Part shown: positions 1 to 64,000 of the stretch, piece after piece
How positions within the stretch are numbered: position 1 is the stretch's first letter
How the letters are laid out: every line of letters begins with the position of its first letter
NCBI GenBank assembly: GCA_030062745.1
Contig: CP099843.1
Coordinates: forward strand, 21,054,583 to 21,118,582
Direction: 5' to 3'
Length of the DNA stretch: 64,000 bases
Source: Capitulum mitella
Lineage: Eukaryota > Arthropoda > Thecostraca > Pollicipedomorpha > Pollicipedidae
Notes under the pieces: model-generated
Told to the model about the DNA's origin: nothing
What the model saw: only the letters and a program-made list of their open reading frames with translations
Databases searched by the model: none
Program-made: the position numbers and the translations under genes

Positions 1-989
1 ACCAAAGCAGATGATAGAAATGTTATGTGGTGTGTGTCAATGTCATGATGCAGTAGTACCCCTGTGTCTGGGTATCCCTTCCATGCATTGTCAAAGAGTA
101 CTTACTGACTGGCTTTTGGCCCAATAGACAGTTGAGCTTAAGATACACAGGTTTTTGAGTGTTGGACATTAGTGCCTGCCACCTAGTTTGCATGATATGT
201 GAGCTAAGCATGCTGCCATGGAGCCACAAAGATGGTCATGCTTTTGACTGTGATTGTGATGTTGTGTAATAGTCATCTTCATGGTGCCACAATTGCCTTA
301 TCTTTATAACTGAGAAAAGATCAATGTTTTACAGCCTAGAGTGATATACCATTTGCTCTTAATTCAAAATGCATTTTAACTTGTTTTGCATGTTATTGTG
401 ACAGGTGCAAGTGTTGCTTTGTGAATGTTCATTGACATCAGTTCTTCATTTTTCTTATAGGTTATATGTAGGCAACAAGGTATAGTTTTTGGTATGCATA
501 ATAATTGACCCTTTATAGGCACTTCTTAATTTCTATTGCTTTGTTTCTGAATACTGGTAGTGTGGATAATGGGGCAGTGTGCAAGGTTCTGCATTATTTT
601 TTATCAGCTGCTTTAAGCCCCATTTTTGTGCATATGTGTCATGTATCTATATCCAGAAGATGTGCATCACATAAAAAATGTGACAGAATGTGTTTGAATA
701 AAATGAATGTAAAATGTGACACAGTGTGAGGTGTTTTTGTTGCATGGGAGAGACCATTGCAGGGACCATTCCTCACATACATAAGGTTAAAATAAGGTGT
801 CCCCTGTTATGGTTAATGCCATGAAGACAGAATCAGGAATTAGCACCATACTTGAATTGTTTTCAGTCTTTAAAAACTGTTACTTCATTTAAGCATAGCT
901 CATTTGTTTGATATGTATGGTTAGTTTCAAGTATGTGCATCATATAATGGCCAGTAAGTTTTTTTTGTCTGTTTTCCCATTACTACCAG
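1..989 (+). other. CpG-free segment, probably a 5' intron of XPOT
   Basis: I find no CG dinucleotide from position 1 to 1030, after which CpG-dense coding sequence starts at once. The segment is T-rich and ends in a long pyrimidine tract and a strong 3' splice site (AG at 988-989), 78 bases before the XPOT start codon. I infer a 5'-UTR intron entering exon 1. An AATAAA at 697-702 could instead mark the 3' end of a gene lying to the left. No convincing coding exon is visible. Confidence 0.5.
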
Positions 990-1067
990 ACAAGGCCATT
1001 TGTGTCAGGCTCCAGTGTCAGTTTGCCTCCCGCCGGCTGACCGGGCTCCGCGGACCGGCAGGCGGGC

Positions 1068-4000
1068 ATGGAGGGCGCCGTGGCCGAGGAGTTCGTGCGC
1101 CGGCTGCGGGGCCTGATCGAGCCGGACCCGCAGCTGCAGCGCGCCGGCCTCGCGTACCTGGACAGCCTCAAGGCTTCCGACAATGGCTGGCAGTTGTGCG
1201 TCGACGCCCTGCTCTCGTCGGCGCTCAACGCCGAAGAGCACGTGCAGTTCTATTGTCTGCAGGCGGTGGAGCACTTCGTCAAGACGCGTTACCCGGCCGA
1301 GGTGGAGCGGGCTGCTCCCACCGTCCGCCGCTTCCTCAGCGGCTGGGTGCAGCGGCAGGTGAGTCAGAGGCGCCATCTGGCCTGGGCAAGGGGTAGCACG
1401 TGGGGAGCGGGCGGCGCCCACCGTCAACCGCTTCCTCAGCGGCAGGTGCGTCAGTGGCGCCATGTGACCTGAGCAGGGGAAGCAGGTCACGACACTTGGT
1501 GAGCAGCATAACGACGCCAAGTGAGCAGTGTCACAACAAGGTCAGGTGAGCACTGCCATGGCATGAGGTGAGCACCATCACGTTAGGTGAACAGTGCGCT
1601 GTGCTGCGTGACCAGCGAGGTGTGTGAGTGGTGCGTTGCACTGTGAGCAGTGTCATGTTCGTTGAGCAGCGCACACTACAAGTATTGTGAGACGCATTGG
1701 TGGCGTGCTGTGTCTCGTGTTTCGCTTTAGATTCGCACGGCGATGGTCGTCAGGCCGTTTGACGTGGGATCAGAGGCCGTATTGAAGCGCGGCTGGACGC
1801 GGTGGCCGCGCCCGAGCTGAAGCGGGCGCCCGATGTCGACAGTGCCAGATGGACGGCGCCGGCGCCAAGACGTACCTGCGCAACAAGGCGGCGCAGGTGT
1901 TCGCGCTGGTGTTTGTCAGCGACTTCCCGGACCGGTGGCCGACCTTCCTGCTGGACCTGCTGGCGCTGACGGTGCAGGGCCCGCCGGCGGTCGACCTGTA
2001 CCTGCGCACCCTGCTGCAGATCGACCAGGAGGTGAGCCGACGGCCCGCCCGCCCGCCGGCCGACGCGCGGACGGGTGACCGAAACCGAAAACATTTAATG
2101 GCCAATTTAGTTCTCGAAATCACCGAGCTGGGAGGTATTCGACAGTTCCGAGCTACTGACCATGGTGTTTTGTGATTCGTGCTTAGTGCTTGCGATTAGT
2201 GCCTAGTACTTACCACGACATTAGATCATGGTGCATATACTTTCATGTGCTGCGAACATGCCTGGAAATGTTCTGTCGTATTAGATCTAATATGGTTCAG
2301 CACCCCCACTATCACTGTTTGGTTAGCAACGACTATGTCGCAGTAGGGGGTGGCTGTTGCTAAAATCGTGACCCATGCCTCACGTGCCACAGATCGTGGA
2401 TCGCGAGGTGGTACACTCCGAGCAGGAGGCTAGACGTAACACGCGCATTCGGGACGCCATGCGCGAGAAGTGCGTGCTGCAGCTGGTGGAGTCCTGGCAC
2501 GACATCCTCAACACGTATGCCAGCTCGCAGCCGCAGCTGGCCTGCATGTGCCTGGACGTGGTTGGGAAGTACGTGTCCTGGATCGACATCGGCCTGGTGA
2601 GTGTGTCCCTCGGGCGGGCTCGCTGCAGAAGCGTGACGGAGCTGTTGGGGGTGATTGGTGCTCGTCTTGGAGTCTGTGGCTGACTGGTTGTATCCAAGCG
2701 ATAGAAGGACTGTGCTGGTAATGAGTCATGCAGAATTTGGTGGCCAACTTCGTTACACTGTCGCCAGTGTTGTTTCGTCTTTGTTGGGATGTCACTTCGA
2801 CGGTTCTTGTGGGGCATCGTTGTAAACTCCGACCTGCTGGTGGTTTTATGACATGTTGGTGCTGCTTCGGCGTGCTGGCAGTGTTCTGGCCCCCTGGCGG
2901 TTTCTGAACGGCTGGTGGTGTTCTGACTCGCTGGTGGTGTTCTGACCGGCTAATAATATTCTGAACCTATTCTGACCCGCACACCCTGCCGGCAGGTGGC
3001 CAATGCCCGGTTTGTGTCTGTGTTGGTGACGCTGCTGGGGTTGGTAGACGTGCGCGAGGCAGCCGCCGACTGCATCCACGACATCACCCACAAAGGCATG
3101 GAGCCGGTGCCGAAGGTGCAGCTGGTGGAGTCTCTGTTCGCCGTGCTGGAGCAGGCGGCCGTATTTCAGCTGCTGGAGCAAGTCTCCGATCAGGTTTGTA
3201 CGGCCGACTCTTTGATCAGGTCCGTGCGGCCGAGTCTCTGGTCAGGTCCGTGCGGCCGAGTCTCTGGTCAGGTCCGTACGGCCGAGTCTCTGACTTTGTC
3301 TTTATTGCTGAGTCTGTGACCAGGTCCGTATGGCCGAGTCTCTGACCAGGTCCGTACTGCGGCCGGCACCGCGCGGCGATGGCTGTTGTTGAAGGTCCTG
3401 CCAGATGCACCGTTCATGGAAGGGTGTCGTATTCCGGTCTGTGTTACAGTGATGCCGTTTTTGGGGCCGTTTTTAGTGGAGCAGTTGTGATTTTAACGTG
3501 TGGATGGTATTAGTGGCAGTGCCGAGCCGTGTTTGTCGTTGGTGTTGTGTTCAGACGTGGCCAGCTCGAGCCGGGCGAGGAACCGTGCGGTTGGATCGCG
3601 CACCACTCTCCCCTACCTGGGGCCCTCGGACGTGACCTGACCTGACCTGACCTGACCTGACGGGGCCGGGCCGCCGTTCGCAGTCGCCAGCCGAGGACGT
3701 CGACTACCTCTGCAAGCTGGGCAGGGTGCTGAACGGCATGGGCACCGAGCTGGTGCTCTGCTACCACAAGCTGGCCAAGGCAACAACGGCGGAGGAGAGA
3801 ACCGCCGCCGCCGGCCTTGAGGCCGCCATCCGGGCCAAGATACCGCACGTGCTGGCTTTCCTCAAGTGCGACTACGACGACCCGTCGCGCAGCGTCGTCG
3901 ATTTCGCCAGGGACTACGTGCAGGTGCTCCCGGGGGGCGGGAGTTCCAGGGGCTACGTGCCGGTGCTCCACGGGGGCCGTGAGTTCCAGGGGCCAGGAGT

Positions 4001-7000
4001 TCCAGGGACTACGTGGAAGTGTTCCCGGGGGCCGGGAGGGTCCGGTCCGGTCCCGCATGGTTCGGGAGGGCGGATAGCATTTGGAAGCGCTAGAGGTACA
4101 GGTCGAACGGACGGAATTAGAGTTATCGATATAAATGTTCGAAGTAGTCGCGGCTCTTACTGCATGCATGTGTGGGCTGTGCAGGTGGCTTCTTACCTGC
4201 ATCATATTCTTTTTTGCGGAGGACCACATAAATTCCTCACATTTCCGGTTGTGCATATCACCTTGGCGACATTTGCCGTAATAGTGTGAAGATCGCCGCG
4301 AACTTTCAAAGGTGGGCGTGTTGTCACACGTCTGGCGAATTTGTCTGCAGCTGCTGAAGACAAAGCCAATGCTGATTGAGGTGGAGACGGGGCACGTCCG
4401 TGACATGGTCTACGTCATCATCCACAAACTGAAGTATGATGACGATTACGACTTCGAGGCAGTGGGCGAAGATGAAGCCATGTTTCAAGAGTACAGGTAT
4501 GTTCTGAGAATGGCAATGCTTGTTATATGTTTGATCTGAGTGGTTTGCTAGTTGACGTTTCCATCCAGCACCCGTGCTAAGCAGAGGTCGTTGCACGAGC
4601 GGGGGAGACCCGATCATTGCCAGGATAACAGCTGATTTTGTGGCGAAGATTTATCGTGCCGTCAAAAATAAGACACGAGTCGACCGTGCCGTACTGGACA
4701 TGATCTCTTCGGCAATTGTCAGTTAGCCCGCGGGACAAATGCTGAGCGCTAAGACGACTCGAACTCATCTTGCCATGATTGGGAGACCGGGTCGCTCCCA
4801 AGTGAGCTACAACTCAAGCATGATGACTGTCAGCGGGTTTGTACAAAGGACCGTTAATATTGTTCACAAGCACGTTGTTAGAAACATATTCTGTTTTTTG
4901 TGATTTCTGACAGCTCACGTTTGTATTGGCGGTGATGTTAGTGTTGGCATGATGGTTTATGGGGACCGATATTTATTTGGATTTTCCGGGAAGTTATAAC
5001 TCAGTTCAAAATACGTAACCGTATTCCCGGAGGGTTAGACGATATGGCCGATTCCCAGCAGGGGGGATTCGGCCTCCCCCGAGATCTTGAGAAGTACTCG
5101 TCTGATTTCATCGCAACAAACGGCAATTGATTTGCCATGACATAAACTACATTTGTATAAAGAAGTTTTCAAAATTTTGAAAGGGATGAATACAGGGGAC
5201 AAAAAAGTCAAAATGAGGGATATTTTTGGACTTCTCATAACTCCGATGTTTATGGACCGATTTTGATGAAATTGGCATGAATCGAGAGATTACGGATGGG
5301 ACTTGTGCCACTCTTCAATACGTTTGAAATTTTGGGAAAATTCATGGGCGTTCACAGGGGTTTGAAAGTAGGACTTGTTTTTCAAAACTGATTTAATAGA
5401 AATGTTAAAAGCGTTTTTGGGGCTTTTACTAGCCATGCCGTGCCAAAGAAGTACAAATCGTATCACAATCTTTGTATAGTGTTATCATAGACGGTGCCAG
5501 GGGCATGAAAAAGGGGGGAACGTCACATGTTCTTCAGATCAGCTGACGACCTTTGGCCTTAAATGACCTCCGGTGACCTTAGAGCCACCTGAAATAATCT
5601 CGTGGGCATTTAATATCTGGAAACTTTTCTAATCATTTGAATTCACTATTTTAAAAATTCGATTTTACAGCTGTTGTGATGTAGGGTACATGCACTGACA
5701 TTTTAGGTCATAACTCCGTGACCCGACTTGATATCAAGCTGAAACTTGGCACACAAGTGGAGGGCACCATTCTGTGTCATATTCCGTGATTGGCATTTGA
5801 AAAAATAGCGCCAAAATGTTTGCTGTAAAACCAAATTTTGACTTGACGTTGACCTGACCTTGTGAAGTGGCCTCAGATGAACAAAATTATATTTGTATGT
5901 TGCCGAGCTATTAATCTAAACATCCAAATAAAGTTTTAAGTTCTATCTTAAAAACGCTACTTTTGACAATCATTTTCCTTTTACCCTCAACAGGGCCGAA
6001 ATGGCCTGACGTGCCTCCCAAAAACGTTGCCTGGCCCCGCCGCTGAGTAAAATAGAATTACAAAATTTTGTCACAGGACATAGAAAGAATAGCGAGGAAA
6101 AGTGACCAAGTTTCGTAAAACTGCGTGAGAAACCCTGAAATTGGCAAGCAAAAAACCCTAGGGGGCGCGGATTTAGCCTCCCCCCTGCCGGGAATGGGAT
6201 AAAGCCCCTAAAATTGGTGAACTGTCCCTGGCGGTTGGTACCTCGGTTCCCTCACAGAGCAACTGAGGCTGCTGTGCGACGATTGGCGGCTCTGTGTAGG
6301 GAGCTGAAGACTGCCATCGGACTGGTCAGCTATATTTTGGCCGCATGCGTCCCCTCAGAAAGCGTCTGAAGGTTCTGTACGACAATCTGGCGGCGGTGGA
6401 CCGCGAGCTGGTGCTGCACATCACCCAGCAGTTCATCTGCTCCACGCTCGACTGCTGGAAGGCGCTGCCGATGAAGGACGTGGAGGCCGCCGTCACCATG
6501 CTGTACATGCTGGGCGAGGCGCTGCCGCCCGCCTCGGCCGGCAATTTCTTCTCGGACGACCCGGTGCGTGGCCTAGCCCGGGCTGTTGTTCTTGCGAGGT
6601 CCGGGCCATGGTGTGAACAGACACGAACTTAGTTGGCACTCCGGCCCGGAAATTCGTCCTGTTCTCAAAGCGAAATGCCGTGTCTTACAATTATCTTGTA
6701 TTTGTTATTTTTGTACTTGTTACTATGTTCTCTGATTGGGATGTGGAATAACTTTCCGTGGCAAGTACTCTGTGTTGTTTTTTGAATGACATGAAAAAGC
6801 AGAGCATGGATGAGTCACAGTTTCCTTTGTGACTGCCCTACGACTCGACTGTGACTGTGACACAACGCTGGTGGGTCATGTGTATTGTTTGTCTCACCTG
6901 TTGATTATTAGCCGGACTTGCCGCTGGGGCTGCCGCAGGCGAAAGTGTCCGTTCTTCAGACGATGATGCGCCGTCTGGTGACCTCAGACGTCGTCAGCTA

Positions 7001-10000
7001 CCCCCACCACATAGTGCCATTCCAGTACTTCGAGACCATCTCCCGCTACGAGAAGTTCTTCACGGTGGAGTCCGCTCTCCTGCCTCAGGTGAGTGTTGAT
7101 TGCGGCTACTTTTCGAGACTGTTAGACATGGTAATGTTGTCTTGCTGCCATGATGCTATCACGAAATGTGATGTTTGCCAAAAGCTCTGCGTTTGTCGCC
7201 AGAATAAATTATTGTCTTATCTCGAGCTGAGCTGTTGTCGGGCGTTAGCCTTTTACGGCAGATTGCTCGCTGTATGAGTAATGGCTGCGTGGCTGTGCGA
7301 TTGAGGTGTGGTGGTGTAACTGGTGGTTGACTGTGTGACTGACGGTTGACTGTGTGACTGATGGTTGACTGTGTGACTGGCGGCGGGACAGATGACCGAT
7401 CGTTGACCGATAACCGCCTTGCCACAGGTGCTGACCGCCTTCCTGGACGAGCGGGGCATGAACCACCCGAACGAACGAAACAAGGCCCGCGCCGTCTACC
7501 TGTTCTCACGATTCATCAAATGCCTCAAGTAATTGTTGGGCTCTGTAAAATGGGAGAGTGTGCTTAAATATGCTGCACCGCCATCCAAACGCTATGTTCT
7601 TGGATATTCCTAAAGTGAAAAATTCTGCAGTTTGTTCATACAGGCACAACAAGTGGAGTATTAAGACCATCCGAACGTAATGTGATATACATTTTCAGAG
7701 GTTGTTCTGCCATCAGATGGCTGCTCTTCAGACAGCTGGTCGTGTTTTTTTATGGATCGTGAAATTGACCCAGATTGTGGTGCCGAAGCTTCCTGTTGCG
7801 GCGCTTCTTTTCTGATCCGCCCGCCCGGAGGGCACCTTGTTCTCTCTGCCTGGTTGTCTGTTGGGTGGTTATTGGCTCCCAGGCGTGGCAGGTTGCCGCT
7901 TGGCTCGGTCCTGCTGTGCGAGTGTTCGCGCGCCGGCTCCCGCCGCCCCTGCTGAGCGCGTCCCGCCGCCGCCAGGGCTCAGATCGAGCCGTTCACGGAC
8001 ACCATCCTGGAGCACATCCGGCGGCTGCTGGCGCTGACGCCGTCCGAGACCGCGCCGCTCAACTGGGAGGACCAGCTCTACCTGTACGAGACGGTGGCCG
8101 TGCTCATCATCTCGTCGTCGGCCAACAGCGAGGTACGCCCGGTCTGCGGACGAACGTGCCGGCAAGCAGGGCCGGCGCGGGACACGTGCCGGCACGCCGG
8201 GCCGGGTCGAGGAACGTGCCGGCACGCCAGGCCGGCGCGGCACACGAACCGGCACGCCAGGCCGGCGCGGGACACGTGCCGGCACGCCAGGCCGGCGCGG
8301 GACACGTGCCGGCACGCCAGGCCGGCGCGGGACACGTGCCGGCACGCCGGGCCGGCGCGGCACACGCACCGAGTTGCCTGCGCGTGCAGGGGTGTTGGGC
8401 TGTTCATTTTTCACCAGCAGTGTTTTACCCAGGGGTTACATGTAGGAGGATGTGTCGCGTGATCATCTGTTGGGCGTAGCCAAAGCGCCTCTGAAACGAG
8501 GCTTGTACAGCGACGCTTTCGTATTAAAACCGTGTAATTTCTGGATCTGCTGTTTTGATACCAGTTTTAGCTGACTGTCTCATTGTCTCACATACTTTGT
8601 TAGATTTTAGACTCAGCTACGTCGCTAGATTTCTGGCCGCTTTCCCTGTTGACTACCATCAGTGGTTTAGTCATCGCTGGTCACACGACTTATAGCTTCC
8701 ATGATTACCGGGCCCCATAAAATGCCGGCCGAATGACTTCATGGTGTTCACGGTCTCATGGTCGTTTGCCGAAGTCCGCCTGTCCAGTGGTGATGACCGG
8801 ATGAGCTGCGGTGTGTCTGACGCGTGACCCGCTGCCTGACGGACCCACCGGTCTGTGCGGCAGCGTAAGTGCGAGCAGCTGCGCTCGCTGCTGGAGCCGG
8901 TGGTGGGCCAGGTGGGCGCGCTGGCCGCCCGGCTGGCGGCGGCGCCGGACGACTCGCCGGAGGCCGAGCAGCTGCAGCGCCAGGCGCGCCACGCCGTCGC
9001 CGTCACGGCCCGCACCACCAAGGCTTTCTCGGCCGGCCAGACGATGAAGCTGGTGGGCTGCGTGCCGCTCTACCTGCAGGCGCTGCAGATATTCCTCAAC
9101 ATGCTGCAGGTGGGCAGCCTCGGCGGCTGCCACCTCCCCCTCCCTCTGCTGTGACAGGGCAGGGCCTCGCCGTCGTGCGGTCCCTGCTAGGACAGGAACG
9201 GGACGTCGGGCTGAGTGGCGCGCGCTCGGACCATGCTGCCCGCCAGGCGTCACGGCTGCCGTCCTGAGGTCATTGCAGTGCCGTTTCACTGGCTAGGTAG
9301 CATCTGATCATGTTCATATTCATGGCCGTTTATTCAGAGGCTTGGACATGAGGCTTTCTGAGTATTCTGCGCCTAGTCGAGTTCACGTAAAAGGCCATTA
9401 CAGGTTACATGCTGCCAAAACATACATACGCCATGGACGTATGCGCGTAAAATCGTTCCGAAAGGTACGTCGTGATTTGGTCCAAGATGACGCCAGCCGT
9501 AGGTTGCTCTATTTCGTATGGTTGAGCCGGTCGTCACCCGTGGCAGGGTGTGCGTCAGTACTCGCTGGTGTATTCGGGCGTGGATTGATCTGTTTCGCGA
9601 GTCTGAACCGGACGCCTCCGCAGGGTCCACGTCAGTACCCGCTGGTGCAGTCGGGCGTGATCCAGTTCCTGCACCGACTGGTGGTCTGTCTGGGCGAAGA
9701 AGTGTTGCCATTCATCCAGACGGCGTCCGAGGCGCTGCTGCGCTCGGCAGACGTACGCAAGGTCCAAGAGTATCTTCCGCTCCTCAACCAGGTGGTGGCT
9801 AAGTACAAGGTGAGTGGAGGCCCGTAGAGTCGATGAGCCCTTCACCGCCCTTCATGGCGACGACACTGTTTTGTCGTTGGTGATATTCAGGTGGTATTCA
9901 GGAGTGCTGGGCCGCGTTTGCTGATGTTCATTAGGTTTCCGGGGATCTGGGGTGTTGCGTTGTGTCGTTCACAGGAGCAGACTGACTGCTCTCAGCCTGC

Positions 10001-13000
10001 TCCTGTCGTCCACAGGGGCAGGCTGAGGTTGTGAGTGTGCCAGTATGTCGTGACTCCTTGTTGCGGCGAACAGTTCCTCTGCCGACGGTCGTGACAGGGT
10101 GGAAGGGGTCGCCGCCGCCGGCCGGCAGGAGCGGGTGCGACACGTTGAATGTAGCTGTCGTGGCTGTTTCAGAAGGACGTGGTGCCGTTCGTCACCCGCG
10201 CCTTCATGCCGATCGTCGAGACCATCTTTGCCGCCCTCAGGCAGCCGCTGGACGCCGACGACGAGGTGGTGAGTGGATCCCTCGACGTCCCCCTCTCCAC
10301 CTTCACCAGATGTCACTGGGCATGTAGGACCCACGAGCTCGGTGACTCCGTAAACCCCGATAACCACCCAGTCTTTAGACATTACTGCGGTGGCAGCGAG
10401 GGTGAACGATGCGTTCGGTGTCTTTTTGGACGGACGCGTACAGAAGTCATCCGGCGGTCTGTGGTTGGCATTGGCCTGCTGTTGCAGACAAGGAATGTTT
10501 AATTGTGCTTTCGTCGGTACGTCATGTAGTCAGATCCCAATTTTCCAACGTTTCCTATTTGCCAGAAACTTGAATGGCATTGATAATGAAATGGAGACGA
10601 AAGGAGAGGTTGGCAGGGCCCCCGCTTCCGGATTTTTTTGTTGGTTTGTTATGTGTTTGTTTTTTACTGTGTTTACCCCGCCACGGGGCGCCGTCAGCGT
10701 CGATGGCCTGCGTCGGTCGCCGTCCGTTCGGTGAACGTGCGCGTGCCGTGTCCGCAGGCGCGGCGGGACCGGCAGACGCTGCAGCGCAGCTATTACCTCT
10801 TCCTGGCGTCGTTGGCCACCAACAACGTGCTGGAGGTGCTGGCGCGCCAGCAGCCCGAGCACCTGCAGGCCGTGCTGCTGTCCGTGGTGCAGGGCGCCGT
10901 CGAGCTGCCGGACCCTGTGGTGAGACGCTGCGGTCACCGCTGGATGGCTCCACCCTCGGCGCGGAGGCTGTCGTGTGATCGTCATGTGTGGTGGCCCAAC
11001 GATTGTACAAGCTCTGGCGACTTGCCCGTATTTAGTTTTTGCAGTTGTGAAGTTCGGCGTTTTTGAATTTCGAAAAGCAAACTGGATTGGACAAAAACGG
11101 GCATCTGCTGTTGCTTTAGATCGATCGGTCCATGGTAGTAAATTTTCGACGAACTGGCGCCTATGGCGTCTCTGTTGAGAGTCACCAATCAGTCGCCAGC
11201 GGCGCAGGACTTCTGTGCGACCCGCCGGTCTTGCCGGGCCGGAATGTACCGGTCCTGACTGGAGTGTACTGGCTGGCCAGGCCAGTACACTCCAGTCAGG
11301 ACAGGTACATTCAGACCGGTCATTCAGACCGGTGCATTCAGGAGTGTGCCGATCCGGCCAAGTCGGAGTGTGCTGAGTCGGAGTGCGCTGGTCCTGCCGG
11401 GCCGGAGTGTGCTGAGTCGGAGTGTGCTGGTCCTGCCGGGCCGGAGTGTGTCGGTCCTGCCGGGCCGGAGTGTGCTGGTCCTGCCGGGCCGGAGTGTGTC
11501 GGTCCTTCCGGGCCGGAGTGTGCTGAGTCGGAGTGTGCTGGTCCGGCCGGGCCGGAGTGTGCTGAGTCGGAGTGTGCTGGTCATGCCGGGCCGGCGTGTG
11601 TCGATCCTGCCGGGCCGGAGTGTGCTGGTTCGGCCGGGCCGGAGTGTGTCGGTCCTGCCGGGTCGGAGTGTGCTGAGTCGGAGTGTGCCGGGCGGCCACC
11701 TGACAGCCGGCGGCGCCGTCTGCGGCAGGCACAGCGCTCCTGCTTCACGATCCTGCGCCGCGTGACGGAGGCGTGGGGCCGCGACGGACCGGCCCAGTTC
11801 GCCGAGTTCCTGTACGAGCACGTGGTGCCGGCCTGCTTCCTGGCGCCGCTGCGCAGCTCGTTCGACCTGACGGACGCGCAGACGGTGCAGGCGCTGCAGG
11901 AGTCGGCCGGCTGCCTGCGCGCCGTCTACGAACAGCGGGTGAGCGGCGGAGCCCGGCCGCCGGCCCAGCTGGGCGCCTCGCGGCCGCCGCGTCGGTCGGG
12001 CCGGCCGCGCCGTAAGGAGATTCCGCTTCTAGTTGGGCATGGCTGTGAAACGTTTTGCAAGTGAGCTGTTCAGTCGTGCGTTGAGAGGCCCTGGCAGTTT
12101 GTGCGTGCACACACTTCGCCGAGTGTTGCGGCGTGGCCGCCGTGTTTCACACAGCTGACCAGCGCCGAGCCGGGCCCTCGGCGTCCCGGGAGCACCGCGC
12201 TGACCGGGGCCGGTCGGACCGCAGGGGGAGGAGCTGGTGAACTTCCTGCAGAGCCGGTACATGCCGACCCTGGAGCTGGAGCCGGACGTGATCCAGAGGT
12301 TCTGTCAGGCGCTGCGTTCCGACACCAAGGTGTTCCGCAACTACACCAAGGTACGGCCCCCGCCTGGCACGGGCGCCTCGCTCCGGAACTGAGCCGGCGG
12401 ACCGATACGACTGTTTTGTGTCTGTAAACCGCTTTCGGTAGCAAAGTTTGACTGCTTACATCTACGCATAAAGGGTCTTCCCCCTCGTGATGCTTTGCAG
12501 CAGCGATGTAGCCGAATAGGTGACCCGGTCAGTTTTCGGACGCGGTTCTCTCTGGCGCCGGTGCCGTGGTGGAGGTGGCTGCGTTAGATTGCAGTCGTTT
12601 GGTTGGGCCGCGATCATGAATGGAATGTGTGCTTTTTTATGGAAACCAGAATGTTTCTGTTTTCCGTACCACTAGGGGCAGAATGGTTGCTAAAGTGAAA
12701 AAGCCCTGAAACTTCCAAATTGGAATATGGATGGCAAATGGGAACGTTACAACGTGCGGGGCAGAAAAAGGGCAAATTCTGGTAGAAACTACCCCATCCA
12801 AAGGGCTCATGCATTCTCTTTTCGTTCATTGTTCAGTGCGTTCCGTGTTTTCTGTTTTGTGCCCTCAGACGTTTCCACCGATCTTTGTTTGCTGTGCATC
12901 TATTCTTTGTTTGCCATGTGACTTTAACTTGACACGTATCCAAGCCGTTGAGGTCCATGCTGGGAGCAAGAGTTGGGGTGAGCTACGCCATAAAACGTGA

Positions 13001-13404
13001 AATCTGGCAACGCGGAAATGTATTAGGGCTAGGCTGGAAAGCACGAAGGAACACACCATGCTGATATTTGTAGGACAGCGAAGTCATCGTGGGGCAATGT
13101 GTTGCTTATCGTCGATTGTAACGAGGTCGTCAGTGCGGGTATTTTGCAACATCGAAGCATGTTCATTGCTGTTGGAAGAATGGATACATTTTCTTTGCTG
13201 ATGTTGAGCGTCCTCGCGTAGTATACAGCAGAGTCGGGGTGGAGGAGAGCTCAGTGCAGCATTTAGCCCATGACTCTCCTTCATTCGATGCCCTCCAGAT
13301 ACGGTTTGTGCTGCCGGCGGTCAGTTTGGAGTGCGATGGTCAGCTCTGGTTGTGAAAGAGGTCGCGGTGTGTTTCAGATGTTTTTCCGGCAAGCCCGCTC
13401 GTGA
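1068..13404 (+). CDS. XPOT: Exportin-T (tRNA nuclear export receptor), 17 coding exons
   Basis: Karyopherin-beta family receptor that binds mature tRNA with Ran-GTP in the nucleus and carries it through the pore. Exons: 1068-1358, 1849-2031, 2393-2596, 2996-3193, 3684-3923, 4351-4496, 6359-6563, 6912-7088, 7428-7528, 7976-8132, 8864-9109, 9624-9809, 10173-10268, 10758-10919, 11729-11938, 12225-12350, 13378-13404. All junctions are GT-AG and in phase, giving 984 aa without internal stops; human XPOT is 962 aa. Conserved blocks recalled from the family include LRNKAAQVFAL (exon 2, Xpo1-like domain), YVSWIDI (exon 3), GEDEAMFQEYR (exon 6), RYEKFFTVE (exon 8), HRLVVCLGEEVLPFI (exon 12), VPACFLAPL and DAQTVQAL (exon 15) and FCQAL..KVF.NY (exon 16). 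The whole protein should be HEAT-like helices. The last exon encodes only eight residues (MFFRQARS) and fits the family's C-terminal VFFQRAKP. The ATG at 1068 fits the family N-terminus. I saw no clear AATAAA in the 2.5 kb downstream. Confidence 0.95.
1304..1690 (+). repeat. Duplication of the XPOT exon 1 end and donor, then GTGAGCA-rich repeats
   Basis: The last ~55 coding bases of exon 1 with the first ~20 intron bases (about 1304-1382) recur in degenerate form at about 1404-1472. The copy ends in a second usable-looking donor (GT at 1446; real donor at 1359). Both carry the CCGCTTCCTCAGCGG core. From 1495 to 1690 the intron continues as irregular GTGAGCA/GTGTCA-type short repeats. Confidence 0.75.
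3180..3362 (+). repeat. 26-bp tandem array that contains the XPOT exon 4 donor
   Basis: The unit combines the exon 4 end (GTCTCCGATCAG) with the donor and 12 further intron bases. The first unit is the real junction (GT at 3194). Copies place GATCAG/GGTCAG followed by GTCCGT at 3219, 3245 and 3271, exactly 26 bp apart, with degenerate copies to about 3360. Since 26 is not a multiple of three, use of a later donor would shift the frame. Confidence 0.85.
3636..3661 (+). repeat. (CCTGA)n pentanucleotide run before XPOT exon 5
   Basis: A pure run of CCTGA units lies about 20 bases upstream of the exon 5 acceptor (AG at 3682-3683). The same pentamer precedes GALK2 exon 8. Confidence 0.85.
3904..4045 (+). 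repeat. Triplicated XPOT exon 5 end plus donor
   Basis: The final exon 5 bases (CCAGGGACTACGTGCAG) and the donor side (GTGCTCCCGGGGG) repeat two more times in the intron as CCAGGGGCTACGTGCCG then GTGCTCC, and CCAGGGACTACGTGGAA then GTGTTCC, with a partial spacer copy between. The real donor is GT at 3924. The unit is about 39-55 bp. Confidence 0.8.
4570..4812 (-). mobile_element. tRNA-derived SINE family A, copy 1
   Basis: Read on the minus strand it opens with a tRNA-like head (GTAGCTCACTTGGGAGCG, then GAGTTCGAGTC as the B box). It then continues into a body shared with 35827-36070 and, inverted, with 61660-61965. Shared body marks on the + strand are GTGCTAAGCA, AACAGCTGATTT, CGTGCCG and GACACGA. 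It lies in XPOT intron 6. Divergence between copies is high, so this is an old insertion. Confidence 0.6.
5015..6202 (+). mobile_element. piggyBac-like non-autonomous element, copy A
   Basis: This 1.19-kb element in XPOT intron 6 is matched along its length by an inverted copy at 55698-56916. Its ends are degenerate forms of that copy's terminal inverted repeats: GTAACCGTATTCCCGG on the left, CCGGGAATGGGATAA on the right. The interior has G-runs next to each end, a motif resembling CATAACTCCG near each end, and TGACCT/AGGTCA-rich stretches. No open frame of transposase size is present, so it would depend on an enzyme supplied elsewhere. Confidence 0.75.
7265..7400 (+). repeat. 19-bp minisatellite in XPOT intron 8
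   Basis: About six units of a GACTGTGTGACTGATGGTT type sit just upstream of exon 9. The last units are degenerate (GATGACCGATCGTTGACCG) and run to within about 20 bases of the acceptor at 7426-7427. Confidence 0.75.
8138..8372 (+). repeat. 30-bp GC-rich minisatellite beginning at the XPOT exon 10 donor
   Basis: Seven to eight near-identical 30-bp units with the core GTGCCGGCACGCCAGGCCGG start within about 10 bases of the exon 10 donor (GT at 8133). GTGCCGGCAC is itself self-complementary. The array creates open frames on both strands that are artefacts of the repeat. Confidence 0.9.
9541..9592 (+). repeat. Decoy copy of the XPOT exon 12 acceptor and exon start
   Basis: TGGCAG followed by a ~40-base match to the start of exon 12 lies 77 bases upstream of the true acceptor (exon starts at 9624). 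Read in the exon frame the copy gives GVRQYSLVYSGVD and then a stop, against GPRQYPLVQSGVI in the real exon. It is a truncated, inactivated duplicate of an acceptor plus exon edge. Confidence 0.8.
11243..11311. repeat. Long near-perfect hairpin in XPOT intron 14
   Basis: Arms 11252-11273 and 11281-11302 are perfect reverse complements (22 bp) around a 7-base loop (11274-11280). After one mismatch (11251 against 11303) the pairing continues for eight more base pairs (11243-11250 with 11304-11311), giving a 31-position stem. It borders the minisatellite at 11335-11700. Confidence 0.9.
11335..11700 (+). repeat. GC-rich minisatellite in XPOT intron 14
   Basis: About 17 units built from two short modules, GGAGTGTGCTGAGTC and GGAGTGTGCTGGTCCTGCCG. 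Their alternation gives higher-order periods. The array ends about 30 bases before the exon 15 acceptor (11727-11728). Long open frames across it on both strands are repeat artefacts. Confidence 0.9.
12351..13377 (+). other. XPOT intron 16
   Basis: A 1.03-kb last intron with AT-balanced, largely unique sequence and no open frame of note. It ends in GTGTTTCAG just before the 27-base terminal coding exon. I see no repeat or mobile element in it. Confidence 0.7.
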
Positions 13405-16400
13405 CCTGCGAGAGCCAGCCGCCCAGGTCTAGTCAGCGCCGGTGATTGTCACGTTCGCAGTCCAGTCCGTAAATCGGAAACCCTCAGAGGATGATCCTCG
13501 TGATATTGCCGTGTGCATTGTGGAACCAGAACGTTGGACACACGTCTTACGTGGTGCGATCTTGTGTTGTTTTACGGCGTGAGAACGAGGTGATTTGTAC
13601 GCCAGTTGGAGCTTTTGGACGGAGGATTCACCCAGTAGTGTGGTCTTGCGGTGCCTTGGGCGACGTGTCTGTGATAACAATGGGACCCTCCCAGCCACTA
13701 GACAGTGCGGTTATTGTCAGTCGTCGTCGCCACTCTCGCTTGGTCTTTGTACGTGAACCCTCCAAAATAGGATCCATCAACAAAGTTCTTGGATCACTGC
13801 TCCAAAGTAGCGTTGTTTTTCAAGGAAAGGCTCAAAAGAGGTGACGGAAATTTGGTTTATGGCAAAAACCTATCGTCATCATACAGCTGTGGTTTGTGCC
13901 TGCCACGGCAACCACCTTTTGAAGACAAAAAACTACTTAAATTGACATCGGTACGTGGCGAATTGAAAACATCCATGTCTGTTCTCTGTAGGCGAAATTA
14001 TTATGTCTGTTCATAGGGTTCTGTATACTAGAGAAGTCTGTGGTCTCTTCGAACATCGGGGAAGCCTTTCGTAGGATGTTTTATTCACGACCGATCCCAT
14101 GAATCTCCCGGTTCCATTGCTTTTTAAGCGTCATATCACACTCCCAAGTATCCTAAGCTTTTTGGGTATGATATCCGTTAATATCTGTCATTTACTTAGG
14201 AAGAAATATATATAATAGAACCATTTGAATTTGACATCCTAGTAATGACTAGCAAAGCTGTATTGATTTAATTCCAAAGTGCCGTCACTTCCTGTTGCTT
14301 GCCAATTAAGGGAATGTGCTGTTCTCAATGTTTTCAGGTCCTTGCGGAATTTTCAGCACCCGAGTTCGTATCGGGCCCGTTTCATTAGGCACAATATTTC
14401 GGCCATGCTGTAGATCACGGATAAGCAGTCATCCAAAGATTGGCTGGCTTCCTGTGACTGTTGCCTGTATCCTTGGGCGTTTCGGCATTTACCACAAAAT
14501 AGTGGGATCTGAAATGATCAGTTAACTGCATTCTCTCCTGGTATGTTAAGTGAAATAAGGAGTCAAAAGCCGGTCAAAAGTTTATTTAGGATATTTTTGT
14601 ATCATCCAAGCGTTTTGTTCAGCGCTTGTGATCAGATAAGTGTAGATAACATAACAGTTGAATAGGCGACGTTTTTGATGGGAACCACACATGCTGTGCA
14701 ATAGAAACGTATGCGTCCCAGGTAGCCGCAATTCGCCTCCTAGATCATTTGTGCATTTGAACGGGTGCCCTTTTAGGGCATTTCCCTAGCGAGGTATTAT
14801 CACGAAAGGTGGAATCGCGTAATTTCTGCCCGCTCATTATCCTCACCACTTGTCACAGAGTCCTTGTTACTTCAAGAGGATGGCTTTGTTCACCAACTCG
14901 CGTCGCAAATTGTAAGAGGCTCGCTTCACCGTAGGGAGGGTGATACGTATAATGGCGTTTGGCGTAGTGGTGATACGCGGCTGAGCGTCTGCCAGGTGGC
15001 CTTATTTGTGAAATGTTCGTTTACGTGTATATGTCTTCATTTCTTGTATGGAGGTCTGCGAGGGTTGGTGCGCCGTTTTGTGTGTATGGCGGAGACGAAG
15101 TGCCGCCGCAGTAATAATTTCTCCGTGTGTAGAATGCTTGAATTTTCTACGCGTTGGTTGGGTTTGCGGTATTGCTGAGGACTACGTATCGGTTATAGCA
15201 TTGTGCTCACTTATTTATGGAATGGGGCGGAGAAGGTGGTTTTTACTTGCCGGCACCAGCACGCTTTATTTTCGAACTCATTAGTTCGGCGTCAACGTTT
15301 TGCCAATGCGGCTGGAACGTACTGTCTGCGAGTTTGGTAATTTATTTCTTGGCAAATCAGTACCTTGTTTCTTTCAGGAATTTGATATTAGCTGCAGTCG
15401 GCTCAATTTCAAGGCGCTTGGCGTCACCCGTGCGTTTCCGCGGTCTGACACTTGTTTTCAGCTCGCCGGCTTGTTGGTACTGTGCTTATTGACAGTGCGA
15501 CATACGCAGTGTAAAATACAGTTGTTACATTGAGCTCCAGACATTAGAATTGGAATCCGCCCCGTGACAATGACATCAGATGCCGAAACGCTTGCCACCG
15601 CGGGCCAGTGCGACTCATTGAATCGGACGTCGTCGACGCAGTATGAGGTCAGTGAGACAAGTGTAATCACGGCACTCCGTGCTCAGAAGATTAATGTAAA
15701 AATGAAAGCAGCCGTGAAGTTATTGTGTTCAGGCCATTGTTTACTCTTGCTTTGGCACGGATTGTTGGACACATGTCGGATGAGGCTAGTTCTTTTGCGT
15801 GCAAGGCTCGTCTGAGCTGGTGGAAAATCCAGTAGCGTTTGTCAAGACTGGAACACGTCACGTTGGCGCGCTATCAGAGCACGTTAAAAGGAGAGATGCA
15901 GAACGTACCAGGCGAGGAAGACAAAATGAAGGGTGCATTTATGCTGACTGAGTTGGATTCAGTGAGGGCGTGCGACATGTCAGCAAACGAAACGTATCAT
16001 CGGTAACGCACTAAAATTGGCCACAAATCTTGCCCTCATTCAGGATCTTCCTGCAAGATACTGGCAACACATGCGCGGGGAACTCATACTGCCTATAAGG
16101 TTAAAGGTGGTGTAGTGCCTCTATCAGTGATTCGTCAGATCTATGACTGGGGAGACCGGGGACGACGCCCTTTGATATAAATTGTCCCATTATCGAGGTG
16201 ACCTTCCGACGCCTGGCTGCTGGCATTACATTGGCTGGTCCTGTGGGGGCCGCCGACACTCTGCTCCCCTCTCGCCGGTGAATTGTTTCCTGGTGATTTC
16301 GGCTGTGAGGCAGGCAACACGGCCTGGCCGAAAGACCGGCATCAGGCTGGGGCTCCTGAGGGCTGCCCGGATGGGCCCGTTGGGCAGGGGCGCGGTGCGC

Positions 16401-16450
16401 GGCTGGCGCCGCTCCGGCGGGCTGCGCGGCCCCCGGCGCGGCCCGTTCAG
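13405..16450. other. Intergenic sequence downstream of XPOT
   Basis: Includes the XPOT 3' UTR, whose end I cannot place because no AATAAA is evident. The only open frames are short and lack codon bias or recognisable homology. A GC-rich patch at 16310-16450 runs into the assembly gap and could be the edge of a CpG-rich exon or promoter, but the frames on the two strands are equally good, so no gene is called. Confidence 0.55.
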
Positions 16451-16950
16451 NNNNNNNNNNNNNNNNNNNNNNNNNNNNNNNNNNNNNNNNNNNNNNNNNN
16501 NNNNNNNNNNNNNNNNNNNNNNNNNNNNNNNNNNNNNNNNNNNNNNNNNNNNNNNNNNNNNNNNNNNNNNNNNNNNNNNNNNNNNNNNNNNNNNNNNNNN
16601 NNNNNNNNNNNNNNNNNNNNNNNNNNNNNNNNNNNNNNNNNNNNNNNNNNNNNNNNNNNNNNNNNNNNNNNNNNNNNNNNNNNNNNNNNNNNNNNNNNNN
16701 NNNNNNNNNNNNNNNNNNNNNNNNNNNNNNNNNNNNNNNNNNNNNNNNNNNNNNNNNNNNNNNNNNNNNNNNNNNNNNNNNNNNNNNNNNNNNNNNNNNN
16801 NNNNNNNNNNNNNNNNNNNNNNNNNNNNNNNNNNNNNNNNNNNNNNNNNNNNNNNNNNNNNNNNNNNNNNNNNNNNNNNNNNNNNNNNNNNNNNNNNNNN
16901 NNNNNNNNNNNNNNNNNNNNNNNNNNNNNNNNNNNNNNNNNNNNNNNNNN
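16451..16950. other. Assembly gap (500 N)
   Basis: Exactly 500 undetermined bases, the usual placeholder for a scaffold gap of unknown size. It falls between a GC-rich patch on the left and AT-rich transposon-like sequence on the right, so the missing sequence may hold the other end of the element at 17050-17388. Confidence 0.99.
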
Positions 16951-17039
16951 AATGACGGCAACTAGATGTCTGCTTGACTCCACACTAAAAATGTTATGAA
17001 ACATTCCGTCAATTTCCGAAAAACGACGATACTCGTATG

Positions 17040-17388
17040 TCTTCAAAATGGGCTTGACCTTAGATCAATGACCCGGAAAATTCCGAAAAATCTGAGATAG
17101 CAGATTTGTTGCATCTGTCACGATCACTGGTCCCTGAAAGTATTATTCAGACATCTTGTTTTGCGAAAAAAGTTACAGGGCGCTAAACTTTTTTGACATA
17201 GGTCTATTTGACCTGACCTAGGTCAGACACCTGACCTGACCTTAAGTCAAAATTTTGACACGAGATGTAAAATTGATGAAGCAAAAGGTACACGAAGTTT
17301 CGTGATTCTGTGTTTGTTCGTTCTCTCGCAATCCCAGAAAAACCTCAGGGGGGCAGTTAACTGCCCCCCCCAGTCGGGGACGGGTTAA
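17040..17388 (-). mobile_element. Right part of a second piggyBac-like element
   Basis: The segment ends with a C-run, CAGTCGGGGACGGGTTAA, giving a TTAA (17385-17388) preceded by GGG. Inside the end are the same features as in the elements at 5015 and 55698: a G-run/C-run pair, CGAAGTTTCGTGA, AAATTTTGACAC and clustered TGACCT motifs. Sequence identity to those copies is moderate, so I treat it as a sister family. Its other end is not visible and may lie in the gap. Confidence 0.45.
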
Positions 17389-17699
17389 ATGTTTGGAAGA
17401 ATTCCGGTTTACCCCACCATTTGGCCCTGGCTCAGGATTTCTCAAAATTACTCGGGGAGGTCAAGCAAAAATTTTAGGCCAACTTTTTTAGCCAACCTCA
17501 GGTTGATGTCGAAGTATCTGAAATGTGAAGCGTTTATACCCTTCCGTTCCAACCGCAGGATTCCCAGCCATTATCTGGTCCCCAAGAAATTTAGCTTCAC
17601 CCAAACTCACCGGTTGGATCTGCCTATGAAGTTATTATTCCTTAAGAATAGGTTGTTCTTCAAATTCTTCTAAATTCACTGCTGGGCACTAACAGCACC

Positions 17700-18690
17700 T
17701 CACAGCCATGGTACGGTCGTTACAGTTCTTTGCATCAACCTTACATCCAACCCGTCCACATCGCGAAACAACACGTCCTGTCCCGCCGATCTGCGCCCAT
17801 CCCTGCGCAGTGCTGCCCAGTCCTGCTTGATCTCTCCTGGCGTAGCTGGTCCTGCTCGGTCCTGCCGGCTTTCCCTGGAGTGTCCGGTCCTACTTAGCCC
17901 AGTCCGGTTCTGGGTCCCCTATCTGGGTTCCTCCGGGGCCTAACGGATCCGGTCTGTCCTATCCGGTTCTGGCAGTCTCAATTCAGTGTGGCTCAGGGCT
18001 CGGTGTGACTCATTCGGTCTTGTGCAGCCCGGCCCAATCATCTACTCTCTCGCCTTCGCTATGCTCGATCCGTGTCCTCAGCATGCCACAGTTTGCCCGG
18101 CAAAAAAGGGCCACTTAAACTTCTTTACTTAATCCACAGCTCCGAAATGACCAGAACGGTTCAAAAGACCCAGACTCTGTCCACCGATTAGCCTGCCCAG
18201 TATTCCATTTAGTCCCTGGTCCATTCTCGGTCCCTGATTAGTGCTGTCCTGCTCCGCTCGGCCCTGATCAGTGTTACCCGCCCCTCCCCAGTCCTGCCTA
18301 CTGTTGTCCAGTCCTGGTTGGTCACACTGAGTGCTGCCCATTGCTGCCTAGTGCTCCCAGCCTTGCCCAGCCCCTTCCAGCGCCGCCTAACCCCGCCCGG
18401 TCTGTCCAGCGCTGCCCGGCCTGCCCGGTCCTGCCCGGTCGGCGGCGCCGGGCCGGCCCGTGCCGACGGCGTCGCAGTCCGGCGACAGGTTCCCAGCGGC
18501 CGCCGCGCGGGAGGGCCGGCCCGCTCGCCCAGTGTGCGGGCGGCCGGCCGGGTCATTGGCCCGCGGACGCGGGCCCGGCGCAGGCGGCCGCGGCCGCGGC
18601 ACGCCGCACTGCCGCGCCGCGGCGACCGGCCGCGCGCACCGGCGGCGGGAGGAGGCGCCGAGGCGGCGCGCGCGATTTCTGGATGCTGCT
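17700..18690. repeat. GC-rich low-complexity tract of CTGCCCRGTC-like units
   Basis: Irregular repetition of CTGCCCAGTC/CTGCCCGGTC and GGTCCTG motifs grades into a very CpG-rich core (18430-18690) with runs of CGCGCC-type sequence. Open frames exist on both strands, but none has conserved content. It could be an unmethylated CpG island or promoter belonging to a transcript hidden by the nearby gap. Confidence 0.5.
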
Positions 18691-18889
18691 CTGGCAAAAA
18701 AGAGCGCGGCTGTGACGCGTGTTCAGTTTTAGAGGGGCCGTGTACGATTTACGGTTGTCTCTTGTTAGCTCTGAACGGCGTATGACGGTCACATTGAGGT
18801 ATGAACGTTGCGTCTTGCACTAAGGTTTCGCTGGCGGTCCTGGAACCAGAAACGACATTTTCCAGATATCAAATTTGCATTTCTGCCTT

Positions 18890-19590
18890 TTAAAAGGAGC
18901 CGGAGCAGACCTGCCGGGTCCATTCCGCAAGACTCCTTAGAGATTCCGAGTTCCCGGCCCCTGTGTCACTTTTAAGTGCAATCGTTACGAGACCCTCTCT
19001 CAGTCCTAAGCCGGGACCCCCTAGCAGAGTTCGAACCCCGGTTTAGTGCAGGTCACAGCGGTTCATCCATTGTGTGAGCCCCCCTGAAAACTGTGAGGTC
19101 CTGTCGGTGGACCACCTTTGAATGTAATTGGTATGTGCCCTCTGTCGAATTTAAGCGGGACCCCCTAACAGGTTTCGAGCCCCGGCCTATCGCGGCCATC
19201 GCCATCGTCCATTAATTCTGTGAGACCGCCTGAAAATTGTGAGCTAAACCACCTTTGAATATAATCGACACATGGCCCTATATTAGATGGAAGCCGGACA
19301 CTCTAACAGGGAGCGGACTTTGTGTCATGGTGGGCCGGCCGGGTCTTTTCCGCGAGGCCCCTTAAAAGTTGTAAGTTCGCGGTCTCTGGTCACTTTTGGG
19401 TTTACCTGTTCGAGGCCCCGTACTGGAAGAAAGCTGAGGCCCCTAACCAAGTAAGACCTAAAGGAACACGCACGCCATGCGTCTGTCTTCTGCTGCATAG
19501 CTCCGTTTTCCTTGTGTTTTGTTTTGTTTTTAACGTGTTCTTCTCTCTTATCACCATTGCTTAATTCCTTGTGAGGCCCCGAAGCTCATA
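18890..19590. repeat. Degenerate ~140-bp tandem repeat with B-box-like motif
   Basis: Three to four copies spaced about 136-144 bp. Landmarks repeat in order: a CCGGGACCCCCTAGCAG/CGGGACCCCCTAACAG block (about 19012, 19156, 19292), GTTCGAACCCCGG-like sequence, TCCATT, TGTGAG, CCTGAAAACTGTGAG and CCACCTTTGAATNTAAT. The GTTCGAACCCCGG box resembles a tRNA B box, so the monomer may derive from a SINE. Confidence 0.6.
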
Positions 19591-19599
19591 AATGGGGTG

Positions 19600-20100
19600 G
19601 GGGGAGAAACACAGTTTTGTCCCGGACCCATTGCAATCGGGGAGCAGCTGTTCCACCTGCTCCCCCCTCTTCCACCGCCCTTTTTTACCAATGACCCGCG
19701 TTAGTTTCTAAATACGCCTCGGGGAAACGATTCCCCTAAGGGCGTCTTTTTCGTGATGAACTACATGTACGAATTAATTGCAATGTTAAATGCAGAGATG
19801 CTCATAATAGCTAATAAGCCAGCAGCCTGAAACTTCTGGCCATCGCTATGATCAGATAAGCATTGTGTGCATCGAATACGGTTGTTTGTTATGCAAATAA
19901 CTGCAAAATGGCTAATAGCAATACCTCATTACGCAAACTGCAGCAGGCCGTAACAAACATGTATTTTCCTGGGGAGGGGGGGCGATGTCAAATTTCGTCA
20001 TATGCCACTGACTTATGGCGAAATTTTAGAAGAAAAACCCTGCAATGTTATGCAATTTACCTCGTACTTAATGCCCAGGAAAACATAATGTTTGCTTTTG
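19600..20100. other. Unique intergenic sequence
   Basis: I see no gene or recognisable repeat here. A short imperfect inverted repeat around a CCCCTAAGGG-type core lies near 19715-19750. Confidence 0.5.

Positions 20101-20150
<50 letters not shown>
20101..20150. repeat. (TA)n microsatellite
   Basis: About 25 uninterrupted TA units. Similar runs occur at 54991-55022 and in 61255-61390. Confidence 0.98.
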
Positions 20151-20153
<3 letters not shown>

Positions 20154-20699
20154 CACTAATATGCATTCCTGCGAAATCGCCATATGTCTTATGTACATCG
20201 CTTGGCTCGGGGGCATGGTCTCCATGCCCTCCCCCTTGGCTATGTCCCTGGGTCATGAATTGGATTGAATTTGTGATGTCATCATCAGACGCTTCAGTTC
20301 AAGGATTCAGTCTTCAGGGGCGTATCTTGCGCCGTCAGGGAACTTGGCGAACACAAGGCAAAGATTGCGCACAAAAGGAAAGTGGGCGGGCTATACAAAT
20401 TTCCAGATTTTGCCGTCCTTCCCCTGAGCTCGGTGGAAAGAGGCTGCTTGCAGCCTAAAGTTGTAAGGCTGTGGGCTCGAATTTCGATGCCACTAGCTTT
20501 TGATCAGTGGCCGTATGGTGGGTATTGGGCACGGGACAGTTGAGACCAACATAATGTGGCACTCTAACTCAAACCTTAATTGAAACGCCTCGGATAGCTT
20601 TTTCCCGACATGAACTATGGCCTTCGCCCTTGAGACGTGGCACTTGTGCCCAGCATCGGACCTTCTGCTGCCGCGAATCGGAAATAGTTTGGTCGTTTG

Positions 20700-21640
20700 T
20701 TTATTGTTACCAGTTTGTGACTGAAACTGATTCCATATGCCTGTACATAACCTTGAGAGACAAGTATCTTTCAAGGATGTTTTACCTGCCAGACATTGCA
20801 GTTATTGCCAATATTCAGTGCACCATGACCAAAACTGTGTCAAATTGTTATGGGCTTTGGATGGTTTGATTTTAAAGTTCATGTAGCTTTATTGTCATAG
20901 CTTAACCCTATTCCTGTAAGGCTTGTTTAGACCAGAGTCTCATGACAGATTCTACTTCCCTAAAATCTGAGAATTACTTGACTCAGTTAGAAATGATTCC
21001 ATTGCTTGGTTCATTTGGAAACAATAACTTGGAGTTGGTTTTTCAGTATTGGTGAATTTGCTGAATCTACTGTCAGCTAGTTTTTCAGTCTGACTGCAGA
21101 TGATTGTCAGTTTAAGGGAGTTTTTATGACACTGAATTTAAATGAAATGAAAAAAAAGTAAAATTTGGACCTTCAAATTTCACAATTTGTATTTATCAAA
21201 CTTTCACAGTTTTAGTTCTAAAAATGGAAATGGGATGTCTGGAGCAAAAATATATATTTTTGACCCTCATCAGCCCCACAAAATATGGATATAGATGTTC
21301 AAAATATCTTGTTTTACTTGGTAAAATGATGGACAGAATACCCATTTGGACTGTCCTAGATCTGTCTCCATCCAGATATAAACAATTATGTATATACTAG
21401 ACACACTTCAAATATGTTGGTGTGACATAATATCATCTGGCACTATTGTTTGTCAAATATGCTGGCAAGGTAGTGAAAATCTAGATGCAAAGCACTTTTG
21501 TACTTTGCATCTAGACTTTCAGAAAATCTAGGAGCTAAAATGTACCTGCCTAGAATCTTCTCTGGTGGTGTTCTGGTGAAAAATATCCCTGAAAACAATC
21601 ATCATGTGCTAAAATAATGGGTAATAAAAGTCACCAAGTG
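20700..21640. other. CpG-free, AT-rich block upstream of CATSPERB
   Basis: No CG dinucleotide is present for about 940 bases, and only a few occur until about 23880. The block resembles 1-1030 in composition and differs sharply from the CpG-rich remainder of the window. It contains no credible exon. It immediately precedes the proposed first coding exon of CATSPERB. Confidence 0.7.
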
Positions 21641-21856
21641 TCGCATTTCTATCTGAGATACTTTAGAATGGGCCAGCTAAAAACCTCAAAGAGAAAGGAA
21701 GTAAAACCTGCCTCTTCACAGGAATAGGATTAAAAAAGCAACCAAAGTTATGGCCTGTTTTGATTTCCCTAAATTCTAACAGTGATATATTTTACCTTTC
21801 CAGGCTTAGTTCGGGCTGATGACAGTCTTTGGAAGCTGCCTAGATAGAGGAAGAAT

Positions 21857-24800
21857 ATGACACTTGAAAAGTCATTGCTTGTTTGGGTCATGGTAGCTTT
21901 TATACCTGAATCACTATCAATCAGCTATGGAAAATACAGTGAGTCATATAGCTTCTACTGCAGTATTTCTTGATGGTGTCTTGCATGGCTAGATATCCTG
22001 GGGGAAACAGGAGGGTTTAGATGCCAGTATTGATTATTTCTGATGTTTGGCATATAGCAGTGGCTTGAGAGCAACAGTCTGAAATCTTTTGCATGCACCC
22101 CATTAATTTGGGAAATATCAGGTAATGCTACCTTGCTTTGTAGCATCAGCTTGAAATATTGTGCACTCATTCTGATTGGTAGATGTGGCTGCAGGCTGTC
22201 CCCAGGGTTCCAGCATTAGGGAGATCAGATGTGTTGCACGTTTTTCCCCAAAAATGTAGCATTTTGCTAATGCATGTATAGTTTGCATGGAAAGAACCTT
22301 GGTTAAATTGAAAAGAAGGTGGAATAGTAATGCCATCCCTTTCCTTAATCCAATGCTTAAACCTTTCATTATTTTTTTAGTAAAGTAGTCTTAGTCATCT
22401 CAGGGTGATTTCTTTTTCAGAATTTGTCCTGTTTTCATTGGAAGACATCAACACTTCACCCCTGCCGCGGACAAACAAATTTGTGATTAAAAAGGATAAT
22501 GTTGTGAGTATACCCTAGTATTTCCAGGATACCTGCACCAAGGACCCAAAACTCACTACTAACAAAATGTTTTGTGGTCTTGTACACAACAGTTTGTGTT
22601 TTATCCATCATTTTAAGGCAGTGTAATTAATTTCTGATGCAAATAGATGACTGGCAGAATGAGATTAGACAGGCACCATGACAGGCATGAAAATGTGACC
22701 AGTTCAGGAAAATATGATCAGTGTTGTTGAGGCTGAGTAATCAGTAAAACACAAGTTGAGGAAAATATGATCAGTGGTGATCCTGATTTGGTAGTCAGAT
22801 CAGTTGGGCAACAGCCTGATTGAGTAATCTTGGAGTTGGGTGGGCTGTGATGGGATGGCTCTTAGCCTGCTTCACCTTGACTGGGCAACTTCACAGTCTT
22901 GACAGCAGATTCAAGGCTGCTGACTGGGCACCAAGTTGGCAGTCAGGCTTGTTCATGTAATTACTTACAATTTGATAGGTCAGTATTCCTTTCATTTTAT
23001 AAGTCACAATTTGCTTTTGAATTTCACCACATCCTTATTCAACTCAACATTTTATTGCATGTGTTGCAGCAGTTTAAGAATGCTACATCCGTTTTGAAGT
23101 GCAGTCCAAGCACCTGTGTCCAGAAAGGTGATGCCATAGGACATCTGGATGAAGTTATTAGTTCAGACTTTGTTCCTATGAATTTCTGATAGCCCTGTTT
23201 AATTCAGCTGCAGCAGAAGTTACATTCTGGTCCATTTCACAGGTAAAGTTGGCCAAGCTTTAGTGGACATCTCTTGCACTGGGACTAGTGCTCCAAGTAA
23301 TGTTTTCACAACTGACACCAGCTGTAGCTTGTGCAGACTGCTGTGTGCCAGATGCACCTGTACTGGTACTGTGTAATCTCTGACCTGTGCTGTCGAGTTC
23401 TCTGCCCCAGGTGCCCCTGTGCTGGTACTGTGTAACCCCTGACCTGTGCTACAGACCACACTGCCCCAGGTGTCCCTGTGCTGGTACTGTGTAACCCCTG
23501 ACCTGTGCTACAGACCACACTGCCCCAGGTGTCCCTGTACTGGTACTTTGTAACCCCTGACCTGTGCTACAGACCACCCTGCCCCAGTGCCCGTGTACTG
23601 GTACCATGTAATCCCTGATCTGTGCTGCAGACCACCCTGCCCCAGTGCCCGTGCACTGGTACCATGTAACCCCTGACCTGTGCTACAGACCACCCTGCCC
23701 CAGTGCCCGTGTACTGGTACCATGTAATCCCTGATCTGTGCTGCAGACCACCCTGCCCCAGTGCCCGTGTACTGGTACCGTGCAATCCCTGACCTGTGTT
23801 GCAGACCACCCTGCCCCAGTGCCTGTGTACTGGTACCGTGTAATCCCTGACCTGTGCTGCAGACTGTGCTAGCCCAGCTGACCCCGGCTAAGGGCCGGGA
23901 TGACTCGATGAACTCTCAACTCGTGAGCCACTTTTTCTGGTTGGGAGCCATGCCCCACCTGAAGCTAAGTTGCGTCAACCGCAGCGTGGATTTGCCATTC
24001 ATGATGGAGCTCTTCCATCACAACAAGATGGTGGCCTGGCGCTGCCACTTTTCTAGGAGGTGCGTTCACGTGGAGATGTCGGTGGGTTGGGTCTGAGTGC
24101 TGTAATTGTTCTGATGACATAAAATGTCGGTCTTCATACCAAGTTGTGGCTTATGAAAGTGACATAAGTTGGGGATGAAAACTTCCAAACGTGATACCGA
24201 CGTTTGTCCTGTATCCTTCACGTGCTCAAAACAGCTCAGGCAATCCGTGTGGCGGAGTCGTCTGCGCACCGTTTGCCGGATTGCGGCGATCCCCCAGTCT
24301 GGCGGCTTGCCGTGATGTCCTGGACTGACGTATTCCGGCCGTTACAGCTTGCTGTTCGACCATTCGGCCACGAAGGGCGGCCAGTGGGCTGCCGAGATCA
24401 GTCTGTCGCGGGGCTCCGGCTTCCTCTCCACGCGCGCCTCCGTCACCGACGTCCGCCACGGTGAGCCCCCCGCCGCCAGCTGCCTGGCACGGTGACGTGT
24501 CGGGTGGCGTCAGACGCCTCGGCACCCTGCTGTCGAGACCTCGCCTGGAGCGCGTGCACTGTGTGGCGCGCCTCCGGGCTGGTCTGACCGGCCGTTGCGG
24601 TGCCTGGTCGGGAGTGTAGCGGTCGGCATGCCACCCGGCGGTGTTGAACGGGCGCGGGAGTGACGGGAGTGACTCACTGCTGCGCGCCTGGTTGTCACGC
24701 CCCTGTTAGGTGTTGTAGTCTGGGGTGACGTCTGTTCCTGCGTCGCTGAAGTCACAGCTGGCGGTTCTCGTCTTCCAGCTGGCGAAGCTCGTCTGTGGTG

Positions 24801-27800
24801 CCGCTGGGGCAGTGTTGGAAACTTGGTTTTCTTGCTGGTGTCGGAGTACATATTCTCTTTCGGAGTATAAAATGTCATGCGTTTTATGTGAGAAACATGG
24901 ACTAACTAGGTGCTGTGCAAACATAGAGCCAGCAGGGGCGGATCTAGCGGCTCCGTAGTAAAGGGGGAGTGGGTGGGCAAACCAGTTTCCTGGGTGTACA
25001 TGGTAGGTTATATGGAGTCGTTGACCGGGGGGAAGGGGTGGAAGGCGGCGAAGGGGATGCTGAGCAACTTCAAACTCTGGTTGAGCAGGAATACCCATGT
25101 CTCTTGGGAGGAGGCAAATGACCATTCTGGAGCACAAAATTCTGGAGTATAATTTTTTTTAAGCATAAATTTTTTGGTGCTTCTTGACACCAAAAAACGG
25201 CAGTTTTTCCAACACTTCGCCGGGGTTTTGTCTGCCCCTCCCCTGGGGACTCACCGTCCGTGATACAGCCTGCCGGTGCGCCGCCCGGATGCCGACTGAC
25301 TCTCCGGCCGGTCTCGGCGTTCTGTGGTGCCCGGTGTGCGTCGCCTGAAGCCCGGCTCCTGCGCGCCTCAGTGGCCTGGGGCTCCTGGCCCTGGGGCCGG
25401 CCGGTGGCGGCGGCGACGGTGGCGCCGCGCGTCGGCCGCCTGCGCTACATGCAGGACCCGTGCGGCGGCGACCTCGGCCTGCTGTACGCCGTCACCGCGG
25501 CCGACAAGCCGGGCGTCTTCGTCGCCACCGTCATCGGCAACCAGGCCACGTGGTACGACGTGGCCAGGATGCCGCAGCTGGAGGCCGCCTTCCGCCGGTC
25601 GGGAGGTGGGTCGGCGGCCGGGACTGTCTCGGGGAGGCATCGCGGGCGGCTGCCCGGAGCTGCTGTCAGACGAGGCTGCGCTCAGGCTGGTTTTAGTTAA
25701 AATTCGGCTGGTCCGTGCTGCGGTCTGGGTTCTCGTGGCGAATCAGCTTCAGATTTTGTCCCCATTTTCCAGATTTACTTTTGCACATATGAAGCGTGAT
25801 AGAAAATGTCATAACAAGTTGGACATAAAGTTGGCATTTTGACAACTTCTAACGTTTTACGTCAAGGATGGCAGTCGCCAGCACTGCGGTCTGTAGTGAC
25901 GTCATTGTCTCTGTGGCGTCCCTCCGTCGGTGGTCATAGCGTGTATCCTGTGGCGCTTTGACGTGCTCCTCTAACACCAGGTCGGCTGCCGAAGGGTCTG
26001 AGCCTTACGAGCGGCGTGCTGACCTCGGCCCACCTGTTCCTCCTGACCTCTCACGGCCTGATCGTCACCTCGGCCTTCCATGGGCACGAACGCCGTCGAA
26101 ACTTCACCCTCACCCGGCTGCTCCTGCGACGAGTATGAGCACCTCAGACGGAGCCTCCTGGACATGCCTAGTCGACTGTGTCCGATGTCGACCTCTCCTG
26201 TTTGCGCTGTTGCTGTCATCCACGGCCTTGTTCATCTTTTAACTTGGACTGAAGCGATTTTTGGCTTACTTAATTATCGCAGCCGAATGACCGAAGACCT
26301 GCGGACAGACACGAGGGCGTTCGATGGGTTGTTGTGTCGTTGCTCTGAGTACCTGACGGATGTCGTGCTGTGGACAAGTGAGGGTACTGTGGAAAATTAA
26401 GGCCTCACGAAAACTGTAAATCCCGTGGAGAAGAGCGGGAGGATTCAGACCGACCGCTGACCTGGTCCGACCCCAGGTGGTTGGTTTAGTCGGATTTGGT
26501 CCGGACCAGCGGTCTGGTCCTGTCCTTTCCGGTCGGTGTGATTCAGTGGGACTCAGATCAAATAACTGCTCTGGTCCGGTCTGTGGCAGTCTGTCTCATT
26601 CATTGGGGTGTGAACCAGGCCACTGTTGTGGTCCGGCCTGATTGTGTGTTGGGTCTGATTCAGAGGGGTGTGACCAGACCACTGTTGTGGTCCGGCCCCT
26701 GATGCTGGGTCTGATTCATTAGAGTGTGGGCCAGACCGCTGTTGTGGTCCACTCCCTGGTGCTAGGTCCCACCCAATGGGGTGTGGAGCAGACCATTGCT
26801 GTTTTCCGGCTCCTGGTGCTGGGTCTGATTCAGTGGGATGTGGGATCTGATTCAGTGGACTGTTGTGGTCCGGTCCCTGATGTTCGGTTTGATTGAGTAG
26901 GGTGTGGACCAGAGCATCATTGCGGTCCGGTCCAGGACTGCGCTGTCTGATTCTGAGCTGGCGGCGGCGGCCGGCCTCCGGTGACTCGCCCGCCTCCGTC
27001 GGGGCGACGTTTGGCCTGACTTTTTTCCCGGTCGCGTGCACAGGGCAACGCCTCGCTGGCCGACCAGATGGAGGACGAGCTGGTCCACTCTCCGTCCTGC
27101 TTCACCGGCAATGAGGGCGGTGAGTGGAACCCTGCAGCTGTGTTGCCGCGCCGGCCGGACAGGCCGTGGAGTTCTAACGACATGATTCACCGTGTCGCTC
27201 CTTGTCCCATTCTTCGGAAGCAGTCTCAAGCATTGTTGTGTTTTATGGGTGGACCCAGTTGGGTGGGATGGGTTGATTTGTTATCCGCCTGTTCTCTTAT
27301 TTTAGTTTTTTTTTTGAATGATACTGTACATATTACGAATTTCGAACGAGTAGCCTTTAGGGGAAGGAGGAGGGGAGGGGGTCGATGGTCCTTTTCAGTG
27401 GAACACGCGGCGTTATGCCTGGTCATTGACGAGCCAGCTGCCTGGCCCTGGCCGAGACGGTGCCATTCTTCTGAAAGGTGCCGCCCGCTCCGAGCTGACC
27501 TGTGGCCGGGTGCGACGTGGCCTCTTGGTGGGACGTAACGGGACAGCTGGCGTGGTGGGACCTGTCTTCAGACCAGGTGGTGCTGCTGTGTGACGTGACG
27601 TAAGGAGGTGCATCACGTGGCCGCAGACCTCAGAGAAGGCGATGCTGCTTTGTGACGTGACGTGACGACTCCGCAACATGATGTCACGCGAGATGCTGCT
27701 GCTGCTGCTGTGTGACGTCACGAGACGTGTCCTCGGACGAGGTGGTGTTGCTGCTTTGTGACGTGGGATGTCCTCAGATGAGGTGATGTTGTTGCTGCTG

Positions 27801-30800
27801 CGTGACGTCACGTGACGCGTCCTCAGACGAGGTGGTGCTGCTGCTGCTACACTCGGAGCGACGCTACCTGCTCGGCCGGACGCCGTTCCACCACGAGTCC
27901 TCGTGGCGCGACGTCAGCCAGCTGGTGCCGTGGCCGGCCTCGCTGACCGGCGTCAAGCATATGCGGTACAACTGGCACCTGAACGCCGTGTTTGTCGGCT
28001 ACTACAAGGTGGAGTGCACCTGCGCGGCTTGATGTCGAAAGGCTGACGTTGAACGAATGTATGGTGCTATCAAGAAAAAACGATTGCGTGGTGATGAAAT
28101 GTACTTTTATTGCCAGAACTTTGGCGGTGTGTTGTTTTTATTGCGTATCTTTGATATTCCACGCGCGTAACTGCAGTGTATGTAAAACGACACTTGCCCT
28201 GAAAAGCCGTGTTTTGCGGATGGCATACGAATAGACAATGGCGACGATGAGATACCCTTAGTTGTAATGGCAGTTCTGTTTTTCTGCTGATTAATGTTGC
28301 AGTGCTTGCGAGGCATCGAAGTTACACTGCCATGGATCCCTTTTTTAACTTATCAAAACGCTTGTGTCATTCATTACCTTTGCCTAAGCGCGCACCAACG
28401 TGATTCATACATTAATGTGGCTGACGTCTGCGAAGCGGAAGGTGTTTGTTCCTCTAGATAACGTGCGTTACGGCCCACACAGATGAGACTAGTGATGTAT
28501 TCGGTCCATCTTTGAGATCAAAGCCACCCGCAGACGACTAGAGGCGACTCCACAGTGTGATGAGGGTCCCCGGTTGTTCACTAAACGCTCGCACTCTGTC
28601 CATAATTGTCCAACGGCTCGCACCCCACGGTCTGTTCGTGGTTGTCTGATGGCCCCACGCTTTGTCCGTAACGGCATGGCGGCTCGAACCCCACGCTCTG
28701 TCTGTGATTGTGTCACGGCCCCACGCTCTGACGGTAGTTGTCTCACGGCCCCACGCTCTGTCCGTGGTTGTCTGACGGCTCAGATCCTGCGCTTTGTCCG
28801 TGGTTGTATGGTGGCTCAGGCTCCACGCTCTTTGGTGTCTACTGGTTTAGACCCTGCGCTCATTCCGTAGTCGTCTGACGGCTCAGGCCCTGCGTTTTGT
28901 CCGTGATTGTCTGACGGCTCAGACCCCTCGCTCTGTCCGTGGTTGTCTGACGGCTCATACCCTGCGCTCTGTCCGTGGTTGTCTGACGGTTCAGACCCCT
29001 CGCTCTGTCCGTGGTTGTCTGACGGCTCATACCCTGCGCTCTGTCCGTGGTTTTCTGACGGTTCAGGCCCTGCGTTCTGTCCGTGGTTGTCTGACGGCTC
29101 AGGCCCTGCGTTCTGTCCGTGGTTGTCTGACGGCTCAGGCCCTGCGTTCTGCCCGTAGTTGTCTGACTGCTCAGATCGTGCGCTCTGTCCGTGGTTGTCT
29201 GTCGGCTCAGGCCCTGCGTTCTGTCCATGGTTGTCTGACGGTTCAGATCGTGCACTCTGTCCGTGGTCGTCTGTCGGTGAAGCCCAGATCCGGCTCCTCA
29301 GGGGGAGGACTACCGCACACTGTTGCTACCGCTGGACCAGACGGACTACAAGCCGCGGCCGCCCTCCTCCCAGCATGCCCCCGAAGCATTTATCCTGCTC
29401 TGTCCTCTCACCAAGAAAGTGCTACTGCTGGCTGGACAGGTCAGTTGGCCCTACCGACTTGGACGGCTGAGGGTGCTGTGCTGGGGATGGCTGAGGGCGC
29501 TCTGCTGGGGGCGGCTGAGGGTGCTGTGCTGGGGACGGCTGAAGGTGCTGTGCCGGGGATGAGGTTGCGCTGTTGGAGATGGCTGAAGGTGTTCTGCTGG
29601 GAACGACTGAAGGTGCCCTGCTGGAGATGGCTGAGAGTTCTCTGCTGGATATGGATTACGGTGTGCAGCTGGGAATGGGGCTCCAGTTGGGATGGTTGAG
29701 GGTGGATCGCGTTGATGATTGCTGGGGACGGCTGAGGTTGCGCTGTTGGTGGCAGGGCTCCAGTTGGGGTGGCCGAGAGTGGACCACGTTGATGATTGCC
29801 GGGTATGCAGGCATTAACATGACGGGAATTCTCTCTTGCTGTTTTAGTCTGACTGCACTTGAAGATGTGTCCGTATTGGTGGATCCTCCATTTTGGGGCA
29901 AGCTAGGGTGCATTAAGTCTAAGCTGGGTCTGTCGTGATGCTTATCTACTCCTTTGAAAGGCCGCTTTGGGATAGTTCAGGGCAGAATATGTGTCGGCAG
30001 CTGAAAGCGAAACCCTGTTCCAACATTAACACATTTCCGTTCACTTAAGATTTATTTTCATGTGCGTTGCCTTATTGCCGTACACCTAGCCGTCAAACAC
30101 TGTGCTTGTCCACTTTCTCCCCCCACCCGTCTTCTCCCCCCGGCAGATCTATGCATCAGTGGATGGTGGCGCTAACTTCGAGCACGCCTTGTCCAACCTG
30201 ACATTCGGCCCAGTGAAGTACTGCGCCACAGACCTGATCAACTACCACATCTGCGTCACAGAGAATCTGGAGCTAGTCGTGATTAACAGTGGGGTCAGTA
30301 GCGCCGCACCTCACCACGAACTGCATTGCTCACGTAACAGTGCCGTACCCGCAAAGACGCTTCCTCGGGCACCTGGTAGATGTCACTAGTCCGTTAACGA
30401 CAGCGTCACGATGGCTGTCAAATTTATGGTGGATCCGTTGTCAGTTCAGCGACAGTTTCGAAATTGGATGTCTGACTTGTTTACTTTTATTGTGTTTTCG
30501 GGTGAAAGGGAAACAGACTATTCCTGATTTCGAGATGGTGTTTCACAGTAAGCATGTTCTGACCCTGCTGTCATGAATTTCCCCGATCTGTTCATCTTTT
30601 TCAGACCAACGCTCCGAAGAAAATACTTTTAAAAGACATCTTCACTGACTTGAATGCAACAGTCGCCACGGCAAGTGTTGCGTTTTTACCATTGCTCTGT
30701 GTTGCATGGCTTCGTAATATGAAAGTATTCTAGTCATGGCTTAGCGGAGACCTAACTTCTGCCTTTTAGAACTGTGACGTATTGTTACTTGTGGTCCAGA

Positions 30801-33800
30801 CTGAAATCGTGGATGCTGGCGAACTAAAAGCAGTTGTATCGCGAACGGCTTGTTGTCATGTTCAAAAAAGCTACTCACAGCATAAAGAAAGTTATTTTTA
30901 TTTCCTAACTATGCTACTGTCCCAGAAGCCAGTTCAGGTCATTTGGGACTTGCTAAAATTGTGATGATAGAAAAGAGATACAGAAGAAGAGATACAGGGA
31001 ACGAAAATGGTAAGGAGAGATAGGGAGAGGAGGAGAGCCGGAGAGAAAAGACAGAACGAAAGAAGGGAGGTGATGGGAAAGTGGCACATAAACTGGCATG
31101 ACGTATATGCAGGTACAGACGGGAACCCACACGATGGTTCTGGCGGGTGCGCTGCTCACTGGTAACAGTCTCTTAGCCTCGTCTGACTCCGGAACTATCC
31201 GCCCCTGCAGAAAACAGCTGTGGCCCTGGACCGTGCGGGAGGTATCACCGTGCACGACGCCAGCCCGACCGGCATCGGCTCCCACTACTTCAACATCGAG
31301 AACGACCTGCCTGAGCAGGTGACTGAGCCGGAGCCGGCCCCGGCAGGGCGCGGGTCCGCCGGACCCGCCGGCGACAGTTGTGCCCGGTCTGACCTCTTCA
31401 TGGGCCGGCCTTACGTAACCTTGAGCTCGCACTGAGCTCAGCTCGTCAGCCGCTTGTGGTGCGGTTGTCCCGCCGTGAGGGTGCCTTCTCGATGAATGTT
31501 TTGAAACTGAGTGGAAGAAACGAGCGATTCCCTCGAAACACTGCCGGTTTCACCATCATTGTCACGAAAAATAGCCAGCGCTATTTCAAAATGTTCCAGA
31601 ATGACATTGACAGCAGGATTACTGACTTATGTTTATTTTGAAAAAAGTATATGGAGAAAAATACCACCGCCTGGAATGCCGTGTTTGTCTTGGTCTACTC
31701 GACACAGTCGAAAAATCAAGGTGGGCCGGCTCGTCAGCACCGCCGTTACCTTCCCTCCGTGCCGAGTCTTCGCGAAGCGTTTGAGCCCGTCAGCGTTATT
31801 CCTGCCGGCCGCAGGACGAGCCGACCTGCGAGTACCGGCTGGCGCTGCTGGGCGACGCCAGGCACACCAGCCTGATCCACCTGGACGTGCACGACATCGT
31901 CACGGTGATCGTGGAGGCTCGCAGGGTGCACAGTGAGCACCGTCAGGGCGGCGCGGCGCGCTGGAGGGACCCGGGTGACCGGAGAGAGCTGGACGCTGTT
32001 TTTGCCTAGCCGCGACGTCATTGCACAAAGCGATAATAAGAAAAGGGAGAAGTATGTGTCCCTCTTTGTGGTTTGGGGTATTATGTCAGTAGCGCATAAT
32101 GACTGGGTTCATGTGACATTCCAACATTGTTCCCACTCGTTATGACAGCTGGAAGCGCGAACTGAAACGTTTGTACTCGTGTGTTCTCGGTCAGGATATT
32201 ACATTGGTAACTGTGACCGCCGGAGAGATGTTGGTAGTTTAGCAGAGGCGCAGTGTGTCGTTGTGCCGTGCGGGGATTGCAAAAGAACCGCCTCACCAAG
32301 TGACGTGAGTCTCTTGAGGCGCTACCGTCGCTCTCAGCATTGGGTCATGGGTGGTTATGAGCGCCCTTGTTCTAGCATCTGCCTCTGACGACGCTTTCTG
32401 TTGGTTTTCGTGGAGAGGAGTTTGTGTCCGAGGGTCTGTGCCGGGTCAGTCTGTTGGCATAATGGTGTCGCGGTAAGTGTGTCCTTTGTATCACAGTATC
32501 TGCGTGTGACGCGCCTCTCTGCGGGGTTTAATGGGACAGTGACACGGGCGCGTGCCTGCAGATGAGGGTGCTCCGGCCTCTTCGCTGGGGCCGCTGCTGG
32601 ACCTGGAGCTCAGTAATCCGGACATCGTGCACGTGCGGCGCGTGTCGACAAAGCGCGGCAACAGGGTACGGCTGGCGGCCACCGTCCGACCGCGCACCTG
32701 GAAACTGGTATGGCCGCCGCGCGGGTAGCCGTCACTGGGGCCGCATAGACGGTATGCAGCGAGACAGGGGACTACCGATGAACGTCACCAGGGCAGCGTA
32801 CCTGCACGGACTGCTGACCAAGACAGGAGACTTCAGATAACCCTCACCAACAGGGGATCGTACCTGCACAGACTGTGGTGACCGACACAGGGGAGGGACC
32901 ACTGATGACCCTCACGAACAGGGGATCGTACCTGCACAGACTGTGCTGACGAGATAGGGGACTACAGATGACCGTCGCCAACAGGGGATTGTACCTGCAC
33001 AGACTGTGCTGACCGAGACAGAAGACTACAGGTGACCCTTACCAACAGGGGATCGTACCTACAAAGACCGTGGTGACCGACACAGGACGCTACAGATGAA
33101 CCTCACCAACAGGGGATCGTACCTGCACAGACTGTACTGACCGAGACAGGACACTACAGATGAACCTCACCAACAGGGGATCGTACCTGCACAGACTGTA
33201 CTGACCGAGACAGGACACTACAGATGAACCTCACCAACAGGGGATCGCGCCTGTACAGTCGGTACTGGCCGAAACAGAGGGGGAGGGGTGCTTTAAAGAT
33301 TGCTCTAAAATGACTGGCGCTGTTCGATCTTTTCTGCTATCTCTTCTTGTACCTTTTCTGTGAATTTCCGCTACCACCGGAACACTCACCCTGTCCGCCG
33401 TCGGGCCAATGACGTCAGAGGGGCGTTTGCGCCGTCGTGTTCCGGCTCCCGCGCGCCAGCGCGCTCTGCATGGACACGATGCGGGTGGTGAACTTCGCGC
33501 TGCAGCCGACGCCGTACCGCTCGGTGGTCGTGGACGCGCCGCCCGGCGCCGACCCCAAGGTCGAGGCGGACGTCCTGCGACACCTGCGGGCCGGCGACCG
33601 CAGCTTCTACCAGCTGCCCGTGCGTGAGCCGCGCCTGGGGCCGAACCGGGGCTCTATTCTGGCATGCGTCTTGCGGAACTGCAGTTGTTCATGTGCTCTC
33701 GAGAGAGCCGGAGGCACCCGATGCTGGACTGGTTAACAGCGATTTTTTTGCCTTTTTCATTCCGTGAAGGTTGTTGGAAACTGGAAAGTGCTCGAATGCT

Positions 33801-36800
33801 GTGAGGTCGAGTGGTATATGTATTTTAAGTTCAACAGTGCAATCCAAATCTGCGGAGGTGTGGGTGTGATGCTACTAGAACAGTGCAATTTACATGAAGA
33901 GCATGTCGCGACCATGATGTCCTAGTTCATATCACTTTTGAGTTCATATCACAGTTCATATCGGTTTGAGCAGCATTCAGATGTCTCCGCTAAGGATTTT
34001 CCGCAGGTTCTGTTTTGTTTTCCAGGTCAATTACCGACCACCGTCGGACCAGGGAGTCAGCATTCCAACGTCGAGCAACATCTACAACGCCGACCCGAGC
34101 CGTCCGATAAACAGCGGTAGGTGGCGCTGGCGGTCGTCTCTCGGTACGTGTCCGGCGGGTGGCGGGCCGTCCAGCGTTCCACAGCTGCAGTTGGTGTCAT
34201 CAGACAGAGCTCCGGACTGTTGTCAGTGGAAGGAACGACCTAGCGCTTCACGTGAAAACGAATCCTGCCTGGTAACGTGTGCCCTTGGGGTGTTTGAAAA
34301 GGTCGTCTGCTTGCCCGGTTCGTACACTTCGGCATATCTTGTGGCGTGCGAAACTGTGGTGACGGCGGCTCGCTTGAAAGCATGTCATGTGTTTTTCTGT
34401 TTGTTTGCTATCAACAATTATAGCGTGATGATAGATTCCCACACTAATCATGCTTTGAACGATTGGATCTTTTCCCGGTCTTGATTTGAAACTTGTCTAC
34501 GTGTTTTGCTGCGTGTCACGTCTGACCGCGATAGGGTTTGAATCCGTCGATTTTGCACGCCGTGCATCCTCATCGATAGTATACTTTTTGTCACCCATTA
34601 ATGACGCATAGTCGTGGCCGCATGACTTGGCTTATGGCACGTTATTGCACCCTTTGCAGACTGTAGTAGTCCGTTCAGATACTCGGTACTCTTGCTCATG
34701 GTTGACGCGATCCTTCTAGATTGACATTGTGACAGGGCGGGGGTAAAACACAGCTATGGACGGCGCAGAGTGCCAGCTCTGTGTCCTTATTGTGAGCTCT
34801 GTGCCGGGACCTGATGTATACTACGGAATCTGTCACTTTTGTTTGTCGTGATTATGCCGTGTACCATAACGGACGCGATCATGATATTGTTTGTTCTTTT
34901 CAAGCACTGTAATGGTATGTTAGCTGTGTATAGGGCTAATGCTATTTTGTCTCCTTCAACCGTGATTGGTATATTCTAATAATTTATGTGTTCTTTGTAT
35001 GGAATCATTGTCAATCATGTTGCAAGTTCGGCATGTGGGTTTTGGTGTCCTTCATCAGGCCTGTTGACCAATGCCTCATGCCCGCTGGAGTCAGTCAGAT
35101 CCTTTAACACCTGCTGACCTGCGTTCCGCCTCCTCAGACCTGCTGACCTGCGTCCCGCCTCCTCAGACCTGCTGACCTGTTGTGTCCCGCCTCCTCAGGC
35201 CTGTTAATAGTGCACGAGGCCAGCCGTGTGTCGGGCCGCTTTAAGGCATGCGCCGGCCGGACCAACCGGTCGTCGTGCGGCTGTACCGTCGCCGCCGAGT
35301 TCTCGACGGACGTCAACGACTCGGACTGTCGCCGATACGTGAGCCGGGCACGGGAACACCGAGAGGGGAACACTCAGAGGAGGAACACTCGGAGTGAGGA
35401 ACATTCAGAATGGGCAACTCTCAGAAGAGGAACAGTCAGAGGGGAATACTCAGAGGAAACACTCAGAGGAAAACACTCAGAAGGGGAACACTCAGAAGGG
35501 GAATACTCACAAGAAAATACTCGGGGAACACTTAGAGAGGAACACTCAGATGGGAAATACTCAGGGCGAAGACACTTAGCGGGGGACACAAAGAGGGGAA
35601 GACTCAAGAAAGCACTCAAAGGGGAAACACTCAGAGGGAACACTCAGAGAAGGAGCACTCAGAGGGGAACACTCAGAGGGGAACAATCAGTGGAGGAACA
35701 TTCGGGACTGGGTCCCGGAGGGGCATTGCCGGGTCTGGCCTGAGGGGTCTGGTCTGACGGTATTTGTTATACATTTTTATATAAATTTAATTCCAGTGGT
35801 TTGATAGATTGGTGGTAGGGATCGGAGCTCGTGCTAAGCAAAGCTTGTGAAGACTCCGGCTCCTACACCCGATCGAGCAGTTCCAGGTAACAGCTGATTT
35901 GTGGCGACAGTTGAACGTGCCGCCAAGGGTGCGACACGACCATTTAGTAGTCAGCTTGACGACGTTGGCCGGTTGCCAACTGACCTGCGGCCCAAGTATC
36001 GAGCGCCGGTAGAACTCGAACCCGTCTTACAGGGACGGGGAGACCAGCTTGGTGCCAAACGAGTTACCGATCTTGGTCCGAGGATGACGTGAATGCACAG
36101 TCCGCGTCATCTATCCCCCGATTACGAACTTAGCAAACAGGAAAAAATATGCAGGATGCCGTCAGCGGGTTGCTGCCGGCAGTGTCATCGTGCAACATTC
36201 CTCTCTGCTGTCTAGCAGGCGTCTGCATACCACACAAGCGTTGTACGCTCTGCGACAGCGGCGCGTTTGAGTCCAGCGTGATGCGGGGTGCTCCGCGTAC
36301 TACCGAGGTGCTGCGCCCTGCCGCCAGGTGCCCCAGATCTCGTGGCCGGCCAAGCTGCGCCTGACAATGAGCATCCGTGAGTCGGGACGTCCCAGCCGGC
36401 AGCTCCGAGCGCCCATGTACGTCATCATCACAGAGCTCAACAACCGCTCCTCCTGGTACAACCACGGTGAGTCCCTCTGAGGCCAACAACCGCTCAACTT
36501 GGTACAACCACGGTGAGTCCTTCTGAGGTCAACAACCGCCCCTCCTGATACAACTACGGCGAATCCTTCTCAGGTCAGCAACCGCTCCTCCTGGTGCAAC
36601 CAAACAGTGCCTCTGAATTCGACAACCGCTGTGTGGTACAAAGTACGAATTGTTACAAAGTCTAAAGTGGTCCGCCTGAAATCATAAACCACTCCTCGTG
36701 GTATAAACGGGCGGGTGAGTTATTGCTCCACAGGGCTCAACAGCTATGATCCAGACTTAATCCCTACATATACTTATTCCTGTTCACCTAGAGTGAATCT

Positions 36801-39800
36801 CTCAAAGCTGCGTGAAAACCCTCGGGTTCCCTACTAATGCTAAAAGAGCCGTGCGGACTAGATTGCCACAGTTCTCTGGACCTCGTCACGTTAGCTTGCT
36901 GCATTAGGTTATTTTTGTTCAGCGAAGGAATGCATCAGAGGCGTATTTGGTATTGATGGGCCCATATCTAATCATTTTTAGCACGCTTGAGTGATGGAGA
37001 GTACTTACGATCCACTTGACTCTTGGTGCGACTCTTGAATTTTTCCCTTCTTTTGTGGGTTACGTAACGAATAGAACATCGACAGCCAAAGTGTATGTCC
37101 CAGAAACAGTCCAAAAAAGCGGTCTGTGGAGGGAGCGTCTTGTGACCATCGGCAGGAAAAAGCGATGTCGGGATCGTCTTTCTTTTGCCGCATTCTGCTC
37201 TTGCTTGTTGTTATCTTGTTATCTGCATTGCTTTTTTTTCGCACAATGGCAGACTCTGCGGAATAAGACACTCACCCATATGAACTGAGGGGTAATCCTT
37301 GGTACCGCTGGCCACAGCCGCGTCTTCCCACCGGCATTATTTCTTTTTACGTCTCGACCGTGGTCTGTTGTAAGCGCGACTCTGCGTTTGTTTTCCCTGC
37401 TCGACCTGCGTTTTACTGGGCTCTCTGTTTTCGTGTGTTTGTTTTATCCATGTATCAGATTGGTATCAAATATTAATCCATGATCTACTGTGATTCGTAA
37501 AATATACTGACTGACTTTTTCCATACCTGTCATTGTTGTGAACTTCCCAGACGTGGGCTCACTCTGTGTCGGGCCTTCGTGACGAAATGATGTGCGCCAA
37601 CAGTGGCGAATTGATCATACAGAGGGGGCGGGATCGGGTGCCCGGGCCCCGCTTAGGCCCGCATTGTTTTCTTGTTTAATAGCACTGACGCAGCGAGCGA
37701 GGTGTCATGCCATACTTCATTTGCGGAAATGCGTACCTGTGATCAATAGGAGTTTTCTTAATGAAATCCATTGCATGTCGTCTTACCAGCAGGCGGTTAT
37801 CGTATGACTTCAGTTTTCACTGAGCCTCCCCCCTTAAAATCCCGTCTCCGGCTCTGTGCGAGGGAGCTGCGGAGCTCCCAGCCCAGCCAAGGTCGATGCC
37901 CTGTGCAATACTCTCACAATCTTCAGTCGATGTATTCAGTATTTATATGCATTCGATCAGATATAAGTTAGTGGTTGAAAGTCACCAGCAGTGTCGTTTG
38001 AAAGCCTTAGTTAAAAGGTATTTCTTCATTTCCATTTGAGTTGTATGGGCAACTGAGGAAGTGATCAAAAGATACCTTAAAAGATCAAGACCGAAGGAAA
38101 AAATTCATCAGACCAAACAGGAATTTTATGAAATGGCGAACCTCGATAAAGAAGGGAAAAGCGGGGAATGAAACTTCTAGAAGAGGCGTCACAAACTGGC
38201 GGCCATAGGGGATCCTCAGTACGTATGTAGCTATTCAGGATCGCAGGAGTAAGTGAAACATGCCATGTATTCAGTATAACTTTCATAAACTGTATCCTTT
38301 TCTTCGGCCCTCGACATTCCAGGTATTGTCATATTTGTAAATGGTGTGTAGAATGTAGAATCATTGTTTACGGACGAACGAATCACAGTTGGCGAATTTT
38401 ATATCTTAGCGTTTTCGTGCGCCTTAAGTTTTCTGCTGTATTATGTCTTGCTTCGTCAACCTTAATTCTTCGACTCCTATTCCTTTACGCCTTTTGCCCT
38501 TCAGCTGAGTCCTTGCTTTGAGCGCAGCTCCGGAAGGGCTGCAGCGCCCGTTCCGCTCTTTGTTGCATCCCTTTCATTACCTTCCATTCATCTGGTGTCT
38601 CACGCTTGCGCTCAGCGCTCTGTAGGCTGGACGCCTGCTGTCTTATCCCATACTGTCTGCTGTCTTATCGGCATCGTTAGTCCCAATCCTTGTTTGACTT
38701 TCATCGTGCTCTGATGTCTGTTAATGTCATTTTTACACATCTTTTCCGTGTGAGAAGTAGCTTTAGTGTGATGAGGATGCACATGTGTGTGTACAGTACA
38801 ATGAATATGCTCATTTCAAGAAATGTGATGTTCTATTACAATCGCCACGGGGAGATTGGCCCCATTTTCGGGGATCCACACGGCCCAGCTCTGACCGTTG
38901 TGCCCGACTGGCGGACAGTGTTGCTGGACGCCAACCTGGCGTACATCTACAGCCGGAACCTGTCTCCCTGGGACCGCCAGCTAGTGGACCCCCAGAGGAT
39001 CCGCCTGCTCATGACTGGCACCGGACTCTACCACTTCCGCATACGCGTGGTCGAGCACACCTCCTACAACATGTTCTACGACGACCTGATGGTACGGTGT
39101 CACACTGCTGTTGCTCCAGTTTGCTTGTTTCGTACAGTTTAGTTTGACGGATGTCTGCATAATGGTGGTTACATTAAGTGCCCTTTTAGCACCATGCTTT
39201 GATGCTCCGTTATGCGCAATGCTTGCGCGGTCTGTGGTAAAGCGAGCCATGCGATCCCACATATTTGTTTTTAGTTGTTCTGCGCGAATAATTCGTGCAA
39301 AGGGAACAGCTCCAGTAGTTTGTAGAAGTATCAAGGCCATGTAGACAAAGTCAGGTTGGTCTCATGCTTTGTTTAAATAGAATTCCTCCTATCTTGAATC
39401 CGTTAATTCCGATAACTAGATCAGCATTTCGTTGGCTGATGCATTGATGCCATTGTGGGTGCTTTTTGTGAACAAGAGAACGACTGAGCTCAAGTCTGTT
39501 AGGTGCAGAGATCCCAGCTGGGATAAGCCCTCAGCACGGCGCGGACCCTGTTCATCCGCGACGCCTCACCTCTTCAGTGCTATTGTGACTTAACGCTGCG
39601 CACCTGGCCATCTCACTCGGCTGGGTCAGCACGTGGTGTACTCACCCCTGGTCTGCCGGTCCTCAGATGTACGTGGTGGCGTCGCGGCTGAAGTCGCAGG
39701 TGCAGCACGTGGTGTACTCACCCCTGGCCTGCCGGTTCTCAGATGTACGTGGTGGCGTCGCGGCTGAAGTCGCAGGTGCAGCACGTGGTGTACTCACCTC

Positions 39801-39974
39801 TTGTCTGCCGGTTCTCAGGTGTACGTGGTGGCGTCGCGGCTGAAGTCGCAGGTGCAGCACGTGGTGTACCCGGTGGTGGGCATCACGCTGATCGTCATGA
39901 TGTTTGTCGTGTTCGAGTATTACCATCAGCGCTACGTGGACGCGGCGGACATCTCGGAGAGCGGTGAGGAGTAG
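21857..39974 (+). CDS. CATSPERB: CatSper channel auxiliary subunit beta, 20 coding exons
   Basis: Single-pass membrane protein whose large extracellular region forms part of the canopy over the pore of the sperm flagellar CatSper Ca2+ channel. Exons: 21857-21938, 22421-22503, 23863-24059, 24348-24460, 25372-25605, 25981-26132, 27044-27119, 27827-28008, 29302-29439, 30147-30293, 30605-30670, 31211-31318, 31815-31932, 32562-32707, 33419-33619, 34026-34116, 35199-35338, 36328-36466, 38889-39091, 39819-39974. Phases agree throughout (923 aa; human 1116 aa). Identification rests on NYRPPSDQGVSIP and YNADPSRPI (exon 16), SGRFKACA with a CGC and a DC (exon 17), ITELNNR..W (exon 18), IYASVDGG.NF (exon 10) and LYHFRIRV (exon 19), all recalled from vertebrate CATSPERB. 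Residues 1-22 look like a signal peptide; about 887-904 are a membrane segment, followed by a 19-residue tail. Intron 11 has a GC donor (30671). The first two exons, the exon 14 end and the exon 19 start are least certain. Confidence 0.88.
22640..22890 (+). repeat. Short degenerate repeats in CATSPERB intron 2
   Basis: GGAAAATATGATCAGTG-type and GAxTGGGCAACxTCACAG-type phrases recur several times in this CpG-poor intron. The rest of the intron to about 23330 looks unique. A 58-base exon-like stretch at 23070-23127 is out of phase with the next exon and was not used. Confidence 0.4.
23340..23872 (+). repeat. 58-bp tandem array containing the CATSPERB exon 3 acceptor
   Basis: About nine units of 58 bp. 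Each ends in CCTGACCTGTGCTGCAG or CCTGACCTGTGCTACAG followed by AC. The final unit supplies the real 3' splice site (AG at 23861-23862; exon begins ACTGTGCTAGCC). Earlier units present the same pyrimidine-poor acceptor followed by ACCACCCTGCCCC. GTACTGGTACCATG in each unit is another landmark. Confidence 0.9.
26440..26945 (+). repeat. ~64-bp degenerate array in CATSPERB intron 6
   Basis: About eight copies of a unit with the landmarks TGGGTCTGATTCA, GGGGTGTG, ACCAGACC and CTGTTGTGGTCCGG. It fills most of the intron between exons 6 and 7 but stops about 100 bases before exon 7. Confidence 0.85.
27555..27850 (+). repeat. Tandem array containing the CATSPERB exon 8 acceptor and first codons
   Basis: Five to six degenerate units of 45-55 bp with the order TCCTCAG, ACGAGGTGGTG, (CTG)n, GTGACGTCACGTGACG. 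The last is the true acceptor (AG at 27825-27826) and exon start, encoding DEVVLLLL. Clear upstream copies lie near 27565, 27618, 27731 and 27770. Two units contain the palindrome TGACGTCA (27713-27720, 27803-27810). Confidence 0.85.
28570..29282 (+). repeat. 36-bp minisatellite in CATSPERB intron 8
   Basis: About 20 units of the form TCTGTCCGTGGTTGTCTGAC plus GGCTCAGGCCCTGCGT. The array is degenerate on the left and homogeneous between 28880 and 29270, and stops about 20 bases before the exon 9 acceptor. Open frames across it are repeat artefacts. Between exon 8 and the array (28009-28570) I see only unique sequence. Confidence 0.92.
29455..29790 (+). repeat. Minisatellite starting next to the CATSPERB exon 9 donor
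   Basis: Units of about 24-30 bp with GGCTGAGGGTGCTGTGCTGG begin about 20 bases after the donor (GT at 29440) and decay rightwards into GATGATTGC-containing longer units. The unit's CTGCTGG/GCTGGGGAC phrase resembles the exon end (GCTACTGCTGGCTGGACAG), so it may have started from the exon edge. Confidence 0.75.
30960..31080 (+). repeat. Purine-rich (GGAGAGA-like) tract in CATSPERB intron 11
   Basis: Nearly pure A/G on the + strand for over 100 bases, rich in GAGAGA and AGAAGA. It lies upstream of the exon 12 acceptor. Confidence 0.8.
32755..33270 (+). repeat. ~55-60-bp tandem array in CATSPERB intron 14
   Basis: Eight to nine copies with the landmarks CACCAACAGGGGATCGTACC, TGCACAGACTGT and CTGACCGAGACAGG. 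It starts about 50 bases after the exon 14 donor and ends about 150 bases before exon 15. Confidence 0.9.
34520..35095. other. Unique part of CATSPERB intron 16
   Basis: AT-balanced unique sequence with no open frame or repeat that I can recognise. Confidence 0.5.
35095..35200 (+). repeat. Repeated acceptor upstream of CATSPERB exon 17
   Basis: CCGCCTCCTCAG followed by ACCTGCTGACCTG occurs twice, with a shorter CCTGCTGACCTG copy at the left, before the real CCGCCTCCTCAG (AG at 35197-35198) and exon start GCCTGTTAATAG. Each full unit (about 31-34 bp) carries a complete 3' splice site. Confidence 0.85.
35345..35712 (+). repeat. Purine-rich minisatellite after CATSPERB exon 17
   Basis: About 25 units of 12-16 bp of the GGGGAACACTCAGAGA type, starting about 10 bases after the donor (GT at 35339). 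The strand is strongly purine-biased. Open frames through it are artefacts. Confidence 0.93.
35827..36070 (-). mobile_element. tRNA-derived SINE family A, copy 2
   Basis: On the minus strand it has a tRNA-like head (GTAACTCGTTTGGCACC, with GACGGGTTCGAGTTC as the B box). The body matches copy 1 (4570-4812) in the same orientation and copy 3 (61660-61965) inverted. Shared + strand marks are CTCGTGCTAAGCAAAGC, AACAGCTGATTTGTGGCGA and GTGCCGCCAAGGGTGCGACA. It sits in CATSPERB intron 17. Confidence 0.6.
36430..36655 (+). repeat. 46-bp tandem array made of the CATSPERB exon 18 end plus donor
   Basis: The unit is the last 28 coding bases (AACAACCGCTCCTCCTGG then TACAACCACG) with the donor GTGAGTCC and about 10 intron bases. 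The first unit is the real junction (GT at 36467). The second keeps a perfect CACG/GTGAGTCC donor, the third has a GC-type donor (GCGAATCC), and later units decay. Confidence 0.92.
36656..38888 (+). other. CATSPERB intron 18, unique part
   Basis: The longest CATSPERB intron (2.4 kb in total). I see no array or recognisable mobile element after 36655. An open frame (38690-39142) continues upstream of the chosen exon 19 start, so the exon could begin earlier if a small unrecognised exon in this intron corrected the phase. Confidence 0.5.
39630..39865 (+). repeat. 76-bp triplication of the CATSPERB last-exon acceptor and start
   Basis: Three copies of acceptor plus coding sequence begin at 39667, 39743 and 39819, exactly 76 bp apart. 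Each has a TCAG acceptor, then RTGTACGTGGTGGCGTCGCG. A partial copy of the unit end precedes the first. Only the third continues into the membrane segment and stop codon in frame. Copies 1 and 2 diverge after GTGGTGTAC into ...TCACCCCTGGCCTGCCGG. The near-identity suggests recent expansion. Confidence 0.95.
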
Positions 39975-40499
39975 ACGGCTGGCGGACGCTGGGAACACGG
40001 CCGAACGTGCCGGTGCCGCCGGCTACTGTGGGGCCGATTTGAAAGCGTTTTTACGGAACAGTATGTCTCCGCTGTCAAATGCTGGATAAGAAACCCCGAT
40101 CAGAGACTTTTCATTTTGTCTACCTTTCCGAGTTCAGCCGCTTTTACTCGAGAGCTGTCCGCGAAAGCATTCCACTTCAACCCTGTACAACTAAAATGCA
40201 AGCGATTAGCTTGCCAGATGAGAACAAGGAATAGAGGATGTCCATTTGGTTACTTCATAAACTGTGAAACTCAATTTGCATTGGTTTGTTGTCACCGAAA
40301 TCTTGTAAAATGAATAATCTTTTATGTTTTTTATTTACTTCATTTGAGTCATTGCATGAAATCAAATATACCAATTCTTGTCGCAAAATAGGTCAAATTT
40401 TGGGTAAAAAAAATATGGAAAGACGGGGCATAACATCCTTTTTTCATATGCTTCAGTTCAAATATTCCATTATTACTTTACACACTCTTAAACGTGTAA

Positions 40500-40665
40500 A
40501 ATAAATTCATTGACATACAATAAGTTGATTTTGGAAACTTTTTCCGCTGACCCTTCGGGCCATTCTCTTAGAGGCAATTGTGCAACATTTTGCTATTATT
40601 GTAAAATAAGGGCGCTAATTTAAAAGACTTGTTTATAATGTGTACGGTGTTAATGTTAAAATAAA
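40500..40665 (+). promoter_or_regulatory. Candidate CATSPERB poly(A) signals
   Basis: AATAAA occurs at 40500-40505 and again at 40660-40665, 0.5-0.7 kb after the stop codon, in AT-rich sequence suitable for a 3' UTR end. Confidence 0.55.
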
Positions 40666-40963
40666 TGTTTTCATGTAGTACCATGAGCAAATTCATACGT
40701 CACAAGAATTAGCCTGTCTGTCGCTGGATTTGGTCAGTTTTACCTGGCTGGTGGTCGTCCATTTATGTATAAAGGAACGTTAAGGTTCTCGACGCTGATG
40801 TTCTCAGAGCTGTCAGTCTGAAGGACCAGGTAACCGAATGTCGGCCACGTACATACGGTGATGACGCCCTGATGGCCTCAGAGCTATGCATGTACCAGGG
40901 TATTGTGGGAGCTCGTTGTGCGTTATTTTTTTGTGTAGCTTGAAGCGATTCTGATGCGCGTCG

Positions 40964-41186
40964 ATGTCTGCAACATCCCCAGAGGAGGATACTTCATCCG
41001 AAGAAAGAGATGGCGAAGACGGAACGCATCAGTGATGAGTATGTTTTCCGGCCGGCTGGCATCGTGGAGACGGACGGAATAACCTGCAGGACATGCAGAC
41101 ATAGCGTCATCACTTGGAATGCGCTGATACGCCATCGCGCCGACATGCGTCACAAGGGGGCGATGAAGATTTGCCTGCTTGACTGA
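40964..41186 (+). pseudogene. Broken C2H2 zinc-finger protein fragment
   Basis: An ATG at 40964 opens 23 codons of an acidic, serine-rich peptide (MSATSPEEDTSSEERDGEDG...) ending at 41033-41035. A second frame from ATG 41010 overlaps it and runs 58 codons to a stop at 41184-41186. It contains a finger of the form C-x2-C-x12-H-x5-H (CRTC, then H, RADMR, H). An acidic N-terminus followed by a finger is plausible for one ancestral protein, so I infer a +2/-1 shift between the halves. It may come from a transposon-borne or host zinc-finger gene. A single finger and the small size make function doubtful. Confidence 0.4.
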
Positions 41187-41189
41187 TTT

Positions 41190-42120
41190 TTTTTTTGGCT
41201 GGTACCTCCAGTGTTAATGGTGCGATTGCACTTCCGACTGATGGTTCTGTTGTTTCAAGCATTTGTAGATTTAATGTTTCTGTTGTCATCTGTGTGATGT
41301 GAAATGCCTTATAGATGTTGTAGAGTTATCATATAATTTCTGTCTGTCCGATGACGTATTTTCCTTACTGAAGCGAACAAACCAAACGAGAGTTTTGTGG
41401 AGATCCGCTAGGAAGCGGTTCAGATTCACCCATGACTCTCCTAATGTACACTGAGTACACGAGAGATCTAGTCGTTCACAGTGGCGTACTGTATACGTAT
41501 TCTGTGTAAGGACACTTGTTTGTGTTTGATGTCGGCAGTCAGCATTTGCAGCAGTCTGCTCATGGAATTCCCCGAGAAAGTAATAAGTTATGCAATAGAA
41601 AAATGAGATCAGGCGGGAAGTATGCACAAGTTTTATTGTGAATGTTTGGCTTTTTCGACGTATGTCTATTTTTGCCATCGATAACTCGGTGTGTATAAAA
41701 AGACGCAAACGTTCGTTCCAAACTCATCAGTAGTGTGCCACCATTCACAGGATAAGACAGCGTTGAACACTATGCTTATTCAGTACAGTGAATATTGAAC
41801 AAACAATACAGCGACAATGTAGCGATCACTTCCACCCGTTGTCTGCTATATGTTGCAAGAAAACAGCATTTTTGGCCATCATACCTCATGGCCGCAGTTT
41901 AACACCACAGCTGCTTCCAAAGTGAGTCCATCTCGATACTAATGTGAGAAGGTCTGGGACTCTTAGAAACACTACTAAAATGCGGTCGGGAGTTCCTGGT
42001 GAGACAGAAACACTAATACACGTCATTAGCGTCAGCAAATCCGGTCATCACAGAGTCCATACGGCTGCGGACGGGACACTCCTTACTAAGGATGTGTTTA
42101 TTATACGCGAAACATTGTAT
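41190..42120. other. AT-rich intergenic sequence
   Basis: Short open frames only. I see no gene or repeat family here. Confidence 0.5.
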
Positions 42121-42158
42121 GCGAGAACGATTATCAGCTGCTGCCTGCATCCCAACTC

Positions 42159-43106
42159 ATGAAAAGTCGCACCCCGGTCTCGGCGCTGTGCACACGTGTC
42201 CGATACATCTCAGCGGGGAGCGGCGGGTCTCCCTGGCGCTGCCGGTCAGCTGTGACGCCGGCCACGTCGAAGCTCCGGTCGGTCCCAGAGCCGTGGAGTG
42301 CCCGCGGCCGGAGCAGGTCAGCGGTAGTCGGCCGTTCCGCCCTGCGCCTTGTGTCCGGCTCTCCGATATCACGCGGCTGCACGGAGCGCTCGGCCGCTGT
42401 CCGCCGAGTGCCAGGGCCGGCGGCAGCAGCACTATCAGGCGCCGACCCGGCCTCTCGAGCCGCGTTAGTGTACTTTGCTGACCGATCGGACATCGATGCG
42501 TCGCCGCCCGTGAAGAGGCCTGACAGAGGCGGCCTCAGACACTGTCCAGAGGGCCCCTCTCGGTTAAAGTGTCCACGGCTGCCCTCTGCCTTGACCGCCG
42601 TGGCCGCTAGGAGGAACGCCACCCTCCAGCTGATGACCCACTGGCGAGGATGGTCGGCCGGCAGCGAGCACCACGTTGACCACCCGTCCCCTCCCCCCTC
42701 CGTGACCCCCGAGGCGGCGGGAGTGGCGGCCGCGGTGACCGATAGCGCTGCTGGGGGCGATCCGCCGGCGGCCGGTGTCTCGGCTCGTCCCTCTGTGCTG
42801 GCACGGGCCAGTTCGGGAGCGGACCGGACAAGGTCGACGACGTCTCTCGGAGCCAGACGGGGTGGCGGCGGACTGCGAGACACGACGCTGCATCGATCGC
42901 TGCACGTGCCCAACACCTGTGGCGAGAGCCGCTGTCGTCCGCTCCCCGGCTGCGGCCAGCAGAGACGAGTTCAGGACGAACGGCAGATCTGCAGCGATAG
43001 TGAGTACCGCACGGACCGTCCGTATGGGGAGACCCTTCTGCTCCCCTTAAGATGGCCGTATGCACAGTCATCAGTTTCAAAAAAGTTTGGCATTACAATG
43101 TTTTGA
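42159..43106 (+). CDS. Uncharacterised GC-rich open frame (315 codons)
   Basis: ATG-initiated frame with GC-rich third positions. An AATAAA follows at 43175, 69 bases after the stop. No domain is recognised. The product is rich in Ser, Arg, Ala, Gly and Pro, with a Cys-containing stretch (TCGESRCRPLPGCG) near the C-terminus. A strong donor-like GTGAGTAC lies at about 42999, so it might be an exon of a spliced gene instead. An almost equally long frame on the minus strand (42134-42916) has GTG, not ATG, at its open edge and a possible acceptor just before it. In GC-rich DNA both frames may be chance. The segment is an isolated high-GC island in AT-rich surroundings. Confidence 0.28.
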   Translation: MKSRTPVSALCTRVRYISAGSGGSPWRCRSAVTPATSKLRSVPEPWSARGRSRSAVVGRSALRLVSGSPISRGCTERSAAVRRVPGPAAAALSGADPASRAALVYFADRSDIDASPPVKRPDRGGLRHCPEGPSRLKCPRLPSALTAVAARRNATLQLMTHWRGWSAGSEHHVDHPSPPPSVTPEAAGVAAAVTDSAAGGDPPAAGVSARPSVLARASSGADRTRSTTSLGARRGGGGLRDTTLHRSLHVPNTCGESRCRPLPGCGQQRRVQDERQICSDSEYRTDRPYGETLLLPLRWPYAQSSVSKKFGITMF

Positions 43107-43174
43107 CGGTGCAGGGATCCTAGAAATGGAAAGCTATTTTGTATCCATATTGTTTGCGTAAATGTCTGTGGCAC

Positions 43175-43180
43175 AATAAA
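43175..43180 (+). promoter_or_regulatory. Poly(A) signal followed by a hairpin
   Basis: AATAAA at 43175-43180 is followed 15 bases later by the perfect hairpin at 43196-43229. It is the natural 3' end signal for any transcript crossing 42159-43106. Confidence 0.45.
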
Positions 43181-43195
43181 GCTATGCTTAGCTAA

Positions 43196-43229
43196 AACAA
43201 CGCTTAGCTTAAAAAAGCTAAGCGTTGTT
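43196..43229. repeat. Perfect 15-bp stem hairpin
   Basis: 43196-43210 (AACAACGCTTAGCTT) pairs perfectly with 43215-43229 around a four-A loop and is followed by a T-run. It is not the histone mRNA stem-loop. Confidence 0.9.
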
Positions 43230-45605
43230 AGCATTTTTTTAGTGGAGCAGTAGAGGATTAGCGACGTCCGATCCCACACTATTTGACAAAGTAGTAACTT
43301 GTTGTTAGGGTTGGCCTTTGGTGGCCGGCGGCGTCCCGCCAGTGACACCGACCTCGTCTGGAAGTGGACGAACTGGTAAGGCGCACGGCGACAAAAACGG
43401 ACTGACGCGGCACTGCGAGCCTTAGAAGTAGTTATGGTTCGTATTTAAGGCGGCAGCTGATTTACTTATGCGAAATATATGATACCGTATACATGTGCAT
43501 TGTATATGTTTGCTTTTGGAAATTAACTTATTCAGTTATGTAATTAACGGTTTTAAAATTAACGATTGCACGTTTATAACGATCAATATAATGATAATGG
43601 GATTTATTGATGTCATTGATGACTTATACTTTTATTACCTTATCATTATATCGTCCTTATATTGCCAACTTATCTTTTCAGAAAACAAAAATGCGAAATC
43701 AAAATCCATTTTCGGGATTTTTGGCTACCACCCGAACCCAAATAAAACGCTGTATAGTCAGGTATTCAGAGTCGAATTTTGAGCACAGGACAGCAGCCAG
43801 GAGGGGAGTGCTGCCGGATCCGGATCTGACTCGTGTCTGGCGCGGCACATACTGTGGACACGCCCGGCGGCGGCCTGGGCCAGTTTGTTTGTTTGTTTGT
43901 TTCTTGGCTTCTTTTTCAAAGCACCAGTCAGGCTTGACGATTAGCGTCGTAGTCGGAAGCCGACGGGTCTTGTGTCAAGTCGCGTGTCTCGTCAAGCGTC
44001 AGTCCATCGTCTGCCAGCCTGGGACAGCCGGACGCCCTGGGTCGGACTCCCGGGACGGACGCCGGCCTGGGCCAGCCGCTGGATCGGACTCTCGGGACGT
44101 GGTCTGTGCCCGGCGGACATCAGTCGGTCGCGCACGGGTCAAGCACACTCAGCGGTGTTGGCCAGCGGGGCTAGTCAGTACAGAGGCTGTGTCTATAACG
44201 CATACATCACCAGTCGCACAGTTCCCACATTCACGTCTCGGGTGCAGCTGCGCCTGTGTTGGGATATGAAAACCATCAGTGATTAAAAGGAATGATAATA
44301 TGAGGGTCAAGACGAAGAGCAGTGCAGTTGCAAACAGCCACCCGTTTAAAACAGCACATTCCGTTATATCTGGTTATGCGACCAAATGCCCATACCATTC
44401 CATTACTTCGCACCATGGGCGATGAAACTGTTCTGTTGCATTATAATAGTGGCAAAGGTGAAAGTACCGCTATGTACCTAGCCGCCCACTTAAACGCGCG
44501 CAAAAGACCTCTAGAAGTAATAACGAAAATGTTTATGATAGCTATTTCACGGCGCGAGATACAAAAAATGAAATTTTGTATGCCTCTGAATGATTGCCAT
44601 CGATATGTCCCAGTCAGATTTCTGTACAACACAAAAGGTCAGCACCTTTTGACGTTTTAAAATCGGGAGTTTCCCGCACATGATCTTTTATCAGCCGTGC
44701 ATCCAGTGGCGCGAGGCGCGGGCCGTGCACTGGCAGGCACGCGTCACCATAAACAACAGTCCGGCCGCTCCCTCCTCTGCCACCTGTCACTGCCGGCGGC
44801 AGCAGCGCCACGCCGGAATCATGACGTCACAATCACAATCACGTCGGCTACGAGGAGGGCTGGCGGTGCCGAACGGCGCGTCCTGTGGCCGGGTGAGGCC
44901 GGCTTCGTCTCTCGCTGGTCTGGTTACAGGCGCCGCTGGAGCGACAGTGCCGGCGGGATGGAGCGTTGGTCCGGCTTTACCTCCGCAGGCAAAGAGCTCT
45001 TAGGGCGGTGGTACCGTAGCGTTGCACGTTTTAGTTGCTGAGTGGACCAGCCAAATACGCATTTTAAAAGCTACACGGCCACGAATAGCGATGCAGTTTT
45101 GCGATCTTGGGAGTCGGTCCGCAGCTCGGCACGCTCCTGCTTAGACGAAGCGTTAAACTCCCGTTTCGTACCAGGACCTGCAGTGATTTGCCTACTCTCA
45201 GTTCTGGGGAGCCTGTTGTGCGGTTTGAACGGTTCCTCTCATTCTGACAGTGTTCTTGTCTGGCTGCAGTCCCCGGGCTTCTTGTCAGGCCGATGATCTT
45301 CTGTCGGCTGGTCTGAGGGGCAAATGATATTTGTTTATGTAAGTTGCTCAGTTACCTCTTATTCTGTTTACGAACACCCATGACGGCTCTGTACATCCCG
45401 GATGCCCCTCCCAGGCTGAGACTTTACGTTAGATTACGTTTCGTTCCGTTTACGTTTCATGACACAAGTGACGTAATGGTGGTATCTGAGGTCGCGGGCC
45501 CGTACACTAAGTAGAGGGGTCTCGTTTGTCGGGGACCCCTCATATAACAAATCCTTCGTCTTTTTATTCATCAACTCGAGTGTGTTCAAACGAGAAGCAC
45601 TGGGA
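43230..45605. other. Intergenic sequence with no supported gene
   Basis: A mixture of AT-rich (43440-43750) and GC-rich (43800-44270, 44690-45010) patches. Open frames in the GC-rich patches lack homology and have competitors on the other strand. A short (TTTG)n run lies near 43886. Confidence 0.5.
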
Positions 45606-45778
45606 GAGGGTGGCGTGGTGTAGTGGCTTCCATGCTAGCCTTGTGGCCGAAAGGTCCCCGGTTCGAGTCCGGGTAATACGACATTTCGCCGCCGCCCGCG
45701 ACATCCACCGTGAGAGGGTGAGACGTGAAATGACCCTGGCAGCCGAGAGCGTCGTTAAATAACCCAATAACCAACAAC
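45606..45778 (+). mobile_element. tRNA-headed SINE (family B)
   Basis: Pol III promoter boxes are clear: A box TGGTGTAGTGG (45616-45626) and B box GGTTCGAGTCC (45660-45670), 33 bases apart. The acceptor-stem ends do not pair, so this is not a working tRNA. The ~100-base body ends in GTCGTTAAATAACCCAATAA and a CCAAC-type tail. Confidence 0.75.
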
Positions 45779-45779
45779 G

Positions 45780-46020
45780 AGTAGCACTGGGATGGCAATC
45801 CATGCTACGTTGAACTTGTTAAACAGGGGCTGGGCGTGCCACACGCAGCCATACTCGTTTCCAAATATGGAACAGCTTTGCCCCTGGCGCCAAACTAGCC
45901 TAGGCCAGACGTATGGGCCTTGACCAAGTGACTGTTTCGGTCTTGGGCCAACAACTGGTGCTTTGGTAGGATTTGAGCCTAATCTCCTTAATACTGGGCT
46001 AGGTTGTCTGCATCGTTGTG
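45780..46020 (-). mobile_element. Possible further tRNA-derived SINE, old copy
   Basis: On the minus strand, CCCAGTATTAAGGAGATTAG followed by GGCTCAAATCC resembles a decayed D-arm to B-box region of a tRNA. No second copy was found in the window, so support is weak. Confidence 0.25.
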
Positions 46021-46865
46021 TATAAGATCACGGAAAATGCCTCACGGGCACCCATCTTTTCGGTTATCCAGATATCACAACAGCCTGCAATGATCCATGA
46101 CCTCCATTGGGTCGCTCCCAGATCCGTCCAAACCTTAGCGTCGGCGAGCAGTTTAAATGACCCGCCCATTCTGCCGCTCAGTTTTCCTGTCGGACGTGCA
46201 GATGTCGCTAGTGCGGGGCGCTGGGCCGTCGGCGGTCTGGCGTCTGTATCGTACGGCCAGTGGCGCGCGCAGGGCCGGGGCGGGCGGTGGGCCGTGGACC
46301 GATCGATTCTACGGCGCGTGTCACGTGCCTGCTCCAAAGGAGCCGCGTAGAGTTGCCGTGCTAGCAAATCCCAGCTGAAGGAGCCGCCATGAAGGAGCGA
46401 AGGTAGGCCGGGTCGAAAAATCCCGGAACCGCAGATGTGGAGATGTCGATGGCTCTTTTTGGCCGTTTACTTCGTCGCGTATTCAAAACGGGAGAGGCGA
46501 CGAGAAATGTGCACTTGAATCATCACTGTACTTGGACGACTAGTGTTTTGATGGCGGGAGGTGCACCGCTGATAGCGTCTCGTGCCCAGCTCGATATGTC
46601 TTAGCTTCACCGAAGTTTTGTGTATTCACTGTGGTTTGCAGGACATTTCTGTTGGCCAGGGATGCACTTCTGACTTTTGCACGCAGCCACCATGCGCCCG
46701 TCCATGGCTTGGTTGTGGGCCGATTTGGCCGTGGTTTCCGGCCGTTGCCGATAGCGCTCTGAACAAAGGTGATCCTCCCCCAGCGGCGGCTCACTGTCAG
46801 CACATGTTTCCTACTCAGGGTCGGGACCAGGTCAGCTCGGTCTCCCTCGTCGGCTGCCGGGGCCG

Positions 46866-46873
46866 TATAAATA
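46866..46873 (+). promoter_or_regulatory. TATA box, possible GALK2 promoter
   Basis: TATAAATA sits in an otherwise GC-rich setting (GGGCCG on its left) at the left edge of a CpG-rich stretch (46860-47500) 1.9 kb upstream of the GALK2 start codon on the same strand. A start site near 46895-46905 would be expected. Assignment to GALK2 is inference from position. Confidence 0.4.
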
Positions 46874-47049
46874 GAACAGGCTGAGTCGGCGTTGACCGGG
46901 CAGCGAGTGCATCAGGCACGTCCCCGCGCTCCGCTGCAGCCGCCCTGTGGCCAAAGACCGGAACTTCACTCGGAACACCGCTGGGCGTGCATCGCGGGCT
47001 GTGGACAGGGTAGCCCAGGACGTGTTTCCGGACTATGAATAAGGTTTCC

Positions 47050-47500
47050 TCTGGATTTGCTGCCGTGCTGTCAACAGAACGCCCCAGGCGTGGCACTGCG
47101 CCGTGCGCTGAACGTTCCCGTGACGAGCAGCCGTTCTGTGGACAGCACGGTTCCCGGCCGTGCTGCCGTGCTGTGGACAGAGGGCCTCGGCTGTGCTGCC
47201 GTGCTGTGGACAGAGCCCCGGCTATGCCGCCGGGCGGTGGACCGCGGCCGCAGAGCCGCTCCCGCCACCCTCACTTCCGGAGGCGGCCGAGTGGGACCGG
47301 GCGTGAGCTGCGGCCGGCGCACTCCCAGGCCGGCCGCGGTACAGCGAAACCGCGGCCGTGTCTGGGAACGCCGTCACGGGAAACCCGGTCTGCCTTACCG
47401 CCGGACCAGCCGGCGGCCGACCGCGCCAGCCGCGGACTCTCCCGGCAGGCGGCGGCCCGGCGCCGTCGGCGGAGAACCGTCCTGACGAGACGGTGACGTG
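47050..47500. repeat. CpG-rich region with GCCGTGCTGTGGACAG repeats
   Basis: Four to five copies of a ~25-30-bp unit containing GCTGTGGACAG occupy 47060-47235, followed by very GC-rich unique sequence. Long open frames on both strands (for example 47035-47496 +) are low-complexity and arginine-rich, and I do not call them genes. It may be the CpG island or 5'-UTR region of GALK2. Confidence 0.55.
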
Positions 47501-47519
47501 CCTCGAGTCACATGTGGCT

Positions 47520-48797
47520 GGGGTAGGGGCCAGAGAGATCAGGCTACCCCTGTAATGCCCGGTTTCATTCGTCTAGCATTATTTTGGGTTGCGCTGCCGA
47601 GTTGAACAAAGAAATTTAGAGGACGACTTTCAACTCGTTTTCCGTGAATTGCCGCACCGAAATTCAGGCTGTGCTGCTCTCCATGATCAAAGAGCATAAC
47701 CCAGCCAGTTGGCCGTTGAAGAGCCAGTTGGTCGTTCAGTCCGGGAACTGGATAGGCGGAACCGCTGGTTTTAAAGGCTCCGGGAACTCTGCCCCTCCCC
47801 ATCTATGCCCCCACTGCGCAGAAACGCGCGCCCGGGAACGCAACCGCAGTTCAAGTTCAAGGTCGGAGAGGTTATTGGCGGTCGCCCCCGGCTGGCGGCG
47901 GTAAAACTTTAAAGGTCGCGGAGATGGCACGGTGGGGAGGAGGGCGCCGCCAGAGCCCAAGGCGCGTACCGTTCATGGGCTTACAGCTCGGTGCCATAAA
48001 GATACTGGGCTAGACACGCCAATGTCGAGACGGTCGAGACCAAGATTCGCGGTTTAGTCAGCCCGGGTCCTCTGATTCAGACGCCTGCAGTGTCTCAACC
48101 CCAGTTGTTTTTATACGGAATTCCCTTGCGTGATTTTCGTTGAAAACTACGTCAGGGCGGAAATTCTGAGCTTAAAATCGGTATTGATTATCGTCTTGAG
48201 TTTTTGAGATCGCCAAATCTGTGTTGTTTTTATACGAAACTTCCTTGCTTGGCTGTCATGGGGAAATACGACGGAGAAAAGTGTATTCAGGCTAACTCTG
48301 TTCTGCACAGAAAGTGCCATCTCCAGCAGACTCTGGACGTGGCGAATGCTCCTTCATTGAATCAGAAAAGTGCTTAAAAAACGGACGATGAAAACTGCTG
48401 AAAAGGGGACTGCCAGCATCCGCATCGGATGGAGGGTAGTCTCTGTGGAAGTTGCTCACAAACACCAGGATTCCACACACTCCAATGAAACCTTTAAAAT
48501 GCCTGGGGTGGAGGAATCCATCATATCTTTATTTGTGACTTCAGTATCATTTTTCATCGGCAAAGCTGCCACGAGGCCGGAGAACCTTTCAGGAGCTTGG
48601 AGGCATGGACCTCTGACGACGCCCATGGTACACGCTGCAACAATAGCAGCATGCTCGGGTTGCCGTCGTCGAGGCGTCGGTCGCTTCCTCAGAAACTGGC
48701 TCGCGTCGCCGGGGTACTCTGTTGAGCTGCGGCAGCCTTAGTCATTCTCTGGCGGTGACCACACCGTACAGTAGCGACTCGGCATCCTTCCCCTCAG
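47520..48797 (+). other. Probable 5'-UTR intron of GALK2
   Basis: No supported gene. It ends in a pyrimidine tract and acceptor (CATCCTTCCCCTCAG, AG at 48796-48797) only seven bases before the GALK2 ATG, which suggests a 5'-UTR intron joining an upstream leader exon near the TATA box. Confidence 0.4.
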
Positions 48798-48804
48798 GAT
48801 CGAC

Positions 48805-51800
48805 ATGGGGGACGAGAAGCCGGCGGTGCTTGACCTCGGACAGGTCACTGGCAGCCAGCAGGAGCGGCTCAAACGCCTGGGCGAGTTCTTCGAGAGGAAA
48901 TTCGGCCAGCCAGCTGAGTTCTTCGTTCGAGCCCCGGGCAGGTAATTCGGCCGCCAAACCCGCCACCGTCACATCTCGTGGTTAAATAATGGACTGCGTG
49001 CTTGAAAAACACTCTGGTTTCGTCGTGAATTTCGATCGCCGGCATTGATGTCTCAGGTGCAGAATCGACACACAAAAAGGCTTGAAAATTGATGCTGGAA
49101 TCGACGTAATTGTTGCAAATTGCGTCATTGACTGCGATTGTGAGTCTTGTTTAGGTCTCCTTGCGATAGCGGTTGGTGATTGTTTTTGGAAGGAAGCGCT
49201 TTGGCTTTGAAATACAAAAATCGGAAATGAACTCTCGCGCGCCCGGATGGGATCTGCGCTTGCCGATTTCATGTGTGTCAAGGACATAAAACATACGAAA
49301 TGCTGATAGACAAATTAAGCGCAAAATGTTATAGATCGTGTTATAGATATAGATCTTTTCAACTTGCCGTATACTTGGTATTTCTTTACGTAATTATACT
49401 CGACATGCATACGATACTTTTACGCCACGGTTTTACACATTCCTGAAATTTACTGCATTTTGAATGTTACCTACTTATGTTTGATTGTGGCATATCAGCA
49501 TTAATTTTGCCATGCTTCGTTTTCCCGTTTGTGTCATTTGTAGCTAGGTTTAGTGCATTACTGATCTAGCAGACATACCGTAAATATGTGATTTTTCATG
49601 GGACCAGTTACTAAAGACAAACTGTGTACGAATCTTTCCTGATGTGACCACCACATTCCACTCATACCACCGAACACCTACAGCTCAGTTTTTTGGATAT
49701 CACCGCTCAAATGTGGCCCTCAGGGTGAATCTGATCGGGGAACACATCGACTACTGCGGCTACTCGGTGTTCCCGATGGCCGTGCAGCAGGACATCCTGA
49801 TGGCCGTCAGCTCCTGCAACAAGCCGACCATCTCCCTGGCCAACATCGACCAGAGTTACGACGACTTCGCCTGCTCCACGGAACAGCTCAGGTCGGAGGC
49901 GTCTCTCTCTAAACATGGGCCTGTGAGAGAGGAACGGAAGCGGCTGCTGGCCTGTTGGGTGGACATAACTCTCAGTCGAAGGGCTTAGTGACATCTGTGA
50001 CGGTGACCTCCGCGGCTTTCTTCGTGTGGTCGTATCATCACGCCTGCTGGAGGTTATCCCATTACTCTGTATCGACTTTGACTGGTAGTGACTGTGATAA
50101 TGACTTTTCCTGTTGATGAATTACAAAATATCTGTATTAAGCATGACGATGCCGAAAGTCCAATGACCTTTGGAGTTTGTTTTTTGGAGTTTTTTTGTTT
50201 TTTGTTTTTCGGAACTTTGGAGACCATTTTCATAATATCGATATTTGGAGAAAATGAATGCCTAAAGTACCTATTTTTGGACCATTAAAACATAAAAACA
50301 CCATGGCTGTCTCGGTCGAGGGTGAGGACATTACCAGTGCGGCGCCGGACGTCTGTGTTCTCGGGTCCGGCCGAACTGACGCCGTCTCACAGCTGAGCGT
50401 GTCACGACCCTGCCGCCGATCTCTGCCGCAGGGTGCAGCGGCCGGCCGGCAGCGTGCCCTGGTCCAGCTACGTGCTGTGCGGCGTGCTCGGCGTGCAGGA
50501 GCACGCTCGGCTGGGCGCCGTGGGCGGCCTGCGGCTGGCGGTCAGCGGCACCGTGCCGCCGTCCAGCGGCCTCTCCAGCTCGTCAGCGCTGGTCTGCGCC
50601 GCCGCCCTGGCCGCCGCACACGCTAACGAGGTCAGAACTCGTCCCGCACCGCACCCCTCATATCCCTATGCCGAGCAGATTAGCGTACCGGCGCCACTGG
50701 GGCGAGATGCCGCTGCTCTGGCTTACGAAAATCTAGTATTAGCTCACGGGATGCCACAAGACGGCATTGCAATGGATGCTTTCACTGGGAACATATGTTT
50801 GGCGGCCGCTATAGGCTAGACATTGTCCGTACAGACACTGGAAGTCCTCAGTGGACAAGAAGAAGAACCAGAGTGGACATGTCGCTGCTTAGAATCCTCG
50901 TCAAGGTTTTGCGAGACAAGGCTTTCTCTCTAAACATCATTGGTAAATTCGTTATACAGCCAGTGCTGAGCGGAAATGTACATCACGTAGTTAACGATGT
51001 TCTTTAACGACCGACGCTTTTGGATGCTCTGGTGCAAGGCGCAAAAGTGTACCTGTATGCTGGTGTAAATAAAGCGAACTAAAACGTCTGTGATACCGCC
51101 AAGCTGCCACCAGGTGAAGCGACCATTTCTCTGGCCGCTCGCTTTTCGTTGTTTGCTAAGGTATGTGACAAGCGAAAGCCGGTTCTTTGTGGGTAATACC
51201 CGGATGATATCGGATGAAGTAACCTGGTACGCATCTGGCGTGTAAATTATACCAGCTGGCGGATGTTTATCGTTCATACAGCCTCTCGCGGATGTCGCAA
51301 AAATTATCTGTTACAACCAACGCCCCGCAGTGGCTAGGGCAGAACATGGCGACGCTCAGCTCATGTTGATCGCAAAATCGCTCACGTCTCGGCCGATCCC
51401 ACGGTTCCGCAATCCACCTGTCCCGTTATCATTACACCGGCTTACCGTTAGTCGGGTGCAGTCGTCACGGCGGCTTTGACCGCCCGTCTCGGTCCGTCTG
51501 TGGTGACGGCGGCTCGGATTTGGTGAGCGATGCGGAGAGCCTTCGTGACCGGTGATCCCGTGATCCGCCCTCCCGGCGTCGGCTCGGGCTGACTGCCGGC
51601 ACCTCATGACTGTCCCGGTGTCCGGCGGCGCGCTGTCACAGTGCGTTGGTCAGGCTGTCCTGGCGGACGCAGAGGGGTGGAGCTGCCCCGTGGTGCAGTT
51701 CTTTCCGTGGTCCTGCCGACGTATTAACGTTATTAGAGAACTCCTCTGGACAGGTGGCTGAGTAAATGCCGTACTTTGCTTAACACGAGGGATAGCTCGA

Positions 51801-54800
51801 TAGCGTGTTTCGTGGATTGCGGATGCAAAACTGTCATGGAACATATTTTGGCTATAAATTAGATGGAACGATGAACAATGAAACAAGCACACGTTTGACT
51901 AGGAGAGGGTACGCCTCAGGGAATATGGATGACTCAAAAGTTGAGCATGCTAACGTCAGGAGTCTGTCATTGCACGATGTGTGTTTCAGCGATACCTCAT
52001 ACATTTGTGTGTCTGGTCAGCGTCTAGTATATCTGTCAGCTGCTGGCCGATCTGTCACCTCTGCCCGTGCGCCGCCTGCTGTTCTGCCCGTTGGCCGTCG
52101 AGCAGCTGTCGTTGTGTCCGTCATTTTGTTTGTTTGTCTCCAGGTATCGGTAACTAAGTCGGAGATCGCCAGCTTGTGTGCACGAGCGGAGAGGTACATT
52201 GGAACGGAGGGGGGAGGCATGGACCAGGCCATCTGTTTCCTCGCTAAAAAAGGTGAGTCAGATGCTCGAGTGCAGTTATGCATTTAGGGAGTGCGAATGT
52301 CTTTCCTGGTCGTGCTATCGGTGTGTGATACCGGTCCTTGAACCACCTGCCCTGCATGGGTATGAAGTGACTCACCGTTGCGACGTTTGCAGAGATTCGC
52401 TGTGCAGCTCCTTCCGTGTCGGTTACCGTACTGTTAAGACGATTGCGAGACGTCGAACATCGGGCACATGTCTGGCCGGGAGTTCTGAGCTAGTAGACAA
52501 ATCAGCAGTATTGCGCCGGGCTGGGACTTTGGTACGCAATGTAAAGCACTAACCCAGGTCTGGGTCAGTGGTCTGTATTGTGTAGAATAGGTCCAGAGCG
52601 GGACAGTAGTTTGCGGATAGGTGTAGACCAGACCCAAATCTGTCCGGTGGTCCGTTCTGTATAAGCCTTACCCGAGTCTGGCCTGCAGTCTGCAGTGTGT
52701 GCAGACTGGACCCAAATGTGCCTGATGGCCTGTAGTGCGCGTAGACCACGTCTAGGTCTAGCCAGGAGCGTAGAACCAGTAGCATCAGTCGGCACTGTGG
52801 GCCCAGATCGAATCGATGGCCTGTAATGTACAGTGAACAGGCCCAAATCTAGCCGTCAGTCTCAGTGTGTGGAACTGGGCTGACCACTTCGGACCGGTTC
52901 GCGCCAGTTCGTTCCACTTTGCTCCGCCGCTGACCCCCCTGGCCGGCCGCAGGCACCGCCAACCTGATCGAGTTCAACCCGCTGCGCGCCCACGACGTCC
53001 AGCTGCCGCCCGGCGCCGTGTTCGTCATCGCCAACAGCCTGGCCGAGAAGAACAAGGCGGCCTCCTCCGACTTCAACTGTCGCGTCGTCGAGTGCCGGCT
53101 GGCCACCCAGGTGCGGGCACTGACCTCCCAGGGGTGTTGCCATGGGGACGGTCGACGATGACAGCGCAGCGTCAGCTCGCGCATTCTCAGTCGCAATTGG
53201 ACGCCTCACAAATTAGTCTGAAGAGCAGTCGGTCTCCTGTTTACCAACTTCATCGGCTGCGATGGATCTGTGCGGGTTCTTCAAGGCTTTTCGGCCAGTT
53301 GCAGTGCGGCCAGCGTGCATGGGCCATATTTTGCGTGTCCGCTCGGATCATCGTTCCCGTGATCTGCCGTCAGCGGCTGACGCGATATCTCCTCTGCGTT
53401 TCGGCAGCTCCTGGCGAAGAGTCGCGGCCTGGAGTGGTCCAAGTATCGGCGTCTCGGTGACCTGCAGAAGGCGCTGCAGCTGCAGTTTGACGAAATGGTA
53501 CGGCTGGTGCGCTCCGTCCTGCACGAGGAGCCCTACACCAAGAAGGAGGTCAGTGAGAGACATCACGTGGTGTTCGTCGACGTCGCATTGTCTGAGCCGC
53601 GTTTTCCCTGTGCTGTTTTTTACGTCTATACCATGTTGTCTTAACCCTCCCCGTACCAGAGTGAGAGTGTTTGAACACCCCCTCTATGTTTTTTTTTGCG
53701 ATAGCGGGAAAGCGGCAGAACGCAGAGCCGCTACACTCTCAGCATCTTTTTTTACCATCCCTTGCACATACCCTCGAAAAACTTAAGCGCCAGTTTAGGT
53801 CAGGTCACTGACCAAGGTCATGTCAAAGAGGACCACCTCCAAAGAACTTTGATCAGCCATAACTCTGCGGAACAACAAGATAACGGATTGAAAAAATGGG
53901 TATGAGTAAAAACAGACGTGGGCTGTAAAACAACGGATTGAGAACATAGGTGTGAGGAGAAACGTATGTGGGCTATAAAACGTACATCTCAGATTTTGTG
54001 GGTGACATCAGGTCACTGACGTATGGCCTCTACAGTTTTGGTCTGTTTTCGAAGATTTCCGCCACTTTGGAAAATTTGTGCCTTTTACCTTGGGATTTAG
54101 GCAGTTTGGAAACTGATATGCTTTTCTGGAACAACCCCCGTATGTTTTTGGGTGACCTCAGTGAAATGACCTGGGATCACCTCAGTATTTTGTGCTGCGC
54201 GCAAAACACTGAGCCTGTGCACCCCGTTGTGGAAACGGATTCTTTTGATGTTTTACTTCATATTTTACCGACTAAATACTATCAAAATCCAGCTGTGCAA
54301 CTCTGACTGCCCATCAAACAAATATGGAGGCCAAAAGTAGATGGATCGTCGTGGCCCAGTTTACTTGGTTTGAGGGACAGATGTTTGCAAAAACTGGGTT
54401 TTGGAAGTTATTTAATGTTGATCTAGGCACTGTTAAGTGAGCATTTGTTTCCTACGTATATACGAATTGCTAAGACATATGGTGTTACAACCTTCCGTGT
54501 TTTGAAGCCTTTGCCATATACGAAATATTGGAGTGACCATGGCCGCAGCTTTGTATGTCTTTGGTATGGAGCACCCCATGCAAAAGTCAACTGAAAATTT
54601 TGGCGTTCAGATGTTGATTATACATACCAATCACTCTCCTAAAACCACACTCCTGGGAGCGAGGAAAAATTTTACTTTCTTCGATGCATGGTTGATGAGA
54701 CTGTGCATTGGAAGTTCGCCATGATCGTCGCCTCCCCCGTTCCGGGGTAGGCGACAAGATAACACAACAGCTCGAGACAAGGTGGGTGCGTGTGACGTGG

Positions 54801-54985
54801 AGCCATAAACAGCCATTACTGACCTGAACTTTATTGGACCTTACCGGAAGCACATGTGCGCGCAGCGACAAAACAGGCTGGGATTGCCAAGACACCCGGC
54901 CACACGTGGTGCATGGTAGGGTGTGTGTTAAGAGCTGCCAGTTACCCAGACGTCGGGGTCACGTCAAGATGCCATCTCTGCCATG

Positions 54986-55026
<41 letters not shown>

Positions 55027-58000
55027 ATAGATACTGGTAACTTATATACACACTTACAACTTCCGTCTTTCTTCGTGACGGCCCCTAGAAGCTATTATTT
55101 GGGAGATCAAGCAACCCCTCTCCGATAAAAGCTGGAACGATATAATCACCATAAGAGGCGGACGCATTGCCCTGCGGGTTGACAGGAAGCAGACCGAGTC
55201 GCTGGAAAAAATGATGCCGTAGGTCTGGGGTCCGTGAAAATCGTTATGCAACGCTGCAACAGTCGCCAAACGATTCACGTGGAAGGAAAATTTCCCGGAC
55301 GAAATTCATTTGATGTGCTATTAGCTGTCGCTTAAGGTACCGCTTGTTTCGATACTAAAAATACTGATAAAATACTGATTAGTTGCATACAGTTAATTAC
55401 AGAACCTTCGCTTTTTCGAGATTTCGCTAATATTTTTGGGGGTTTTTGCCCGTTTCCAAAAACAGTACCAGTTTCGAACTCTGCTTATCAATCGTTTACT
55501 ATGCTGTAAGTTTCATCTTCCCCCGAAGTACGGTGCGGAAGTTAGAGAGGAGGGTGTCAGGGAACCTCCCTCTGGTACGGAATGGATCGATCCGACCCGT
55601 GGTACGAGGAGGATTAACAAGGACCCTTCGTGCAATGTATGATGTAACAAGAAACAAACTGCAACTTTCAAAACGGCTGTTTGGGACTGGTGTTTTCTTA
55701 ACCCTATTCCCGGCAGGGGGGGGGCGGAATCCGCCCCCCCCTCGGGTTTTTTGCTTGCCAATTCCAGGCTTTTTAACGCAGCTTCACGAAACTTGGTCAC
55801 TTTTCCTAGCTATTCCTTCTACGCGCCGTGACAAAATTTTGAAATTCTATTTTGCTCAGGGACGGAGCCAGGCAACGTTTTTGGGAGGCACCTCAGGTCA
55901 TTTTTGGCCATGTTGAGGGTAAAAGGAAAATGTCTGCCAAAAACAGAGTTTTTAAGATAGAACTTAAAACTTTATATGAATATATAGCTAAATAATTGGG
56001 CAATGTGCGTATGTAATTTTGTTTATCTGAGGTCACTTTACAAGGTCAGGTCAAGGTCAAAAGTCAAAATTTGTTTTTTCGCAATAATTTCGGGGCCGTT
56101 TTTTCAAATGCCAAACCCGGAATATATATGACGCAAAAAGATGCCCTCTACTTGTGTACAAAGTTTCAGCTTGATATCAGGTCGGGTCACGGAGCTATGA
56201 CCTAAAATGTCAGTGCACGTACCCTATATCGCAAAAGCTAAAAAATGAATTTTTTGGGATAGAGTGAATTTAATCGATTAAAAACGTTTACAGATAATAT
56301 TGAATGCACACGACATCATTCCAGGTGACCCCAAGGTCACTGGAGGTCATTTAAGGTCAAAAGTCACAAGTTGATCTGAGAAACGTGTGACCATGACAGT
56401 TCCCCCTTTCTCATGTCCCTGGCACCGCCTATGCTAACATTATACAAACATTGTAATGCGATTTGTACTTCTTTAGCATAACATGACTAGCAGAAGCTAA
56501 AAAAGTGTTTTTACCTTTTTTGTTCATTCCGTTATTAGAAAACTAATCCCCCTATTTTTGAAACCCTGTGAACGCCCATGAATTTTCTCAAAATTTCAGA
56601 TTTGCATACCCATGGTAAAAGCCCTATCCATAATCTCTCGATTCATGCCAGTTTCATCGAAATCGGTCCATAAACAACGGAGTTATAAGAAGTCAAAAAG
56701 TACCCTCCATTTTGACATTTTTGCCCCCCTGTATCCACAAATTTCAAAATTTTGAAAATTTGTTTTTATAAAAATGTAGTTCACGTCACGGCAAATCGAT
56801 TGCCGTTTGTTGCGATGAAATCGGATAAGTAGTTCTCGAGATCTCAGGGGGGGGCCGAATCCGCCCCCCCTGCCGGGAATCGGCCATACCGTCTAGCCCT
56901 CCGGGAATAGGGTTAAGTTGAATTGCGGGACTACATCGGTCACACTCATCAAGATGTCTAACATTGCATAACAATGTGTTTTGTCAAGAATGTGCTTCTC
57001 AAAACGTTGTTGCATGTCTCCAAGACAAGCAGGAGCTTTTCCGTTGCCACGTCGCCCCAGCCAGCGAAGAACTCCAGCTGCTGGACACTAACGCGGACTG
57101 TTTTCCAGATATGCCACGAACTGGGCATCGCCGAACAGCAGCTGGATGAGATCACCCTGAGCGCCAACACCCGGCACATCACCGAGTTCAGGCCGCACCA
57201 GAGGGCGCTGCACGTCTTCCAAGGTCAGATGGCGGGCAGAGACGGTCCCGAGGTCACGGCTCTGTGGTCGTGGACGTGGTCTTCCAAAAATAGCGGCGTT
57301 GTTGATCATGAAGTGAGGCGGTGCAGGAAAACGCACCGAGTAGAGGAGGAAAAGCAGTCGCTGATCTTGGCTGATCTGATCTTGGCCTTGAACCGGCGGG
57401 ATTATGTGTCATAAAGTACCCGGAGCCGCGTTTTGCAATGCTGATATGACGCTTGGCGCTTCGCGGTAAGGATACACGGTGGAAGACCACGGTGGAAGAG
57501 CGGCTGTGATATTCCTTTTCGTCTCTCGGCGTGCCGCGGATAATCGGCGCTGCTTGACAGCGCATCGCGACTGTGCAGTTTGATAACGTTCGCGTGTATC
57601 ATATTTTGTACCCAAGGTTATTTCATATCCAAGGTTTCCTCTCCGTGTGTTTGATTATTTGCGAGGAAAAACGATAGTAGCCACATTCAAACTGTTCTTT
57701 TGCGACCCAGCAAAGTGCAGTGTATAGACTGGCTATCACAGTATCAGTGAATATCACCTTACCACAGGTAGCGTCCCGAGTTCTGTTTCACTTTGCGCAT
57801 TACTGAGTGACTCGCTCAAGACCCATTTTACTCGTTCATGCGTACATTGTATAGAGTATCATACTCCAGCAAATGCTGAAGAGGCCGAGAGCCGTAACGT
57901 GACTCATCACAGCTGCCGCTGCCGACCTATTCCGTGGTACTCAATGATTGTTCTTGTCTGTTGCCAAATGAGAAACAGACGTTTACGTAACGGCCTGCGG

Positions 58001-59719
58001 TGCCCGACCTCAGAGCGGTGTCACAGAACTTGAGATGCATGCATACGTTGAACGGAACGTTGACTTTCATGAGGTATAGGAGATACATTATACATGGCTG
58101 CATCCGCAAATTCGTATATCGGCTGTTTCATGTTAGGTGTCACACTTCGCATGATATCCCAGCATGAACGTCGAACAAGGACTACAGCGTAGGCACGACG
58201 CCTATCGAGAAATGCGTTCCTAGCTTCCGCTGTGGGTATCGCATGGGAAGCACGTATTTCCCCTGACCACCATCTCCTATGCAGACATTGGATTCATACC
58301 TCAAACATAAAGAGTGCAGCATGCGATTACCAGTCTGCCGGTGTTTGAGTTGTTTTTGTTTTAAGGAGCGTTGAGCCGGCTAACTGTCCGACTAAGGCTC
58401 CACCTGATCTGACTGCCCGCCGCTGTAACTGAGGCGGCGCCACCAACGGGTTGCTGGACGCTGGCGTGCTCCTGGGTCGGGAGAATTTAACGTTATCCCT
58501 ATGGCGATACATGGAGGGGAAGGACCCAAAAATGTCGTCTTCCTCCGTTAGCATGTCTTATTCCCTCGTGGATCGAGTACGTGGTACCGCCATTCCACAG
58601 AGGCCGTGTGTGCTGTTGAGGGTGTTAGTGTTCATGGAAGCGTATGAGTTACATGACGGATCGCCTGACCTGACCGGACCTGACTTGTCTGGCCTGACTT
58701 GACCTGATCTGACCTGACTTGCTGTCGCCGTCCACAGAGGCGAACCGGGTGTTTGCGCTACGGACAGTATGTGGGTGACTGCCCACCTATCCTAACCTGA
58801 CCTGACCTGACCTGACGTCGCCGTCCACAGAGGCGGGTCGGGTGTTCGCGTTCCGGGCCGTGTGCGAGTCGGGCGCCGAGGACGCGCTCAGCCGGATGGG
58901 CCAGCTGATGAACGAGAGTCACGCCTCCTGCCGGGACCTGTACCAGTGCAGCCACGAGCTGCTCGACGCCATCTGCCGTCTGTCGGAGGGCGTGGCGTAC
59001 GGAGCACGGCTTACCGGCGCCGGGTGAGACTCTCTCCCCCTCCCCCCATCCGCCGCCGCCGCCGCGGCGAAGACAGGTCGGCATCGGCTGACGGCCGGCA
59101 ATCTGTTGCGCTGACGCTCGAACGGCCAGCGCCCCGAGGTCGGATCTTGTGGCTGGTTTGCACTGATGCCAGTCCAGAGTCGAACTGCGTTTGGTGACGA
59201 ATTTAATGAGGCCTTAGTCTTTGATAGATATGCTTTAGTGGGAAGATCATGTTTTAGACCCGTTTGGACCGCTATGATACAAAAATCGTAAAGTTGTGTG
59301 TTACCGGGGAAAGTTTTGAGGGTACAGCGACCTTGAAATATTTACTAGGGTCTGTTGACGACTCATTCCAGTCACATTTCGGTTACATCATACAAGTATC
59401 AGGATTATCCTAGTCCAGAATGCGGTTTGGATGCTCTCAAGCAGTATATCGAATATGCTGTTGAAAACTAGAAAAGTTGTGTGATCCCGTTTGGACCAAT
59501 GATGGCCGCGTTTCACTTGTAACAGGCTCCTCGGTTCCCGGTTTTCCCGACAGATGGGGCGGCTGCGCGGTGGCTCTGGTGCCGGGAGAACGCGTCGACG
59601 AGTACATCTCTAAACTGAAGGCCGAGTTTTACGCGCGTCGTCCGAACGCCGAGGGGCTCGACCTGGACAAGGTGGTGTTCCGGACCGAGCCGGGCGACGG
59701 TGCTGCCATCTTCAAATAA
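48805..59719 (+). CDS. GALK2: N-acetylgalactosamine kinase (galactokinase 2), 9 coding exons
   Basis: Cytosolic GHMP-family kinase that phosphorylates GalNAc, and less well galactose, at C1 with ATP in amino-sugar salvage. Exons: 48805-48941, 49724-49891, 50432-50630, 52144-52252, 52953-53110, 53408-53548, 57109-57223, 58831-59023, 59554-59719. All are GT-AG and in phase, giving 461 aa (human 458). The galactokinase signature [15 protein letters not shown] spans the exon 1/2 junction (residues 46-60). The ATP loop [11 protein letters not shown] is at about 144-154. GTEGGGMDQ carries the catalytic Asp at about 195. LTGAGWGGC spans exons 8/9 (about 403-411). CGYS after the signature, in place of the GALK1 sequence, and the family N-terminus point to GALK2 rather than GALK1. 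The final codons include FK-stop, with an AATAAA overlapping the stop codon (59715-59720). No inactivating change was seen. Confidence 0.96.
50631..52143 (+). other. GALK2 intron 3
   Basis: A 1.5-kb intron of unique sequence with no array or mobile element that I can recognise, ending in a clear pyrimidine-rich acceptor (TTTGTTTGTCTCCAG). Confidence 0.6.
52550..52880 (+). repeat. ~55-bp degenerate array in GALK2 intron 4
   Basis: About six diverged units with the landmarks GACCCAAATCTG, GTGGTCTGTA/GATGGCCTGTA, GTGTAGA and AGTCTGG. It ends about 70 bases before the exon 5 acceptor. Confidence 0.75.
53641..54320 (+). mobile_element. Possible third piggyBac-like element, left end
   Basis: TTAACCCTCC at 53641 is followed by sequence containing GCCATAACTCTGCGGA and AGGTCACTGACCAAGGTCA. 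These recall internal motifs of the 55698-56916 element. No matching right end was located, so extent and identity are uncertain. Confidence 0.3.
54991..55022. repeat. (AT)n microsatellite
   Basis: An uninterrupted run of about 16 AT units in GALK2 intron 6. Confidence 0.97.
55698..56916 (-). mobile_element. piggyBac-like non-autonomous element, copy B (intact ends)
   Basis: A 1.22-kb element with TTAA at both outer edges (55698-55701 and 56913-56916). Inside these lie terminal inverted repeats CCCTATTCCCGG on the left and CCGGGAATAGGG on the right. CCCT-type ends with a TTAA target are characteristic of the piggyBac superfamily. Each end has a G-run/C-run hairpin next to CCGGGAAT. It is inverted relative to copy A (5015-6202), with high similarity along the whole length. 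No transposase-size frame is present. It lies in GALK2 intron 6. Confidence 0.85.
57635..57840 (+). repeat. ~200-bp dispersed repeat, copy 1
   Basis: Matches 60430-60632 in the same orientation at roughly 80 percent by eye. Shared blocks include GATAGTAGCCACATTCAAA, GTTCTTTTGCGA, CCAGCAAAGT, TATCACAGTATCAG and CAAGACCCATTTTA. It lies in GALK2 intron 7. Family unknown. Confidence 0.75.
58660..58862 (+). repeat. Duplicated GALK2 exon 8 acceptor with CCTGA leader
   Basis: A (CCTGA)n-rich leader, GTCGCCGTCCACAG and the first ~35 exon bases occur twice. The first copy (acceptor AG at 58736-58737) reads [13 protein letters not shown] and then a stop. The second (AG at 58829-58830) is the real exon 8 ([13 protein letters not shown]...). 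A GTATGT after the first copy's CTACGGACA could serve as a donor, making a roughly 28-base cryptic exon. Confidence 0.88.
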
Positions 59720-59750
59720 ATTGGTGCTGCCATCGTTAAATAGATGGCGC
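59695..59750 (+). repeat. Tandem duplication of the GALK2 stop-codon region
   Basis: GGTGCTGCCATCTTCAAATAA (last codons and stop) is followed directly by TGGTGCTGCCATCGTTAAATAG, a ~25-bp duplicate that would read GAAIVK and stop. It is the coding 3' end counterpart of the splice-site duplications elsewhere in the window. Confidence 0.8.
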
Positions 59751-60046
59751 GCCCGACATGTGGCCACTTCGGCAACCTCCGGTTTTGGTTAGATACGCAA
59801 TACGATGTTGCGACACCGCGCTTGTCGGGCAGGATTCACAAACACTAATTTAGTGCGCTAGGATGTTCAGACATTGACATTAGGACTGGCACGATTGTGT
59901 GTGTTGCACGCGGCACGGTAATTATTCGTTCGAGCGACGAGTGGGGTTTTTGTACACACGCCGGCATGAATGCTGTGCGGGTTCAGAAGTGGCACGATAC
60001 TCGTGTCCTCTTGTGTTGTCGCTGATAGGAGTTGTTTGAAATCAAA

Positions 60047-60052
60047 ATAAAT
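60047..60052 (+). promoter_or_regulatory. Candidate GALK2 poly(A) signal
   Basis: AATAAA 0.33 kb downstream of the stop codon. It is a more plausible site than the AATAAA overlapping the stop codon itself. Confidence 0.5.
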
Positions 60053-60429
60053 CCAAGCCTTTGAACTATAGAAGAAAATGAAATCATAGCTGTTGCGGGG
60101 ATCGTGCACTGCAGTTGTTACATTTATGTCACTATGTTTATCTTCATGTAGGTAAACTGAGCGTTGAACAACGAATACATTGTTAGTCAGAGGTCACAGT
60201 TTTCTCGTCATTTGGGCGCGATTTACGCAGGGAATGCTGAATAAATCAAGATTTCGAGTATTTGTCGTGAGTTGAGAATCACTCAGCTTCGGGCCGCGAG
60301 CCATCGGTTTAAGGTGTAGCCAAAATGTGCTCGCGGTTGTTTTCATAGCCGCGGTAGCCAACGCAGAAGTTTTCCGTAGTATCAAAGGCCTTGGCACATC
60401 TGAGCAGCACAAAATATCCACCGCTTTTC

Positions 60430-60632
60430 CTGTCCGTGTGTTCAATTATTCGCGAGGATTTGATAGTAGCCACATTCAAATTGTTCTTTTGCGATCCAGC
60501 AAAGTACAGTGTATGGACTGGTTATCACAGTATCAGCAAATATTACCTTATCAGAAGCCCGAGTTCGATTTTACTTTGCGCATTGTTGAGCGGCTCGCCC
60601 AAGACCCATTTTATTCTTTCACGCGAAATAAT
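60430..60632 (+). repeat. ~200-bp dispersed repeat, copy 2
   Basis: Second copy of the 57635-57840 repeat. Here it lies in an open frame that lacks an ATG at its 5' end, and no known protein is recognised. It lies between the GALK2 3' end and the foldback-like element. Confidence 0.75.
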
Positions 60633-60877
60633 CTGGGTATTTGCGAAATACCGGGCATGGTCCAGTAATGGCAGTTATCGCGTCCCTAAACCAAATCTTT
60701 AAATGCCATTTTTCAAAATTTCGACTGGAACGGTTACCAGGGGCCGTCATCAGGATTTTAGGCTCGGTTAAACCGTAAATATGCCAACAAACGCGGGATC
60801 CATCACCTTCCGAGACTCTGGAGTCGCCGGTTCCCACCGGTGAGGCCCTACTGGTGATTCCGTCAGACCTCCCTGGA

Positions 60878-61010
60878 GGACAGTCGCCTCCTGGGCTGGG
60901 GGCAGCCGCCTCCTGGGTTGGGTCAGCCGCCTCCTGGGCTGGGGGACAGCCGCCTCCTGGGTTGGGTCAGCCGCCTCCTGGGCTGGGGGACAGCCGCCTC
61001 CTGTGCTGGC
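60878..61010 (+). repeat. 22-bp CAGCCGCCTCCTGGG minisatellite
   Basis: Six units of CAGCCGCCTCCTGGGTTGGG or the GGCTGGGGGA variant, the two variants alternating. It ends where the foldback-like element begins. Confidence 0.9.
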
Positions 61011-61254
61011 GAGAAACATGTCACGCCGTGTTCGGACAGAACTTCGTATCGCATTTCTTCGTACGCAAACCTTCGTACGCAAATCTTCGTATGCAAATCT
61101 CCGTACCGCAAATCTTTGTGTACAAATCTTCGTACGCAAATATTCGTACGCGCCAAACTTGGTATACGTAAAGCTTCGTATACGCATTTCCTTGTGTACG
61201 CATTTTTTGGCAACACATTCCTCCTGTATACGCAAATCGTTCGTATCGCATTTC

Positions 61255-61328
61255 TTATATATGTATATACATATATATATATATATATAATATATATATA
61301 TAACAAATGTTATATATATAAGAAATGT

Positions 61329-61372
<44 letters not shown>

Positions 61373-61390
61373 CGTGTATATATATGCAAA
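61255..61390. repeat. Compound (TA)n/(TG)n microsatellite
   Basis: Several TATATA runs interrupted by ACAAATGT or AGAAATGT, then (TG)n. It directly follows the left arm of the foldback-like element. Confidence 0.97.
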
Positions 61391-61659
61391 ACTTCGTGCC
61401 TCGTATTTTTTTGGGGGAAGAGGCAGTTTAAATTTGCCGTCGTGTTAAGGATGATACAAAAGGCTTCATGTTGAATTTTTTCGCATCGCGGCTTCAAACA
61501 CGAGATGACTGTTCTGACGATGCAATGGACACCTGATGGCCGCCAGAGGCCTTAGCAGCCATAGTCAGTTTGAGCAGCATCGTCATTTTCTTGCATACTA
61601 GTCTAAATGATTATTGCATTTGTCATGATAAGATACCTTAGATACCAAGAGTTTATTCG

Positions 61660-61965
61660 CCGTCCTCGTGGCCGAGGTGGCAAGGATGTTGACTGGTCCC
61701 GATTGTGCGGGTTTAAAATTTCCGAAAACAACGAACCGGGACTCGAACTGTTTTGGCCCGACCATTCATAATGTTGTCAGTTGGTAACTGAGGGTAAACC
61801 CGGCACGGGGAGGCCGTGTCGCAAACATAATGCGGCACGGAAAAGATATCTCCGCGGCCCTCTCTGGCTAAAAAGACCGGATGCAAAATTACCCGTTGAA
61901 CTGGAATTGCATTACTGGGTGGTGGGTTCAAAGTACAGGCAACAAGCTCTGCTTAGCTCGTTGGT
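61660..61965 (+). mobile_element. tRNA-derived SINE family A, copy 3
   Basis: The tRNA-like head on the + strand (GTCCTCGTGGCCGAGGTGGC, then a decayed T-arm region) leads into a body that is the reverse complement of 4570-4812 and 35827-36070. Matching marks include GCCGTGTCGCAAACATAATG, GCGGCACGG and AAGCTCTGCTTAGCTCG. It lies inside the core of the foldback-like element. Confidence 0.5.
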
Positions 61966-62904
61966 GCCCTGAGCCAAAACCCGTCCATGCAAACCGTTCG
62001 GGTAAAATTCCTAAAAAAGGGGAAAAGGGAGCTCATCTTGATCTTCCCACAAAACGACGCAGAGAAACCTATCTTTCCATCCACAAAAATTCATGCAAGA
62101 TATTCATATCGCGGGGGGGGGGGTGGCAGAGACGTTTTCCCCGTAGGAGTTATGTTAAATCCCCCAAAAAGTGGGGGAGCATGGCCTCCCCCTCCCACCC
62201 TCTTCCTACGCCCATGGTCTGGTACATCACTGTCACATATTCCAATCTCCGTACACGAAAAGGTGCCCTGCTGACCTGCAATGCAGGCTCTTGCTGATCT
62301 GAAATGGCGTCTCTGTGCAGGGATGCAAATATTAGGATTTGCTTCATTTTACACATCTCCGGTCCGCCAAAGCATGACACTATGGTGATGTTTGGAAACA
62401 ATAGCCTAAAAAGGATTTTGCTCGTCCCTCAACATTCTGGGACATACCTGCACCCATGTCCTTTACCTTGTTCTCACCGATCAAATGCACTTTCTCATAT
62501 ATGCGCATGACCAGGCCAGTTAATATAATTTACCTTGCTAAAAGAAATGAAGACAAGCACGCGTCGTTGTGCCCAAAAGTACAAATGCAGCAGCCGCGAA
62601 GTGTACAAGTACAGCAAAATGCGATACAAAGATTTGCGTATACGAAGAAATGTGATACGAAGAAATGTGTATCCAAAGTTTTGCGGATACGAAGAAATGC
62701 GTATACGAAGATTTGCGTGTACGAAATTACTTCGCGTACGAATCGAATAATTGCGTACACGAAGTTTTGCGCTAGCAAAGTTTTGCGATACGGATATTTG
62801 CATACGAAGAAATGTGATACGAAGATATGCGATACGAAGATTAGCGTGCGAACTTTTGCGTACGAAGAAGTGCGATACGAAGTTCTGTCATGGAACCGTG
62901 TCAC

Positions 62905-64000
62905 GCAGTCTTCGTGTGATTGATAGACATCTGAATGGGTTTCAGTTCGCCACACTAGGCCGGAAAAGTTGTCTTTCAGAAACTGGGATCGACGCATGGA
63001 TTGCATACACTACATTTTGCAAACAGGGAACCCTTGATTTGAAACCATGGATCCATCTACACGAAGTCGCAAATGAAATTGTCAGTTCTCTCCACCACGG
63101 CAAGTATGCGTAAATTATATTTCACGAAACACTTAATGTCGAACGTAAATTTCAACAAACATGACGCACGAGTCAAATCTGAATAATCAAGTTATCCATA
63201 CAAGGACACTTGAAAAATGAGTCCCCAAAGCAGTCACTTTTGCAAATCGTCTTGACGATGCTCGTTGCTGAGTGTTCCCAATCTTTTCGACATTTTCAGG
63301 TGAGTGTAAGTGTGCGTTTTTCCTTCACTGCATTTCTAGTGAGCACTGTTCTGAAAGAGTTCCGACGGATGGCCAGCGCTGAAACATCTCGGAGGTTCGT
63401 AACATCGGACTCCTAACAGTCGCTCGAGAGTATTTGCTCGCCAGAGGGGTGCCAGCCAGTACCTACAAGTCAATACGCAACGAAAAATACAATCCGGCAG
63501 CAGGATGGTAATAAGGCACACCATGTGACCACCACGAATAAGGCACACATCGGAACTGGTAAATTGTGAATTATGGCTGATGGACCTGATGTGAGGAACA
63601 TCCAAGAAAACCAATGCGCACAGCTATCATTGTCGCAAGCCAATGTCGAGCCACTCCATGAAAATATCCATTTCTTCAAAACGCAGGTAGCCAGGTCGAG
63701 CTTCCACAAGACTCTCAGATACCCAACAGACAGACTCGACAACTAAGTCTGATAGGTATGGACGGAACGTTCTTAGAATTCCCCGAACCTGAAACAAACA
63801 GTGACGAGGTATAGCTCACAAAGTACTGGGAGCTTGTTAACATACTCGAAGTTAAAAATCTACATCATTTTGTAGCCAAAAATGAAGCTATTGAAATGCA
63901 TTAAGAACTGTAATGTATGTCATACCGAAGCGGTCGTTAATGGAAACAAGACAATGCAGAAAATGGCGGCATAAACATATCTACACAAGCACAAATCCAA
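62905..64000. other. Unique intergenic sequence at the window end
   Basis: Short open frames only, with no recognisable gene, RNA or repeat family. Confidence 0.5.

Follow-up and report, generated by a model that had tools for sequence, protein, structure and literature searches.

Tandem repeats across exon-intron boundaries of the barnacle Capitulum mitella: probable minisatellites of the lancelet "mirage" type

About 6% of sampled exon edges in the barnacle Capitulum mitella bear repeats of the type known from lancelets as "mirage" minisatellites, in which tandem units span the exon-intron boundary. We put at roughly 0.8 the probability that the repeats at exon edges are just this, that is, ordinary short tandem duplications of noncoding DNA, with an exon edge caught by chance in a minority of the units; the genome is rich in minisatellites. 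The reading is supported by the presence of such arrays on other chromosomes, by the retention of splice dinucleotides, and by the lack of any junction excess in the sampled genes. Two observations stand against it: array ends are distributed non-uniformly in introns, whereas simple random placement predicts otherwise, and the retention of the splice dinucleotides is slightly above that of other base pairs, although marginally so.

The probable cause would be slippage or unequal exchange, by which some tens of bases are duplicated. Where a junction falls inside the duplicated segment, the mRNA would stay unchanged while the coding-side junction remains in use; selection would thus retain that copy, and only the intron-side copies, presumably near-neutral, would multiply and decay.

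Materials and Methods

The window is the whole analysed stretch of 64,000 nucleotides. Its gene models were rebuilt as XPOT (16 exons), CATSPERB (20), and GALK2 (9), with 85 splice edges in all; the identities of the three genes were checked with Pfam and PDB, and the last exon of XPOT was not found when this gene was rebuilt in the window. Scans for tRNA genes and against Rfam gave no matches. The full sample comprised 307 splice edges (154 donors and 153 acceptors) of 16 genes on nine contigs, with 222 edges in 13 genes (ten of the myosin family) coming from eight contigs other than that of the window.

An edge passed the ungapped test if the 24 bases spanning its junction recurred, with 17 matches or more, up to 600 bp away on its intron side. 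The gapped test used a score cut-off of 38 or more and was controlled by 1,700 draws from equal lengths of other introns. Array placement was compared with a null model within each array's host intron; a null model over the whole window gave a strong apparent enrichment but was confounded by the preference of arrays for introns. In the analysis of dinucleotide retention, copies were selected without counting the dinucleotide itself, which avoids selection bias.

For MYO6, SMPD2, and THOC3, exons were retained from a score of about 13 upward, the specificity of the early gene finder being low, and at the ten myosin loci exons were kept if they scored above 9 or had a myosin match. Five MYO6, SMPD2, and THOC3 edges were hand-corrected with the help of protein sequences; a retrained gene finder, whose training set included them, gave the identical edges. 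The following were left out of the counts: L024 donor 737, L029 acceptor 5313, L025 acceptor 4384, L025 exon 3678-3708, L027 acceptor 4203, C9 donor 16649, the C9 intron after 11158, and C3 exon 3009-3121. THOC3 is assigned from two exons only, with a PF25174 match of 162.6 bits that is below the cut-off of 305; PF03372 is the sole profile match supporting the SMPD2-like gene, and MYO6 has a myosin-head match. The names MYO6 and SMPD2 are otherwise putative.

Results

The preliminary description had listed at least ten exon edges in the window with a repeated splice site, and all ten (10/10) are confirmed as lying in local tandem duplications by the ungapped and gapped tests. Nine of them pass the ungapped test, and the remaining one, the acceptor of XPOT exon 12, stands out plainly in a gapped alignment. 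The gapped score of 38 was reached at 9/85 window edges and in 0/1,700 control draws, and therefore splice consensus does not account for the repeats. The edges, together with an eleventh case and a duplicated stop codon, are as follows.

1298..1463, + strand: donor of XPOT exon 1 (junction after 1358), copied at 1399-1463; 58/65 aligned bases identical
3181..3357, + strand: XPOT exon 4 donor (after 3193), 26-bp array of 6.8 copies; TRF, ungapped and gapped tests
3907..4038, + strand: donor of XPOT exon 5 (after 3923), copied at 3946-3983 and 4002-4038 in a repeat of 39 bp; 33/37 each, TRF
6246..6422, + strand: XPOT exon 7 acceptor (before 6359), decayed copy at 6246-6318; 53/72, AG of the copy lost
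9523..9659, + strand: XPOT exon 12 acceptor (before 9624) and its copy at 9523-9582; 46/56, AG of the copy retained
23359..23889, + strand: CATSPERB exon 3 acceptor (before 23863), 58-bp array; TRF
27559..27848, + strand: CATSPERB exon 8 acceptor (before 27827), degenerate array with a unit of about 49 bp; TRF, gapped alignment
35109..35203, + strand: CATSPERB exon 17 acceptor (before 35199), 29-bp array; TRF, ungapped and gapped tests
36433..36616, + strand: CATSPERB exon 18 donor (after 36466), 46-bp array; TRF, gapped alignment
39627..39869, + strand: acceptor of CATSPERB exon 20 (before 39819), array with a 76-bp unit that takes in 51 bp of the exon; two copies 67/70, TRF
58713..58869, + strand: GALK2 exon 8 acceptor (before 58831) and its copy at 58713-58776; 48/59
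59699..59746, + strand: GALK2 stop codon duplication, 24-bp unit in two copies; 20/24 identical

The eleventh case, the decayed XPOT exon 7 acceptor, had been overlooked, as had the arrays that end just short of exons.

At the named edges and at the GALK2 stop codon the copies sit on the non-coding side, in agreement with the earlier claim that copies are added on the intron side. That the outermost unit is the functional one needs nothing beyond coding constraint. Protein alignment suggests that the coding-side junction is the copy normally used: with the exon-side acceptors, the GALK2 protein aligns without gaps to 2A2C across exons 7/8, and the CATSPERB protein has a gap-free alignment across exons 19/20, although the stretch concerned scores a weak 11.5 bits. 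The duplication of the GALK2 stop codon, also described earlier, was found again with a period of 24, TAA standing in 59699-59722 and TAG in 59723-59746.

Over the whole sample, a junction-spanning local repeat was detected by the ungapped test at 19/307 edges, namely 12/154 donors and 7/153 acceptors. Ten of these repeats were found among the 222 edges outside the window, in 7/13 genes and on five other contigs, so the phenomenon is not local. The rate at which each gene's own introns are duplicated predicts 31.9 such edges instead of 19 (P(<=) 0.005), 21.0 instead of 10 in the non-window genes (P(<=) = 0.003), and 10.9 instead of 9 in the window alone. In the window, 11.7% of 1,500 random intron positions are duplicated, and the 85 edges are not special by comparison; a window tally of 10/85 edges was dropped as a sign of enrichment, since intron positions are duplicated equally often. 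Copies seldom extend far into exons: inside the window exons, they were found at 6/85 edges 20 bp from the junction and at 1/85 at 60 bp. The preliminary description had proposed a genome-wide process seeded and enriched at exon edges. Recurrence on five other contigs, at both donors and acceptors, supports it in part, but seeding is unsupported and enrichment absent in these 16 genes, where junctions are duplicated less than intron DNA. Donors outside the window are affected at 8/111 and acceptors at 2/111 edges (Fisher 0.10); the difference, which stood at 8/97 versus 0/96 before the C3 and C9 loci were included, weakened with more data.

The placement of array ends follows a different pattern. 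Among all genes, 21/43 arrays either overlap an exon boundary or have an end no more than 25 bp from it, versus 3.7-8.7 by chance; the corresponding figures are 12/17 versus 1.9-4.3 in the window and 9/26 versus 1.8-4.3 outside it, with P ranging from below 0.0002 to 0.013 depending on the null. Flush placement is strongest in the window, which had been chosen for that look. Four arrays of the window abut exons without crossing them.

8154..8366, + strand: 30-bp array at XPOT exon 10, non-crossing, starting 21 bp past the donor; TRF, placement analysis
28623..29277, + strand: array ending 24 bp upstream of CATSPERB exon 9; TRF, placement analysis
29461..29648, + strand: array starting 21 bp downstream of the CATSPERB exon 9 donor; TRF, placement analysis
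35352..35700, + strand: array starting 13 bp downstream of the CATSPERB exon 17 donor; TRF, placement analysis

Ten arrays in all come as close as 8-24 bp to an exon without reaching it, with no residual similarity beyond. The possibility that abutting arrays are decayed junction-spanning ones was rejected, the mean flank similarity being 0.39 versus 0.41-0.53 in other groups of flanks.

An unlikely explanation of this placement is that once-short introns were lengthened by transposon insertions, which drove the two exons apart on a single side, so that no seeding would be needed. On one side the gap next to the flush arrays is indeed small, whereas on the opposite side it mostly measures hundreds of bases, and a dispersed 1.2-kb repeat occurs in two long introns; however, every intron of the window is at least 286 bp long, so that short ancestral introns are an assumption. 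This explanation concerns array placement alone and is compatible with the mirage reading.

It is rather doubtful that the minisatellites are anchored at exon edges, with arrays preferentially starting or ending no more than about 25 bp from splice signals, junctions setting the start of duplication through transcription, R-loops, or repair, and selection thinning those arrays that copy a junction. Were it true, introns would grow from their ends, which would supply spare splice sites.

Seeding proper, in which replication or repair at junctions, or transcription-linked breaks, would start the duplications at exon edges, appears distinctly improbable. The flush array ends favor it, as does the density of repeats in the window, which falls from 0.12-0.24 in the first 400 bp next to exons to 0.03-0.04 at more than 600 bp; repeats of lancelet PGBD5 are likewise described as adjoining splice sites (PMC3902484). 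Yet, besides the deficit of duplicated junctions, repeat coverage in all genes rises from 0.09-0.11 at 12-50 bp from exons to 0.16-0.21 at 200-600 bp, and the non-window genes show no drop far from exons (0.21 at 1,000-4,000 bp). Outside the window, moreover, arrays that actually cross an edge number 4/26 versus 1.8-2.9 with overlap allowed (P 0.10-0.32), the 50-bp count is 9 versus 3.5-5.7 expected (P 0.002-0.08), and the window was selected for this very appearance.

At the sequence level, the arrays do hold strong copies of splice sites: GT or AG is retained in 91/114 intron-side copies at 20 edges and lost in 23/114, and 26 copies equal or exceed the annotated site in score. The copy of the XPOT exon 1 donor retains CAG|GTGCGT, and splicing there would lengthen the reading frame by 87 nt with no stop; at XPOT exon 4, the annotated donor has 3.4 bits versus 8.8 bits for five downstream GT copies. 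AG is kept in 7/8 copies of the CATSPERB exon 3 acceptor, with a premature stop upon use of any of the seven. An identical donor lies at +46 from that of CATSPERB exon 18, and its use would read through an in-frame stop; the phase of the exon 18 donor is incompatible with the acceptor placed for exon 19. This mismatch and the weak annotated donor of XPOT exon 4 are caveats to the choice of the coding-side junction.

Such copies might be retained for a function, serving splicing control as decoys or alternative sites or giving rise to new introns, and 13 of them would give in-frame open extensions (8 from a single MYO6 array). We regard this as very unlikely, since 66 of the 91 copies with GT or AG lead to a premature stop, the dinucleotides are retained at 0.788 versus 0.692 for other base pairs, a marginal excess (P 0.04; 0.055-0.087 with stricter controls), and lancelet mirages reportedly leave regular splicing undisturbed (PMC3087553, PMC3902484). 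No purging of decoy splice sites was observed, the dinucleotides being retained slightly more than other pairs. Finally, an assembly artefact from mis-joined reads or haplotypes is hardly credible despite a 500-N gap in the window assembly and some non-window copies identical over 24/24 bases, because most of the 114 copies have diverged from the functional junction, down to 15/24 bases as in aged duplications, and the pattern recurs across several contigs.

Discussion

Mirage repeats would thus extend beyond lancelets and may occur wherever introns are rich in minisatellites. Genomes of this kind can serve as test beds for how the splicing machinery passes over strong splice-site copies close by, and also for the tandem-duplication route to new introns. 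Gene predictors, in turn, may choose the wrong splice-site copy.

Several described systems resemble the barnacle arrays in part. Minisatellites of C. elegans were considered and set aside, as in the cited account they lie near alternative exons and do not span edges (PMC4039745). In the case described in PMC4974935 the duplicated segment crosses an intron-exon boundary, as here, but a new intron arose at the duplication, whereas the barnacle arrays are known only within existing introns. In human duplicated genes, minisatellite expansion across exon-intron boundaries can alter splicing; these repeats are described as recent, primate-specific, and located in segmental duplications, with new introns supported by transcripts (PMC2812944), in contrast to the diverged copies within existing introns of the barnacle.

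The closest match is found in lancelets, and the preliminary statement that no named system behaves in this manner was wrong. "Mirage" minisatellites across exon-intron boundaries have been described there in Adh3, the globins BflGb6 and BflGb9, troponin C, and PGBD5 (PMC3087553, PMC3902484). Instability of copy number between alleles or cells counts among the traits of mirages. The cited reports differ from our data in the host, a cephalochordate instead of a barnacle, in which 19/307 edges are affected, and in unit size, which is given as tens to about 160 bp versus 24 to about 103 bp here. The two systems are alike in that tandem units span exon-intron boundaries at both donors and acceptors, and that AG or GT is present in many, although not all, of the copies (PMC3087553), as in 91/114 of ours.

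Results

The entire window was read, its tandem repeats were located, and three genes of the forward strand were rebuilt:

1068-12350, + strand, XPOT, 16 exons (the last exon was not found)
21857-39974, + strand, CATSPERB, 20 exons
48805-59719, + strand, GALK2, 9 exons

XPOT was identified by a match to Exportin-T (PF19282) and comparison with S. pombe exportin-T, GALK2 by matches to galactokinase (PF10509) and N-acetylgalactosamine kinase (2A2C), and CATSPERB by a match to CatSper beta (7EEB). The rebuilt XPOT and GALK2 contain no internal stops, and CATSPERB exons 1-18 form an open frame once both edges of exon 15 are corrected. The phases of CATSPERB exons 18 and 19 do not join (donor of phase 1 versus the acceptor at 38821), and a small exon was probably missed in intron 36467-38820. 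An apparent GC-AG intron (donor GCAAGT) follows exon 11 at position 30670.

Several other features of the window were recorded. Two tracts, 1-1000 (0 CpG) and 21001-23000 (5 CpG, containing CATSPERB exons 1 and 2), are nearly devoid of CpG, with observed/expected ratios of 0.00-0.07 versus approximately 0.95 for the window. A 1.2-kb interspersed repeat, probably a transposable element, occurs at 5013-6204 (XPOT intron 6) and, in opposite orientation and 81% identical, at 55697-56918 (GALK2 intron 6); a second dispersed pair (57625-57842 and 60414-60625) shares 81% identity over 220 bp. By eye, 45600-45780 resembles a tRNA-derived short interspersed element (GTTCGAGTCC, box-B-like); no tRNA was reported there by ARAGORN or Rfam.

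The preliminary description named ten exon edges (single donor or acceptor junctions) at which the splice site and adjoining exon bases are repeated on the intron side, and this observation is correct and careful. A near copy of the 24 junction bases lies at most 600 bp away on the intron side at 9 of 85 edges, and the copy at the tenth, XPOT exon 12, is visible when gaps are allowed. A gapped score of at least 38 was reached at 9/85 edges versus none of 1,700 draws from equal lengths of other introns. An older, decayed copy (53/72 identical) lies upstream of XPOT exon 7, and the GALK2 stop codon falls within a two-copy 24-bp repeat (20/24 identical). The donors of XPOT exons 10 and 15 (scores 32 and 34) were taken as chance matches, their longer alignments being gapped and low (33 and 31).

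Contig C5, which holds the window, belongs to an assembly of 477,042,490 bases in 16 contigs. Outside it we sampled 200 kb from C1 and C2 and twelve shorter pieces spanning ten myosin loci, located with PF00063. A small gene finder, for which the window served as the first training set and which was later retrained, placed the exons; rows failing inspection were left out, and adjacent exons agree in reading phase for most of those retained. The 13 further genes are MYO6-like, SMPD2-like, THOC3, and the ten myosin-family loci. Junction-spanning repeats were found at 10 of their 222 edges, in seven genes on C1, C2, C6, C9, and C14. With the three window genes included, approximately one splice edge in sixteen carries such a repeat in this sample.

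The introns of the window genes are full of repeats, and junctions do not rise above this background. In the ungapped test, 12.3% (copies downstream) and 11.8% (copies upstream) of positions in the same introns pass, versus the 9/85 edges; in the gapped test, 11.7% of 1,500 random intron positions pass versus 10.6% of the window edges. Shuffled sequence passes at 0.24% (window, one direction), 0.29% (C1 block), and 0.69% (C2 block); thus the repeats themselves are far above chance, although one or two edges among the 307 counted over all 16 genes may be chance matches. The enrichment at junctions that had been proposed is not borne out: the outside genes have 10 such edges versus 21.0 expected at each gene's intron rate (P(<=) 0.003), and all 16 genes have 19/307 versus 31.9 (P(<=) 0.005), both P values being approximate, as the binomial model takes edges as independent. 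Genes vary widely in repeat density: two myosin loci, at 0.7% of intron positions, are the lowest, MYO6 reaches 24%, and the single THOC3 intron 40%.

Distances from array ends to exons, by contrast, show a surplus of arrays flush with splice signals. In the window, 17 arrays of 60 bp or more are intronic. An exon edge is crossed by seven of them, and 12 either cross one or have an end no more than 25 bp from it, versus 1.9-4.3 by random placement inside the same introns. Outside the window 9/26 arrays cross an edge or end within this limit, versus 1.8 expected with exons off limits (P < 0.0002) or 4.3 with a 51-bp overlap allowed (P=0.013). This outside excess is weaker at 50 bp (9 versus 3.5-5.7, P 0.002-0.08), and edge crossing alone, with overlap allowed, gives no clear excess (4 versus 1.8-2.9, P 0.10-0.32). 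A gap of 8-24 bp separates ten arrays from the exon, and one of 26-50 bp only two; no repeat traces were found beyond those ten arrays in the flanking sequence. Over all genes, repeat coverage is lower beside exons (0.09 at 12-25 bp versus 0.21 at 300-400 bp). In the window alone it drops past 400 bp (0.24 at 300-400 bp, 0.04 beyond 600 bp); outside there is no drop with distance (0.21 at 1,000-4,000 bp).

Intron-side copies were counted at 20 edges (the 19 and XPOT exon 12), requiring at least 15 matching bases in 24. There are 114 copies, of which 91 keep GT or AG and 26 equal or exceed the score of the annotated site. If the 91 were used, 66 are predicted to run into a premature stop, 12 to shift the frame without meeting a stop in the part examined, and 13 to extend the open frame in phase. 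These 13 comprise single copies at XPOT exons 1, 4, and 5, a pair in a C2 myosin gene, and eight in one MYO6 array. The MYO6 array, with a 36-bp unit that keeps the exon's frame, lies at the MYO6-like exon 16 donor (C2 minus-strand block L012-L021, block coordinate 25519; edge placed by an exon score of 15.7 and matching phase). Each of its eight downstream GT-keeping copies would lengthen the open frame by 36 to 312 nt, which makes the array a candidate source of in-frame protein extensions of variable length.

Splice dinucleotides are lost no faster than other bases and, if anything, slightly more slowly (retention 0.788 versus 0.692, P 0.04; 0.055-0.087 with stricter controls). Homology, in alignments of the exon-side version only, favours the exon-side junction: GALK2 so built shows no gap to 2A2C across exons 7/8, CATSPERB none across exons 19/20 (a weak stretch, 11.5 bits), and at the XPOT exon 4/5 joint no additional residues are present in the S. 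pombe relative.

Discussion

The proposal that duplication is seeded at exon edges throughout the genome fails its own main test, since junctions are not enriched in the genes sampled; what stands partly in its favour is the surplus of arrays ending flush with exons. That placement could also arise, without seeding, if short introns grew by insertions on one side only. The flush arrays, together with the share of about one splice edge in sixteen, are the remaining points worth a second look.

Tandem duplication of short segments, inferred to proceed by slippage or unequal exchange, is frequent in the non-coding DNA of the sampled genes, and a duplication straddling a junction would be harmless provided that the coding-side copy stays in use. 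Most likely, selection then holds that copy while the others drift, which explains why the outermost unit is the functional one with no directional mechanism required. That junctions are duplicated less often than intron positions is consistent with mild selection against such duplications.

Related cases are described in human (PMC2812944) and potato (PMC4974935), and no closer parallel than these and the lancelet repeats appeared among the matches listed from open-licence PMC papers. The preliminary description knew of no named system; however, in lancelet, minisatellites of the same anatomy already bear the name "mirages" and, according to PMC3087553 and PMC3902484, they span both kinds of boundary, have partly lost AG/GT, and in some cases abut splice sites.
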